Assembly (NCBI RefSeq): GCF_003073045.1
Contig: NC_037602.1
Coordinates: 4,072,872 to 4,136,871 of the forward strand
Direction of reading: 5' to 3'
Origin: Pomacea canaliculata
Taxonomy: Eukaryota > Mollusca > Gastropoda > Architaenioglossa > Ampullariidae
Length of the DNA: 64,000 nt
This document shows positions 1 through 64,000 of this stretch, piece by piece. Positions within the stretch are counted from its first letter, which is position 1; every line of letters starts with the position of its first letter. The notes under the pieces are model-generated. The model saw nothing but the letters and a program-made list of their open reading frames with translations. It ran no database searches and was not told the origin of the DNA. Position numbers and translations under genes: made by a program.

Positions 1-12
1 TCTCTCCCCCAG

Positions 13-618
13 TCAGTATTTCCACGTGATTGGGTTGCGGTACTTCGGCGGCGGGGCCGACTTGCTGCGTCGGTAGCTGCTCCACATAAAGGAACGTCGC
101 CAACTGTTGTTGGTGTTGCTTGTGCCACCGCCGCCACCGCCCTCCGCGGACCGCCCTCCGCTACCGCCATCTCCCGTAGGGGCCAACTTCTTGACCGTCT
201 GGTCCTCACTGACCCATTCCGGATCTATGACGAAGAAGTCCTTGGAGGCGTTGTTGGCGCTGATGAAGAAGCCGCCGTCGTAGCTGTATGACGAGGAAGG
301 CCTCTCTAGGGATTTCTTGTCCCCCCGGCTGCTCTTCTCTGACGAAGTCGACCGCCCAGGCGACGACGAACAGGAGGAGGGCGGCGATCTGTAGACGACG
401 TTGGTGGAAAGGCGGTTGTAACGGGTGTCGACACCAGCTGCCCGTGTCTGCAGCATGTGGTCGTGCAGAGTTTGGGTGTTGGGACAGCTGCGCGACATGA
501 GGTTCGAGTCTCCAGCCCACGAGTGCGTCGTGCGGTTCCGCTTCAAGTAAGCGGCGGCGCGAGAAATAGGCATCTCCATGGTTACGAGCGTGCTGATTAT
601 GTCAAGCACTTCTTTCTG
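13..618 (-). CDS. C-terminal exon (or single-exon gene) of an unrecognised Ser/Gly-rich protein
   Basis: An open frame on the minus strand ends in TGA at 15-13 and is open back to 618, where an in-frame TAG lies within a plausible acceptor (TATAG/GCAG). It is therefore either a last coding exon or a 188-codon single-exon gene starting at the ATG at 579 (MEMPIS). The product is basic and low in complexity: a serine-rich middle (SSCSSSPGRSTSSEKSS), a short ordered-looking stretch (KDFFVIDPEWVSEDQTVKKL), a six-glycine run and a basic proline-containing end (RRSKSAPPPKYRNPITWKY). No signal peptide or membrane segment is visible. It could be a cytoplasmic tail. I do not recognise the family. Confidence 0.5.
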   Translation of the reverse strand, partial: QKEVLDIISTLVTMEMPISRAAAYLKRNRTTHSWAGDSNLMSRSCPNTQTLHDHMLQTRAAGVDTRYNRLSTNVVYRSPPSSCSSSPGRSTSSEKSSRGDKKSLERPSSSYSYDGGFFISANNASKDFFVIDPEWVSEDQTVKKLAPTGDGGSGGRSAEGGGGGGTSNTNNSWRRSFMWSSYRRSKSAPPPKYRNPITWKY

Positions 619-621
619 CCT

Positions 622-2968
622 ATACTTATATGCTCTCCTTTTTTGTCAGTGCTGCAGAGTCACTGAAGGGTCAGGTCTCTTGAAACCCAAAACTGATTGT
701 CTCTAAAAATTCGAGCTCACTCACGCGGGCGGTTGCTAGTGTATGTGTATGCGTGTGCGTGCCTTCATGTGTGTGTTTTTTTTTATTAACAAGTCTGTAA
801 AGATTTGAAACCAGGATGAACGAATTAACGCTCTTCAGGTCCTGACACTCAATAAAGAAGCACTAGTCTGCAGGGAACATGAACTGATTTTGCACGGAGC
901 TGGCCTGGAAGCAGGGGTCTGCTGGCAAGATTATTCGATTTCGCGCGTGCAAACTCCGCTTCCTTCACGTCCAGGCCGACACAATCGATCTCCACTCAGC
1001 TCCAGGGAAAGACCTAGGGTTGGGGAAATAAAAGGCCAGGTGTTCTGGAAGACCATACCCTCTCAGCGACATCTGGAAAAGGGAGTTAACTGACCCTGCA
1101 CCTGAAACAGAGATACCCCGCGGTTTAGTCTGTTTACAGCTGTTGTGCTCGTACAATTCATGTTTACAGGCAGCGCTTTAAAAATAATATACTGATTTTA
1201 TCTGTTTCATATGTTTGTTTCGCATTCATGTCCACTAAATAAAATTAGCGTTTACTAAACTAGACTTTAACTCAATAAAAATAACGATTATTATGAAAGG
1301 CCTATATACTTCATAAACTACGCCATAGACCTCATCTAAAAATGAATTTTGCATTGGTGCCTTGCTACCCCTATCTTTTTCTCGCTTCTTTCATACATTC
1401 TATATAGCATAGTGAAAGAAGGAATGCTTGTTGCAAGTAAAGAAAAATTAACGTGCTGCGGCAAGAAAATGGCAATGGCAGACATATTTAATCTCACAGT
1501 AACATCTGCATCTTAGCTACCCAACCACTTTTGTCCAAACCAACTAACACAGTTATGTTTTAACTAATCCATCTTCATCTGCAGCCTTCACCATTGATCT
1601 GCCTGTGATTCACCATCCCTCTCGTACACTTTTAGTAGTTGACTGCCATAATGCTCCGCGTGATCATTAAGTACAAGCCATTATTATCAAAATGTTGCAA
1701 AATGCTTTGAAAAATCTGTTGTCTTGGCACACGAGTAACACAATATGATTCAGCATGAGCATGAAAGAAGATGGGGAGAAAAATCATTCAAGTTTTTGCA
1801 TCAAACGTTGTAACTCAAGAGCAAACCATTGTCAGCGTACACCTGGTGACCGTCAGCTGCAGTGTCACGTGACAGAGACAGTAACACCGCGGGGCCCGTT
1901 AATCCCCTCATTAATCCTCATGCGTACTGCTAATAAGAAGAGATCCTTGACCTTTGATCATTAATCGATTCTACCATTGGCTTCACATCAGGGGTAAGTG
2001 ATCGATATTCAAAATAGCATTAGGTCGTTAGACATTGAAGACAGTGGTGAGGAGAGAGAGATGCGTAGTGTGGGTCTGGGAAGCAACGGTCGCCGCCGGC
2101 AACTCGCAGAGGGCGAAAAAAAAAACCTAATAAAATGCATCGCACGTGCTACAGCGCGCATGCAGCCGCAGGCTGGAATCAATCGATAAACACACACAGA
2201 GCTGTGAGTCCTGCCATCCTACAGTCGCCTTGAACAAGTTTATATCGTGGTTGACCAAACGCTCTGCTCGCACTTTAGTCTCGGTGGGCCAGAGGGCAGC
2301 TTACGCAATACATTTTTTATTAAATATCCTACGAAAATATCTTAAGTGATTAGCTATCTTTGATTTATCTATCGTCTGACTGACTTATCTATCTTACATA
2401 AGTACTCTTGTAACTGATTTAGGCCGCTCCAGTGAAAACTACTCCATAGAGACCTACTTTCTCCAGGGATTTTGTAGCTTTGCAATGCCTGAGACCTAAT
2501 TTCACATGCACTAAATCATTATGACATGGCCTTGTACTATTTCTGGATTTTTCCTGATTCTAGTCTCTATAATTTGTTGTTATTTCATTTTACAGCATTG
2601 TTCATTTTATGACAAAGAAACCTTTTTTCCTTTGGATATAAATGGACTATTCTACTTATTTCTAAAAAATTGAATAAACAACTAAACTGCAAATAACCAC
2701 ATTCACAAACCCTTTGTCAGAATCATATCATCGTGTGTGATAATGATTCAAACGCTAGAATGCAAACACATAACAGAGTTATATCTAACTGCGCCAAACA
2801 TACTTGGCCGACATCAGGCTCTATAGCCCTTTATGCTGATTAACATCATGTACGATGTCTCGCTGCTGTAAACCTACCTTTCTATTCGTCCTTTTCTTGC
2901 AAACTTCCTTTCCTCAAATCTGTCCTCGTCAGTCTGTAGACGCCTCACGCAAAATGGCTTGAAATATT
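622..2968. other. Non-coding stretch, nothing recognised
   Basis: AT-rich sequence with short open frames only. None has convincing composition, splice signals or family resemblance. I see no RNA gene or repeat that I can name. Confidence 0.4.
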
Positions 2969-3256
2969 TTAGTCCGCAGTGTCTGCTAAACGTTGATAAT
3001 TATTTCGTCGTCTCTCGTCCGCTATCGCCTGATGTATCCGCCATCTTGTTCCAGCCTCTGTGTCGGTTTCTGGCAGATCGATATTCTCCAACAGGCAAAT
3101 GTGAGGTTCGATAACATGAGGGTCTGCTGCGCATGCGTTATCTGTGTGAGCGCCGACATCGACCAGCTTTCCTAGGGGAAGTAACTTGTCGACAACGTCG
3201 CGTTGTCTTTTCTTAAGTTCTTTCCTTGCATTGCTTTCATGCCTAACATCAACCAA
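2969..3256 (-). CDS. Unassigned 95-codon open frame with coding-like composition
   Basis: This minus-strand open frame has a balanced, charged amino-acid composition, unlike the low-complexity shadows around it. Pieces include RKELKKRQRDVVDKLLPLGK, PHVIEPHICLLENIDLPETD and WRIHQAIADERRRNNYQRL. It begins with a TTG rather than an ATG, so if real it is more likely an internal exon or a gene relic than a complete small gene. No domain is recognised, there is no partner exon I can place, and no membrane or signal segment is visible. Chance remains possible. Confidence 0.25.
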   Translation of the reverse strand: MVDVRHESNARKELKKRQRDVVDKLLPLGKLVDVGAHTDNACAADPHVIEPHICLLENIDLPETDTEAGTRWRIHQAIADERRRNNYQRLADTAD

Positions 3257-6200
3257 AAAAATATTGTTTTAAATTTGTAGTATATTAGGTTTCGGCATCA
3301 AAACCTATAATAATAATAATGCATAATTACGCTTATGAAGGAGCTTGCTTTCAACTCTTGACACAAGCAGGAGACATGGACAGCATAGGAAGGATGGAAG
3401 GAGAAACAACCGTGCAGACAAAGGATGAACAACTGTTGGTTAGTTGGTCAGTTGCGCAGGTAAAAATGCTTCCGTTTAAAGGTGATATTGCATTATAATT
3501 GGAGAGGAAAGGGAAAGGAATCCGAAGGGAAAAACCTTGATAACCAGACGAAATTTGAACCCGTTGCCTTCCCTTCCTCTCTCTCTCTGCATTGACAAGC
3601 GAGTGTTGTATATTAACCACTTCACTATTGGACTCCCCTTTACAAGTAACTTAAACAAGTCGTTGATGATGAGTAACAGTACTTAGTGTCAGGCCATTTG
3701 TAACATTACATAAGCCTGTATGGCTACAAAAATTATAGGATGTTGGGGTTTGTTTCCTATTTCACGTAATCGTACACACCCTCTCCCCTCCGAAAAAAAA
3801 AAAATTAAGACACAACTACAATGCTTAACTGCAGCCCATACTCCATGACACATCGTCAACTGATGCAGGTCTAATTTGATTGATCACAAAATTTTGCTAG
3901 TACATTTGGAAGCCAGTAAACCCCAAAAGTACAGATATACAGCTCGTCTTACACTCTTACACTCTAGGGATCGTTATTGGCTCTTTGTCAATGATTGTGT
4001 GAATGAACTCTATGCTATCTGCTCAAAACAACTCAAGTGGTCCTAGCTATTTTCCGGTGAAGTTACTTTCTCGACCTATGCCCAGCTGCTTGCAATCGGG
4101 AAGAAGGAAGTCGATTAAGTATGACATGAATAAACACGTCGAGAATAAGAATAGAAAATGTGGAAAATGTCTGACAGAAAAAATCCTTAAAATAACTTGG
4201 TGTTGAAAGGAGAGACAGCTTTAATTATGGATGGGCCGATATATGAGCATTGTTTGTAGTTGGTTTCATGTTGCTCGTTACTGAGTCTGGTAGTCCTCTT
4301 GTAGCGGGCATGCGGTACACAATAAACATCATGTCAGAGGTCAGGAGCAAGCGACACTCTATTGAAATTATATCCAAAATATTGAATTTTTTTCCTTATG
4401 CTTTTTCGAGTTCATTCACTTGTGTGTGAAGGCAGGGGGAAAGCAATCAGAAAGCATTGCACTGATGCGTATTTCCCTGTTTTACGAATAAAAGGGGTTT
4501 TGTCAAGGCGAGCAATGTTTCCTCAATGCCCACCCCCCGACTCCACCACCTCCCAAAGCTTTAATGATCTTTCCCAGTTGACAGTCAAATGTTTTCTCTG
4601 TCATTGAGAGAGGTTTGATATCGCGGCTGGTTCGTCTCTCAGGCCAGTCCTGTAAAGAGGTAAAACGTTTTTCGTGTTTGTCGGACAATTTTCTGTAGCG
4701 TGTAAGTTTGTTCTAGTGAGTAGATGACACTTGATGGGAGGTCACAGGGCGGGGTCCACTCAGCCCAGGAAAAGGTCCAGCAGGCAAGCATGCTGCGTGC
4801 AGCACCATCCAGCAAAGCCACATTCTGCAGCGAGTGACAGTAATGGTGGCAGGAAAAAAACTTCGGTGATTACTGCATCTGCGCAGTAAGTTGTTGATTG
4901 AATACTTTGTGACTAGTCCCCCTCTCTCTGTCACAGTCTGTATTAGAGTATGCTAAAGTGTGTGAGTGTGAGCGTCTGTATGAGGTTGTCTTTCTTTTAC
5001 TCTGTTTCTATCTCAGTCTCATATGCTTTCTTTTCTCATTTGTTTAGGCTATTTGTTTATCCATTTATTGCTTCTCATTTAAGTTTTTCCTCCCTTATTT
5101 ATGTAATAATAATCATCATCATCACTTGATTTGTATACTGCGCACACAGGGAAGGGGAGAGAGTTCCTTTGTTTGCTGCATAGTAACTAAAAATCCTGTG
5201 ACCATATGTTGTTGTTCTGGCGACAGAATAAAAACAGGATATGGTCATTAGACAAAGATCGGAGTAGTTTGGCTGGAATGCAGGGTAAGAGAGGTTCAGA
5301 CAAATAGGGCAGGAGCGAACAAAATAATAAAAGCACAGCACGGACAGTTTCATGGATTAGAGAAGGGATAGGTAGTACAGAAAACGGAGAAGAGTGACAT
5401 GGTCTCGTGTCCTAGTGCTAAGCACATGACGGAGATATTTTTATTTTATTTTGCTGTTGTTCGCTCTTACTTACATGCATTGATGCATAACAGAATATTG
5501 TCTCACCGGCTTATTACTTATGGTCCGATTGGGCATCGCGTAGATCAATGATATAAAATGCATGAAAAGAAAGTTTGTTCTTTCTTTCTTTTGTGAGATG
5601 GGAGTATTGGGTATCTCTGAAAGCCATCGGCTGTCACATTTACCTAATCACCCCATTCAGTCATCAGCTGTCATCTATTGCTATACACTGGGAAATAATA
5701 TTGGAAAGTCCAGGATGTTCAAATGTCAGTTTAGTAAGGCGTGGACATCACATTCCTCACCCCCCTCAGTTAACAAAAGGCCACACATTGCAATATTCAA
5801 CAAACAATGCTTTTTAGTAAAGGTGACTGTCTGTCTCAGCTGCTATTTCCGTACTGAAGGCAAAAAAGCCTGCATGAGTTTAATATAAATATTAGCAGGT
5901 GCGTTGTTTTCTCATCCGAGATTTCTCTGGTTACCAAAATCAGTCAAGAAAAGTCATGTTTGTTTTTGCTTAGATTTCATAACTGCAGAAAGGTGACAGT
6001 GGATTTTGATGGTGATTTTGTTTGTTTTGTGCCTTTCTGGCGGAAGAAAGGGTATTTACTGTCTTTTCTAACCGTTTGTAAGTTAAGTTTATTTGTATCT
6101 AAAAGGAAGGCGCGAAAGGCACAGATAGAGATATAATGAGTAAAGGTGTTGCACCAGAAGCTAGCAAAGGCTCTTTAAGTGCTCTTTGTGTATATATATA

Positions 6201-6925
6201 TATACAGCCTCTATATTGGAGTATTTAATCCCTCGGCGTTTATCTTTCTTTCCAGTCTGAAGTCAGTGTAACGTAAAGGGTCACATCAAGTCGCAAGAAG
6301 AACAGACGACATGCACACCTGATTCAAACGTCCAGCACAGGTGAACAGGTGTGGCCTGAGTTGTCTGAGCTTTTATGAGTAGTGTGTGTGTGAGAGACAG
6401 AGAGAGGGGAAAATGGTTGGGGAGTAGGATCGATTTGATTGGTCATAGCCTCATAGGGATGTGATATTTGTGACTGGACAGACTTTCTCTTTTCTCATTT
6501 CTTAATTTTTCCTGCATGGTATCACTTGTTTCTTCACGGCTGTCAAGTTTTTCATATCTATCTTTGATATGAATAGCATACTCGTTTTGTTTTTTTTAGT
6601 TATTTTACGCGTATAAATGGAATGTAATCTCTCGCTATGGACTCAGAAACCCATTATTGTGTGAACAAACAAGGAAAATCCTAGATCATTTTGAGGAAAC
6701 CCACGCAATTATTCCCATTTGTCACTATATTGAGTCTGACAAAGACTATGGACAGAGGTCTTTCTCCTACCAAGCCCAACAACTTGCAATGGCTGACCAT
6801 CAACCTTCATCACTCGGATTCTTTACAACTTTTAAGTCCAAACATCTTTCAGAACGACTTCACTGTGACCCTGTCCTTTGTTTATGAGTGTTTGTTGTAG
6901 AAGTGAAAGTGTCTGTTATATGCGA
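3257..6925. other. Non-coding stretch with repeat-like DNA
   Basis: No convincing gene. Around 5101-5380 the sequence opens with an ATC-rich stretch and a TTGTATACTGCGC box, followed by G/A-rich DNA. This looks like dispersed repeat DNA, but I cannot assign a family. A short TA run lies near 6190-6205. The rest is ordinary AT-rich intergenic DNA. Confidence 0.35.
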
Positions 6926-6984
6926 ATATGGTAGTATATATTATACTATAATAGTATATACTATAAACAACTATACTACCATAT
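6926..6984. repeat. Perfect 13-bp inverted repeat (hairpin) upstream of the CALHM-like gene
   Basis: ATATGGTAGTATA at 6926-6938 is matched exactly by its reverse complement TATACTACCATAT at 6972-6984, around a 33-base loop of TA-rich sequence. The start codon of the next gene lies 40 bases downstream, so the hairpin sits in the putative promoter or 5' UTR. It could be a tiny MITE remnant, a cruciform or an mRNA hairpin. No flanking target duplication is obvious. Confidence 0.6.
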
Positions 6985-7023
6985 AATTCTCAATCATGGT
7001 CTACATGTGGTAGGCTTGAGACG

Positions 7024-9175
7024 ATGGACCGAGGTACCTTAAACAAACCCGTTGCTATGGTGACCTGGATGTTGTTATCATCGGGGAAGCTGCAGCTTGT
7101 GATCCTCTTCACTTTCATCGCCCTCATCGAACTCCTGCTCAGCGTGTCCATATTTGTCTGCCCTTGCGAGACGGAGCTAAAAAGGCTGTACGGGTTGTCG
7201 TTCTTGATCGTCCCAGCTGTGATGCTCTTCCTTGCTGGTGAGTCCATTGTCGTCGAAAGACGCAGAACCAAAATAACAATTTGTCTTTAAACGACACAAA
7301 CTGTGTGCAAAAAAAAAAAAGTATGCGACCTCTGTCTCCCCTGATGTGCTGGTGTAAATTCTGAGATTCTGAGGTTGTCGGAGAATATTTGGGTAGAAGG
7401 CAGAGAGACCAAAAAAGCCGTTAGAAGCACGTGACTATTCAGATTAAGCAAGAAAAAGAAGCGTGTTTCGTCAAAACTCACGTTCACCCTTGGTGTCTGG
7501 TCAAAAGGGATCTTTTCATGCCATTTTTTTTCAGACTTTCCTTGGAAGTTGGTCCAGCCTCGTCCTCCTGCTCGAATTCTTCTGTACATGTCACGGCGCC
7601 CTTTAGGTCTGGGACTAACGTGGTTCATAGTCGGACTGATTGAACGGAAGTAGGTTCAGAGTTCCTTCTTCGTTATCATCGTCAACATCATTGTTGCTTT
7701 TCTCTTAAATCATCCTCTCTGTCCTACAAATTCTGTATTGTTAATTGTGTTGCAGATTCGTGAGTTGCATGGTCAATGATTTCAATGAGGAATGTGAACA
7801 AGACAATCGAGTCACGTGGTTGCAGTTGGCTGGCCTGTACCTATGGCTAGCAGTTGTTATAACAATTATCAGTGAGTTCACTGACATAATCGGCATAAAA
7901 AACAAATACATACATAAACAGAACAAGGAAAGAAATAGCAAGGGTATAATTATTTAAATCTAAAAATAATGAAGTGAAACGGGAAGAACCGACAGAGAAA
8001 AACAATGAAGAAAGGAAAAATTAAAGTAAGGGCCAGCCAAGAATGAAGAGAGCCAAAACTAATTACGAAAAATGGGGGAGGGAAGTGAATGAAAAGAGCA
8101 AATAAATAAAATAAAGTAGTGATGTTACTGGGCTTATCTAGATGACTAGCCTTTTTCATTTCGTTATTCAGCCAAGGAGAGAGAAAAGAGAGGTATAAAA
8201 ATACTGAATGAGTGAAGGGGTTTTTGGATAGTTTTTTTATATTTTTTCTGCCAATCTTCTTGTAACAGTCTTACTGTTATGGCGACGGCGGAATGGAAAC
8301 TATGGAGACGGTGGGTCGATGGCGGAGCTGATAACAAAGTTTGAAATTAACGAGAGCATGGAAAAGGTAAATATTTTAGGTTTATTCAGGATTGAAAGAA
8401 CACCAGCAAATAAACGACAGGTAGACCTCGGACACAAGATCTCCTGGACGTTTGTGGTCACTTTAAACACGTGCAAACTTTAAACTGTGTGTCGACATTA
8501 AAGGCCCCTACGGTTCCAGATGATGATGATGATGATGATGATGATTTTTTTCTTTATAGGAGGCGTTGCAAAAAAGGATTCGCTATGGGTCCACGCGTGT
8601 TCCTTGTGAAGGTAATACATATACATTAACACATACGCACACGCACACACGCACATATATATATATACACACGCATACGCACGCACACACAGTCGCCTCC
8701 AAAGCAATCCAATTTCACACGTCAAAACCCCTTTCCTCTATACACGTACAAACAGATGTCACACATACAAGAGATATGCACACACACTGAGATAGTACAG
8801 ATAGACCTAACAAAGTACTGCACACATAAGCATACACAAAAGCACATTCACAAGCACAAGAGCACGATCGCTCGCTGAGTTAACGCCCTTTCCTTCCTGG
8901 GGTGCAGATGACGTCAGCCTGGCCGTGATGCAGGTCGTGCAGCCCGGATCAGCAGCCGCACGTACGAGGCGTTGGCGAGGGAGCAGCTGCTGCGCTGGTC
9001 CATCTTGTCACAGCTGCGTGACGACGACCTCCTGACCCTGGACGTGTCCTTGGCCCAGCGCTGTCTGCTGCGAGGTCTGCTGACCCAGCTGCGCCTGAAC
9101 CCTGACCTCGTACAGTGCATGCGTCAGAACAAGTCCCAGACCCCTCCGGGACTGGACCCCACGAACGTGGTGTAG
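7024..9175 (+). CDS. CALHM-family (calcium homeostasis modulator) large-pore channel, six exons
   Basis: Exons: 7024-7237, 7535-7649, 7756-7871, 8269-8366, 8560-8611 and 8943-9175 (TAG). All splice in phase and total 828 bases (275 codons plus stop). CALHM proteins form large-pore, voltage- and calcium-regulated plasma-membrane channels that pass ions and ATP. Visible features: TM1 about residues 23-43; the family's extracellular CPC motif (SIFVCPCET, Cys46 and Cys48); TM2 (LYGLSFLIVPAVMLFLA); TM3 (RRPLGLGLTWFIVGLIERK); a second cysteine pair (Cys114 and Cys123), giving the four-cysteine set typical of the family; TM4 (WLQLAGLYLWLAVVITIIS); then a soluble helical C-terminus. At about 275 residues it is slightly shorter than vertebrate CALHMs (about 310-350). 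The last acceptor (AG at 8941-8942) has a weak pyrimidine tract and was chosen because it alone keeps the frame. If it is wrong, the tail differs or carries an indel. Confidence 0.8.
8519..8545. repeat. (GAT)n microsatellite
   Basis: About nine GAT units end just before the acceptor of the fifth CALHM-like exon, inside the intron. Confidence 0.9.
8628..8692. repeat. (AC)n / (TA)n microsatellite
   Basis: Imperfect AC/GCAC repeats with an internal AT run, in the last intron of the CALHM-like gene. Confidence 0.85.
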
Positions 9176-9237
9176 AGTTTGCTTTGTGACCACCTATACA
9201 TACCCTGCAAGCTCATAAAGAACTCAACCTGATGTTT

Positions 9238-9306
9238 GGCTGTGATGTGGGACTGTGATGTGGGGCTGTGATGTGGGGCTGTGTGATGTGGGGCTGTGAT
9301 GTGGAT
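9238..9306. repeat. 13-bp minisatellite in the CALHM-like 3' flank
   Basis: About five tandem copies of a unit close to CTGTGATGTGGGG, starting some 60 bases after the stop codon and so probably within or next to the 3' UTR. One unit carries an extra GT. Confidence 0.85.
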
Positions 9307-10849
9307 GTTCTACTCGCTGGGGCACAGTCCCAAGTCGCCCTGTGCCTCCACGACTCCAGACATATCGTGTGGGGTTAGGTCACAGTTCGGGGATTTTCTA
9401 GGGTAGAATCACCCTAATAGTGGGATTACTCATACATCTAATGCGATAGACAAAAAATATAAAAGCGATGCTTCTAGCTAATTATTTTTTGTAAATATTA
9501 TTACAGTGTATACAGCTTAATATTAGAACTTCTGCTTCTGGTCCGGTTAAACAGTTGTTAGTTTTAGTCGTTATAGTTTTTAACCTTATGTGACAGGAGG
9601 TGGGACCCGTGCATGAGAGCAATAGGTCAGCATGCTGACTTAAGAAACAAATCAGAGGAAGGAAAGAGATTTGTGTGCACCTTCAAATTGTACAGATGTT
9701 CCAAGCCTGAGGTTGTTTGTTTTTCATTTCCCATTTCATTGACAATCTCCTGTTCCTGTTGGTGTACCTCGAGACGATTCTGTGATTAGCGATAGAATCG
9801 AAAATTTTATTTAAAAAAAATGCACGTTTAAAATAGTCGTGCTTCTTTTCATCTCTTAATAACTTAATGAGTAATCAGATTTTTTTTTTTAAGTATAAGT
9901 TTGCATTAGAAAAGCAGGGGAGATCACTTAACTCGTGACTCAAATTTCTGCCTTATTGTCTCCCTTACTCACAGTCTCCCTTGTTATTGATTTACATCTG
10001 AGAAAGAGCATGATGTTCTCTAAGAATATATTAAACGGCACAGGTGATTTAAAGACATCTGTGTCGACTGCTTCCTGCCCCAACTGATCCGCTGCAAATT
10101 TGTGGAATTGGTGAGATGATTTTTTTTTCACCTTCGTGCATTTCTTTCACACCCAGTGCACATGAAGGTTCTCTCAAAACCGCGATACCCATGGACACCT
10201 GAACTTGTGCTTTCCAAGTGTCAGAACTGATTGTTTCAATCTGAAATTAGCATTTTAATATCATTTTAATTATCTTGTGATAACTGTTGCTGTCTGCAAA
10301 AATTTTCTTAAAGGTCATAAGAAAGGTACTTTGAGACTAGTCAGCTTAATGTGTTTTCATGTCATGCTATATCTTGTCTTTATGTTTAATGTTATTTCTT
10401 TTTTAATATTTGGTTAGTGCAGTCTGACTTCCATTTGCTGCAATGCTGCGCGATATAAACACTATTAGCGCAAAATAAAATAACTTAATAATAAAATATA
10501 AAGACAGAAATTTAAAAATTGAACATTTCCAGAAATTTCGTGAGTGCGTGAGTGCGCATGACTGTGAGATGTGTGACGGGATTAGTTCTCCACAGGGAAA
10601 TGGCTTAAGTTGATCTTTTCTTTATCTTATCGCCAGGCACGAAAACTAATAAAACTAATTCTTCTCAAAACATTTAAAGTTATATTTGTGACTGTTTCTT
10701 ACACAACAGTATTTGTTTCCCCGATCTCTTCAAGTTCTCAAATAAGTTCTCCTGGAGCTCACGTGGCTCGTGGCTTTACTTCCAATGAAATTGTTTTCTG
10801 TGAGAAATAAAAACAATCTTTTGAAGCATTTCCTTTAGAATGCTTGTAG
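9307..10849. other. Non-coding stretch, nothing recognised
   Basis: AT-rich intergenic DNA. Open frames are short and biased. There is no family resemblance and no structured RNA that I can support. Confidence 0.4.
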
Positions 10850-11340
10850 ATCAGTTTTTCGGTTTCGGTAAACAAGGTACATGGCTCACTACCGTACTGC
10901 AGGATGGAAATGATGAGGGACTTGTACAGCGGTAAAGCTCATACTGTTGCTGTCCCATGTCCTGTTCAGATGCTGCTGTTGTGGTCCTGTTACCTGTGTC
11001 CCCTACACAGTTCTCATTATTGGTAAACATGGTGTACGGGTACTTCCAGCTGTGTACCTCCTGTGCAAGTCAGGTAGATGTCTGCATTTCCATACATGGT
11101 GGTGTTGACCATGACCCTGCTATAGGTCTGTATACGCATGCGCTGTCCGTCAGGATCCTGCCGCTTACTTTTGATACCCGGCATCTAGTCAGGGTCGTTT
11201 GCAGTGTTGAGAATACCACTAATGGATATACGGAGGTGTAGTGATTGTTGAGAGTTTCTCCCATGATACAGAACGACTTTAAACAACACCGGTGACACAA
11301 GTCAGTCCTGCGATAACCTCTATCTTCGGGACGAAATCTT
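10850..11340 (-). mobile_element. Decayed non-LTR retrotransposon (RTE-like LINE) reverse-transcriptase fragment
   Basis: Read on the minus strand, the segment around 10,860-10,945 encodes LPLYKSLIISILQYGSEP followed by LFTETEKL. This matches the end of the RT domain in RTE-like LINEs, which typically read LYKSLV.SILLYG.E.W.L..E.EK. Upstream on the same strand, weaker traces resemble earlier RT blocks: RVMVNTT, and a degraded LSPVLF-like patch near 11,265-11,300. Frames change repeatedly, so it is an old, dead 5'-truncated piece. Family assignment beyond RTE-like LINE is inference. Confidence 0.6.
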
Positions 11341-11699
11341 TCAGCTGATTGCTGAGTACTTAAACCCATCATGAATGGATATACGAGATTTTCATTGTCC
11401 TTAATTATGACCTGCTAAAGCAAGCAGCCAAAAAACAGGCCGGGTAAAATGAGCAGGGACAGAAGATCCTGTTGAGCCTGACTTAGTTTGTCTTTGTGAA
11501 GGGACACGATAGGTGTATCATGTAGCAAAGTTCAAAGCACTCAAAGTCAACCTTGAATACCACCGCTATTTATCGATTATATCGAACTGAGAGTAGGGTG
11601 CACGGTAAAGACCGTGTCAGGCGGAGAGTTTGAGTGGGTCGAAAGGTAATCCAGGTGTTCTGGGTTGAACTCGAGGACGGCAACCAAAAGGGCAAAATG

Positions 11700-12175
11700 T
11701 CTAATTTTGATCGTCAGGAGGGATACAGAATAGAAGTGTACCTATTGATTCTTTTGACTGGGAGAGTTTTAAGCAAGAGGTGTCTGAAAAGTTGGCAATA
11801 GCAACTGCTGACGACTGTTCTCTTCAAATGTGGAAGAGTCAGACCTATGAAGACCGTGCCAGACTCTTTCACGCAGGCTAATTTTTCGTTTTACTTTGCT
11901 TCTGTGAACCAATAACTAAAATTATTACCGCGGGCGACTGTGAAGACGACTTTGTCCGGAACTTCAAATCGCTCTTAGAATGTTTCAGTGAATATGAAAT
12001 GGTGTAGCTGGCAGACGACGTGCACGGTGAAAGACTGCACTCTGCCTCATCTTCCCGTCCCTCACTACGACGATGTTGTCATAGCACATCAACAAAAGAC
12101 TCTCAGTTCTTGGACAGTTATTGATCTTCAACTTTTGCCACAGCTTTGCAAAGCAGGAAAATTCCTTTTGTAATG
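11700..12175 (+). pseudogene. Coding-like debris of an unrecognised gene
   Basis: Several short plus-strand stretches look coding but lie in different frames. Around 11,735-11,881 one reads DSFDWESFKQEVSEKLAIA and continues to RARLFHAG before a stop. Around 11,930-12,007 another reads TAGDCEDDFVRNFKSLLECF. Around 12,020-12,173 a third reads HYDDVVIAHQQKTLSSWTVI and continues to a stop. They could be exons of one gene or a frameshifted relic. I could not place splice sites that join them and do not recognise the family. Confidence 0.25.
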
Positions 12176-12179
12176 CAAG

Positions 12180-12993
12180 ATTGCTTGGTGCATATTGCAT
12201 GCACAACGGTCCAGTACGTGATCACGGCAGTGGGCAAGTGACAAGGCTGACGTGTCCTAACGCCTCAAAACGCTGTGACAGCCTGCAAATCACAGATCAC
12301 CTGCGTAGATGTGATAAGGTAAGCAGATCTTGATGTTTTAGTTTTTGGGGAGAAATGATTTTTCATAGCTGGGCACAGTTGCCCTGTTCGAAAATCTCAA
12401 ATGCAGCGCCATATTTACACCCCAGACAAGGGGCCTGAACCAATAGTGAAAAAAGACTGAAGCACCGAAGGTTTGAAACTGCGCAAGAAAAAAAAAAGCA
12501 AACTCAATGTATATTTATGCGGAAGAAATATTCATTCAAAATAACTTGCTGATAATTTTATTGTTTTTCGGTCAGCCAAGAAAACAAAAGCTCTGGGCAA
12601 GGCTAGGTTTTTTGTACAAGATCATCCGACGTGTGATTGGATGATCAAAGGGAGTTAACTAGACTTGGGATCGGACTGAGGGAGGAGGAATGTATAAGTA
12701 CTCGTACAACTAAGATCCCTGTGCTGTCATAGATATAAGTTCCAGCAGGAAACAAAAGGTCTGGAAGTCTACACGGTGATTACATTTTGTCAAATAAAGA
12801 TCGTGAGAGTGCTGTCCCTTTAGGTACCTGACAAATCATACAAATGCCTTTCAAAATATTTTGTAATTCTTATGTGCAGTTCATTCCTTTTTCTGTTTCT
12901 CATTAATTTTAGATTGCACCCACACTCCTGTGCACATGAAGGTTTGCGGAAAGGTCCGATTCCTCTTTGACAACTCTTAGAGAGACAAGCAAG
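12180..12993. other. Presumed 5' flank of array copy 1
   Basis: No gene seen. Unlike copies 2-4, I find no copy here of the shared CAACAAC-containing 5' block, so copy 1 appears to have a different upstream region. A stretch near 12,915-12,945 (GTGCACATGAAGG) also occurs near 10,158, a small dispersed similarity. Confidence 0.35.
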
Positions 12994-13085
12994 ATGAATA
13001 CTCTTCAGCTTGAAGATGAGAAGCAGCATGACGCCGATGGAGGTTCGCTCCAATACACAGTCAGTCCACGTATGCTACTTGTCAG
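12994..13085 (+). CDS. Candidate first coding exon of array copy 1
   Basis: ATG at 12,994 (context AAGATGA) opens 30 codons ([17 protein letters not shown]...) and ends at a CAG/GTAGGA donor at 13,085/13,086. The exon leaves two bases (AG), and the next exon at 13,828 needs exactly one base to complete its first codon (AG+A, Arg), so the phases match. I could not find a sequence counterpart upstream of copies 2-4. Those copies have an in-frame ATG in a good context (CAAATGG) within their first shared exon. The exon is therefore plausible, not proven. Confidence 0.4.
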
Positions 13086-16000
13086 GTAGGACATAGGCCC
13101 GCTGCAGACATGTATACTGGGAGGGGGTGGAGTTCGTTGACATGAAAGGTCACCATCTGACCGGGTAGACTCGTAGGTCACTCGAGGAGCAGCCCAATGG
13201 TGTGAGCTCTGTGATAATAAATACATTTTTTTTTTAGAAACAATGACTCAATGGGTAAAATCAATAAAGAATCGTGCTTATATTTTTTATTGGTTTTCTA
13301 TTAATGGCAACAACCACTGCGTTTTCATTGCCTCGTGTCACGAGGGAACGGATGAACGGAAGTAAACGCCAACACTATACGTGCTGCGCAACCATCAGGG
13401 GTGGTAGTTATGAACCGAGAAGTCTTTGTCCTAGGACTACACAGGGAACTTAATGACAAGTGTCTTGTTTCCAATGTTAGCTTTTGGAAACTTGAGTTAA
13501 CAATGAAGGCGACGTACACGTGAGGGTGGATGATGACGGGTGGGAAACAGAGGTGGAGATCAACGGAGCCAAAGGTAGGAGGAAGATTGTGGTACCTGGG
13601 CTCGGATATTTATAGAAAGCCGTGGAATCATGGAGAACAACTTTTCAGCACTATCCAGTGTCACAACTTGTCAAATTGCGGTCTATGATTTTGTTCTTTA
13701 AATGAAATAAATTATTTCATAAAGATGAAATTGACAGAGAAAAAGTTAAAGTCGAATGCTAGAAAGCCAGCCAGTGGTAACATTTCTCTGTCCACACTGC
13801 CTTCCTTCACTTTTTCTATTTGTACAGACGCCCCGAGTTCCCCAAATTTGACCAGCTGATCTCCAGAGCAAATTTCATGCACTGTAATAATGAGGGTACC
13901 TGCTACCACTTCCGGGACGAGGTGGAAGCGTGGATGAGGAGACACGGTGACTACATGACGCTGCCTGACGTCCTGGCTGCGCTAACAGCCGCTCAAGACA
14001 AAATCTGCCACCCGGATTTCCCCTCAGACAACACATCAGGGTATCGCATGGGTCACATCACCTTGAGGCTCGTAAAGCAAGCAGTCAGGTAACTGTCTCT
14101 TCCTAATGTTAATAAAAATGAATCTTTATAAAACATGGCAGCCATGGAATGAATGCAATCTTGAGAAAACTTTTCTAAATGCAGTCTAGTTGTTTTTCTT
14201 TTTTTTTTTTTTTTCGTTCTTTCTTGTCCAGAAATCATTAAGTCTTCTTTTTCTGTTTTGCGTCCTTAAATCAGAGCTCTAATATACTGGGGCATAGCCA
14301 GGCAAGAATACTTTCACCTGCCTTACCTGGACTTTGCGCTTCAGATGATTGACGTGGGACCAACGTCCAGTCACGTGGAGTTCATCTCCAGCCTCAACGA
14401 CTCGGACGTTGAGTTCTACGAGTATCTTAAGGTGAGAACCTTTCAAAGACCTCCACCACTATTTTTACTCGGTATTAAACACCATTTTAGATGCGTATAA
14501 AGTTTCACTCACATTGATCTTTTGAAGTGCCATGGTAGCAATGCTCCGTGATATCGGCCTTCTGGTTCTTCTCAATTCTTATTATTTGCTAAGTGAGTGA
14601 TGATGACTTGCAAGAAAGGAAGAAAATAGAAACAAACAAACAAATAAAAAAAAAGGAGAAAGCTAAAAGGTTTATTAAATATTTTACTGTTTTATTCAGA
14701 GCCTGCGTGGAGAGGACCTGAGCAGAGTGATTAGGGCCTTGATGAAGCAGTATAAGCCCGACCAAGGTATGGTGTGGGACAGGTACCAGACTCACCTGGA
14801 ACGCTTCATGAGGATATTCATCATCAATGCATTCAGGCAAGACATCAAGATGGCAGTCAAAAATATCTACATTGATATCTTTATTTTATGAAAACTGCAT
14901 CCAGAAAAATAGGAGTTCGGTGTAAATAAGGCATTTTTTTGTATAAGCTGGATAACTTTAAATTAGCTCGAGAGGATGGGACCACTCAAGAAAAGATACT
15001 ATTGGGCATTAATGGAAAAAAAAATGATTTGTGAGAAATCTTTGTCCCATGATCCTACTCTGCTGTGGTTGTAGCGAAGAGCAGCGTGAAGAGAGTCGAA
15101 ACGACTTCATCGACGTGCACATGTACTTCACCACCGCCTTCAACACCCGAGAGAAAAACATCAGAAAACAGATGAGAGAGTTCGCCCGATGGATAGAGTT
15201 AAAGTACGATTGGAATCTCTTCAAGGTGGGATGAATCCTCTCTATATGAAAAAACTCTTAGTAAGTCTGTTCCTACGTCTGCCTCTCTTCTTCTTCTCTC
15301 CATGCCTTATTTTTCCCACCCTGTTCGCTCACTAGCTTTGTGTGTGTGGAAGAAACTTAAGAAATGAAAGGTCTCTCTATCGGCATATCAAACTTTGCCT
15401 TTCACCTTTAACAGGGAATCAAAAATGTGGAACGTCTACGGCGCCACCTTGCGAGTATTAAAAAGGTAATACTCGCCCCTGAGTACCCGCAAGAAAAATA
15501 TGTCGAAGAGACTTCAAAGAGAATGGTACACTGCCTCCTACAGACCGTAAGGTATCTTTGTTGATATGTATTTGATTATGTGATATGATAAAGGCTGACA
15601 GATGAATGTTTTTAATAGAAATAAGAAAACAATCAGACGATTGTCCAGCAAAGAATATCGTATAAATATACAAAACTTGCCTTCTCAGTTTTGTTCCTTT
15701 ACTAACTAAAAGGGTATGTACAATTTCTTTTTAAAATGATGTCTGTGTATAAGAATATAAAAGCTAGAAAGTTTAGTTTCTATTTTTTCTTTTTTTTCTT
15801 CAGTGACGAATCGCTGCTCTGTGAAATGTATAGCGAGATAATGGACTTCGCACTTCAGCTCTCTTTAAAGAAAAGAGGTTCCCAAGCAGCCAAAGATGTC
15901 TTTGAGATGATTGGAAATTTCTTTCTTCGTCTCAAGGAAGACAGCTTTAAGGTTAGTCAAATAGCTATGATGTACCTACTTCAGCCATTGTGCGTCTATG

Positions 16001-19000
16001 TGACTTTAGTGAGTAAATGAGAACAGCTAAAGACTAGGGGGTACAGAGGGTGAGAGATAGTGGGAAGAAGAGAAGTAGAAATTGAAACTTGGAATTGGTG
16101 AGAGATGCGAGACGAAGAGGAAAGAAGGATAAGATGTCGAGAGATAGAGAGACAGCAAATGATTAGCTACTTCAAGTCAACAAGTAGTTACATAGAAATA
16201 GTAGATGATATTTATTTATTTATTTATTTATATATTTATTTATTTATTCGTGTGTGCCTGAAAAGAAAAGTTGTTACCATTGTCCACAAGCACTCCATAA
16301 CACAACGAGCACTTACTATATACTGTACTTTTCCCGATGTTCAACAGGACAACGAAGTTGCACGAGGGGCTTGTAGTCGAAGCTCACACATCTGCTGGAC
16401 AACATCGGCGATGAGACCTTCCTGGCCATCTCCTTCGCCAGGCCTGTCGTTGATCACGTGCTTTGCGCCGCCATGGTCACGTGAGTTGAACATTCTCCTC
16501 TCAAGAGTTCACGTACCTGAGTTTGATGAAGGAATGGAGGGATGTGATAGCTGTGTGCTTCAGGTAGAGTCTTATTAATTTTATCATTTTTGTTTATCAA
16601 AATTAGACAACATTTGTGGGTTAAAAGAAATAAACACCACGATTACATGCATATGTTGTAAATTACGAGTTAATTTCCAAGTTTATTCATCCTTTTTTTT
16701 TTTTTTTTTTTCTTACGCTCCTTGGTCTTTCTTGTTCCATTCCACTGGTCTCAGTTTTTGCAATAAGTATGTTTTGAATGTGGAAGCTGCTTGTGAGACC
16801 AAGAAACCTATTTTACAAAGTTTCACAAAACTTTGCATGTGGACAGTTCACATTCACGTGCATTTAATTCCAGGTCACGTGACCACGCTGTCTGTGGATA
16901 AACATGATCAAGGCATTGCTCAAGCATCCGACTGAGAACTGCATGAGCGCAGCCTGTGATGCCATAAATAAAGACAAGATCCTGAAGTGGAAGGTAAGCT
17001 CTCACATTCTTGAGCTACTGACCCTGTAGGTTCGCATCGTTCATTGATAAAGTACTCATCTTCCAATTTTCAATTTTCCAAAAGCTTGGTTACCAATATT
17101 TTACAATACACATACCTTTCTAAATAATCTGCACTTTGCTAAATCTCTCACTTTTAAATTTCCCCTCATCCGTCAAAGATGTGAAGAGTGAATATTTATT
17201 ATTCCTAGGTAGAAACGGAATGATGTAAACGATGGAAGAATAAAAAAATATTAATTGCAAGATAAATAAGAACACCCTCGCGAGTATGTACAGATCCAGA
17301 TTGACAACTTGTCATTGAATGTTTTAACAAAGGACTACCCAGAACAGGTGAAGGAAATCTTTGCCATACTGAGCACACTGACCATTCCAGACTGGGTGCA
17401 GAGTGAGGACATGGAAACAAGTGTTCTGCTACTTGAAGGACTTTGCAGATTGTTTACTAGACGGAGTCGAGTAAGCATTCACTTATTTTCCTCTTTTCTG
17501 ATGAAAACCGCCTTTTCATTTGTTGGTTAATCAAAGCATTACTATCCTCTTTCCTTTTCAATTGTTTTCGGTGTATATTTCTTATCATTGTTAGCCCTTC
17601 CTTGCACATTTTCGCCAGCAAAATTATGGCAAGCTTTCTATGTCTCCCTTAGAAAGGCCAAACTTCAAAAGAACATCAAAGAAGATATGGTCTTCTTTGT
17701 CTTCCACTGCATCGAACTGCGTGACGAGCAGTTGCTTACATTAGCTTCTGATGTGATGTCAAAAATGAACTTCAACGGCAAGGTATGCACCCGACAGTTG
17801 GTAGAGAGTTGAGTGGCGAAGATGCACGCGGCATAATTCGTTATTTTATTTTGTATTTTGAAATCACCATTTCAGTGAATTCTTGTGAATAGATTTCCCT
17901 TGGCTTTTTTTAATTGCAGACCAACAAGCCCCTGGTTATGAAGATAATTCGTTTCCTTAACAAAATTTTATCAGATGATACTTACGGGTGGCTTAAAGAA
18001 GATATAGCACATGAACTACCCTGTTTAGTACAAACCCTGGCACAGTGCGTTGACAAGGTCAGGTAAGTAGTCTGACAGTTCCATCTACACTTTTATCAGG
18101 AACATCAATAAAGGCAGACAACTCATTTGAGATCGTGAAATTTTTGTAGTCAACAGATCGGAAATGGCGTATATACAAAGAAAAAGTCGACGTTTTGTTG
18201 CTTGTGTTCCAATCTGTTTCATGTGGTTGTTACCCGTTCAGCCACTAAACCAGCTTTTATGAGATTGTTCGATTCTCTGCATGGATTTATTTTTATAAAG
18301 TAGTACATCAGTGGTTTTGCTATGGGTAAAGTTTGAAGGTCTATTTCGCCAGAGATTGGAAAGTATTTTCCTGGGAGGAGTTGGAGGACATGGTCAGCCT
18401 GTGTCTGCGATGCCAGCAGGGAGGCTTCGTGCGTGACGACGACAACCTGACAGCCTACTACTACGTCTACATCACCATCTCTGCTCACCTGTACCAGTGG
18501 GTAAGTCACCTCTCGTCTTGCATGTGATGACAACAATATTAACTATAGATACTCGGTTTATTTTTTTCTCTCTCTCACACACACACTTTCTCTCTCTCTA
18601 TGAGCGCAATAACACCGGATGGAAACACCCTATGAACATTTTTGCTTTCAGGTGGACTCGGTGAATGAAATGAACCTTGTCAATGAGCTTCTGCCCGGGG
18701 TGATTGACATGCTGGAGTCAGACAATGACATTGTGAGAGTTACAGGAGCATGGCATGTGCAGACGGTCACTCGCTCGGGTACAGTTGATGGCCAATACAT
18801 GGACCGACTAATCCAGATTTTCCTCGAGACGGAGTCAGACAGCGTCCTTTGTAAGTCAATCAGTTAGTCTGGTACACATCATCATGTTGCATATATTAGC
18901 TAAATCTGGTCTGACAGAGAAAGATAAAGAAGAAAAGTTCTCACTGATCAAAGACAATTTGAGTTTAATAAGAAAAAAAAAGAAAACGCTTAAAAAGTGA

Positions 19001-22000
19001 GAAATATTCATCATGGAATAGTTTAGACACCAAGACAGGAATCACGGGTTAATAAATGATCAACATTTAGAGTTGTGGTGATGGGGGTAAAGTAATTAAC
19101 TTGTGAGAGGACGAAATGGATCGAGATGATGGAAATCCTACAGTTCACACCGAACTGTTTTCTTTCCTTCTAGTCATCTGGTTAATTCTACGCTTGCAAC
19201 ACTCATCTTTGTTGCATTTGTTATTATTATTGTTGTTTCACAGGCTATCTTTCAATAGCTGAATTAAAATATGCAAGCCCGTTGCCTTACACAGTAGAAA
19301 AAATGATAGTGAAAAAACTCAACAGATCGTGATTCTGGTTGTCTGATTCAGCTGCCATCAGCAACATCTACGAAGAAAATACTGAGGCCCTGACGCCCTA
19401 CTTCCAGAATCTGTTTGACCATCTGGACAGCAGTAACACGATGGTCAAGTCGCAGGTGGGGAGGCTGTTACAGAAGGTGGCTGAGTGTCAGCCAGATGTA
19501 AGTAGTCCACTAATTATACTCACTGCTAAATTGTTTACATCCCTCTGAACAGTCCAATGATTGTTGGAAAACATTTGTTTGAGATGGCGCTTGTTTCCTC
19601 GCAGATATTCACACACAGACACGTGGATGCTCTCATGAAACATGCCCTGAAAGACTTGTCCAGCAGACGATCATTCTGACAGCCGTGGAGGAGATAACCA
19701 GCAAGACCGGAGAAGATAACACCTTTCATCGAACAGTTGACGACGCCAAGTCTTTGGAGTGCGAACTGTGCAGACACCATCACCAATATCCTGCACCACT
19801 ACGCCGTCAGACAGAAGTGAGGCTTGTGAATGGAAACTAAGTACTGAAATTTATTATCTTTGTAACACGATGATCAATGGTTGGAGACTTGCTAAGTAAA
19901 TGGGTACATTAGTTATCAGAGAAGTTGAGGGATGAGCTATTCGCTTTGCACTTGCCATGAGACGAAAGAAGAGAACAAAAGAGAGAGACAGAAGGAAGAA
20001 ATACGGAGAAGACATGTGTCAGTCTGTGACCGTATACGTTTTGATTTTTTTTTTTTTATTCTTTACCTGTACAGGTTGACGGTGCTGCCAAGATCGTAGA
20101 CTACATGATAGAAGTTATTCAAACATCATCAGACAAAGGTGCTGTCGGAACAGCTTTGAGGTCTGTACGACTGATCGGCGCAAAACATCGATCTCTCTTA
20201 AAGAAATATCGTCGCCCGATCGAGAAGTTTCGAAGTACCACAAAAGACAGAGACCAGCGCAGTGATTGTACATTGATCATCAACATGTTGGACGAGGAAA
20301 GGTCAGTATCCATATATTTTCATTCTTTTTCTTTTTCCGTTCATTTTCTTATGAGGTTTCACAGACCAAAAGTTACTTATTATCGACAAAAGTTCCAGAA
20401 GGTGGCTGTAAGTTTCTTAGAAGGTTCCACTACATCTTTCCGATTGCCAAAAGTTCGGGAGAAGCTTCATGGCTTTTGTACTTAATTGCCACTCCATATG
20501 TAGCTCAGTCGTAAATGTTCAAATAATTGTCTATTTTTCTGAATCTTCTTCTTCTTCTTTCCTATACGCCCCCAGTGGAGCATAGGGCCGCAACCACACG
20601 CCGCCATCGGACCCGGTCCTGGGCGTCCCTTTCCAGTTGGCACCATTTTTCTGAATAGGTTTATATATTTCAATTGTTTTCAAATGTTTGATTTATTTTC
20701 AATGATTTTTCTCTGGGGTTTTGTGCTGCCAACCAACAGTATCAAGAACTTCACGGATGAATCGAGGATGCCTCAGCAAGACAAGGAGAATCTGGAAAAT
20801 GGCAAAATTATCGTAGGGACTGAGGTCAACGAGGTTCAGAACACCACCCGAAACCAAGGAAAAGACCTTGACAAAAAGACTATAGCCAACGTACAAGAGC
20901 TCGACGAAAAAGTGAGTTCAATAAACTTCTATAGCCTGGAAATCAACTTTGGCTACCTTATATGCAACTTGTTGACCAAAACTTAAGCAGTGACTAGACT
21001 TTCATACATGTTGATATAGATTAATATAAATAGAACAAGTTGGGGCAAAAATATATTGATGCTCGTTATCAATGCTATAAAAAAAAAGATCGACGCTTAC
21101 AGGTCAACCAATCTTGATAAAAAAAAACAAAAAAACTTCTATTTCTTCATGCTCACAAGTTATATAGAAAGAATGTTTACATAGACATCTGGCTACTTGC
21201 CATCTTGGGCACGTGACATCTCCAAGCTGCTGAAACCTGAGCAAGAAGCTGACTGGCAAACGCTTAGTCGACGTCTGGGCTACAACAACGACGACATGCG
21301 GAAGTGGGCGCAGCAGCCGGACCCGTTGTACAGCGATGCTCAACGAGTGGTACACCACACACGATACAAGGGACGCAACCCTCGCCGTGCTTACCGCCCT
21401 TCAAGACATGGGCCGCGAGGATGCCGCTGTCATGGTGGAGATTGCCATGAAGAATACAGGTGGAGTAGGCACTTCGGTGCAAGACGAAACATTCGAGTAC
21501 TCCACCCCTCGTGATATCTTCATAAGCTACCCGCCGGGTAGCCAGAACGAGGCGCAGTCGCTAAAGGAACATCTGGAAATGGCTGGTTACACCTGCTGGT
21601 TGGATTTAGAGCATCTGGAAGTAGAAGACGAACTCTTTCAGAAGATCCAGTCCAGAATCGAGGAAGTGAAGGTGGTCATCTGCTGCATCAACGAAGATTA
21701 TTTTAAATCTCATGTATGCGAAAAGGAGGTGAGTGACCTCGAGTTTTCTTTCTCATGTAAAACGTTAATTAAGTTTTGATTATTTAGTGTTCACTAAGCG
21801 TTTGATTTTGTATTCTTATGTGGCATACCTATTCCACAAGAACATTTAAGTAATGTTTTGAGAAAATTCTGAATTCTCGATCCTGAAACTGGCCATGCGA
21901 CTTTTTACTCTCGCACGCACGCACACACGCACGCACGCACAGAGAGAAAGAAAGAAAGATTCTCAGATGTTGGTCGTCCAACCTTAGGTGACGATTTCGG

Positions 22001-24095
22001 CCCAGCTTGAAAAGCCCATCATTCCTTTGCTGTCGGAGGAAACATCGTGGCCGCCTTCAGGCAATATGGGAGCCATCTTCAACGACAACTTTTACATTAA
22101 CTTTTTTCAAAGTCCAGACAAGACGACAGAGTCTTCTGGGTACTGGTCGTCGTCCATTTTCCAGGAGCTTCTGTGGGAGCTCATGTGCTTGAAGGATTTG
22201 GTGCGAAACACAGCCTTTGTTCGGCCAGGTGAGGATCCAGATGTCGGAATAGGTCACTACAATGTTGCAAATAATTCGCCGGACTTATCTGATTCGTAAA
22301 TTTCCATTTTGATTTCATTAACTGTCCATCATCTGCCTCTTCATTTGAGTCGAGCTTATTCTGTTCAGTAATGGAACACGCACGGTCTGTTTGGTGAAGT
22401 AGTTTCACTGCTCCTGCTATGTTTTACGCATATTTGTAGCTACAGCTGGGCAATATTTTGAGTAAAAGGGAAAAATAAGATTGTGATGGTCCCACGCCAC
22501 TCTGTTTGTCTGTATGGCTGTCTGGCTGTCTGGCTAGCTGTCTCGTTGGTTTATATAGCTGAATATTTTAGTTTGCAGCTATAGATAGGCAACTGTTCTA
22601 CTGCTGCAAGAGAATTATAAAATGTTGATCTTTACATTTATTTTTCATTGACTCAGCAAGATAATTCGCTTAGACTCATAGTTTTGATACTCTAGCAAAT
22701 ATTGCTATTGCAGAATATAGGTACTGGTGGGACCCAGAGTTGGAAGCGACCAGGGTGGACACACAGGATGGTAAACCCAATGATAAACTTGAGAAGCCCT
22801 GTTCCTGTTACTGATCCCGATTCTACTAAGGTATTAAATGGCTTTTTACCCTGTTACCCTTCTCACGCATTGAAAGCAAAATCACATCTGTTCATACGAG
22901 AAATTAGAGGCAAATACAAGATCGTGGCAAACTCTGATAATAAATTTGTTATTAGAAGTATCATGTAACCTACACTTATTGTCGGCCTTCCCTTGCGCAT
23001 GCAAACAGAAATGTCAACATAAACAATTAGTTTATAAACTTCTCTTCACAGGTGACAGTCTCGCCCGACGTGTTCATCTCCTACCAGTGGGGGAAACAAC
23101 CACAGGTGAAGAAGCTGTACGAGGCTCTGACGTCACGAGGGTTCACGTGCTGGCTGGACATCAAGCAGATGGGTGGAGGAGACTCGTTGTACGACAAGAT
23201 AGACGAAGGCATCCGCGGGTGCCGCGTGGTCGTCTCATGCGTGACCCGAAATATGCTTTGTCGCCAAACTGTCGCCGAGAGGTGAGCTTAGTTAAGCAAA
23301 ACGAAAAATTAACGGCCATGATGGGTGGATGGAGAGAGGGGAGCTTAAAAATGTTAGATTTTTTTATAGAGGAGCCATCAGTATCGTTAGCGTTATTTAC
23401 TGATGTTACCGGTATACAATAAATTACATAATAGTTATGATAATTTGTAAGGATACGGTATACATTGCCCTGAAACATGCAGAATAAAACAAAGAATAGA
23501 AAGAGAGGATAATGATAATACTCACATGCATACATCACGTGACTAAAAATAACATAATACAAAGTGCAGAATACTAAAGAAAATCGAGAGAAAGACGCCT
23601 AAGACAACTCTAAAATTACGTGTGCAGGTGAGCTTGGCCGACCATTTGAAGAAGTCTCTCCTGCCACTACTAGAAAAGACAGATTGGCCACCCCCTGGTC
23701 CAGTGGGTGTGATCCTGACAGAGAAAATATACATCAAAATCATGGATCCAGCACTCCAGGAAAATTGGAGCGGGGAGAAGTTCGAGGAGCTGGTGGGCAA
23801 GATCAGTGAGCATGTTTCGGGCCCAGGACCCGCACCCATCGCTGTGTTAAGCACAGCATCACCGACCGCGTATGACCCCAGCCGTGTTCGAGGAGAACTC
23901 TGTTTCCAGGGCAACGCCTCGCAGCCAGCAGACGACTCTATCGGAAACCCACCAGCCCCGCCATCAACTGACAACGAGGCGCAAGACGCACCGCAGGACC
24001 AGGACTGCGAAGACGTCCAGAACGATGAATGTGAAAGTCAGCAAGTAGACTTACCCTTGCCAAATGTGGGCAGTGCCTGTTGTGTGGTCCTGTAA
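12994..24095 (+). CDS. Array copy 1: solenoid-coiled coil-Death-TIR-TIR protein with CAAX box
   Basis: Exons after the candidate first exon: 13828-14088, 14275-14431, 14700-14836 (GC donor), 15075-15225, 15415-15551, 15804-15951, 16348-16480, 16874-16993, 17333-17470, 17653-17782, 17920-18062, 18353-18500, 18652-18850, 19352-19497, 19605-19816, 20075-20301, 20740-20911, 21185-21728 (Death and TIR1 fused), 21988-22228, 22714-22830, 23052-23281, 23628-24095 (TAA). It is the most diverged copy. Probable role: an intracellular innate-immune or stress sensor whose TIRs signal or cleave NAD (inference from domains). Single-base indels relative to the other copies interrupt exons at 16348, 16874, 17333, 19605, 21185 (near 21,330), 22714 and 23052. 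So either it is a pseudogene or the consensus sequence is imperfect. The TIR1 BB-loop region and the coiled coil also differ from the other copies. Confidence 0.8.
13828..20301 (+). other. Copy 1: N-terminal module and solenoid-like repeat exons
   Basis: Sixteen exons of mostly 120-230 bases encode an almost wholly helical product. The first reads [18 protein letters not shown] and continues with [18 protein letters not shown]. Exons 5 to 16 look like successive helical hairpins, for example REDMVFF-type and [10 protein letters not shown]-type blocks of about 45-75 residues. HEAT/ARM-like folding is an inference from length, helix propensity and exon periodicity; I see no textbook repeat signature. 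Introns alternate between phases 0 and 2, with exceptions. Confidence 0.55.
20546..20643 (-). mobile_element. 3' end of an RTE-like LINE inside a copy 1 intron
   Basis: On the minus strand this intronic segment reads [19 protein letters not shown], then CSTGGV and a stop, followed at its 3' side by a short (GAA)n tail. That is the characteristic C-terminus and tail of an RTE-type LINE. It is a short 5'-truncated insertion of about 100 bases in the intron before the coiled-coil exon. Copies 2 and 3 lack it at that place, so it inserted after the copies diverged or was lost from them. Confidence 0.65.
20740..20911 (+). other. Copy 1: shortened coiled-coil exon
   Basis: This encodes about 57 charged residues ([17 protein letters not shown] at the end), the same position as the 77-residue coiled-coil exons of copies 2 and 3 but 60 bases shorter. 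The regular E/V/D heptads seen in copies 2 and 3 are weaker here. It ends GAAAAA/GTGAGT in the same phase as the others. Confidence 0.6.
21185..21728 (+). other. Copy 1: Death domain fused to TIR1 first half in one exon
   Basis: The Death domain runs from about 21,200 to 21,462: [23 protein letters not shown], and after a one-base shift [20 protein letters not shown] and [10 protein letters not shown]. The frame continues without an intron through [15 protein letters not shown] into TIR1 ([51 protein letters not shown]). In copies 2 and 3 an intron of about 230 bases separates the two parts. The glutamate of CEKE/V ends the exon. The FISYQW and MGGGD motifs of the other copies are replaced by FISYPP and LEVED. 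Confidence 0.75.
21911..21960. repeat. (GCAC)n / (GA)n microsatellite
   Basis: Imperfect CGCACGCA and AGAAAG repeats in the intron that splits TIR1 of copy 1. Confidence 0.85.
21988..22830 (+). other. Copy 1: TIR1 second half and inter-TIR linker
   Basis: Exon 21988-22228 reads [15 protein letters not shown], then [23 protein letters not shown] and [14 protein letters not shown]: the back half of a TIR domain with the WPPPG-type motif of this family. Exon 22714-22830 is the short linker ([15 protein letters not shown]) ending DPDSTK. One base is out of step in the linker relative to copies 2 and 3. Confidence 0.7.
23052..24095 (+). other. Copy 1: TIR2 and C-terminal tail ending CCVVL
   Basis: Exon 23052-23281 encodes [37 protein letters not shown] and [12 protein letters not shown]. 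Near its end a one-base-shorter C run shifts the frame relative to copies 2 and 3. Exon 23628-24095 encodes [27 protein letters not shown], the end of the TIR, a Pro/Gln/Asp-rich tail with [15 protein letters not shown], and the terminus SACCVVL. CVVL is a CAAX box whose final Leu predicts geranylgeranylation; the cysteine before it could be palmitoylated. Confidence 0.75.
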
Positions 24096-24895
24096 AATAT
24101 AATTAGGGTAACTTGCAAATTAGTGCTTACAAGCCGCTTTTTATATTCAGTACATTCAATACTATATTCAATACATGACAGAATGGTCTGCATTTTTTTC
24201 TGTTTCTAAAGTCCACAAGAAAGTAAGCTTGGTGACCTCCTACTGTTTTCTATCGGAGACGGTGTTAGTGTCTGCATGAACTTTATTTATACAACAGACA
24301 TTAGTAATTTTGTCGATGTCAGGTTTACTTGTTTTAACGACTTTCACGAATAATGTTCATTGTAACTTTACTCCGCCTCGCCTTGACTTTGGGATCCTGC
24401 TCATATTCTTTAACGCTTTTGCGATATCACTGTATGCTGATGTTTATCTTTGTGGCAAATTGTAAGCTATGTTAATTTGTAATCTATAGATGTATCTCTG
24501 TAAACTCGACTTTATTTTTATTTAGAGAGCAAAGGGTTACGTTGATTGTCTTTAGATCGGCTAGATTCGTGTTGTCCATGATTGCTTTTGCGAAATCTTC
24601 TATGAGAGTAGTTTATTGTATTTATAATGACATCAAATAATTTACTTTAGCTGGCGAGAGATATTCTTTTACTAAAATGCCACGAATGAGGATTTTTGGT
24701 CTTTGTTAAAAAGTACAGGATGATGTTGTATTATGACAACTGTATCTTGTCTATGCAACAGTCGTTAAGTTCAATAGAATTGCCGTTTAGAGATGTAGAG
24801 GCAAGAGCGGATAATCCTCTGTAACAGTTTTCAGATTATTAAAGCTTTGAATAGCCCCTGAGAATCAATAAAGTTGTATTGTATTGTATTGTAAG
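24096..24895 (+). other. Copy 1 3' UTR with polyadenylation signal
   Basis: AT-rich sequence without open frames follows the stop. An AATAAA at 24867-24872 is followed by a GTATT repeat, so the transcript probably ends near 24,890. Confidence 0.5.
24873..24893. repeat. (GTATT)n pentanucleotide repeat
   Basis: Four near-perfect ATTGT/GTATT units directly after the poly(A) signal of copy 1. Confidence 0.7.
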
Positions 24896-26200
24896 TACGG
24901 ACACGTGATATAGCAGTCCACTTCTCAATTTTGTCCCTCGGTGGTCTTGTAGGATATCGATAATCTGTCGAACACCGTTAACAGTTGACAGTTTGACTAT
25001 AAGAGAGAGAGAGAGAGAGCACATTTTTCCTAACGTGTATCTCTCGTTATCAAGGATAAAGAAAAATATGCTACACTTGTGTCTTTCGTCTTTTTTCTTG
25101 TTTTTGTTTATTTCTTGTGGTTTTTTTCCTTTTTTGCCAAAATGTGGACGTGTTCTAAAAGATACTCGAGAACCAAAAAACTTTTTTTTCATCTGCTTTA
25201 CGCTGTATTAATTAAACTATGTTTTAAAAATGTTTTCATAGTTTGTTTTCTTATGGATGGATACATGTACGCCGGTAAGATTATATTTTGCTTTCAGAAC
25301 AGGAAACTTCGATCTGACATAATAAACAATCCCAACAAAATGCAATAACAGTAATGTGAACACCACGATAAATACTGAGATGATATGTCTGCTAACGTCC
25401 CACACATACAGACAGACATACCTACAAACGTTTCCATACATAAATCTACGAAAGAATATAGCTAAATGAAAGGACTAAGCAATCTGTTCACGCGGAATTC
25501 TGTTTTATTGGCAATTAACCCTAAACTGGACAGCTTCCCACTGCTATTCCGATTATCATATAAAGTAAAATCCGTGGTTTAAATTGTCGTTGTTGCCATA
25601 GTTACAAGTACCCAGTAGTACCTGCTTCGCCGGTGTTGTTTTTTTTTTCCAAAGTTTCGTGAGACGATACCATGAATATCAAGCGAGACATCTTTCTGTG
25701 TCTGACCAAGTGACAGTCTGGCCAGGTCGGACAGTCAGAGCTACAACAGTTACAATTCTTACAAACAGGAAGGTGCTGGGTACGACCACAAACATCAGAG
25801 ATTTTTCACGACCATTAATTCTTAATGAGAGTTGCAGTCCATGCATAACATAATGACATCGGGTGAGTATGCTTGATGCTTGAGACTTGACAACCAAGCA
25901 AAGCATACTCTCCTTACATTAAACATCAAACCGTCTATCCACATATAATACAACGCAGAGTGAATATGGTTCTAACAATACAATCTTATAAATTTGACTT
26001 CATCTAGAAAGTGTCTTCCCTTAACTCTTTGATAGCTTTGTTATTTATCTGCGATTACCTCGTTTGGGTCCCTTTAGTCCTCTTTTGAACTACATTTTCA
26101 AACCTGTTCTTTAATGTTTATTCCAGTCAGAATTTTGAGAACCATTCACTGTTTTAAATAAAAGCTCGTTATTCCTTTTGTCCAATCCGTTTCTTCTCCG
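24896..26200. other. Intergenic spacer between copies 1 and 2
   Basis: No gene recognised. It contains a GA run (25001-25019) and otherwise ordinary AT-rich DNA. Confidence 0.4.
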
Positions 26201-27759
26201 AAATGATACTGCTGTCAGGAAGATACCACATACCTACTCTGTCATTCCGGGTACTAAGAAATGATCCTGCCCCTCCTCTAACTGCAGCTACACTCAAGTT
26301 CCTCTCAAACCTATGTATAGCACGGCTCTGATCATCGAACTGTTCAGGTAATGTAGGGTAGCTTTAACTAGGTCGTGTTGACACGTTTCCTTGGAGACAC
26401 TCAACAACATGGCGCCGTTTGAGACGCGCACTAGCTCTCGCGCTTGACGCGTGGAGTTTCGTCAGGTGGACCACTCAGGTAGCACCCTCAATGGCACAGT
26501 ACACACACCCGGAATGAAAGGTGTCCCACAGCAATGTAAATATGCTGATAACGATCACGGCAGTCGTCGATGACCTAGAGTCGGTCGCTGACCAGTACAT
26601 ACTAGTCTCACGTCGATATTTCTTGTGCAATCCATTCCAGCAAAACACAGTCACCCAACAGAACGTCATCATTAAATCATTTTAGCGTACGTGTGGTCAA
26701 GTATATCAACATTTTTTTAATCGACCGATCACCCGAGTTACCCAACCCTTTCCCCTCCCTAACCTCAAGGCTCTATTTTCCTTACTTTACCGCAAAAAGT
26801 AGGACAAACTCTCGTCACTAGACCGCCCGCACGGCAAACCGTCCACAAAGCTTGCACGAGACCAGGCAACCCCGCACGTTGCCTTATGTTTAGGATATGT
26901 GTCGTCAAGGCTGAATTCCTCTGCCGGTTTCTTTACGACTTGTCATTGGGTGACAACGAATACCTCCGAGCTGCATAGTTGGTGAAACATAACCGCTACA
27001 GTAAGTGTGTGCGTGTGTGTGTGTGTGTGTGCGAGAGAGAGAGTTTATGTTGTGTACGTGTACAGTAGTACCTACTAAACATTCCGTCATGTGCTTTCAG
27101 TCCGCGAGTAAACGGAACCAAGGAACAAAATACAAGATCTCATGTCACTGAGTATCGTTACAACCCGGGTAGTTTAAAATATTCACGGGTGGAGTGGAAT
27201 ACAACACCAGTGAAGACCAGACTTGGCCTTGCTTGTTCATTGATCTCTGTGCGCCGTGAAGGTCTCCGAGCTTTGGCAGCGTCTACATGCCACGCCGGCC
27301 ATCTTTAAACCTCATGTGTCGCAACATTCAGTGTAGAGTGGCTCACCAGCCCCAATATCTATGACTGTCAGATACTAATAGATAACAGAGATAAAAACAA
27401 ACGACATCAATGAGAAGTTTTCACGTCTCCAAGTCACAGTTTCCGAGACAGCCTGAAGCAGGTCAAAGGGAACAGTCACGTGGGCGTGGTGAGAGAAGTA
27501 GACCGTGAAATTTCCAAACAAACACCGGCCAGTGGAAGTTTGAAACCAAGTAAGAAGAAACAAAACCTTCCTTAATTTTTTTGTTGTTGCTTACCAAATT
27601 TAAAGAAAATATATAAAAATATACAGTTTTATTAGGCAATAAACAAAACCAGTGGATGTGTCATTTGATTCTCGATGATTTTTAATTTTAGAGGCACTCA
27701 ATGTTAAAAGTTTATACACGTTGAGCAAATAAAATAAACACTGGCACTACTTTGAGCAG
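26201..27759 (+). promoter_or_regulatory. Duplicated 5' flank of copy 2
   Basis: This block is recognisably related to 41.6-43.2 kb (copy 3) and 60.4-61.4 kb (copy 4). Shared landmarks: the CTTGGAGA..CAACAAC box (26,391-26,420 here), GGCAAACCGTCCAC, AGATCTCATGTCACTGAGT, TGTAGAGTGGCTCACCAGCC and CACGTGGGCGTGGT. Indels differ between copies and no reading frame is kept, so it looks like promoter plus 5' untranslated sequence. It is inferred to carry the transcription start, which I cannot place. A (GT)n run lies at 27,002-27,043. Confidence 0.5.
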
Positions 27760-30339
27760 ACGGCTCCACCTCCTGCAAATGGACCAAACTGATATCCAGG
27801 GCGAATTTCATGCACACCGACAACGACGATGTCCACTACAGTTCCGAGACGAGCTCGAGGCGTGGATGAGAGCAAATGACGAGAAGATGACGTTGTCTGA
27901 CGTTCTGGCGGCGCTGAGAGTCACTCGAGAGAAAATCTGTCGCCCGGATTTCCCGTCAAGCAGCACTTCAGGATATTACATGGGGTACTCCACCCTGAGG
28001 TTCTTGAAAGAAGCAATTAGGTAACTGTCTATGGATATGTTACTAGGATATAACAAAACAAAATGGAAAATTTCAGTTCTACCATGAGTGTTAGGTTAGG
28101 ATGTACTACTAACTCCATTACACTTGTTTCTTTCGTCCTTTTTCCCTGTCTTTCCTTCTTTCTTTTTTTTCCTTCCTTTTTTTCAAAGAAACAAACAAAA
28201 AAAAAATCAACACGTGTCTCATTTTGTTTGATTTTTTTACGTTTTAAACCAGCGAACTGATAGGTTACGGTAAGGCTAAGCCCAAAGACTTCCAAGTTCC
28301 TTTCTTGGACTTTGTGCTGCAGATGATCGAGGTCGGACCCACCTCCAGTCACGTGGAGTACATCTTCAACCTCAACGACTCAGAAGTTGATTTCTTCCAG
28401 TATCTTCAGGTGAGAACATTCCAAGCAACACTACGAACATTTTTTTTTGACTCACGGTTAAGGGTTATTGACTTCCCTATTTAGACCAGTACATATGTTC
28501 AGCACTGCTAATGTCTTTCAATACCGTGGTAAGAACTTTGGTCATGTTCTCCGAAGCTGAACTCTCTTCCTGTTTCGTTCGCAGTCCGGATGAAGACATG
28601 CTAGTATTTTTCAGTCCAGTCGTTCTTGTATTCATGTGATTTGTTACTTGCCTATGCATGGAGGTTACAATTAAGAAGTAATTTTTAAGAAAGGTCGTGG
28701 AAAAGTGTCGTTTCATTCTGTTATACTCATGGCTTACCGAAGGGTAAATCTACGAAAAAAAATTAATTAAATAAGCAAGGTGCGTTAAACATTACACGTT
28801 TTTTCCCACACAGAACCTGCATGGAGAGGATTTGAGAAAATCATCAGGGCCTTGATGAAACAGTATAAGCCCGACCCCGGTATGGAGTGGGACGGTACCA
28901 GAGCCACCTGGAAAGATTTTGAGGAGATTCATCAGCGACCTTTACAGGTAAGTAAAAAAAAATAAATAAAAATTTACCTTTAATTTTACGTAACCAACTC
29001 TTCAGCCTACTGGAGAGTAGGATCTCATATTTTATTTAGGCGTCTCTTTGAGTGGTCTGAATAGGAGACAGGACTTCACAAAGAAAATAACTATTAGGAC
29101 ATCAGGATTGTAGTCGTAAGCTTATTCTGTCCAGAACCGGAAGGTATAATCATTATTATCTGTGGACAAGTGTATCATTATGAGTTGAAGCTGTTTGACT
29201 GCATGTTGACAATGATTCTATCGTGAATTAACCTCGCCCACTGACTGTCATCTAATATGGTTGTAGCGATGAGCAGCGCGAGGAGTCATCACGACTTCAT
29301 CGACGTGTACATGTACTTCATCACCGCCTTCAACACCAGGGAGGAGAACATCAGGAAGCAGATGCAAAGCTTCGCTTACTGGATCGAACTTAAGTACGAC
29401 AGAAACGTCTTCAAGGTGGGATTAAGTCTCCCTTCGTCAAGAAAAATGTTTCCATTATCTCTGTTACTTACTTTCGCTCACTGCCTCTCTCGTTCCTAAC
29501 CCTACTTAATCTTGTGTGTGTGTGTATTTACAATAGTTGGTTTCTTTTGAACGAGTCGGTCTCATTTGTGCGCCATCCCATGCACTTGCTGCTAATTATA
29601 CACATTACATGTTTATTATACACAGATTACATATTGTTTACTATACACAATTATGTGCATAAACTCCGCATGCAGACACCTCCTCGTGACGCCTTCACTG
29701 TCATCTCAATTTGTCTTCCTGAGAATTCTTTTCGTCGCCATGTCAATGCTTCTTTTTCACAGAATTATCGGCCAAAGTTACTGTTGAGTTTTTAAAAGAT
29801 GAAGTGCTCAATATCCTTATTACTAATGATTGGTAGCATCAGCAGAATCGGGAGTAGGAACCTGTCCCTTACATCAATCTCTAACCGAAATTTCGAATTG
29901 ACCTTTAACAGGACATCAAAGATGTGGGACTGCTAAAGCGCCACCTAGCGGATATCAGAAAGGTTGTGCTCGCCCCTGAGTACCCGCAAGCTGACGATAT
30001 AGGAGAGGCGTCAAAGAGCATGGTGTATCATCTCTTGAAGACTGTGAGGTATGCTATGTCCAGACAAAATACCTGTTAAAAAAAATAATAAAACCGCACA
30101 TAAACAATAAACCAATTTACTAGAATCCAGTTTTGCTGTTCCTTGAAAGATAGCACTGATTATTAGCGAAGCTTATCTTTTATTTGTATCTCTGAATAAT
30201 TTGACCGCTGAGGCAGACTTAGGTGTACTCCTAGCAAGCATCAGTGCAAAGGTGCGAATGTCTCCAATTCTTTGACATGAAACTTGTCGTCCTTTTTCTT
30301 GTTTCGCTTTTTTTTCTTTCATTTGTTTTGTTTGTTTTA

Positions 30340-30385
<46 letters not shown>

Positions 30386-30630
30386 TCTTGGTTTTTTTTC
30401 ATTGTTGCAGTGACGGCAGCTCAATCGGTGAAATTTATAACGAGATAATGGACTTCGCGCTTGATCTCTCTGTCAAGAAAAGCGGTTCAAAACCTGCCAA
30501 AGATATCTTTGAGACGATTGGATATTTCTTTTTTCATCTAAATGAAGACAGTCTTAAGGTTTGTCATGTACCTATTGCTGCCCTAGTACATCTGTCACTC
30601 GTGTAGGTTAACTGAGAGAGTAACTCTTGA

Positions 30631-30700
<70 letters not shown>

Positions 30701-32342
30701 CTGATTGACTGATACAAGAGTATACCTCCACCAAGCTTAAGTCGTGAGAGAGAAATAGAGATGAAGAAGGGGAGATGGTGGGGAAAAAAAGAGTGGTGGA
30801 TAAGAAAGAAGAGATAGATGAGAATGATGGATGAAGACAAAGGAGATGAGGAGAGAAAGCGAAAAGGATGCTAATCATAAAAGGTATTTATGGAATCTTT
30901 GATGAAGCTGAAACTTTTAGAACGTTGATACTCTGAAACTTAAATGGAATAGAATAACTATATATTTACTAATACTACTTAGAATCATCATCACCATCAC
31001 CAACATCATCATCATTGCACAATCACAGATGATCTAATGTATATATATTATACAAGACACCACGAATTTTTCTGATTTTAACAGAAGAACGACAAACTGT
31101 TCGAGGGGCTTGTAGTCAAGCTCACACATCTGTTGACAACATTGGTGATGAGACCTTCCTGGCCATCTTCTTCGCCAGGCCTGTCGTTGACCACGTGTTG
31201 TGCACAGCCATGGGCACGTGAGTTCCATGTTCTCCCCAGCAGTCACGTACGTCAGATGACAGGGAATGTTGGGCTATAAGGGGGATATTGGATAATAGTC
31301 AAACTAAAAAGTGTTCACTTGAGGTAGTGGACTTACTCATTTTTATGTGTCATGCGTGTGATAGTTGCAGGCAAATAAATTCGCAAACATGTAAAAGTTG
31401 TGTACAATTACCAGCTGGGATTACTCGTCATTTTTCCTTTGTCTTCTACATTCCTCGCCTCAGATGCTTCGAACTCTTTTATTTTTATCTCTGCCTCCAC
31501 TTCTTGATTGGATAGTTGTCTCGATTCTAGCGATAAATATGTGAAAGCGTATGAATGGCAAATCTGTCCAAAGAACAAAAGCATATTTCACTCACATGCT
31601 ACCTGAAGTTATTGTCCTTGACATCGGTTGGATCCGTTAAATTATAGGTCACGTGACCACGTTGTCCTTTGGATAGAGATGATGAAGGCACTGCTCAAGC
31701 ATCCAACAGAAAACTGCATGAGGGCAGTCTATGATGCCGTGAACGACAAAGACAAACTCCTGAAGTGGAAGGTAAGCTCTGTTCTCTGCATTCTCAAGAC
31801 CGTGATTCCCCTGAGTCCTCCATCACACTTTTACTAAAGGTCATAACTGTCAGGTAAGGGGTGAGAATGGAATCTATACCCACACTCCCATTCTCATTCT
31901 TATAGTAAAACAAACAATGATCTTAGAGCTGTTTAAAATTGTGGTAATCTTGCTGGGTCTTAGAAAAACGATAAAACAACACCTGCTTTACACAGATTTA
32001 TTAGAAAAGCTGAAGGGAGACAGAAGGAGGGGCTCATTCAAGCCTTCCTCACGTCATGTTCTAGACATGTTGAACCACTTTCTGCTCATTGTCTTTGCTA
32101 ACCTTTACATTTAAAAGTCTTCTCAACAGAAGAAAGTACTCATTATTTTTTTCAAAAAAACAGACTTTTCACTAAAACTCATAACGTGTGAAATGGAAAA
32201 TAAATGAGAAGAAGTCGCGAACGTCTAGAAACAGTTAAGTATCTTCCTAAGATTTAACTGCCTTGGGACTTTTTAAGAAAAACTAAACTCAGAACTACTT
32301 TGATATAAGCTCTTTGTGTAATTTGTACCTGTAACAAATATC

Positions 32343-32408
<66 letters not shown>

Positions 32409-35400
32409 TCAACTTTAGAACACCTTCACTAAAGTGAGTGTGGGCAAACACTTACATATTAGCACACAAAAGCTCACACATAGAAAAAGACACAGACAGA
32501 GATTATATGGATGTGGTTTATGTTTTTAACAAAGGACTACCCGGCTCAAGTAAAAGAAATCTTCGCCATACTGAGCAAGGTAACAGTTCCAGACTGGGTG
32601 CAAGGCGAGGACAGGAAAAAAACATTTGAATACTTCAAAGACTTTGCAAATCGCTTTCTAGACGGAGTGAAGTAAGTAATTGTTTATTTCCATATTGGTT
32701 AATAATTTACTTTTGTTATGTCATCGAAGTGTAAAAAGTTTGTTATCTTATCGTGTTGTCTACTTATCTATTTATTGATTTCTTTTTTGTATTAAAGCTT
32801 TTGATGTTTTTAACTTGTTATTGACTGCAATCTGCATGTCTTATAGAGTGTATAGACTGTCTATCACTTTCTCTCTCTCCCCGTGTAATTAAATATTCAG
32901 TAGTTCCTCTTCGCTCATTTTCATCAAAAAGTATTAGAAAAGACACTAAACATTCCACAGCAAGGCCAAGCTTCAAAAGGACATCAGAGAAGACATGGTC
33001 TTCTTTGTCTTCCATTGCATAGAATTGAAGGATGTACCGCTATACGCTGTAGCTTATGAGGTAACATCGAAACTGGAGTTCAACGGCAAGGTAGGTACCA
33101 GACATACTGAGTATCATGAGTTGTAAAAATACAGACTGACAAAATATACAGGCTGTGTATAATTGGACAGCAAAGTTTGACAAAGGGGAGAACAAATTAT
33201 TTGTGATGCTTAGTAAAATATACAGTACGACTTTCTCAATTGTGCTTCTGTATAAAGGGTGTGATCATCCATGGTATGTACTGATAAAATCAGTTTCAGC
33301 TATAGCTTGGTGATCACCAATATAAATGGCCATATTTTAGATGGGGAAGCTGCTGGCATTTGTAGACCTTTGGCCTCGAACGCCAGTTCTATAATCACTT
33401 TGCTATGATGTCATTATATTTTCAAAGAAAATATGTTTAATTCGTAATCCCTTGATTTTTGTATTTGTATTCGTTGACTTATTAATGAGTAGAGTTCACT
33501 TTCTTTCAGACCGACAAGGACTTGCTGATGAAGATAATCCATTTCCTTAACAGAATTTTATCAGATGAGACTTATGGCTGGCTTCAAGAAGATTTACCGT
33601 ACCCAAACTGCTTAACACAGTACAAAGACTGGCACAGTGTATCGACAAGTTCAAGTAAGTGACATATCAGTTCTGTCCCTTCTGTCACCAATTTTTAAAC
33701 CAGTATTAAGCCATTCGGTCCTAGGGAAAGATATAAAAAAGATAACACTACGGACATTATTTTTAGTATTGTCTTTTCTTTGTGCTTGCGATCTGTTACG
33801 CGACTGTGATCGCTAGGACACAATTTTTTTTCTATTTTAATTTTAATTTAATTGTTTTGATTTTGTACTCTTCCTGTTTGGTAAAGAGACTTTTCAGTGA
33901 TTTTATCAAAGTAATCTTGGTTGTCTGTGTCGCCAGGGATGGAAAAACATTTTCCTGGGAGGAGCTGGACGACATGGTCAGCCTGTGTCTGCGATGCCAG
34001 CAGGGGGCCTTCATGCGTGACGACGACACCCTGACAGCCTACTACTCCGTCTACATGACCGTCTCTGGTCAGCTGTACCAGTGGGTAAGTCAGCTTGCAC
34101 ACCTGTCGTCTCACATGTGATGGTCGCAAAAATGTGTGGGTGTGTGTGTCGACCAGCCCCCGCAGACAACGATGAGGATGAAGAGATTTGTAGGGAATCA
34201 AATCGAAGAAGCACAAGTTCAGAGGAATGTCACTGAGAGAGTCATAAAGAAGATGGCGGACGAAGACGATTGTTTTCCCCGCTCACTTGACTTTTTTTTA
34301 GAGCAACTGCTTTTCTTGTGTATGACGTCTTTTTCTGCTTCAAGTGACGTGGAACAAATGACGTACATAAGACGTCAGACACAAGACGTCATTCATACGC
34401 TAAACAATACGCGACCTACCACAACTACATGCAGGATATCACGTGACTTTTCTGTCAAGATGAAAGAAACCGAAATACATTTCCTATTCATCTGCCCTAA
34501 ACATTCGATTTGGACAAAAAATCAAGATCCCGCAGAATGTTATAAGATACTTTAACTTCAGATTCCAAAGTATAATGTCACACACTAGAACTAAAATTTC
34601 TAGTCCTCAAAATAAAATTAGTTCTTCCTCTTCTCTCTTTACCTCTCTCTCACTCACACACGCTGAGTTTGTCCGACACCAGCCGGAAAGCGTTTCTATT
34701 TTTCTTTTTTGCACTCCGACCTCCTTTTCAGCTGGACACAATGAATGAAATACACCGAGCCAAGCAAGCTGATACCCGGGGTGATCGACATGCTGGGATC
34801 GGACAACGACACGGTGAGAGACATGGGCGGGCACCAGATCTCGATGACCACTCGCTCGGGCACCGTTGGTGGGCCTTATATGGTGCGACTGATACAGATT
34901 TTCCTCGAGACAGAGTCCGAGAGCATCCTGTGTAAGTCTGTCTGCTGTCTATCTGTCTGCTTACCTGTCAGTCTCTCTGTTTGTCGGTCTGTCTGTGGCG
35001 TGTACACTTCATCGGGCCTAATAGTAAGTATTTAGCTGCGTCTTGTCATCGATGGAAAGGTAAGGGAAGAGAAAAGGTGACCATGAGACTCTATAGGAAT
35101 TTGAATTTTTGTTCAGTCATAATACTTTTTTTTTTTTTGGACTGGCATCATTTTCCCTCATATGGACACTCATGATATTCACAAAAGGAAAGACAAAGAT
35201 ATTGATACTTATACTTTGCTTTCTTAATAAGATAAATACATAAAGTTTAACATATACCTGTAGAAACATTAGAATATAAGATATTTCAATATACATTGCT
35301 TTACAACGAAAGATAAAATAACCAAACGGAAATCAATCAGTTTCTCAACGTCTACGAGCAAAACCCCGGAGCCCTGACGCCCTACTTCCAAGAGCTGTTT

Positions 35401-38400
35401 GAGCATCTGGACAGCGGAAACTCTTCGGTCAAATCCTACATGAAGATGCTTCTACAGAAGGTGGCCAAGTATCAACCGGATGTAAGTAGTTAGCGAAGGT
35501 ATAGTTGTCTACAACTAATTACGACCCTCTTAGAGCTAATTTATGCTGGCATCATCACTTCTCGTCGCTGTTGAAGAAAGTCAACAACTTTAATAGCATC
35601 AGTGTACTTCCTGTACTGTTTTCTTTTTAAGAATGATCTGGTTCAGTAACTTATCAGATTAAATTTATAATAGCTGTTATTGAATTTTCTAAAGCGCTTC
35701 TTTTTTCTTTTTTTCTCCTCCAGCTTTATGATTAATTTCTCTTTCTTATTCTACTGGAACTTCGGTAAGCTTTTGTGATCATACCTTCTGACCTTTCTTC
35801 CTTACAAGTATAAATAAGTACAAACTTAAAGAAGATTTTGATGTTTCTACTCCTTTTCATTTGTAAAAAAATAACAATAAAAGTAAACGCATGTAAATCA
35901 ATGTTAGAAATAGCATACAGGAACGCCGTAGACAAAGAAATTTATTCGTGTAAATAGTAAGTTACTCTACTCAACATGAAATTAGAGCAGTCGTCAGGAA
36001 CTCTGGTGTCGTGGTGTAAAACACACAGTCACTCGTGCAGTTTGTCTACAAAGAACAATTGCAGAAAGACCATAACGATCAGCATATTTGAAAAAAAAAT
36101 CGTGTTTACGTATCACTGCTAACCTACTTATATGTTTTGGTCGGTTCAGTAACTTTGATAAATTGACGATACCATTGCAGCTGTTCACAGGTGAAAACAT
36201 GGACGTCCTAATGAAGGAGGCCCTGGAAGATTCTTTACTTCAGATAGTCGTTCTAATGATCGTCGAGGAGATAGCCAAGCGAAGACCAGAGAAGTTGACG
36301 CCCTTCATCGAGCAGCTGACGACTCCACACCTCTGGAACCCCAACTGTTCATACACCATCAGCAACATGTTACAATACTACGCCGTGAGACAGGAGGTAA
36401 GGCAGAGTAGATGGATTGTGTTCTGGGGATATTATAGTATTGAATGCGTAAATTGACAGGAAACACGAAGTGAAAGGGAGAGGAAGAGAAACAAAAGAGC
36501 AAAAAGAGTAAAGTCGTCGAAGCAGAGAGAAGACAGGTGTCAGGAAGCTCAGGAACTTCAATCAAAAAATTCACTTCATGTCATTCCTCACCAGGGCAAC
36601 GAGGCGTCCAAGGTCATGGACTACATGATAAAAGTGGTTCAAGGCTCACCGGACAAAGTTGCAGTCGGGACAGCTCTGAACTCCATACGACTGATCGGCT
36701 TCAAACACCGACCTGTCTTGGAGAGGTACCGCGGTGTGATTGAGCAATTTCGCGACACCACGAAAGACAACGACCACCACAGCGGCTGCACCGCCATCAT
36801 CGACATGCTGGACGGGAAAAGGTCAGAGTTCACAATTTTCCTGGCTCATTTTTTTTTTTTTTTTCTGCTTTAGAAACGTACCATTTCTAACACTAACTTT
36901 GAGAACAATAAAGTGAACGTTTAGATCTTCAATGAGAGACTACTTAGCGAAGGGATGAGAGAGAGAGAAAGTTTTAAGGGACATAAAATGTTTGTGCTCA
37001 ATACTTTTAATACCAGAATTGTTTCAAATGTTTGATTTTGAAAAAAAAAATTCTTCACTGATTCCTAATGCCCACAGTCTCGACAAAGTCGCGGCAGAAA
37101 TGAAAGCGCTTCAGGAGGACGTGGCGGACCTAGAGATTCGTGTCATCACCGTTGAGACCGACGTCGTCGAGGTCAAGGACACCGTGCGTGTCCAAGGAGA
37201 AGATCTTGGCAGAGTCAAGGACGAGGTGGCGGAGCATGGTCAACGCCTGGACCAGGTGGAGGAGACGGTGGAAGTGACTGTAGCCAAAGTGGAAGAGATT
37301 GATGGAAAAGTAAGTCCAACAGAAGTTTCTTCTTCTCGGCAGCAGTCTCAGTTGCAGTAAAACTGTCTACGTTAGGTAGCATCAAAAACGAATTATAGCA
37401 TACATGGAAGATAAAGCTGTTTTAGTGGACAGGGACAACTTAAAGAATGGTTAAAAAAACATGCCTATTTGTTATAATAAAAAAATTAGAATGCAGAAAA
37501 AAAATATTTGACTAAATACTTGATTACCTTCATATACAGTGATGTTTGTTTATAAAAAAAAAAAAAGAAAAAAAGATTAACTATGAAACTATGCTGAATT
37601 AATTGAAAAAAAATGTATGTTTATAAATACATGGGTTGTTTACGGTGAAAAGAAATACGGGTTTATCATATTTTTACGGAAGCTAGTTTCTGGTGCTTAC
37701 TCCTACGTAAAAGGTTTCAAGATGCTGCAGAATACAACTTGGTAGACATAAATGGTTGGAGTATACCTGTAGTTTGGAAATTATGCAAGGGGCTAATAAC
37801 CCACCTCAGACGTGCCATAAAAATTTCGAAACTTTATAATTGCCCTTATTTATTAATATAAATACCCATATCTTATAGGTAAGCTTTTGTTCCCAGAAAA
37901 AAATATTTTAGACTTACGTTAAATGTACTGTAACTAACCATCAGTGACTTCATCTCTGTCCTGTTTTTATTTATTTACAGACATTGAGTCACGCACCATT
38001 CTGGTCACGTGACGTCTCCAAGCTGTTGAACCCTGACACCGAACATGACTGGCGCCTGCTCAGCCGTCGTCTGGGCTACAACAGCGACGACATGAGGGGG
38101 TGGGCGCAGCAGGCGGACCCCTGTATGGCGATGCTCAACGAGTGGTACGCCACGCACAAGACAAGGGACGCAACCTTCGCCGTGCTTACCGCCCTTCAAG
38201 ACATGAGTCGGGAGGATGCTGCTGCTATTGTGGAAAATGCCATGAAGAATGCAGGTAAAATACTCTACCTTTATTAGACACACTTTCGAGGCAGTAAGAG
38301 CATCTTAAAAACGTAATATTACCTTGCATAAATAGAGTGCTCACAACAAAGCTTGTGTTTCGCAAGTAGTCTTGTCGATAAGAGGAAGAAATTCGAGCTG

Positions 38401-41023
38401 TGGAAGAAATTTACTATCACACATTGTGTTTTTCCTATGAGGTACTTTACATATAATCCCTAACACCAATGAACAACTTCTTGCTCCAGAGGCTGTGGTG
38501 GAGGACGAGGAGTTCGAGTACGCCACTCCGCCTGACGTCTTCCTCAGCTACCAGTGGGGTCACCAGAACGAGGTGCGGTTGCTAAGGCAACACCTAGAAA
38601 TGGCTGGCTACAGCTGCTGGATGGATGTAGGGCAGATGGGAGGCGGAGACAAACTCTTTGAAAAGATAGACTCTGGAATCAGGGGAGCGAAGGTGGTCAT
38701 CTGCTGCGTCAACGAAAAATATTCAAAGTCTCCTAATTGTAATAGAGAGGTGGGTAAGGTTTTGTTGTTTATATTAAACTATTTTTACATATTAAATGAT
38801 AATTCATGTAGTCATTCATGTTTATTTAGATTACAAGAAGCGGGTGACAAAGTATTTTTTCACTAAAAATTTAAGCAATGGTTTTCGAAACTATTAATAA
38901 ATATTTTTCAATATATTTATAAAAAGTACCGCGCTAAATTTACTAAGAGAGCAACACACACAAACACACTGACACAAGTGCTGCTCATCTCAGGTGAACC
39001 TAACAGTCAGCCTCGGCAAGCCCATCATCCCTCTCTTGATGGAGCAAACAACATGGCCGCCCCCAGGCTCCATGGGCCCCATCTTCAGCGAGTATCTCTT
39101 CATTCGCTTCTTTCAAAGATCAGGCGAGGAGACAAAGGACTCCAGATACTGGCCGCTGTCCAAATTCCAAGAACTTCTCATGCAACTCTCTCTGAATGGA
39201 TTGATGCCAGACGAAGCTGCGGTTCAGCCAGGTGAGGATTCAGATCCCAGAACAGACTAGTGATATAATGGAATAAGCATTTTGCTTCATACATTTCTGG
39301 CTAAACATATGTTAATAGTGTGAGGTGTTCCAATAAATCTTCTCACTTTAATTACCAGAAGTAAATTGTATTCCAAAATGTCTTTCTTTACATCTATTGT
39401 TAAGCGAACTCTTTTGAAATATGCACGTTGTTCGATAGGCTAAACATAAAAATAAATGTATTATCAAAATTTCTTAATTTGAATAAAATTTGTAGTACTT
39501 TCATCGCAGAATATAAAAACTGGTGGATCCCTAAGACGGAAGAGATAAAGGTTGACAAAAGCAGACAGAAGGCAAAAATTCAATCAAGTGTTATTGTTAC
39601 TGATCCTGGTTCTACTAAGGTACGCCATACTTTCTAACCTTGCTACCCTGCTCAAGAGTTGACATTTTAACCCTGTATAATGCGCACTAAAAAAAGTTAA
39701 AATGTTAATCAGGGTATATTTAAAATAAAAACGCTTGCTACACTGCTCAAGAATTGATATTTTAATCGCGTATGTGTATACGGCATCGTAAAAAAAGTAA
39801 TCTGATAAAGTATAAAAAAGATCGAGGCTCATTCAAAATCTTTTTAAGTGGTCAACAAAAAGGTAACTTTGTAATTATAATATAAAATATGTGAAAGTAT
39901 TATCATTCTTCAAGTGTGTAAAATCAGTCCCTGTTTCCGCAACAATTACGAAACCAATTTTCGTTGCTCAAGAAAACAAAAGGTCCTTGAAGAAAAATAT
40001 CTTGTCTTTCTTGAACAGGTGACAGTCGCACCAGAGGTGTTCATCTCATACCAGTGGGGGAGACAACCTCAAGTGGTGCGTCTGTACAGGGCTCTTGACG
40101 TCACAGGGCTTCACGTGCTGGCTGGACATCATGCAGATGGGAGGAGGAGACTCGCTGTTTGACAAGATTGACAAGGGGGTGCGCGGGTGTCGTGTGGTCG
40201 TCTCGTGTGTCACCCCGAAATATGCTTTGTCAGCAAACTGTCGCCGAGAGGTGAGCTTTGGCAACTTGAACGATGACTGTAAAGATAAGATGGAGGCTAA
40301 GACTGGCAGTGTATTACAGCTATCAGTATCGGTTACATTATCTACTGATACAGGACTATATTGTACACAAGGATGGTGTCAGAGTTGTTAACTCATTTTA
40401 TGTGGGTGTATCGACAGCTATAAAGACATTTGCGTTACAGTTACAGAAATTTTGTATTACTTTTTTTTACCTTATTGTAAATGTAAAAGGCTTGAGGGTA
40501 ATACAGGAGGAAATACACCACAACGAAGCTAAATGTACGTGTGCAGGTGAGCCTGGCCGACGCTTTGAAGAAGCCGCTGGTGCCACTGTTGCTGGAGACA
40601 ACATCCTGGCCACCCCCTGGCCCAATGGGTCCAGTCCTCACGCAGCTTCTTTACATCGACTACACCGACCCCACCCTGCAGGAGAAGTGGACTGGACCGA
40701 AGTTCCAGGAGTTGGTAGCCAAGATCAGAGAAAATGTTCCCACACATGACTCCAGCGCAAACTCACTCACTCAAGAACAACTCCACACCCAGAGTGACGC
40801 CCCGCAACCAGCAGACGACTCGGGGGGAAAGCCAGCGTCCCTGGCATCAGTACACTCTGGGGTTCATGACCCTGCGCACCAACAGCTCCAGGGTAACGGG
40901 ACAATCCAGAGCGACCCTCAACCAGTGGACAGATCTCTGCAGGAAAGGCAGCCACCTCCACGTTCTCCACACACAAAGGAAGCGCCTCAAGTGGCCAACA
41001 GTTCTTGTTGTCTACTCCAGTAA
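27760..41023 (+). CDS. Array copy 2: solenoid-coiled coil-Death-TIR-TIR protein with CAAX box
   Basis: Exons: 27760-28020, 28253-28409, 28814-28947, 29267-29415, 29912-30048, 30411-30558, 31085-31217, 31648-31771, 32535-32671, 32961-33090, 33510-33654, 33937-34084, 34732-34931, 35341-35481 (acceptor altered), 36181-36396, 36595-36821, 37078-37309, 37981-38254, 38490-38749, 38994-39231, 39510-39619, 40019-40250, 40547-41023 (TAA). It is closest to copy 3. The Death, TIR1 and tail exons are open, but indels relative to the other copies interrupt exons at 28814, 29267, 31085, 33510, 34732 and 40019. The exon at 35341 has lost the ancestral acceptor segment. The first exon carries two offsetting indels. 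It reads as a decaying copy unless most indels are consensus errors. Start: either the ATG at 27,779 or an unseen upstream exon. Confidence 0.8.
30345..30385. repeat. (TTA)n microsatellite
   Basis: About 13 TTA units, forming part of the region before the acceptor at 30,410. Confidence 0.9.
30630..30713. repeat. (GATT)n microsatellite
   Basis: About 20 GATT units in an intron of copy 2. The matching introns of copies 1 and 3 have no such run. Confidence 0.95.
32344..32409. repeat. (ATC)n microsatellite
   Basis: About 21 uninterrupted ATC units in an intron of copy 2. Confidence 0.95.
34323..34391. promoter_or_regulatory. Cluster of five CRE-like TGACGT/GACGTCA sites in an intron
   Basis: TGACGT begins near 34,323, 34,345 and 34,359, and GACGTCA at 34,371 and 34,385: five matches to the CREB/ATF core in 69 bases. 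The cluster lies in the copy 2 intron after the exon at 33937 and is not seen in copies 1 or 3. Regulatory function is inference; motif clustering is all that is visible. Confidence 0.3.
37078..37309 (+). other. Copy 2: coiled-coil exon
   Basis: Encodes [19 protein letters not shown] and continues with repeated D/E-V-V-E heptads to VEEIDGK. Hydrophobic residues recur at a/d spacing (L, V, I), which supports a coiled coil of about 77 residues for self-association next to the Death domain. Intact, with phases matching its neighbours. Confidence 0.75.
37981..38254 (+). other. Copy 2: Death-domain exon
   Basis: A single exon holds the whole death fold: [76 protein letters not shown]. The pattern of helix 1 W..L...LG, helix 3-4 W.......ml..W and helix 5-6 ATF.vL..aL..M.R.DA is typical of Death domains. 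Intact; ends GCAG/GTAAAA in phase 1. Confidence 0.85.
38490..39231 (+). other. Copy 2: TIR1 domain (two exons)
   Basis: Exon 38490-38749 encodes [54 protein letters not shown] and PNCNRE. The final E is the residue equivalent to SARM1 E642 (KE/I) and plant TIR CLDE/L. Exon 38994-39231 starts V, then [29 protein letters not shown] and [13 protein letters not shown]. Both halves are open. The BB loop (QMGGGD) is intact. Confidence 0.85.
39510..39619 (+). other. Copy 2: inter-TIR linker exon
   Basis: A 37-residue basic linker ([17 protein letters not shown], then [10 protein letters not shown]) joining TIR1 to TIR2, in frame with both. Confidence 0.7.
40019..41023 (+). other. Copy 2: TIR2 and C-terminal tail ending CCLLQ
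   Basis: Exon 40019-40250 encodes [19 protein letters not shown]. After one extra T near 40,095 the family frame resumes with [39 protein letters not shown] and RRE. Exon 40547-41023 is open: [37 protein letters not shown], then a Pro/Gln-rich tail with one [10 protein letters not shown] repeat and the end [12 protein letters not shown] fits a CAAX box (X=Gln favours farnesylation), with an extra Cys before it. Confidence 0.8.
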
Positions 41024-41600
41024 AATATAATATAAAATGTTAATTATCTTTTCCGCTATTATTTGTGACATAAAGTTCGCTCATGAGACAATTTTATCAA
41101 GTGACTAAGTAGCCAGACTGTCGTGCGTGGCATCAATCATCTCACGGTAATCACTTGCTGTATTATCAATTATTTTAAAACACGCAGCGCTTACCTGATT
41201 TCTTATTTTTTATTTTTGGTTTGTTATTGTTTTTAATATAAGACAAAAATAGCAAAATCTGTGATACTTCTAGGGTAAACATTTGTGATATACAAGTTCC
41301 AGCCCTCAAGCATTTCTGACAAAGGTAATGATTTAATTCATCCGTCCAGGGACTTTGAAATGTCGAACCGTCAAGCGGCCATTTTATTCAATATGTGTCT
41401 CATTATCAAGTTGTGAAACACGTTGCGTGCTCTAAGGAATGTTCAAGACAAAATCCTGTTCATCTACGTTTTGACTGCATTAATCATGCAATATTTTTAC
41501 GATTTGAGTCTCCTCGTGAATAAAGGTTTTACCGATGATATGATCACGTTTTATGTTTCGATATGATCACCTTTAATTTTATTCTAGTTGTTATTGTTGC
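41024..41600 (+). other. Copy 2 3' UTR and flank
   Basis: No gene. AATAAA at 41519-41524 is a candidate poly(A) signal. The sequence from about 41,100 matches the flank after copy 3 from about 59,160 (GACTAAGTAGCCAGACTGT and following), showing that the 3' flank was duplicated with the gene. Confidence 0.5.
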
Positions 41601-43200
41601 ATGCACAATCCACGAACATGCAATTATTTCTTTTGAGATTTAAGTTAAACAACTGACAGAACTATGCAACTTTTCATCACATGACCACAAACGATGGAAG
41701 CGAAATGGCTGCGCTCCATTGGAGATGTACTTCTGTAAGTTTACACATGTTTAAAAGGCGCCATGCCACTCGCACCCTGTACTCACACACCCGGCACTAC
41801 TTTCACTAAGCAAGCAGTGAGGCGGGGAAGGGAAGAACAAGTAGGTCGTGTTTACGTGTCGCATTGGAGATGGGCAACAACGTGGCACCGATCGAGGTTG
41901 AACTATGTTTGCTGGAGAGGTTAGAGGGCAGAGGGAAGAGGATACGTCTGATGTAAGACGTTATCTCACAATAATTCCAAACCAAACGGATTATTATTTT
42001 CCTCCTTCTTCTTCTCCTCCTCCTCCTCCTGCCGAACTGACCATCAGTATATGAACGACCGATAGTACATCACTGTCAATGATGTTTCCACCAGGTACCG
42101 TTTCACCATCTTGTGAAGTGCGTTCCAGCAAGATACATTACCACTCAACCTACAGACATCTATGAACTATTGCAGAGGTCCGTGCTAAAAAGCAGACCAT
42201 TTTTTTTAATCCATCGATCAGCCGCTTTACACAACGCTTTCTCCCTACCTCACTGCAATCATCTAAACTTCCTGACTCTCGTTACAAGACCGGCCACACT
42301 GCAAACCGTCCACACGCTGACGCGAGAGCAGGCAGCCCTTCTGTGATAATTATGATAACGATTTCTGGTCGTCAAAGCTTGTCAGACGATCCAACAAAGA
42401 CCTTTGAGCTGCATAGTAAGTGAATAGTCACGGCTAAGGTGTGTGTGTTCGTTGGGTGAGTGAGTGAGTGAATGAGTGTGCAACCGTATGCAGTAGTACT
42501 TGCCAAACACTCCTTCGCTTTCAGTCCGCGAGAAAAAAAGGGACCTAGGAACATAATACAAGATCTCATGTCACTGAGTGTCGTCACAACCCACCCGGGT
42601 AGTCTAAAAGTCTAAAGCACAAGACGGGTGGAGAGAGGTACGCAGGCACGACAGGGCACTTGGCCTCGCTTGTTCATTGATCTCTGTGCGCCTGAAGGTC
42701 TCCAAGCGTCTACATGTCACGCCGGCCATCTTTAAACCTCATGTGTCTCAACATTCAGTGTAGAGTGGCTCACCAGCCCAACACCTGTGACCGCTAGATA
42801 CTCATAGATGATAGAGAAAAAGAACAACGACATTAATGAGCAGTTGTGGCGCCTCTCCGTCACAGTGTCCAAGTCGGTAGACAACCTTGAGCAGGTCACG
42901 TGGGCGTGGTCAGAGAAGTATTTCAACACAGACAGACCCAGTGAAGGTTCGAATCCGTGCTTTGTTTGCTTGTTTGTTTGTTTGTTTGGTTGTTTGTTTG
43001 TTTGTTTGTTTGTTTGTTTGTTTGTTTGGGTTTTTGCACTACCAATGTTAGAGAAATACGAAAATACTTCAAAATATGAGAATGAAATACGTCCGTTTCA
43101 TTAGTAATATACAGTACCAGTTGATCTGTCCTGTATTTTCAATGATTTTAATTTTACAGGTACTGTTTATTAAACTATTTATACGTTTTGTGAAAATAAA
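41601..43200 (+). promoter_or_regulatory. Duplicated 5' flank of copy 3
   Basis: Homologous to the 5' flanks of copies 2 and 4. The conserved box (TTGGAGATGGGCAACAACG) lies at 41,863-41,881. The segment from 42,480 to 42,790 keeps CTTTCAGTCCGCGAG, AGATCTCATGTCACTGAGTG and TGTAGAGTGGCTCACCAGCC. A 98-codon open frame at 42,808 is not conserved in copies 2 or 4, so I treat it as untranslated. Confidence 0.5.
42960..43028. repeat. (TTTG)n microsatellite
   Basis: About 16 TTTG units with one interruption, upstream of the first shared exon of copy 3. Confidence 0.95.
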
Positions 43201-43955
43201 GCAATGTATAAAGCAGCTTTTATCTGCATGGTAGCCGGGAAAATGAGAGGACGAAGCGAGTACACTCATGTCACATTCTCACAAATGCCTGGGCTCTATT
43301 TTTTACTCAAAGCATCGCTACCTCTTTTGTAGAACTATTTATATTTAGTAATTTTAACTAATAAAAATACACAAAAAATGCTAAAAATAATTCCCTAGTA
43401 AACATACATCAATTAATCTTTACTACTATATGAGATTATTGAGATTTATTATATTATTATTATTACTTATTAATGATCTCTAATTCTAAACTCAGTCCTG
43501 AGAGAAAGTTCCTTTCTCGATGATTTAACAAGAAATAATGTAGTGTAGAGTTCGGCACAACACTGCTTTCACTGTATCAACTGTCACTGGGACTAATGCT
43601 TCCATAAATCTATATATGTATATGTGTGTGTGCACGTATCTTACACGCTTACAACTTATCTTAAATCGTAAAATCAACTACACAAACAAAACACAACTGA
43701 GGTCTCTACATGGACAGACGTTATACTCTGAATGACACTGTCTCTGGGGACGAGTGACCTCTCAATGTGTTTATTATAATTATTGTAGTCAATATGTTAT
43801 ATTAAACGCTGCCTGTTGGGGTCAGACGTTGTGCTCCAGGAACACCCATAAACTAAACAATGATGATGACGAGAATCACGACAATTGTGATCCCTATTTA
43901 AGGAAACAAAAAAATAATTTCGCATTTTTTTCTATATTTGCCCTACTTTTTACAG

Positions 43956-46900
43956 ACGGCCCAATCTCCTGCAAATGGACAAGCTGATATCCAGGGCGAA
44001 TTTCATGCACACCGACAACGACGATGTCCACTACCAGTTCCGAGACGAGCTCGAAGAGTGGATGAGAGAAAATTGCGAGAAGATGACGTTGTCTGACGTT
44101 CTGGCGGCGCTGAGAGTACTCGAGAGAAAATATGTCGCCCGGATTTCCCGTCAGAGGGCACGTCGGGATATTACATGGGGTACTCCACCTTGAGGTTTTT
44201 AAAAGAAGCAATCAGGTAGCTATCTATGATATGTCGCGAGGATATAAAGAAATAATAATTTGTATGGAATATAACAATTCTGGTGTGAGTGTTATGCTGG
44301 GAAGTAGTGTCACCATTTAGGATTGAGAAAGTCATTCTTTTTTTCGATAGAAAAACAAACGATTTGTCCGTGGGTTTTATGGCTATTATTCAACAAATTA
44401 AAAGATAAATAGATGAACAAACACTCTCATAAAATAAAATAATCTTTTTCGAACACAAACGTATACATTCACGCAACGCAGTTTCGTAATGTCACACTCG
44501 CCACAAGGTTCACGTAGCACCACAGTAATTGTCTCCATGTCATCCATGATGTTTTTTCCATAAAAAGATTTTCTGACTCTCCAAGGGTATTCAGACATTG
44601 CCTTCCATTTTCATATCATTTAAATATAATCCAACGAAGGAGCATTTTTACACAAATATCACAGCAAGACAATAATTTTCTTCATACGAAAAGTCTCTGA
44701 TTCTTCTCTTCTTTTTTTTTATCCAATGTTGATGGTGATGTTTTCACTGAAATAACTACTCTTCTGTCTTCTTTATAATAAGTTGCTCGTTTCCCCTGCT
44801 TTCTTTAACGCTTTAACGCTCCTCTCTCATATATCCAAAGTCTTTGTGGCTTCATTCATTAACCTTCCGACCATTACAGTGACTTCATTCACGTGCACTC
44901 CTTCCTATTCAGCAGATGCTATTATTGTAAATATGTGTGATAGTTTGTCAAAGATTTGACAAGAAGAGTTTAATACAATAGTTATAAAATGTAAAAAATT
45001 AGGACATAGACTAACTACCGTATAAGCGTTTCTTTCCTTTTCTTGCCTTTCTTTCTTTACATATTTTCTTTTGTAATTGTTTTTACCAAAACCATTTAGT
45101 GTTTGATTTTCTTTTACTTTTTTGACATCCATAAACCAGCGAACTGATAAACCGCGGTAAAGCCAAGCCCAAGGACTTCCATGCTCCTTTCCTAGACTTC
45201 ATGATGCGTATGATCGACGTGGGACCCACATCCAGTCACGTGGAGTACATCTCCAACCTCAATGACTCGGACGTTGAGTTCTTCGAATATATTAAGGTGA
45301 GTACATTACAAGCAGCACCACCAACTCATTTTTTTTCAATCGAGGTTAAATGTTATATCCTTCTCCTCCTTCTCCGTTCCTCCCGTACAGATGTTCACCA
45401 CTAGTGATCTCTTCTAATGTCCCAGTAGGAATCTTGTTCTCCGATGGTGGAGTTCTTACTACCCAGTCTCCGTCAAGATGATGGAGAGTGAGCGTAGTAT
45501 ATATATATAAGCATGTGGTCTTTTACTTGCCTATTCATACATGCAAGATCGCAATTGAGAAGTGGATTTTAAAGGGAGTGATTTAAATGGTCCTGTTTCA
45601 TTCTGCTATACTTTCATGTCTTTCTGGTCCGTCAGGGTAACTCTCTAATAAATAAATAAACCAACAAGGTTTGTCAAACATTGCACATTTTCAAATTCAC
45701 AGAGCCTGCGAGGAGAAGAAATGAAAAGAATCATCAGAGCTTTGATGAAACAGTATAAGGTTGACCCTGGCATGGAGTGGGACAAGTACGAGAACTACAT
45801 GGAATGCTTCATGCGGATATTCATCAGCGACGTTTTCAGGTAAGTAATCAAAAGCTGACAATATCACGGACCAGTCCGTGCCTCCATGTTTTTAGGTTAG
45901 TCTAACCCCTTCGTTGTTTGTAAACTGCAAGGGTAAATAAATAACAAGTAATGGAGAATGAGTGAGAATGTCAGCGGGAAAAGGGAGATCACTCTAGCAA
46001 AAATATAGAAGAAGCAGACGGCAGTGACGGACATGGTAGTAGAAGGACTTTGTGTGTGCGTTAAGAAGGAGAAGTGTAGATGACAGTGCTTAAGAAGTAA
46101 TTCCTGGCCTAGCCAATGCTTTTTGCGTACGGGCAAATTGTGTTTGATCCTTTTGAATGAGGATTAGATCTAGACGATTCCTCGATCGCCTTCTGTGAAA
46201 CAACAAGCAGTGTGTGGGCTCAGTGCACAGTTGGCTTAGTATCGCCATCATGGGGTACCGCTACTGTGACTGTGTGAACCCCTCCCCGACACGGCCACTG
46301 TGTACGGACTTTGAGTGTCATCTGTCGCTGAGCTACACGAATTTTCTATCCCCTCGGGAAAGGATAATCTCTTCTAGTAGGTTACCAGTGTGATTTGTGT
46401 TATTCGTATTCTGACTGGAGTATGAAAGGGGAGACCACTCTATTCACTGTGAGTATGGTTACAGGTGACTGGCGACTGATATGTTAAAGAGGTACTGAGA
46501 ACTGATACACCGCGGACTAAAACATTGGAAACTGCTTTAAGTTATGAACTGAGAGATTGATATACCTATATAATTAAAAGTAGAGACTATTGCATTACTA
46601 AATGTTCACTTGTCATAGATGGTTTTGACCTTCTTCTCTAAAGAACTGTGCGTTGAGACATCGTCATATAAATAGATCTATCTGTAATATATGTCGTGAA
46701 ATCCTGAGCAACTTAATAACATGGTGTGGACAGCCTCAGACAATCGTTGTATTTTGTGTTGAAAGAACTCGTACGGACGTCGTGTGTGTGTTGCTTGAGT
46801 GAGAGCCGGCACCGGTGACAGACCGACAGTGTTACTCGTGTCTATGTAGCTTAATCTACAGCTAATGGGGGAGTTTAAATTCATTTTTCAATTAGGCCCA

Positions 46901-49900
46901 TCCGTGGACGATCTGAAGATGTACAAGTTGTAAGTTATAGCTAGAGATGAATGGATACACGAAGAAATACCCATCTTGCATGTAAAGAAATAAAAGGTTT
47001 GATTTATTCAATTTGTGTGCAACCACTAAGTAAGAAAGCCCTGTTCATCGTTAAGGTGACTGCATTTGTTTAATCAAAGTGTAAAAATTTAATCTTTTGT
47101 TGTCAATGTAATTTATTCTAATGATTAGGTAAAGCTGAGTGCAAGATACTAATTCTTTGAAATCTGTATGTGTATTACCACTACTTTCCGTCCTTCAGAT
47201 AGGAAAGAGGGAGGAAAAAAATCAGGATTGTACACAGATAGGTTGTCCAGGCTAAAAGCCAATGGGACAACTGGAAGGTATAATCATTAGCATCTGTGGG
47301 CAAGTGTGTCATTAGGAGTTGAAACTGTTTGACTGCATGTGCCAATGATTTTACCGTGACTGAACCTCCCACTGTCCTCTAATGTGGTTGTAGCGACGAG
47401 CAGCGCGAGGAGGGTCATCACGACTTCATCGACGTGTACATGTACTTCATCACCGCCTTCAACACCAGGGAGGAGAACATCAGGAAGAAGTTTCAAAGCT
47501 TCGCTTACTGGATCGACCTAAACTATGACAGGAACGTCTTTAAGGTAAGATGAAGTCACTTCATTACACGAAGAGGTCTCGTATCTCTGTCCCTGAATCT
47601 TTACTCCCTATCTCTCTCTAGTTTTTCTTTTTCAAAAAGAATTTCCTGTAAGTTATTGAAGCATTTGAGGAAAATGAACTTATTGATTAAGATAGTTATT
47701 GATAATTATAGAGGTAGCATTGTCAAAATTAGCAGTAGAAATGTCACCGAAATGTATCAAACCTTTCCTTTCACCTTTAACAGGATGTTAAAGATGTGGG
47801 ACTGCTAAAGCGCCACCTAGCGGATATGAAAAAGGTCGTGCTCGCCCCTGAGTACCCGCAAGCTGACGATATAGGGGAGGCGTCAAATAGCATGGTGTAT
47901 AACCTCCTGAAAACTGTAAGGTAAAGTGGCTGACTATGTCAAGACAAAAATCTATGGCAAGCTGAGATGGTCACTACTACGTTTTGTTTATAGTGCTCCT
48001 TTTTTGTGATAGTTAACTTATTTCTAATTAATCATTTCTATTTTTTAACATTTGTGTTTGTCATTAAGTCTTATAAGGAAACTTGAGTTGTTTTGATAAC
48101 TGTAGCAATGCAGTAGTTTGTACGATTAATGTTCAAGCACACGCAACATCTACCTGGGGACCTGAATCTGTAAATAATTATGTTACATGTGATAGTTATG
48201 TGTACTCAGATAAGCAGCATCAATCAGAGACACATCATCAGCTGCAACAGCAGAAGCGGCAATAATGACAATAGCTGGGCTCCTACAACCCAGTGGCTTT
48301 ACATTCACCTCTTTAATTTCTCACTTGAGGTGTAATAGGATTATCAGGAATATGGTGTTACATTTAGCCATATGAAGAGGATAGGCAAAAATTAATGTCC
48401 ATATTCTAGAATACGTAATGTTCATAACGCTGACAGCTTAATATTCTTAAAAAATTAAGAAAACAATGTCGAGTTAGGGATTTAAATTCTTAAAGCTTTA
48501 AATCGAATAAGAAGTAAAGGTGCACTTGTACGAGGTAGAAATGTCCCCAGTTTTTTACATGAAACTTGTCTTCCTTCGTGCTTTCTTTGATTTATTGTTT
48601 GCTTGTTTGTTTTTAATTATTTCTTTTCTTTTGTCTTTTTCATTCACTCATTCGTTGATCTTTCTTTTTTCTTTCTTTGTTGCAGTGACGGTTCGTTGAT
48701 CGGTGAGATTTATAACGAGATTATGGACTTCGCACTTCATTTATCTGTCAAGAAAAGCGGCTCAAAAGCTGCCAAAGATATCTTTGAGACGATTGGATAT
48801 TTCTTTTTCCATCTAAATAAAGACGATCTTAAGGTTTGTCAAATTTTTCTCGTGTATCTCTTCCTCCATAATACGTCTGTTTCACTCCCAGTGGAAATCA
48901 CTGAAAGCAGCTAACACGTGAGAGAGAAATAGGAACTAATTGTGGGAAGCAAAAGAGGGGAAGATAATAGAGAAGAGATGGTGAAGGAAGAGATGAATGA
49001 GAGATAGATGAGAGTGGCACGAAGATTGAGAGGGCTGAGATAAGAGAGAGAGAGTGAAGAGAAATGTCAGTATAGATATTTACAAGTCACTTCCGTTTAA
49101 GAAGTATTTGCATAGACTATCTATGAAGGAAAACTTATGTAATTGTTTTTGTTTATTTGAGCATGTTGAGCATGTGTGGAGGACAAAATAAGTATTTCGG
49201 TGTTTCACAAGAATTACGTACAGCAGGCTGGCTCAATCTCTGCCCTGTGATTTTTCAACAGAAGAACAACAAACTGTTTGAGGGGCTTGTAGTCAAGCTC
49301 ACACATCTATTGGACAACATTGGCGATGAGACCTTCCTGGCCATCTTCTTTGCCTGGCCTGTCGTTGACCACGTGTTGTGCACAGCCATGGGCACGTGAG
49401 TTCCATGTTCCCTCCAGCAGTCACGTGCGCCAGATGACAGGGAATATGGGGATGAAAGGGGGATGTTTTTAATAGTCTAACTGAAAAGTATGTATTTAAG
49501 ATATATGCATTCTTATTTTTTAATGTGTAATACTTGTGACAGTTGTAGGAAGATAAATAAATAGCAAATCTCTGATTCCCAGCTAGAATTACTCATCATT
49601 TTTACCTTTGTTTTCTACATTACTCGTCTCACATGCGTTTTTTTCATGTTCTCTTTTGTCTCTGCACGTACGTTCCATTGCACGGCTGTATCAGTTTTTA
49701 CAATAAATATGTAAAAGCGAATGAATGGCTAATCTGTCCATGAGAACAAGCAATAAATTTCATCATCTGTTACCTGTAACGTTTTCACATCTGCTGGACG
49801 CGTTACATTACAGATCACGTGACCACGTTGTCCTTTGGATAGAGATGATGAAAGCACTGATCAAGCATCCAACAGAGAACTGCATGAAGGCAGCTTATGA

Positions 49901-52900
49901 GGCCATAACTGACAAAGAAAAACTCCTGAAGTGGAAGGTAAACTATGTTTTTTCCCTGAGGTCCGCACAATAGTTCTATTAAAGGTTTTATCTGTTAGTC
50001 TAAATAGTGAAAATGGAGCATGTACCCACACCCCCACTCTCATTCTTATAATAAGACACAAACGATAGTCTCAAGGCTGTCCAGAATTGTGTGATTTTGC
50101 TGGGTCTTTGACAAATGAAAACAGCACACGTGTTTTACACAGCTCTCTGAGTTCACTTCTGCCTAAAAGTAAAATACAAGAAACACATGCTATTACATTA
50201 CAGCAAGTGAGCGCCTTGGCTATGGTACCTGAGTCAGATACAAGTCTTCAAACAAGAGGATATGTCGGACTAGATGTTATTGCTTTTGACTCTGGAGATA
50301 ATTGAAAACTTCCATCCAACAGAAATATTGTTTGATTTATTAGAAAAGGTGAAAGGAAGCTGAAGAAGAGGGCTAATCTCCGCCTTCCTTATGTCACACT
50401 CTAGCAACGACTAACCACACCATCTCATGCATCATTTACAAAATGTCTCAGTGGGTGTGTGCAAAGACATAAAGTTATTAACACACACGCACATAAACAT
50501 ATTGAAGTTCTGTGCTTGACATGTTTAACTCAGGACTACCCGGGTCAAGTAAAGGAAATCTTTGCCATACTGAGCAAGGTAACAGTTCCAGAGTGGGTGC
50601 AGGGCGAGGACAAGAAAAAAACATTTGAATACTTCAAAGACTTTGCAAATTGCTTTCTAGAGGGAGTCAAGTAAGTACTCACTTCTTTAATAATTTGGTA
50701 ATTTATGATTCTTTTCCATAGAGGTGTAAAAGCTTGCGTTTTTATATTTTTAACAATTTCTTTTAAGCTTTTTATGGTTTCTTTTCTGTTGTTTGCTATG
50801 GTCTGCATATCTCACATATTCTTCTATACTTTCTGTATCTGTCATTTTCTTTCCCAATTGAATAAAATGCATTTGACTACCTTTTGATCATTTTCACTAA
50901 AAAATATTTTAAAAAATGCAAAACTTTCCGCAGCAAAGCCAAGCTTCAAAAGGACATCAGAGAAGACATGGTCTTCTTTGTCTTCCATTGCATAGAATTG
51001 AAGGATGTACCGCTATACGCTGTAGCTTGTGAGGTGACATCGAAACTGGAGTTTAACGGCAAGGTACGTATCAGACACACTGAGTATCATGAGTGGTAAA
51101 AGTACAGACTGACAAATCAGAGGCTGTGTTTGATTTGACAGCAAACTTACAAAAGAAGCGAGAAAAGAGCATTTGTGATGATCAGTGAAGAATTTCCTAA
51201 CTGTGCTTGTTTATCAATGACTGATATCTACTGGTTAGGCATATATCTCACTGCTCACCAACACAGACTCCTACATGTTAGAGGATAAGCCGCGTCACAC
51301 GGTATCGATCCTGTCAGTCCTGGAACGCCAGTTCTGTTATCACAGCTATATGCTTTTAGTGCGCATTATATCTCATATAAAATATGATTAACCCGTAATC
51401 CTTACTTTTTGCATTTGTGTTTTTGTATTCATCGAAGTTAGTAATGAGTAGAGTTCACTTTGTTTTCAGACCGACAAGGACTTGCTTATGAAGATCATCC
51501 GTTTCCTTAACAGAATTTTATCAGATGAGACTTATGGCTGGCTTCAAGAAGATATAGCGTACGAACTGCCCAATACAGTACAAAGACTGGCACAGTGTGT
51601 CGACAAGTTCAAGTAAGTAACATGTCAGTTCTGTCCCTTGTGTTACCAAAAATATAACGCAGGTAACTCAGATGCAACAGACGATCTTGAAGCCAGAAGT
51701 TAGACATCTGGTCCGAGGGAAAGATATAAGAGAAAAATAATAATATCCACCTTTATTTTCCTTTTCGCTTAGTCTTTTCTTTGTGCTTATGATCTGCTAC
51801 GCGACTACACTTTATTTGCTTTTTCTGTTCCTTGGACAAAAACGCTTTTCAGTGATTTTATCAACGTAACCTCTAGTTGTCTGTGTCGCCAGGGATGGAA
51901 AGACATTTTCCTGGGAGGAGCTGGACGACATGGTCAGCCTGTGTCTGCGATGCCAGCAGGGGGCCTTCGTGCGTGACGACGACAGCCTGACAGCCTACTA
52001 CTACGTCTACATGACCGTCTCTGGTCAGCTGTACCAGTGGGTAAGTCATCTGCATGTTACATGAGGTGTGCACAGTCGTCTTACAGGTGATGGTCGCAGG
52101 AAGGTGTGTGTGTGTTCGCGCGCGCGCGCCATCGAGCGTTTTGCTATTTCTTTTCTTTGTTTCCTTCTTTATCCCTCTTTATATAAATCGCAGGTGTTAT
52201 AACTTTTTTTAAACATTTTTGAATGCTTGCTCTCTCTCTTCTCTCTTCTCTCTCTCTCTACGTTTGTTCGACAATGTCCACAACGGCCGGAAAGTTTTTT
52301 CTTTTCTTTTTAAACTTCAAACTTGTATGCTTTCAGCTGGACACAATGAATGAAATACACCGAGCCAAGAAGCTGATACCCTGGGTGATCGACATGCTGG
52401 GATCGGACAACGATACGGTCAGAGACATGGGCGGTACCAGATCTCGATGACCACTCGCTCAGGGACCGTCGGTGGGCCTTATCTGGTGCGACTGATACAG
52501 ATTTTCCTCGAGACAGAGTCCGACAGCATCTTGTGTAAGTCTGTCTATGCTATGTACACTTTATCGTGGTCTAGAAGTTCGTCTTTTAATGCGTCGTTGT
52601 CGAGAGAAAGACAAAAGAGTAAAAAATGGAAGAAAAAAATGCATGGACCTTAAAGCAGTCTGAATTTTCTAAAAATACTTGAGATAAGGCCAGCAAAACA
52701 GATTTGTGTAAATGCTCTATGATGAAGTTTATTAGTAGTCATGGAGAGAGAAAAAAGTGGAATTCAAGAGAACAAACTTAATCGGGTATAAGAGATACTA
52801 CCATTATATAAACTTTGTTTTTTCTGTTTGCATTCTCACTGTGCGCCATATTTGCTGTTGTCATTAAGGTTTTTTCTTAACACTTCCTTGAAATAGCACT

Positions 52901-54374
52901 ATTTTAAATATACATTGCTTTACAAAGTAACATTTTCAAAAAAGCAAACGGAAATCGATCCAAAGGGGTTCAGCTCCTTGACTGTGAGTTCTTTGCGTCT
53001 CAGATGCCATCAGCAACGTCTACGAGCAAAACCCCGGAGCCTGACGCCCTACTTCCAAGAGCTGTTTGAGCATATGGACAGCGGTAACTCTTCGGTCAAG
53101 TCCTACATGAAGATGCTTCTACAGAAGGTGGCCAAGTATCAACCGGATGTAAGTAGCTATAGAATTTTTTGGGAGAGAGGACCTGGGTCAGTATTAGAGG
53201 CTAAATGTTGATAATAGCTCATAGTGAATTGTCTAAATCATTTCTAGTATTTTTCGTCCACCGCTCCATGATTAATTTCCTTTGCTTATGCTGCTTGAAC
53301 TTTTGGAAATTTTTTTCTGATCCTACTTTCTGACAAATATAAATCAATTTTAAACTTACAGGAGGCTTTGATTTAAGACAATTGCCTAAAGGCTGCTCAG
53401 ATATGCATATTGTTTAAAGGCTTAGACAAATAACAAAACACCTTCATGTAGTACACAAAGCCTCCGGATCACGGCAGCTTACGAAGAACACAGCAAAACT
53501 CCGTCAGTAAGTGAACACCTTGGCTTTAGTATTATATAGGGTACAATTATTTATGAAAATAATTACAGCAGCTTAGATCATTCTGCTATGTACAATATAT
53601 AATTGTCATAAATCTTTATTCGACGTGGCACGTGTGTTCACAGCTGTTCACTCGTAAAAATATGGAGGTCCTAATGAAAGAGGCCTGGAAGATACTCTCC
53701 AGCAGCCACTCATTCTTATGATCGTCGAGGAGATAGCCAAGCGCAGGCCAAACAAGCTGTCGCCCTTCATCAAGCAACTAACGACTGCAGCGCTCTGGAA
53801 CCCCAACTGTTCATACACCATCAGCAACATGCTACAATACTATGCGGTGAAACAGGAGGTGAGAACAGAGTAGATGAACCGTGTTCTGAAACTGTAGGTC
53901 AGGTATAGGACTGACTGAGGAAATCGACAAACAGGGAATGTTATAGAGAGGGCAAAAAAGATAGGAGAGAAAGTAAGGACCTCAGCATAGTGCACTCATC
54001 AGAATATATACATAACTGGGTTTGAGGTTTGAAAAAGGTTACGTGCAGAGGGTCAGAGAAGGAGATAGAGCAGACAGGTGTTATATAAATTTGGAATTTT
54101 GATCGACAAGTTTAATACTGCGTATTGTTCCCCTTGTACCTCACAAGGGCGAAGAGGCTTCCAAGGTCATGGACTACATGATAAAAGTGGTTCAAACCTC
54201 ATCAGACAAAGTTGCAGTCGGGACAGCTCTGAACGCCATACGACTGATCGGCTTCAAACACCGACCTCTCTTGGAGAAGTACCGCGGTGTGATCGAGAAG
54301 TTTCGAAACACCACGAAAGACAACGACCACCACAGCGGCTGCACCGCGATCATCGACATGCTGGACGGGAAAAG
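43956..54374 (+). other. Copy 3: N-terminal module and solenoid-like repeat exons
   Basis: Sixteen exons. The first encodes [20 protein letters not shown] and [11 protein letters not shown]. Later ones include [78 protein letters not shown] and [20 protein letters not shown]. Repeated amphipathic helices with conserved L/I spacing suggest an alpha-solenoid, which in SARM1 holds the TIR inactive; that parallel is inference. Confidence 0.6.
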
Positions 54375-57300
54375 GTCAGTGTCCGCAATACTTTTTTTCA
54401 AGTTCTTTTTCTGACTTTAAAAAAGGGAAACTTTTGACACAGAAGTTGTGACTTATTATCAGCATGAGTAAAATTAATATTTGCTGGCTTTCGTAAATCT
54501 GTTTGTGGATCCCCTACCCCACCCCACTCTTCAACAAAACGTTACTAGTTCATCTCTAGGGTTCATGAACAGTTGAAACTACTTTGAGTATTATCAATCT
54601 ACATAAATGAACACTTAATTCAGGAAAAAATAAGGTAGAAAAAATAGAAACTAAGCTAGCAAAGAGAGAGTAAGAGAGAGAGATATGAAACTTGGTGAAC
54701 AGTATTTTTTTAATACTTTAATCGTTTCAAATGTCTACATTTAACAAAACTGTCTTTTTTTTCCGGATTCTTAATACACACAAACAGTCTCGACAAAGTT
54801 GCGGCAGAAATGAAGGCGCTTCAGGAGGACGTGGCAGACCTGGAAATTCGTGTCATCGCCGTTGAGACCGACGTCGTCGAAGTCAGAGACACCGTGCGTC
54901 ACCAAGGAGAAGATCTTGGCAGAGTTAAGGATGAGGTGGCGGAGCATGGTCAGCGCCTAGACCAGGTGGAGGAGACGGTGGAAGTGACTGTGGCCAAAGT
55001 GGAAGAGATTGATGGAAAAGTAAGTCCAGCAGAAGGACGTGCAAACAGTTAGTATGTAGCTGTAGATAGAAAAGTAAAGGTTGATTCAGGAGCCAACCTC
55101 AGAACTACAACAAACAGCTATAAACTTTAATATTGTCTTTTATGTATTTAAAAATACATCTTTTGTAGGTAAGTTCTTTTATCAAGAAAAATATATTTGG
55201 AATACGTTGATCGCACGAGACTTTGATGACTAAAATACTTTTAGTTTTTTATAGACATTGAGTCATGCACCATTCTGGTCACGTGACGTCTCCAAGCTAT
55301 TGAACCCTGACACCGAACATGACTGGCGCCTGCTCAGCCGTCGTCTGGGCTACAACAACGACGACATGAGGGGGTGGGCGCAGCAGGCGGACCCCTGTAT
55401 GGCGATGCTCAACGAGTGGTACACCACGCACAAGACAAGGGACGCAACCTTCGCCGTGCTTACCGCCCTTCAAGATATGAGTCGGGAGGATGCTGCTGCT
55501 ATTGTGGAGAATGCTATGAAGAATGCAGGTGGAGTAATCAATTTTTATCTTGATAATTATTTTCATGAATTTTGACATAGCATTTCCCTGTCTAAAAAAA
55601 TGTTCACAACCAATTCTGAATGATGTGAGCAGTTATGTCGAAAAGACAAGAAGCAAATATAGCTCTGGAATAGTTTTGCTAATCACACATCATGTTTTTC
55701 CTACGAGATACATAAAATATAATCCATAACACAAATCAACATCTCATTGCTTTAGAGGCTGTGGTGGTGGACGAGGAGTTCGAGTACGCCACTCCGCCTG
55801 ACGTCTTCATCAGCTACCAGTGGGGTCACCAGAACGAGGTGCGGTTGCTAAGGCAACACCTAGAAATGGCTGGCTACAGCTGCTGGATGGATGTAGGGCA
55901 GATGGGAGGCGGAGACAAACTCTTTGAAAAGATAGACTCTGGAATTAGGGGAGCGAAGGTGGTTATCTGCTGCGTCAACGAAAAATATTCAAAGTCTCCT
56001 AATTGCAATAGAGAGGTGGGTCAGGTTTTGTTGTTTATGTTAAACTATTTTTACATATTAAACGCTACTTCGTGTCATCATCAATGTTTATTGAGAGTAT
56101 AAGACACATGTGACAGAATTTTCTCACTAAAAATTTAGGCAATGCTATTCGGAACGATTAAATATAAAATGAACCGGGCTAAATTTACACAGAGAGCAAC
56201 ACGCACAAACACACTGACACAAGTGCTGCTCATCTCAGGTGAACCTAACAGTCAGCCTCGGCAAGCCCATCATCCCTCTCTTGATGGAGCAAACAACATG
56301 GCCACCCCCAGGCTCCATGGGCCCCATCTTCAGCGAGTATCTCTTCATTCGTTTCTTTCAAAGATCAGGCGAGGAGACAAAGGACTCCAGATACTGGCCG
56401 CTGTCCAAATTTCAAGAACTTCTCATGCAACTCTCTCTGAATGCAGTGATGCCAGACGAAGCTGCTGTTCAGCCAGGTGAGGATTCATATTTCAATCTGT
56501 GTAAGTAAATTGTATCCCGAAAATACTGTTCATTGTATCTAGTATTGAGCTGACTCTTTAAACGTATGCACGTTAAATAGGCTATATATAAAAAAATACA
56601 TGCAATCTCAAGAAAAACCTATTTGGGAATAAAATGTTTAGTACGTGTACTTTGATCGCAGAATATAAAAACTGGTGGCTCCCGAAGACAGAAGAGATAA
56701 AGGTGGACAAAAACAGAAAGAAGGCAAAAGTTCAAGCCAAGTCCATTGTTACTGATCCTGGTTCTACTAAGGTACATCATACCTTCTTACCGTGCTACCT
56801 TGTTCAAGAATTAAAATTTTAATTACGTATGTCGTCGGCATCGTAAAAAATTATCTGCTTATTAAATTATTAAAAGAACGGGATTCATCCAGAATATGTT
56901 TTAATTGGTAAATTATAAAGATATGAAACTTTGTAGTTATTGATAATGTAAAATACACCTGCATAGCATCCTAACTTTTCAAGTTCAAAGAATCAGTCCC
57001 TCCTTCCCCAACAATTACTAAACCACTTTTTGTTGCTCGTTCAAACAGAAAGTTCGATGGAAGAAAAATATCTTGTGTCTTTCCCTGAACAGGTGACAGT
57101 CTCACCAGAGGTGTTCATCTCCTACCAATGGGGGAGACAACCTCAAGTGGTGGGTCTGTACAAGGCTCTGACGTCACAGGGCTTCACGTGCTGGCTGGAC
57201 ATCATGCAGATGGGCGGAGGAGACTCGCTGTATGACAAGATTGACAAGGGGGTGCGCGGGTGTCGTGTGGTCGTCTCGTGCGTCACCCCGAAATATGCTT

Positions 57301-58264
57301 TGTCTGCAAACTGTCGCCGAGAGGTGAGCTTTGGCAACTTGAACGATGACTGTAAAGATAAGATGGAGGCTAAGACTGGTAGTGTATTACAGCTATCAGC
57401 ATCGGTTACATTATCTACTGATTGTGTAACAAGGATTGTGTCAGACTTGTTGAATCATTTTATACGCAATTGAGCTACAGCTATGAAGACATTGGTATTA
57501 AGCTTAAGAAAATTTGTCTTACCTCGTTCTACCTTGTTTTAAACAAGCACATAGGTTAAAGACGTTGGAGAGTAATACATGAAAAATAGCCTACAAAGAA
57601 GCTAAATGTACCTGAGCAGGTGAGTCTGGCCGATGCTTTGAAGAAGCCGCTGGTGCCACTGTTGCTGGAGACATCATCCTGGCCACCCCCTGGCCCAATG
57701 GGTCCGGTCCTCACGCAGCTTCTTTATATCGACTGTACCGACCCCACCCTGCAGGAAAAGTGGACTGGACCAAAGTTCCAGGAGCTGGTAGCCAAGATCA
57801 GGGAAAATGTTCCCACACATGACTCCAGCGCCAGCTCACTTACTCAAGGACAACTCCACACCAAGAGTGACGCCTCGCAGCCAGCAGACGACTCGGTGGG
57901 AAAGCCATCAACACACCATAAAACTTCGCATCAACAGGTCCAAGAAGCTGCGCCTGTTGCTGTTGTCAACTCACCTGACTCCTCCTCAGGGGCACTCGCC
58001 CATGGACAACTCAGATCCCAAGGCGGCGCCCTGCAGGCAGCAGACGACTCGGGGGTAAGGCCAGCGACCCTGCCCTCAGCACACCCTGAGGTTCACGACC
58101 CTCCGCACCAGCAGCTCCAGGGTAACGGGACAATCCAGAACGAGGCGTGTGACCCTCGACCAGTGGATAGATCTCTGCAGGACAGGCCACCACCTCCACC
58201 TCCACCTCCACGCGCTAAGGAAGCGCCACAAGTGGCCAGCAGTTCTTGTTGTCTAATCCAGTGA
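43956..58264 (+). CDS. Array copy 3: solenoid-coiled coil-Death-TIR-TIR protein with CAAX box (best preserved)
   Basis: Exons: 43956-44215, 45140-45296, 45703-45839, 47394-47544, 47784-47920, 48686-48833, 49262-49395, 49814-49937, 50534-50670, 50934-51063, 51470-51612, 51893-52040, 52337-52534, 53004-53148, 53644-53858, 54148-54374, 54788-55019, 55255-55528, 55756-56015, 56239-56476, 56662-56771, 57093-57323, 57620-58264 (TGA). Total about 4,580 bases, roughly 1,527 codons. Domains in order: helical N-terminus, solenoid-like repeats, coiled coil, Death, TIR1, linker, TIR2, Pro/Gln-rich tail, CCLIQ. One-base losses relative to the other copies lie in the exons at 43956, 52337, 53004 and 53644, three of them in C or G runs. 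All other exons are open and in phase. Likely an intracellular TIR signalling protein tethered to membrane; function is inferred from domains only. Confidence 0.85.
45940..47160. mobile_element. About 1.2-kb insertion in a copy 3 intron, type unknown
   Basis: The intron between the exons at 45703 and 47394 is about 1.55 kb, against about 0.32 kb in copy 2. The part after about 47,200 aligns with the end of the copy 2 intron (GGAAGGTATAATCATTA and on). The extra block in between has no counterpart in the other copies. It has no clear coding frames, terminal repeats or family motif that I recognise, so mobile origin is an inference from its presence in one copy only. Confidence 0.35.
54788..55019 (+). 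other. Copy 3: coiled-coil exon
   Basis: Encodes [19 protein letters not shown], then [20 protein letters not shown] and further acidic heptads to VEEIDGK, 77 residues. Near-identical to copy 2. Probably drives oligomerisation beside the Death domain. Confidence 0.75.
55255..55528 (+). other. Copy 3: Death-domain exon
   Basis: Complete death fold in one exon: [77 protein letters not shown]. Intact; phase-1 donor GCAG/GTGGAG. Confidence 0.87.
55756..56476 (+). other. Copy 3: TIR1 domain (two exons)
   Basis: Exon 55756-56015 gives [58 protein letters not shown] and NRE. Exon 56239-56476 gives [38 protein letters not shown] and [10 protein letters not shown]. The catalytic-position Glu is the last codon before the intron. 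Confidence 0.87.
56662..56771 (+). other. Copy 3: inter-TIR linker exon
   Basis: Thirty-seven residues ([18 protein letters not shown], lysine-rich middle, [10 protein letters not shown]). Open, phase 1 in and phase 0 out. Confidence 0.75.
57093..58264 (+). other. Copy 3: TIR2 and extended C-terminal tail ending CCLIQ
   Basis: Exon 57093-57323: [61 protein letters not shown]. Exon 57620-58264: [37 protein letters not shown], then a tail about 55 residues longer than in copy 2. It carries two degenerate copies of GQL....A.Q.ADDS...P and an eight-proline run, ending SSSCCLIQ. CLIQ fits a CAAX box. A valid acceptor at 57,048 was rejected because it meets a stop in the required frame. Confidence 0.85.
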
Positions 58265-59536
58265 AAGATAATTAGGTAGTTTCTCAAGATTTTAGTTCTT
58301 TTTTACGATATCCTGTTATGGAGAAAAATGTGCTCTCATCCTTAAAGAATTCATTAGGCTGTGCTGTGATATGGGTCGCTACCGGTAATGCGAAGCTACA
58401 GTGTTATACAATCGTGATCATTATTAGCTGCTTCATTGACACTGTTCCAGCAGTTAAACCTATAGATCAGTTATAACATCGAATGATGACAATAAAATCG
58501 TTTTAACGATTTAAGAGACTGCTTATGTCCGATCCTTTTGTTTCTCCCGCTCATATGACCTGTTTGAGAAAGAGAACATTCCATGTGTACCTTTCTTGCA
58601 TCATGAGTTTTTCTCGTCGTTCCTGGAAGTGGCGAACAAATAAGAGTGACAGAGATAACGAGATAGAGAGGCGATAAGAAGAATATAAATCACACCCTCT
58701 CCTCTCATCTTCAGGATAGTTTATTAAAATCTCATATATGAGACCCCTCGGGTCGTAGTTATAAATCGAGACTAAATCGAGTAAGAAAATAGCGGAACTC
58801 AAGGCAAATTGTTTTGTTTCCAAGTTATAAATCGGTGTACAGACACCGTGGACACTATATTTTATTACCCCAGGACACCTTTGCCTCCTCTTTATAATTG
58901 TGGATCCAAGAGTAAAACAACATCTGCGTGGGGCAGACATCACTTTATAACAGGAGACAAGACCCTTTTTACATATCTTCATGTTGTCCCAGGGCAACGA
59001 CTTACCTTAGCTTCATAACTGCTGCACCTGGTAAATTAAATTGTTCGATATCAGTGAGATGAGTGTATTGATCTGATGAGCTACTGCTTCCTATCTTAAT
59101 AGTATTTGCCACTAATAATGTGTTTATACAGAGTTTAATCAGGAAATACTTTTATCAAACGACTGAGTAGCCAGGCTGTAGTGTCATCAATCCTCTCACA
59201 GTAATCACCAGCTGTTATTTTTATTTAGTTTTGAAGGCGTAACGCCTCCCTGATTTTTTATTTTTATTACTGCTGCTGCTGCTGCTGTTGTTGTTGTTGT
59301 TGTTGTGTTGTTGTTGCTGCTGCTTTTAATATAAGACAATGATAGCAAAAGCTGTGATACATTTGCCCCACTACTCGAGCATTTCTGTCAACTCTAATGC
59401 ATGAATTCCTCCGTCCAATGATTTTAACAGTTGACAGTCTACTTGACTTTAAATGTCAAACCAAGAAGCTCCCAAGTCACTTAATACAATATGTTTTCAT
59501 TATTAAGTTGAGGAACGCGTTGAATGTCTGTGAGAA
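58265..59536. other. Copy 3 3' UTR and duplicated 3' flank
   Basis: AATAAA at 58491-58496 is a likely poly(A) signal. From about 59,160 the sequence matches the flank of copy 2 (41,100 on). A (TGC)n/(TGT)n run lies at 59,270-59,322. Confidence 0.5.
59270..59322. repeat. (TGC)n / (TGT)n microsatellite
   Basis: Mixed CTG and TTG triplets interrupting the duplicated 3' flank. Confidence 0.9.
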
Positions 59537-60166
59537 TGTCATGGATCTAGTCAGAGTGCTAGGACTGGGCGCGTGTGTAGATGAAAGCGTGCGAATGATG
59601 GACGTTCTCTAAATAGAACGTGACTAATGACGTCTAGTGACGTCAAAAAAAAATAGTGAGGTAAGAGGGAGAGACGTTAGAGGGGATATGGAAGCAGAAG
59701 GACGTTAGAGGGCATTTAGAAGAAGAAGGACGCTGGAGAATAGAGAGAAGAAGAGGACGTTAGAGAGTAGATAGAAGAGGAAGAACGTTAGCGAGTGGAA
59801 GAAGAAGAAAGTTAGAGAGCGGAAAGGGAGAGGTGAACGCATTTGCCAAGACAATGCGATTTGCTAATCAGAGATCGAATATACTAATGTGAAAGGAGAA
59901 ACGACTGCCAAGACAGTGAGTTTATAGCGTGTGAGGTGTTCGTTGTACTTTGTAGAAGTGGAGATTGAAGGAAAAACTGTGGTGTTAGAGACCGTTTTGC
60001 TTTTATAGTTAGGATCTATTTTGTTGGTTGGTAATTTTGATCAGTAAACAGACACGACTCGTACAGGCGAATCATTCTTTAATTGGAACGAAAGCACGCG
60101 CAATTGTCCGACCCGCTGGTGAGTTGGAGAGAGCGAAAAACGAGGGGCACCGGCGGCGTCGTGACA
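59537..60166. mobile_element. Probable solo LTR (fossil), about 630 bases
   Basis: The flank after copy 3 aligns with the flank after copy 2 up to about 59,536 and again from about 60,170. The 630 bases between are absent from the other flank. The insert begins TGTC and ends GACA, the inverted termini usual for LTRs. It contains paired TGACGT sites near 59,630-59,643 and a GA-rich section of imperfect GACGTTAGAG repeats at 59,670-59,820. No coding region is present. I do not see an exact target-site duplication, so family and age are uncertain; it is younger than the split of the two flanks. Confidence 0.45.
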
Positions 60167-61952
60167 ATTGTCAAAAGATGTTTACGTTTTCATTGCATTA
60201 TTCATACAATATTTTTTACATTTTGTGTCTCCTCTTGAATGAGTAGTTTACCTGTCACGATGATATGATCATGTTTTGTGTTCAGATGTGGCTGCGACTC
60301 ACCTTTTATTTTTATTCATTTATCAGTTTTGTTTTTGGTTGTTGTTTGTTTTTGTTTTGGGTTTTTTTTTTGTTTTGTTTTTTGCTTCTTGTTTTTTTTA
60401 TTGTTCTGAAATAAAACATGCACAGTTCACGAACATACAATCAGTTCTCTTGAGATTTGACAAAGACTGTGACAGAGAGTTTCATCACGTGACCAGATAC
60501 AATGGTGACGGAATCGCTGTGCTACAGTGGAGAGGTACTTCTCTAAGTGTACACGTGTTTTAAGTTTATCGCCTGCATATCAACCCTCCCCCTCCTTGCC
60601 CCGCACTCGCACCCGGAATGGTCCGGCTCCACACTCACTGAGCATGCGCACAACGTGGCGGGGGAGGGAGGAACAAGTAGATCATGTTTACGCGTCGCCT
60701 TGGAGATGTGCAACAACGCGTCACCGATCGAGATAAGGACAAGTCCTCGTGCCGGCAGTGTTAGCTTGTCATGTGGTGGCTGGAAAACGTGCGAGTGGTA
60801 AACAGCTTTAATGGGGGGTTTTAGGGGGTAGAAAGAAGATACAGTGATCGTACACAGACTGGCTTAACATGATGGTCAAACCATTTTTTTTTTCTAACTT
60901 TCGTGTAGTAGATATAGAAAAGTCAACAGACCGACATGCATGCTGTGAGAATAGGTAACCTCGATCACACCTAGCCGTGCAAGGTTTCTGCCTTCTCTAG
61001 AGGTCTCTTACATATCCACTGGGTGATATTGATAGCCAGGATCGTCTGTCTGCGTGGTACTACAGTTTTAAGGTAAGAAGAGAGAGAAAGAAAGAGAGAT
61101 ATTTTGTGTGCGTGTGTGTGTGTGTGCAGTAGAGTTCAAGCTAAACATTATGTCACTGGCCCACACCTGTGGTGTCTTAGTTAACATGACAAAGCTGTTT
61201 CTCTTCACTGCAGTCAGGTGACAGCCTGGAGCAGGTCAAAGGTACTAGTCAAGTGGGCGTGGCGAGAGAAGCAGACCGTTTTATTTCCAAACAGACATGG
61301 CCTTTTTATCCATCTGAAAGAAAAATCAAATGATGTAAAAATAAAATATAGTTGCTTCGTGAATAATATACAGCGCCAGTCCATTTATTATTTACTCTGT
61401 AAATTTTAGAGGCATTGTTTCTCTAATTGTTTATACAAGCAAGGTAATTTTTTTTTAATGAGCGTTACGCAAATAAAGAAAATCAAACAAATGATGAATA
61501 AGCTGCGAATCGGACCAGGGAAGTGAATAGATAAACGAATATGTGTATGTGTGAACGGAAGGATAGACTGCCAAAAAAGACGTGCTGCTCAAATATATTT
61601 ACGCAAAGATCCTTATAAAACTTGTGACTATAATTTTTATAATTCTACACAAAAATAACATTTTAAAAACGTACATCTCGTACGTTTATGTAAATAGCAT
61701 TTTACATAAATAACATTTTAAAACATGTCTTATCTCTCGCTCTCTTCTCGCTTCCCTTACACACTTCCAAATTGTTACGTTGTATATTAGTTTCGTATAG
61801 CTTTTATTTGTTTAACCACATGGCTCTCACTTCTACTCACAGAAAGGAAGAAAAGAATAAAAAATAACATAATCACAGAGAGGAAGAAAGAAAGAAAAGT
61901 AGCAGAGTTCTCTGTCCGCAACATCTTCCTTTATTGACTTTACTTTGTAGAG
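60167..61952 (+). promoter_or_regulatory. Duplicated 5' flank of copy 4
   Basis: Homologous to the 5' flank of copy 3 (AACATACAATCAGTTCTC near 60,432; the box CTTGGAGATGTGCAACAACG at 60,699-60,718) and partly to copy 2 (GGAGCAGGTCAAAG and AAGTGGGCGTGGCGAGAGAA near 61,229-61,270). No reading frame is conserved. A (GT)n run lies near 61,108-61,126. Confidence 0.5.
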
Positions 61953-64000
61953 ACGGCTCCAACCTCCTGTAAATGGACCAGCTGATATCCAGGGCGAATT
62001 TCATCCACACTGACAACAACGATGTCCACCACAAGTTCCAGGACGAGCTCGAGGCGTGGATGAGAGAAAATTGCAAGAAGATGACGTTGTCTGACGCTTT
62101 GGCAGCGCTGAAAGCACTCGAGAGAAAATCTGCCACCCGGATTTCCCGACAGAGAACACATCGGGATATTACATGGGGAACTCCACCCTGAGGTTCCTGA
62201 AAGAAGCAATCGGGTAGCTGTCTTGATGCATTTTGCAATGATGATGATGATGACGACGACGAAGACGACGACGCAGACAACTCACATTGCCATTTTTAGT
62301 AACCAAATTACGCCCCTGTATGCCTTCAGTCTGGGACTAGCCACTTTCGTCGTTCATCTTCGTAAATGATGATCTTTAATGGAAACCATGGCATAAACAG
62401 GACGCTTGAAAAACTAAGATCTCAATACCTCCATATCTTCTCTCTTTCTCTCTCTCTCTCGCTCGATATCTCTCTTGTATTGTCTTCCTTTTCATTTCAT
62501 TTCTTGAGAAACCATTCAGTAATATTTTCTATTTTACATGGCTTCTGAAAGCAGAGGTCTGATAGAGTCTGGCAAAGCCAAGCCCGAGGACTTCCACGTT
62601 CCTTTCCTAGAATTTGTGCTGCAGATGATTGACGTAGGACCCACGTCCAGCCACGTGGAGTACATCTCCAACCTCAACGACTCGAGTGTCGAGTTCTACA
62701 AGTATCTTAGCGTGAGTGCATTCCCGACATCCACCAGTAACCCTTGGGATAGGGGTGTGGGGACTGGTGGGTAAAGGTCACTTCCTGTACTGTATAGTGT
62801 GTGCGCATGTTCACCACCTGAAATTGTCTTCAAAAAAACGAGTGGTAGTTAAGGTGTGTATCCTACAGCTTGCATGGCGAGTAGAAGGACGACGTCCATA
62901 GGATGCCATGAAAAATCTCCTGCACTTTAATTTGATACTTATAAAGTTTCCTGTTTGTTTGGTCAGTTCCTCGAAAAAATCAGAGTGATACTCGGCTCAA
63001 AAATTATTACAATGTTCCTCCTACAGAGCCTGCGTGGTGAGGGCCTGAGAAGAGTGATCAGAGCATTGATGAAGCAGTACAAACAGGATCCTGGCTCAGT
63101 TTGGGGCAGGTACGAACATAATCTCGAGCGCTTCATACGGATATTCACCGACAGAGTCTTCTGGCAAGTAATATGATCATAAAGATTTACCATTGTAGAT
63201 AAGTACTGAATATAGAAAATAGGGAACCCTGATTAAGAGCTTACTGAAACCTGAACACTCATTATCGTGCTGTTTGCCTGCTCAGTTCATGTCTGTGACC
63301 TGATGTTGTCTTGTCTTGTCAGTTCAAGTCTGTGTGACCTGGTATGTTGTTTTTCTCATGTCTTAGTGACCTGGAAGCCGTCTGAAATTGCTTCTAGTAC
63401 ATTTGTCCTTGATTTACTTACAGAATGTAGTCCACCAAATATAATTCGTAAATTTGTGATGTCTTCACCTCGTGTCATCGCTCCTTTTATGAACTATAAA
63501 GTTTAACTTATTGTCTTCAATCTGAAACTACAAAACAACACATGGTTGAATGTACAGCTCTGAGCATATGTTGATCCCCTTCTCGTTCTCTTTTTGTACA
63601 AAGCATTTACTTCGTTGTCGTTAATATTCTGTATTGTTTGCTTTACTCTTACTCTGTTGAACCCTGTCCGGTTACTGTCCTCTAATGTGGTTGTAGCGAT
63701 GAGCAGCGCGAGGAGGGTCATCGCGACTTCATCGACTTGTACATGTACTTCATCACCGCCTTCAACACCAGAGAGGAGAACATCAGGAAGAAGATGCAAA
63801 GCTGCGCTCATTGCATCGAACATAAGTACGACAGAAATAACAACATCTTTAAGGTGGGGTAAATGAAAATGGTTTCTTTATGCCCTAGTCTTCATTTCCC
63901 TCTCTATCTCTCTGTCCGAATAATAATGATCATCATCATTATCATCATTATCATCATCGTCGTCGTCGTCGTCGTCTTCATCATCATCATCATCATCATC
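61953..64000 (+). CDS. Array copy 4: 5' part of a fourth paralogue, cut by the window edge
   Basis: Exons visible: 61953-62213, 62555-62711, 63027-63163 (GC donor), 63697-63853. They encode the N-terminal module only: [88 protein letters not shown]. Exon lengths and phases match copies 1-3, and the fourth exon has two extra codons. The first exon carries the same one-base loss as copy 3 plus one extra base near its start. The remaining exons are expected beyond the right edge. Confidence 0.8.
62236..62276. repeat. (GAT)n / (GAC)n microsatellite
   Basis: GATGAT and GACGAC triplets in the first shared intron of copy 4. Confidence 0.85.
63921..64000. repeat. (ATC)n / (GTC)n microsatellite at the window edge
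   Basis: TCATCA and CGTCGT triplets run to the end of the window in the fourth intron of copy 4. Confidence 0.9.

Follow-up and report, generated by a model that had tools for sequence, protein, structure and literature searches.

Among described systems, SARM1 has the order ARM-SAM-SAM-TIR, MyD88 places a Death domain before a TIR domain, and NLRs carry a NACHT or NB-ARC ATPase. A further architecture, with an ARM-like region, a Death domain, and two TIR domains, was described in invertebrates as ecTIR-DC family 6 (Gerdol et al. 2017), whose members are predicted to be cytosolic and occur in invertebrates including molluscs (PMC6836662, PMC5549309). One passage of PMC6836662 terms the TIR domains of this family "N-terminal," apparently a slip. 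According to excerpts of these papers, the family 6 architecture is expressed in clam and mussel gills (PMC6836662, PMC5549309), and the family belongs to the TIR proteins whose expression in mussel gill is especially high (PMC5549309). An excerpt of PMC9334734 reports three MyD88-like proteins with an additional armadillo-type fold from Aplysia, one locus number being given twice; like the products of the genes described below, these are gastropod proteins with a Death-like domain and a TIR, to which they join an armadillo-type fold that the snail proteins may share.

The window analyzed here, a stretch of 64,000 nucleotides of Pomacea canaliculata chromosome NC_037602.1, contains a single conserved block series on the + strand three times in full and once truncated, as revealed by self-comparison of stop-to-stop ORFs. 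Together with splice modeling, this bears out the four head-to-tail paralogues with about 23 exons in the same order and phase that the original prediction had described, and the earlier observation of a tandem array is confirmed. From conserved blocks and the splice model, exons E1 to E23 were placed in copy 1 (13828..24095), copy 2 (27760..41023), and copy 3 (43956..58264), all on the + strand. Copy 4 (61951..64000, + strand) has E1 to E4 inside the window and overruns it by 10.8 kb, with E5 to E23 at contig coordinates 4137031-4147650. A fifth gene lies 2.7 Mb from the array, and a search of the snail's own genome with the Death exon of copy 3 gave at least six matches in at least five loci, which are copies 1 to 4 and this fifth gene. 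Sequence matches place its putative exons E5 to E10 and E13 to E23 and parts of E11 and E12, all without stops, while E1 to E4 gave no match even with the threshold relaxed to E 10. No additional full copy was detected at E 0.01 in flanks reaching 80 kb downstream and 30 kb upstream. An isolated E11-like fragment, which contains stops, sits at 85344 in window numbering. A TIR array at C3:7.5 Mb was rejected as a group of relatives, the 60 kb compared out of its ~75 kb having no exon match at E 1e-3. A possible first coding exon of copy 1 at 12994-13085 is phase-compatible by reading of the DNA and has no conserved counterpart at that place in copies 2 to 4.

The best explanation overall, to which we give a probability of about 0.6, is that the array genes are tandem gastropod genes with the ecTIR-DC family 6 architecture, assigned by architecture against the descriptions in excerpts of PMC6836662 and PMC5549309, and that they encode membrane-tethered Death-TIR-TIR proteins whose output is homogenized by gene conversion. 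The phases of the 23 modeled exons chain, and the plan is common to copies 1 to 4, except that the Death and TIR1 exons (E18 and E19) are fused in copy 1. E1 has phases (1,2), followed by (1,0) and (0,2) in alternation up to E12, then (0,1)(2,0)(0,0)(0,2)(1,0)(0,1)(2,0)(0,1)(2,0)(0,0), with the last exon closing the series. Splice pairs common to copies 1 to 3 emerged from an automatic joint search in 14 of the 23 blocks, and manual placement gave the remaining nine; acceptor sites are provisional for E14 in copy 2 and for E15 in copies 1, 3, and 4. The encoded order begins with a ~770-residue N-terminal region, continues through an 11-heptad coiled coil, a Death domain, and a pair of TIR_2 domains, and ends in CCaaX.

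The solenoid-like N-terminal region spans E2 to E16 (+ strand) at 45140..54374 in copy 3, with ~41-76 residues per exon and phase alternation from E2 to E12, at 14275-20301 in copy 1, and at 28253-36821 in copy 2. Within the domain order originally claimed, the coiled coil, Death, TIR, TIR, and lipid-anchor signal stand, whereas the alpha-solenoid was not confirmed by Pfam, PDB, or repeat tests. In the Pfam scan of copies 1 and 3, HEAT_EZ appeared in copy 1 only (0.0054), under the Pfam cut-off, and a profile of the region had no matches in the PDB. No internal exon-exon repeat was significant among 120 pairs compared by hhalign (best probability of 10.8), and helix propensity (1.050) was barely higher than strand propensity (1.021). 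The region may adopt an alpha-solenoid fold.

The coiled-coil exon E17 (+ strand) encodes 77 residues, or 11 heptads, at 54788..55019 in copy 3 and is located at 37078-37309 in copy 2 and 20740-20911 in copy 1. A heptad test covering three of the five paralogues found hydrophobic residues at 19/22 a/d positions in copy 3 versus 5/55 at the others and at 18/22 versus 7/55 in the fifth gene, with 0/2000 shuffles equal in either case. The predicted coiled coil is thus upheld in these two genes and its pattern is lost in copy 1, where no heptad signal was present (366/2000 shuffles as good). The Death domain is encoded by E18 (+ strand) at 55255..55528 in copy 3 (Pfam PF00531, 3.7e-13), 37981-38254 in copy 2, and 21185-21457 in copy 1 (6e-12), where it continues into TIR1. 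In copy 1, the second half of the Death domain and the first half of TIR1 share one 181-aa open frame, with a frameshift upstream, inside the Death domain. A whole-genome scan with the Death profile returned 19 matches, four of which are copies 2 to 4 and the fifth gene, and missed the frameshifted exon of copy 1; the central Death domain of family 6 is found by Pfam in copies 1 and 3 and by genome scan in copies 2 and 4 and the fifth gene.

TIR1 of copy 3 lies at 55756..56476 (E19, 55756-56015; E20, 56239-56476) and TIR2 at 57093..57817 (E22, 57093-57323; start of E23, 57620-57817), both on the + strand and both matching Pfam PF13676. They are separated by a linker exon, E21 (56661..56772, + strand), which is present in copies 1 to 4 and the fifth gene. 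The corresponding + strand positions are 38490-39231 and about 40020-40744 in copy 2 and 21464-22228 and about 23052-23822 in copy 1, and the intron position in TIR2 is that in TIR1. Pfam TIR_2 matched two stretches each in copy 1 (1.8e-39) and copy 3 (1.8e-46), and 10 of the 95 matches in a whole-genome TIR_2 scan are both TIRs of copies 1 to 4 and the fifth gene, so that two TIRs are present in all five loci. The Death and TIR motifs of the original prediction are certain.

Read by the general rules of CaaX prenyltransferases, the proteins end in a CaaX-type signal. The C terminus is CCVVL in copy 1 (24078..24092), CCLLQ in copy 2 (41006..41020), and CCLIQ, followed by the stop, in copy 3 (58247..58261), all on the + strand. 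In copies 1 to 4 and then the fifth gene, the CaaX ends are CVVL, CLLQ, CLIQ, CLIQ, and CVIS, with a Cys before each. Although the tails diverge, a Cys-Cys-aliphatic-aliphatic-X end is thus found in 5/5 paralogues, in agreement with the lipid-anchor signal predicted, and the CaaX may be prenylated. The shared CCaaX end looks new for the architecture, as no report of it was found in the excerpted literature on ecTIR-DC family 6 and related proteins (PMC6836662, PMC5549309, PMC6321704, PMC9334734, PMC4346834).

Comparing the snail proteins with family 6, they share the long N-terminal region, ARM-like in the family, the central Death domain, and the two TIRs, whereas the coiled coil and CCaaX go unmentioned in the excerpted text of PMC6836662. 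Nor did the parts of the family literature consulted report a tandem array or exon homogenization. The original suggestion that the full architecture is undescribed fails because that architecture had already been published as a family, the very finding by which that suggestion had asked to be judged. Its other statement, that the order differs from those of SARM1, MyD88, and NLRs, agrees with the Pfam scan of copies 1 and 3, in which neither a SAM family nor NACHT or NB-ARC occurs among matches up to E=1. SARM1, an NADase, resembles the snail proteins in combining an N-terminal region with a TIR and is their closest solved TIR relative, but they carry a Death domain and coiled coil in place of the SAMs, two TIRs, and a CaaX. 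MyD88 likewise has Death followed by TIR; however, the snail proteins have tandem TIR_2-type TIRs, a long N-terminal region, and a CaaX, and their sequence similarity to MyD88 is weak. Membership in SARM1, MyD88, and the NLRs was rejected.

How the two TIRs would signal divides the best explanation into two special cases, which are not exclusive of it. One is a SARM1-like NADase, in which the N-terminal region would sense a metabolite or ligand and autoinhibit the protein, and the two TIRs, once clustered through Death and coiled coil, would start to cleave NAD at the membrane. Both TIRs of copy 3 match SARM1 best (8e-8 for TIR1, 2.5e-4 for TIR2), followed by bacterial TIRs, among them the NAD hydrolase AbTIR, and the MyD88 TIR appears only through a profile built from five of the ten TIRs (8e-9 for SARM1, ~1e-6 for bacterial TIRs, and 0.2 for MyD88). 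W638 and E642 are the pocket Trp and catalytic Glu of SARM1. The latter aligns with the last Glu of E19 in TIR1 and of E22 in TIR2 of copy 3, and an equivalent Glu is present in 10/10 TIRs. In excerpts of a 2020 survey, this Glu occurs in >90% of TIRs in groups with reported NADase activity and in <10% of those in MyD88; however, it occurs in >70% of all TIRs and need not track activity (PMC7075850). The Trp of SARM1 that precedes the Glu by four residues falls opposite a four-residue gap and is not kept, which also stands against an enzyme, as do the replacement of the SARM1 "SYRR" stretch by "SYQW" (9/10 TIRs) or "SYPP" (TIR1 of copy 1) and the lack of a SAM domain in the scan above. We consider NAD cleavage a tentative and rather unlikely reading. 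The incompletely kept pocket favors the other case, a pure adaptor whose tandem TIRs and Death domain would, in the manner of MyD88, connect receptors of the TLR type with Death-domain kinases and have no enzymatic output. The Death and TIR combination is that of MyD88, and an excerpt of PMC6836662 speculates on a role in TLR signal transduction from gill co-expression with TLRs. Yet the TIR sequences are unlike those of MyD88 and TLRs, and the Death domain is nearer to that of p75NTR, its best PDB match (2e-6), than to that of MyD88 (0.99), which leaves the adaptor at slightly below even odds.

The homogenization in the best explanation is drawn from silent sites. Between copies 3 and 4, silent divergence is 0.086 in Death-TIR exons versus 0.420 in N-terminal exons (Fisher 8e-22), and the values are 0.091 versus 0.455 for copies 2 and 4 (2e-19) and 0.096 versus 0.197 for copies 2 and 3 (0.003). 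The N-terminal sums cover 11, 8, and 7 of the 14 exons E2 to E15, respectively, and the Death-TIR sums E18, E19, E20, E22, and E23 for copies 3 and 4 and the same without E22 for the other pairs; exons were dropped because they were frameshifted, unplaced, or unmatched, E16 and E17 were reported separately, and E21 lies outside all sums. Since the Death-TIR exons of copies 2 to 4 differ by ~0.09 and the N-terminal exons of copy 4 differ from those of copies 2 and 3 by 0.42-0.46, we read the contrast as exon-confined gene conversion. Exceptions to the split are E12 (0.029 between copies 2 and 3, 0.117 between 1 and 3, and 0.277 between 3 and 4), E4 (0.205, copies 3 and 4), and E23 (0.181, copies 2 and 3). 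The contrast could instead stem from constraint at the codon level or from partial duplication in the recent past, as the low N-terminal E12 and the copy 3 and 4 introns among the homogenized exons, which are at approximately shuffled-level identity except at E22/E23, would allow. However, a recent duplication would leave introns alike, and the same exons are distant at silent sites from copy 1 (TIR exons, 0.46-0.50) and, in copies 2 to 4, from the fifth gene (Death-TIR exons, 0.68-0.73), and therefore they are not generally frozen there; we regard this alternative as improbable. The exon-intron contrast between copies 3 and 4 is unusually sharp for ordinary gene conversion. In excerpts of PMC2077338, gene conversion in the tandem paralogues TLR1 and TLR6 of mammals homogenizes a C-terminal stretch that takes in most of the TIR, whereas other domains have drifted apart, although these are transmembrane receptors of another family. 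The uniform signaling half beside a drifting front half in copies 2 to 4 looks new, being unreported for ecTIR-DC family 6 in the excerpted literature found.

Coding integrity raises the question of whether copies 1 to 3 are decaying pseudogenes, with only copy 4 and the fifth gene functional. They contain 8 (seven one-base, one two-base), 10 (eight one-base, two two-base), and 4 (all one-base) frameshifts, respectively, and the start of E15 in copy 2 may hold another, while copy 4 is open in E2 to E23, with one frameshift and an upstream stop in E1, and the located exons of the fifth gene are open. TLR-like ORFs >700 aa are open elsewhere, and therefore base accuracy of the assembly is generally good. 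On the other hand, no nonsense codons were found in copies 1 to 3, either in E1 to E22 as aligned by an aligner that penalizes stops or in E23, dN/dS between copies is 0.25-0.40, and 19 of the 22 frameshifts are one-base (3 two-base). The assembly is possibly that of PMC6129957, which according to an excerpt is long-read and base-polished from a genome with 1-2% heterozygosity. Decay of the three copies thus appears doubtful.

Judged from sequence features, the proteins are likely prenylated, oligomerizing innate-immune adaptors or sensors. Each would be cytosolic and held at the membrane through its prenylated C-terminal CaaX, the neighboring Cys perhaps being palmitoylated. The long N-terminal region would take an upstream signal or hold the protein off, coiled coil and Death domain would drive oligomerization, and the clustered tandem TIRs would recruit other TIR or Death proteins or cut NAD. 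Exon-level gene conversion would hold the Death-TIR-TIR output of copies 2 to 4 uniform as their N-terminal regions drift apart, which is what would be predicted of several inputs converging on a single output. In a far more speculative extension, which we think improbable, the genes would encode a locally expanded set of SARM1-like TIR enzymes, prenylated and tethered to membranes. Conversion of one exon after another would fix their output while N-terminal sensing diversifies, giving a sensor system similar to NLRs but lacking a NACHT ATPase, whose lipid signals (CVVL versus CLLQ/CLIQ/CVIS) would direct the copies to different membranes.

Overall, a little-studied invertebrate TIR family is now placed in an expanded, selected array of what is probably an invasive snail, with two testable additions, an invariant CaaX end and a uniform output module beside a drifting input region. 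In excerpts of the 2020 survey (PMC7075850), no metazoan TIR other than that of SARM1 had known NADase activity, and if the snail TIRs cut NAD, they would constitute a second animal family of multi-domain TIR enzymes beside SARM1.

Comparison of the open reading frames across the window (GC content, ~41%) revealed conserved blocks that recur in identical order on the + strand, and splice-site modeling placed them in a 23-exon plan (E1–E23) with chaining phases, common to four head-to-tail paralogues (c1–c4). Splice pairs common to c1–c3 were found automatically in 14 of the 23 blocks and the remaining blocks were placed by hand; the acceptors of E14 in c2 and of E15 in c1, c3, and c4 are provisional. 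The window end interrupts c4, whose E5–E23 lie within the following 10.8 kb and terminate in SSCCLIQ. When the c3 Death exon was searched against the whole genome (440,159,624 bases, 24 contigs), at least six matches at five or more loci were detected: the four paralogues, with a frameshift interrupting the c1 match, and s5, a dispersed gene on the − strand of the same contig (C13:1405126–1416358). Genome-wide, the two TIRs of each of these five genes make up 10 of 95 TIR_2 matches, and c2, c3, c4, and s5 contribute 4 of 19 Death matches.

Outside the modeled exons, the regions 5′ of c2 (26954–27500) and c3 (42392–42920) align over 573 columns with 73% identity, possibly representing a common promoter or 5′ exon. 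A 78-bp stretch upstream of c2 (27447–27524) and c4 (61220–61297), with 86% identity, may be a short 5′ exon. Further along the contig, in the additional stretch L008, a lone E11-like fragment with stops (window coordinate 85344–85481, 50% identity) may be the remnant of another copy.

A Pfam scan of c1 and c3 identified a Death domain and two TIR_2 domains in each. Since TIR1 and TIR2 carry an intron at the identical position, directly after the Glu of "C-x-x-E", an internal TIR duplication is indicated. In c1, a single open frame continues from the C-terminal half of Death into the N-terminal half of TIR1. Among solved structures, the Death domain is nearest to p75NTR (2e-6; MyD88, 0.99). 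The heptad test, applied to c1, c3, and s5, detected an 11-heptad repeat in E17 of c3 and s5. The ~770 residues encoded by E2–E16 received no confident library name, contain no detectable internal repeats, and have a helix propensity barely above that for strand; by analogy with the described family, they would form an ARM/HEAT-type solenoid. The architecture had been predicted to be undescribed, which does not hold: the order deduced for c1–c4 and s5 (putative solenoid, Death, TIR, TIR) is that of the invertebrate ecTIR-DC family 6, as outlined in PMC6836662 and PMC5549309.

To rank the TIRs against the PDB, we used a profile built from five of the ten (TIR1 of c3, s5, and c1; TIR2 of c3 and s5), which placed SARM1 (8e-9) ahead of bacterial TIRs (~1e-6), Toll-receptor-related 2 (0.0025), and MyD88 (0.2). 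A Glu aligned to SARM1 E642 is present in all ten TIRs, and neither the SARM1 pocket Trp nor the "SYRR" stretch is retained. PMC7075850 reports such a Glu in >70% of TIRs overall and, where NADase activity is known for the group, in >90%; MyD88 rarely has it, and it is not necessarily a correlate of activity.

Other TIR genes were also observed. On contig C14, the stretch L027 (C14:3226000–3233999) encodes at 2752–5985 (− strand) a single 1077-aa ORF with LRRs and two TIR stretches (Pfam LRR_8, 5.9e-31; TIR, 9.9e-17; membrane span judged by eye), which by its sequence is a twin-TIR TLR-like gene. Two more ORFs in C14:3219642–3238375 (1,019 and 1,271 aa between stops) have two TIR matches apiece; according to PMC6836662, twin-TIR TLRs were previously reported in bivalves only. 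TIR matches also cluster at C9:4459786–4532422, C1:36296064–36362666, C8:29461871–29475816, and C3:7508278–7583519, the last with no match to c1–c4-type exons across its first 60 kb.

Silent-site divergence splits the genes into two parts. Between c3 and c4 it is 0.420 in E2–E12 versus 0.086 in the Death–TIR exons; the corresponding N-terminal and Death–TIR values are 0.455 versus 0.091 for c2–c4 and 0.197 versus 0.096 for c2–c3. Exceptions to this split are E12 (c2–c3, 0.029; c1–c3, 0.117; c3–c4, 0.277; c2–c4, 0.308), E4 (0.205, c3–c4), and E23 (0.181, c2–c3). In c4, E16 is partly homogenized (0.19–0.22), and the coiled-coil exon E17 is not (0.52–0.57). A general freezing of silent sites does not apply, because the TIR exons stand at 0.46–0.50 from c1 and the Death–TIR exons of c2–c4 at 0.68–0.73 from s5. 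The c3–c4 introns from E17/18 to E21/22 are 0.44–0.54 identical, as in a control for which one intron pair was shuffled 20 times (mean 0.47, maximum 0.56), and intron E22/23 is 0.91 identical; c2–c4 introns range from 0.44 to 0.61, with one at 0.72, and c2–c3 introns from 0.63 to 0.86. We read this pattern as gene conversion, mostly exon-confined, that would have homogenized the Death–TIR exons of c2–c4, for which TLR1/TLR6 offers a precedent (PMC2077338). Ordinary, recent conversion would not account for the sharp exon edges. The outlying copy is c1: at the protein level, its TIR exons have diverged from those of c2–c4 (pN ~0.25), its N-terminal exons differ from c3 with pN 0.166, and its coiled-coil pattern is lost.

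The frameshifts in c1 (8), c2 (10), and c3 (4), 19 of one base and 3 of two, may reflect assembly error, as the absence of nonsense codons from c1–c3 and dN/dS well below 1 (c2–c3, 0.25 over 653 codons; c1–c3, 0.33 over 455; c1–c2, 0.40 over 313) would suggest; however, E2–E23 of c4, the exons found for s5, and the long TLR-like ORFs elsewhere in the genome are all clean. In E1, c3 (44116) and c4 (62114) have a one-base frameshift at apparently the same place, and in c4 a stop lies just 5′ of the ATG of MDQLIS, a candidate start codon.

All five proteins end in a CCaaX motif: CCVVL (c1), CCLLQ (c2), CCLIQ (c3 and c4), and CCVIS (s5). The preceding tails vary in length and, for c1 and s5, in sequence as well. 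Under prenyltransferase rules, a final Leu favors geranylgeranyl and Gln or Ser favors farnesyl.

Because ecTIR-DC family 6 and related gastropod proteins from Aplysia (PMC9334734) have been described, c1–c4 and s5 constitute a new set, expanded locally, with a known architecture. Within the literature searched, three things are new: the invariant CCaaX, the homogenization of the Death–TIR output at exon level, and the inventory of five loci.
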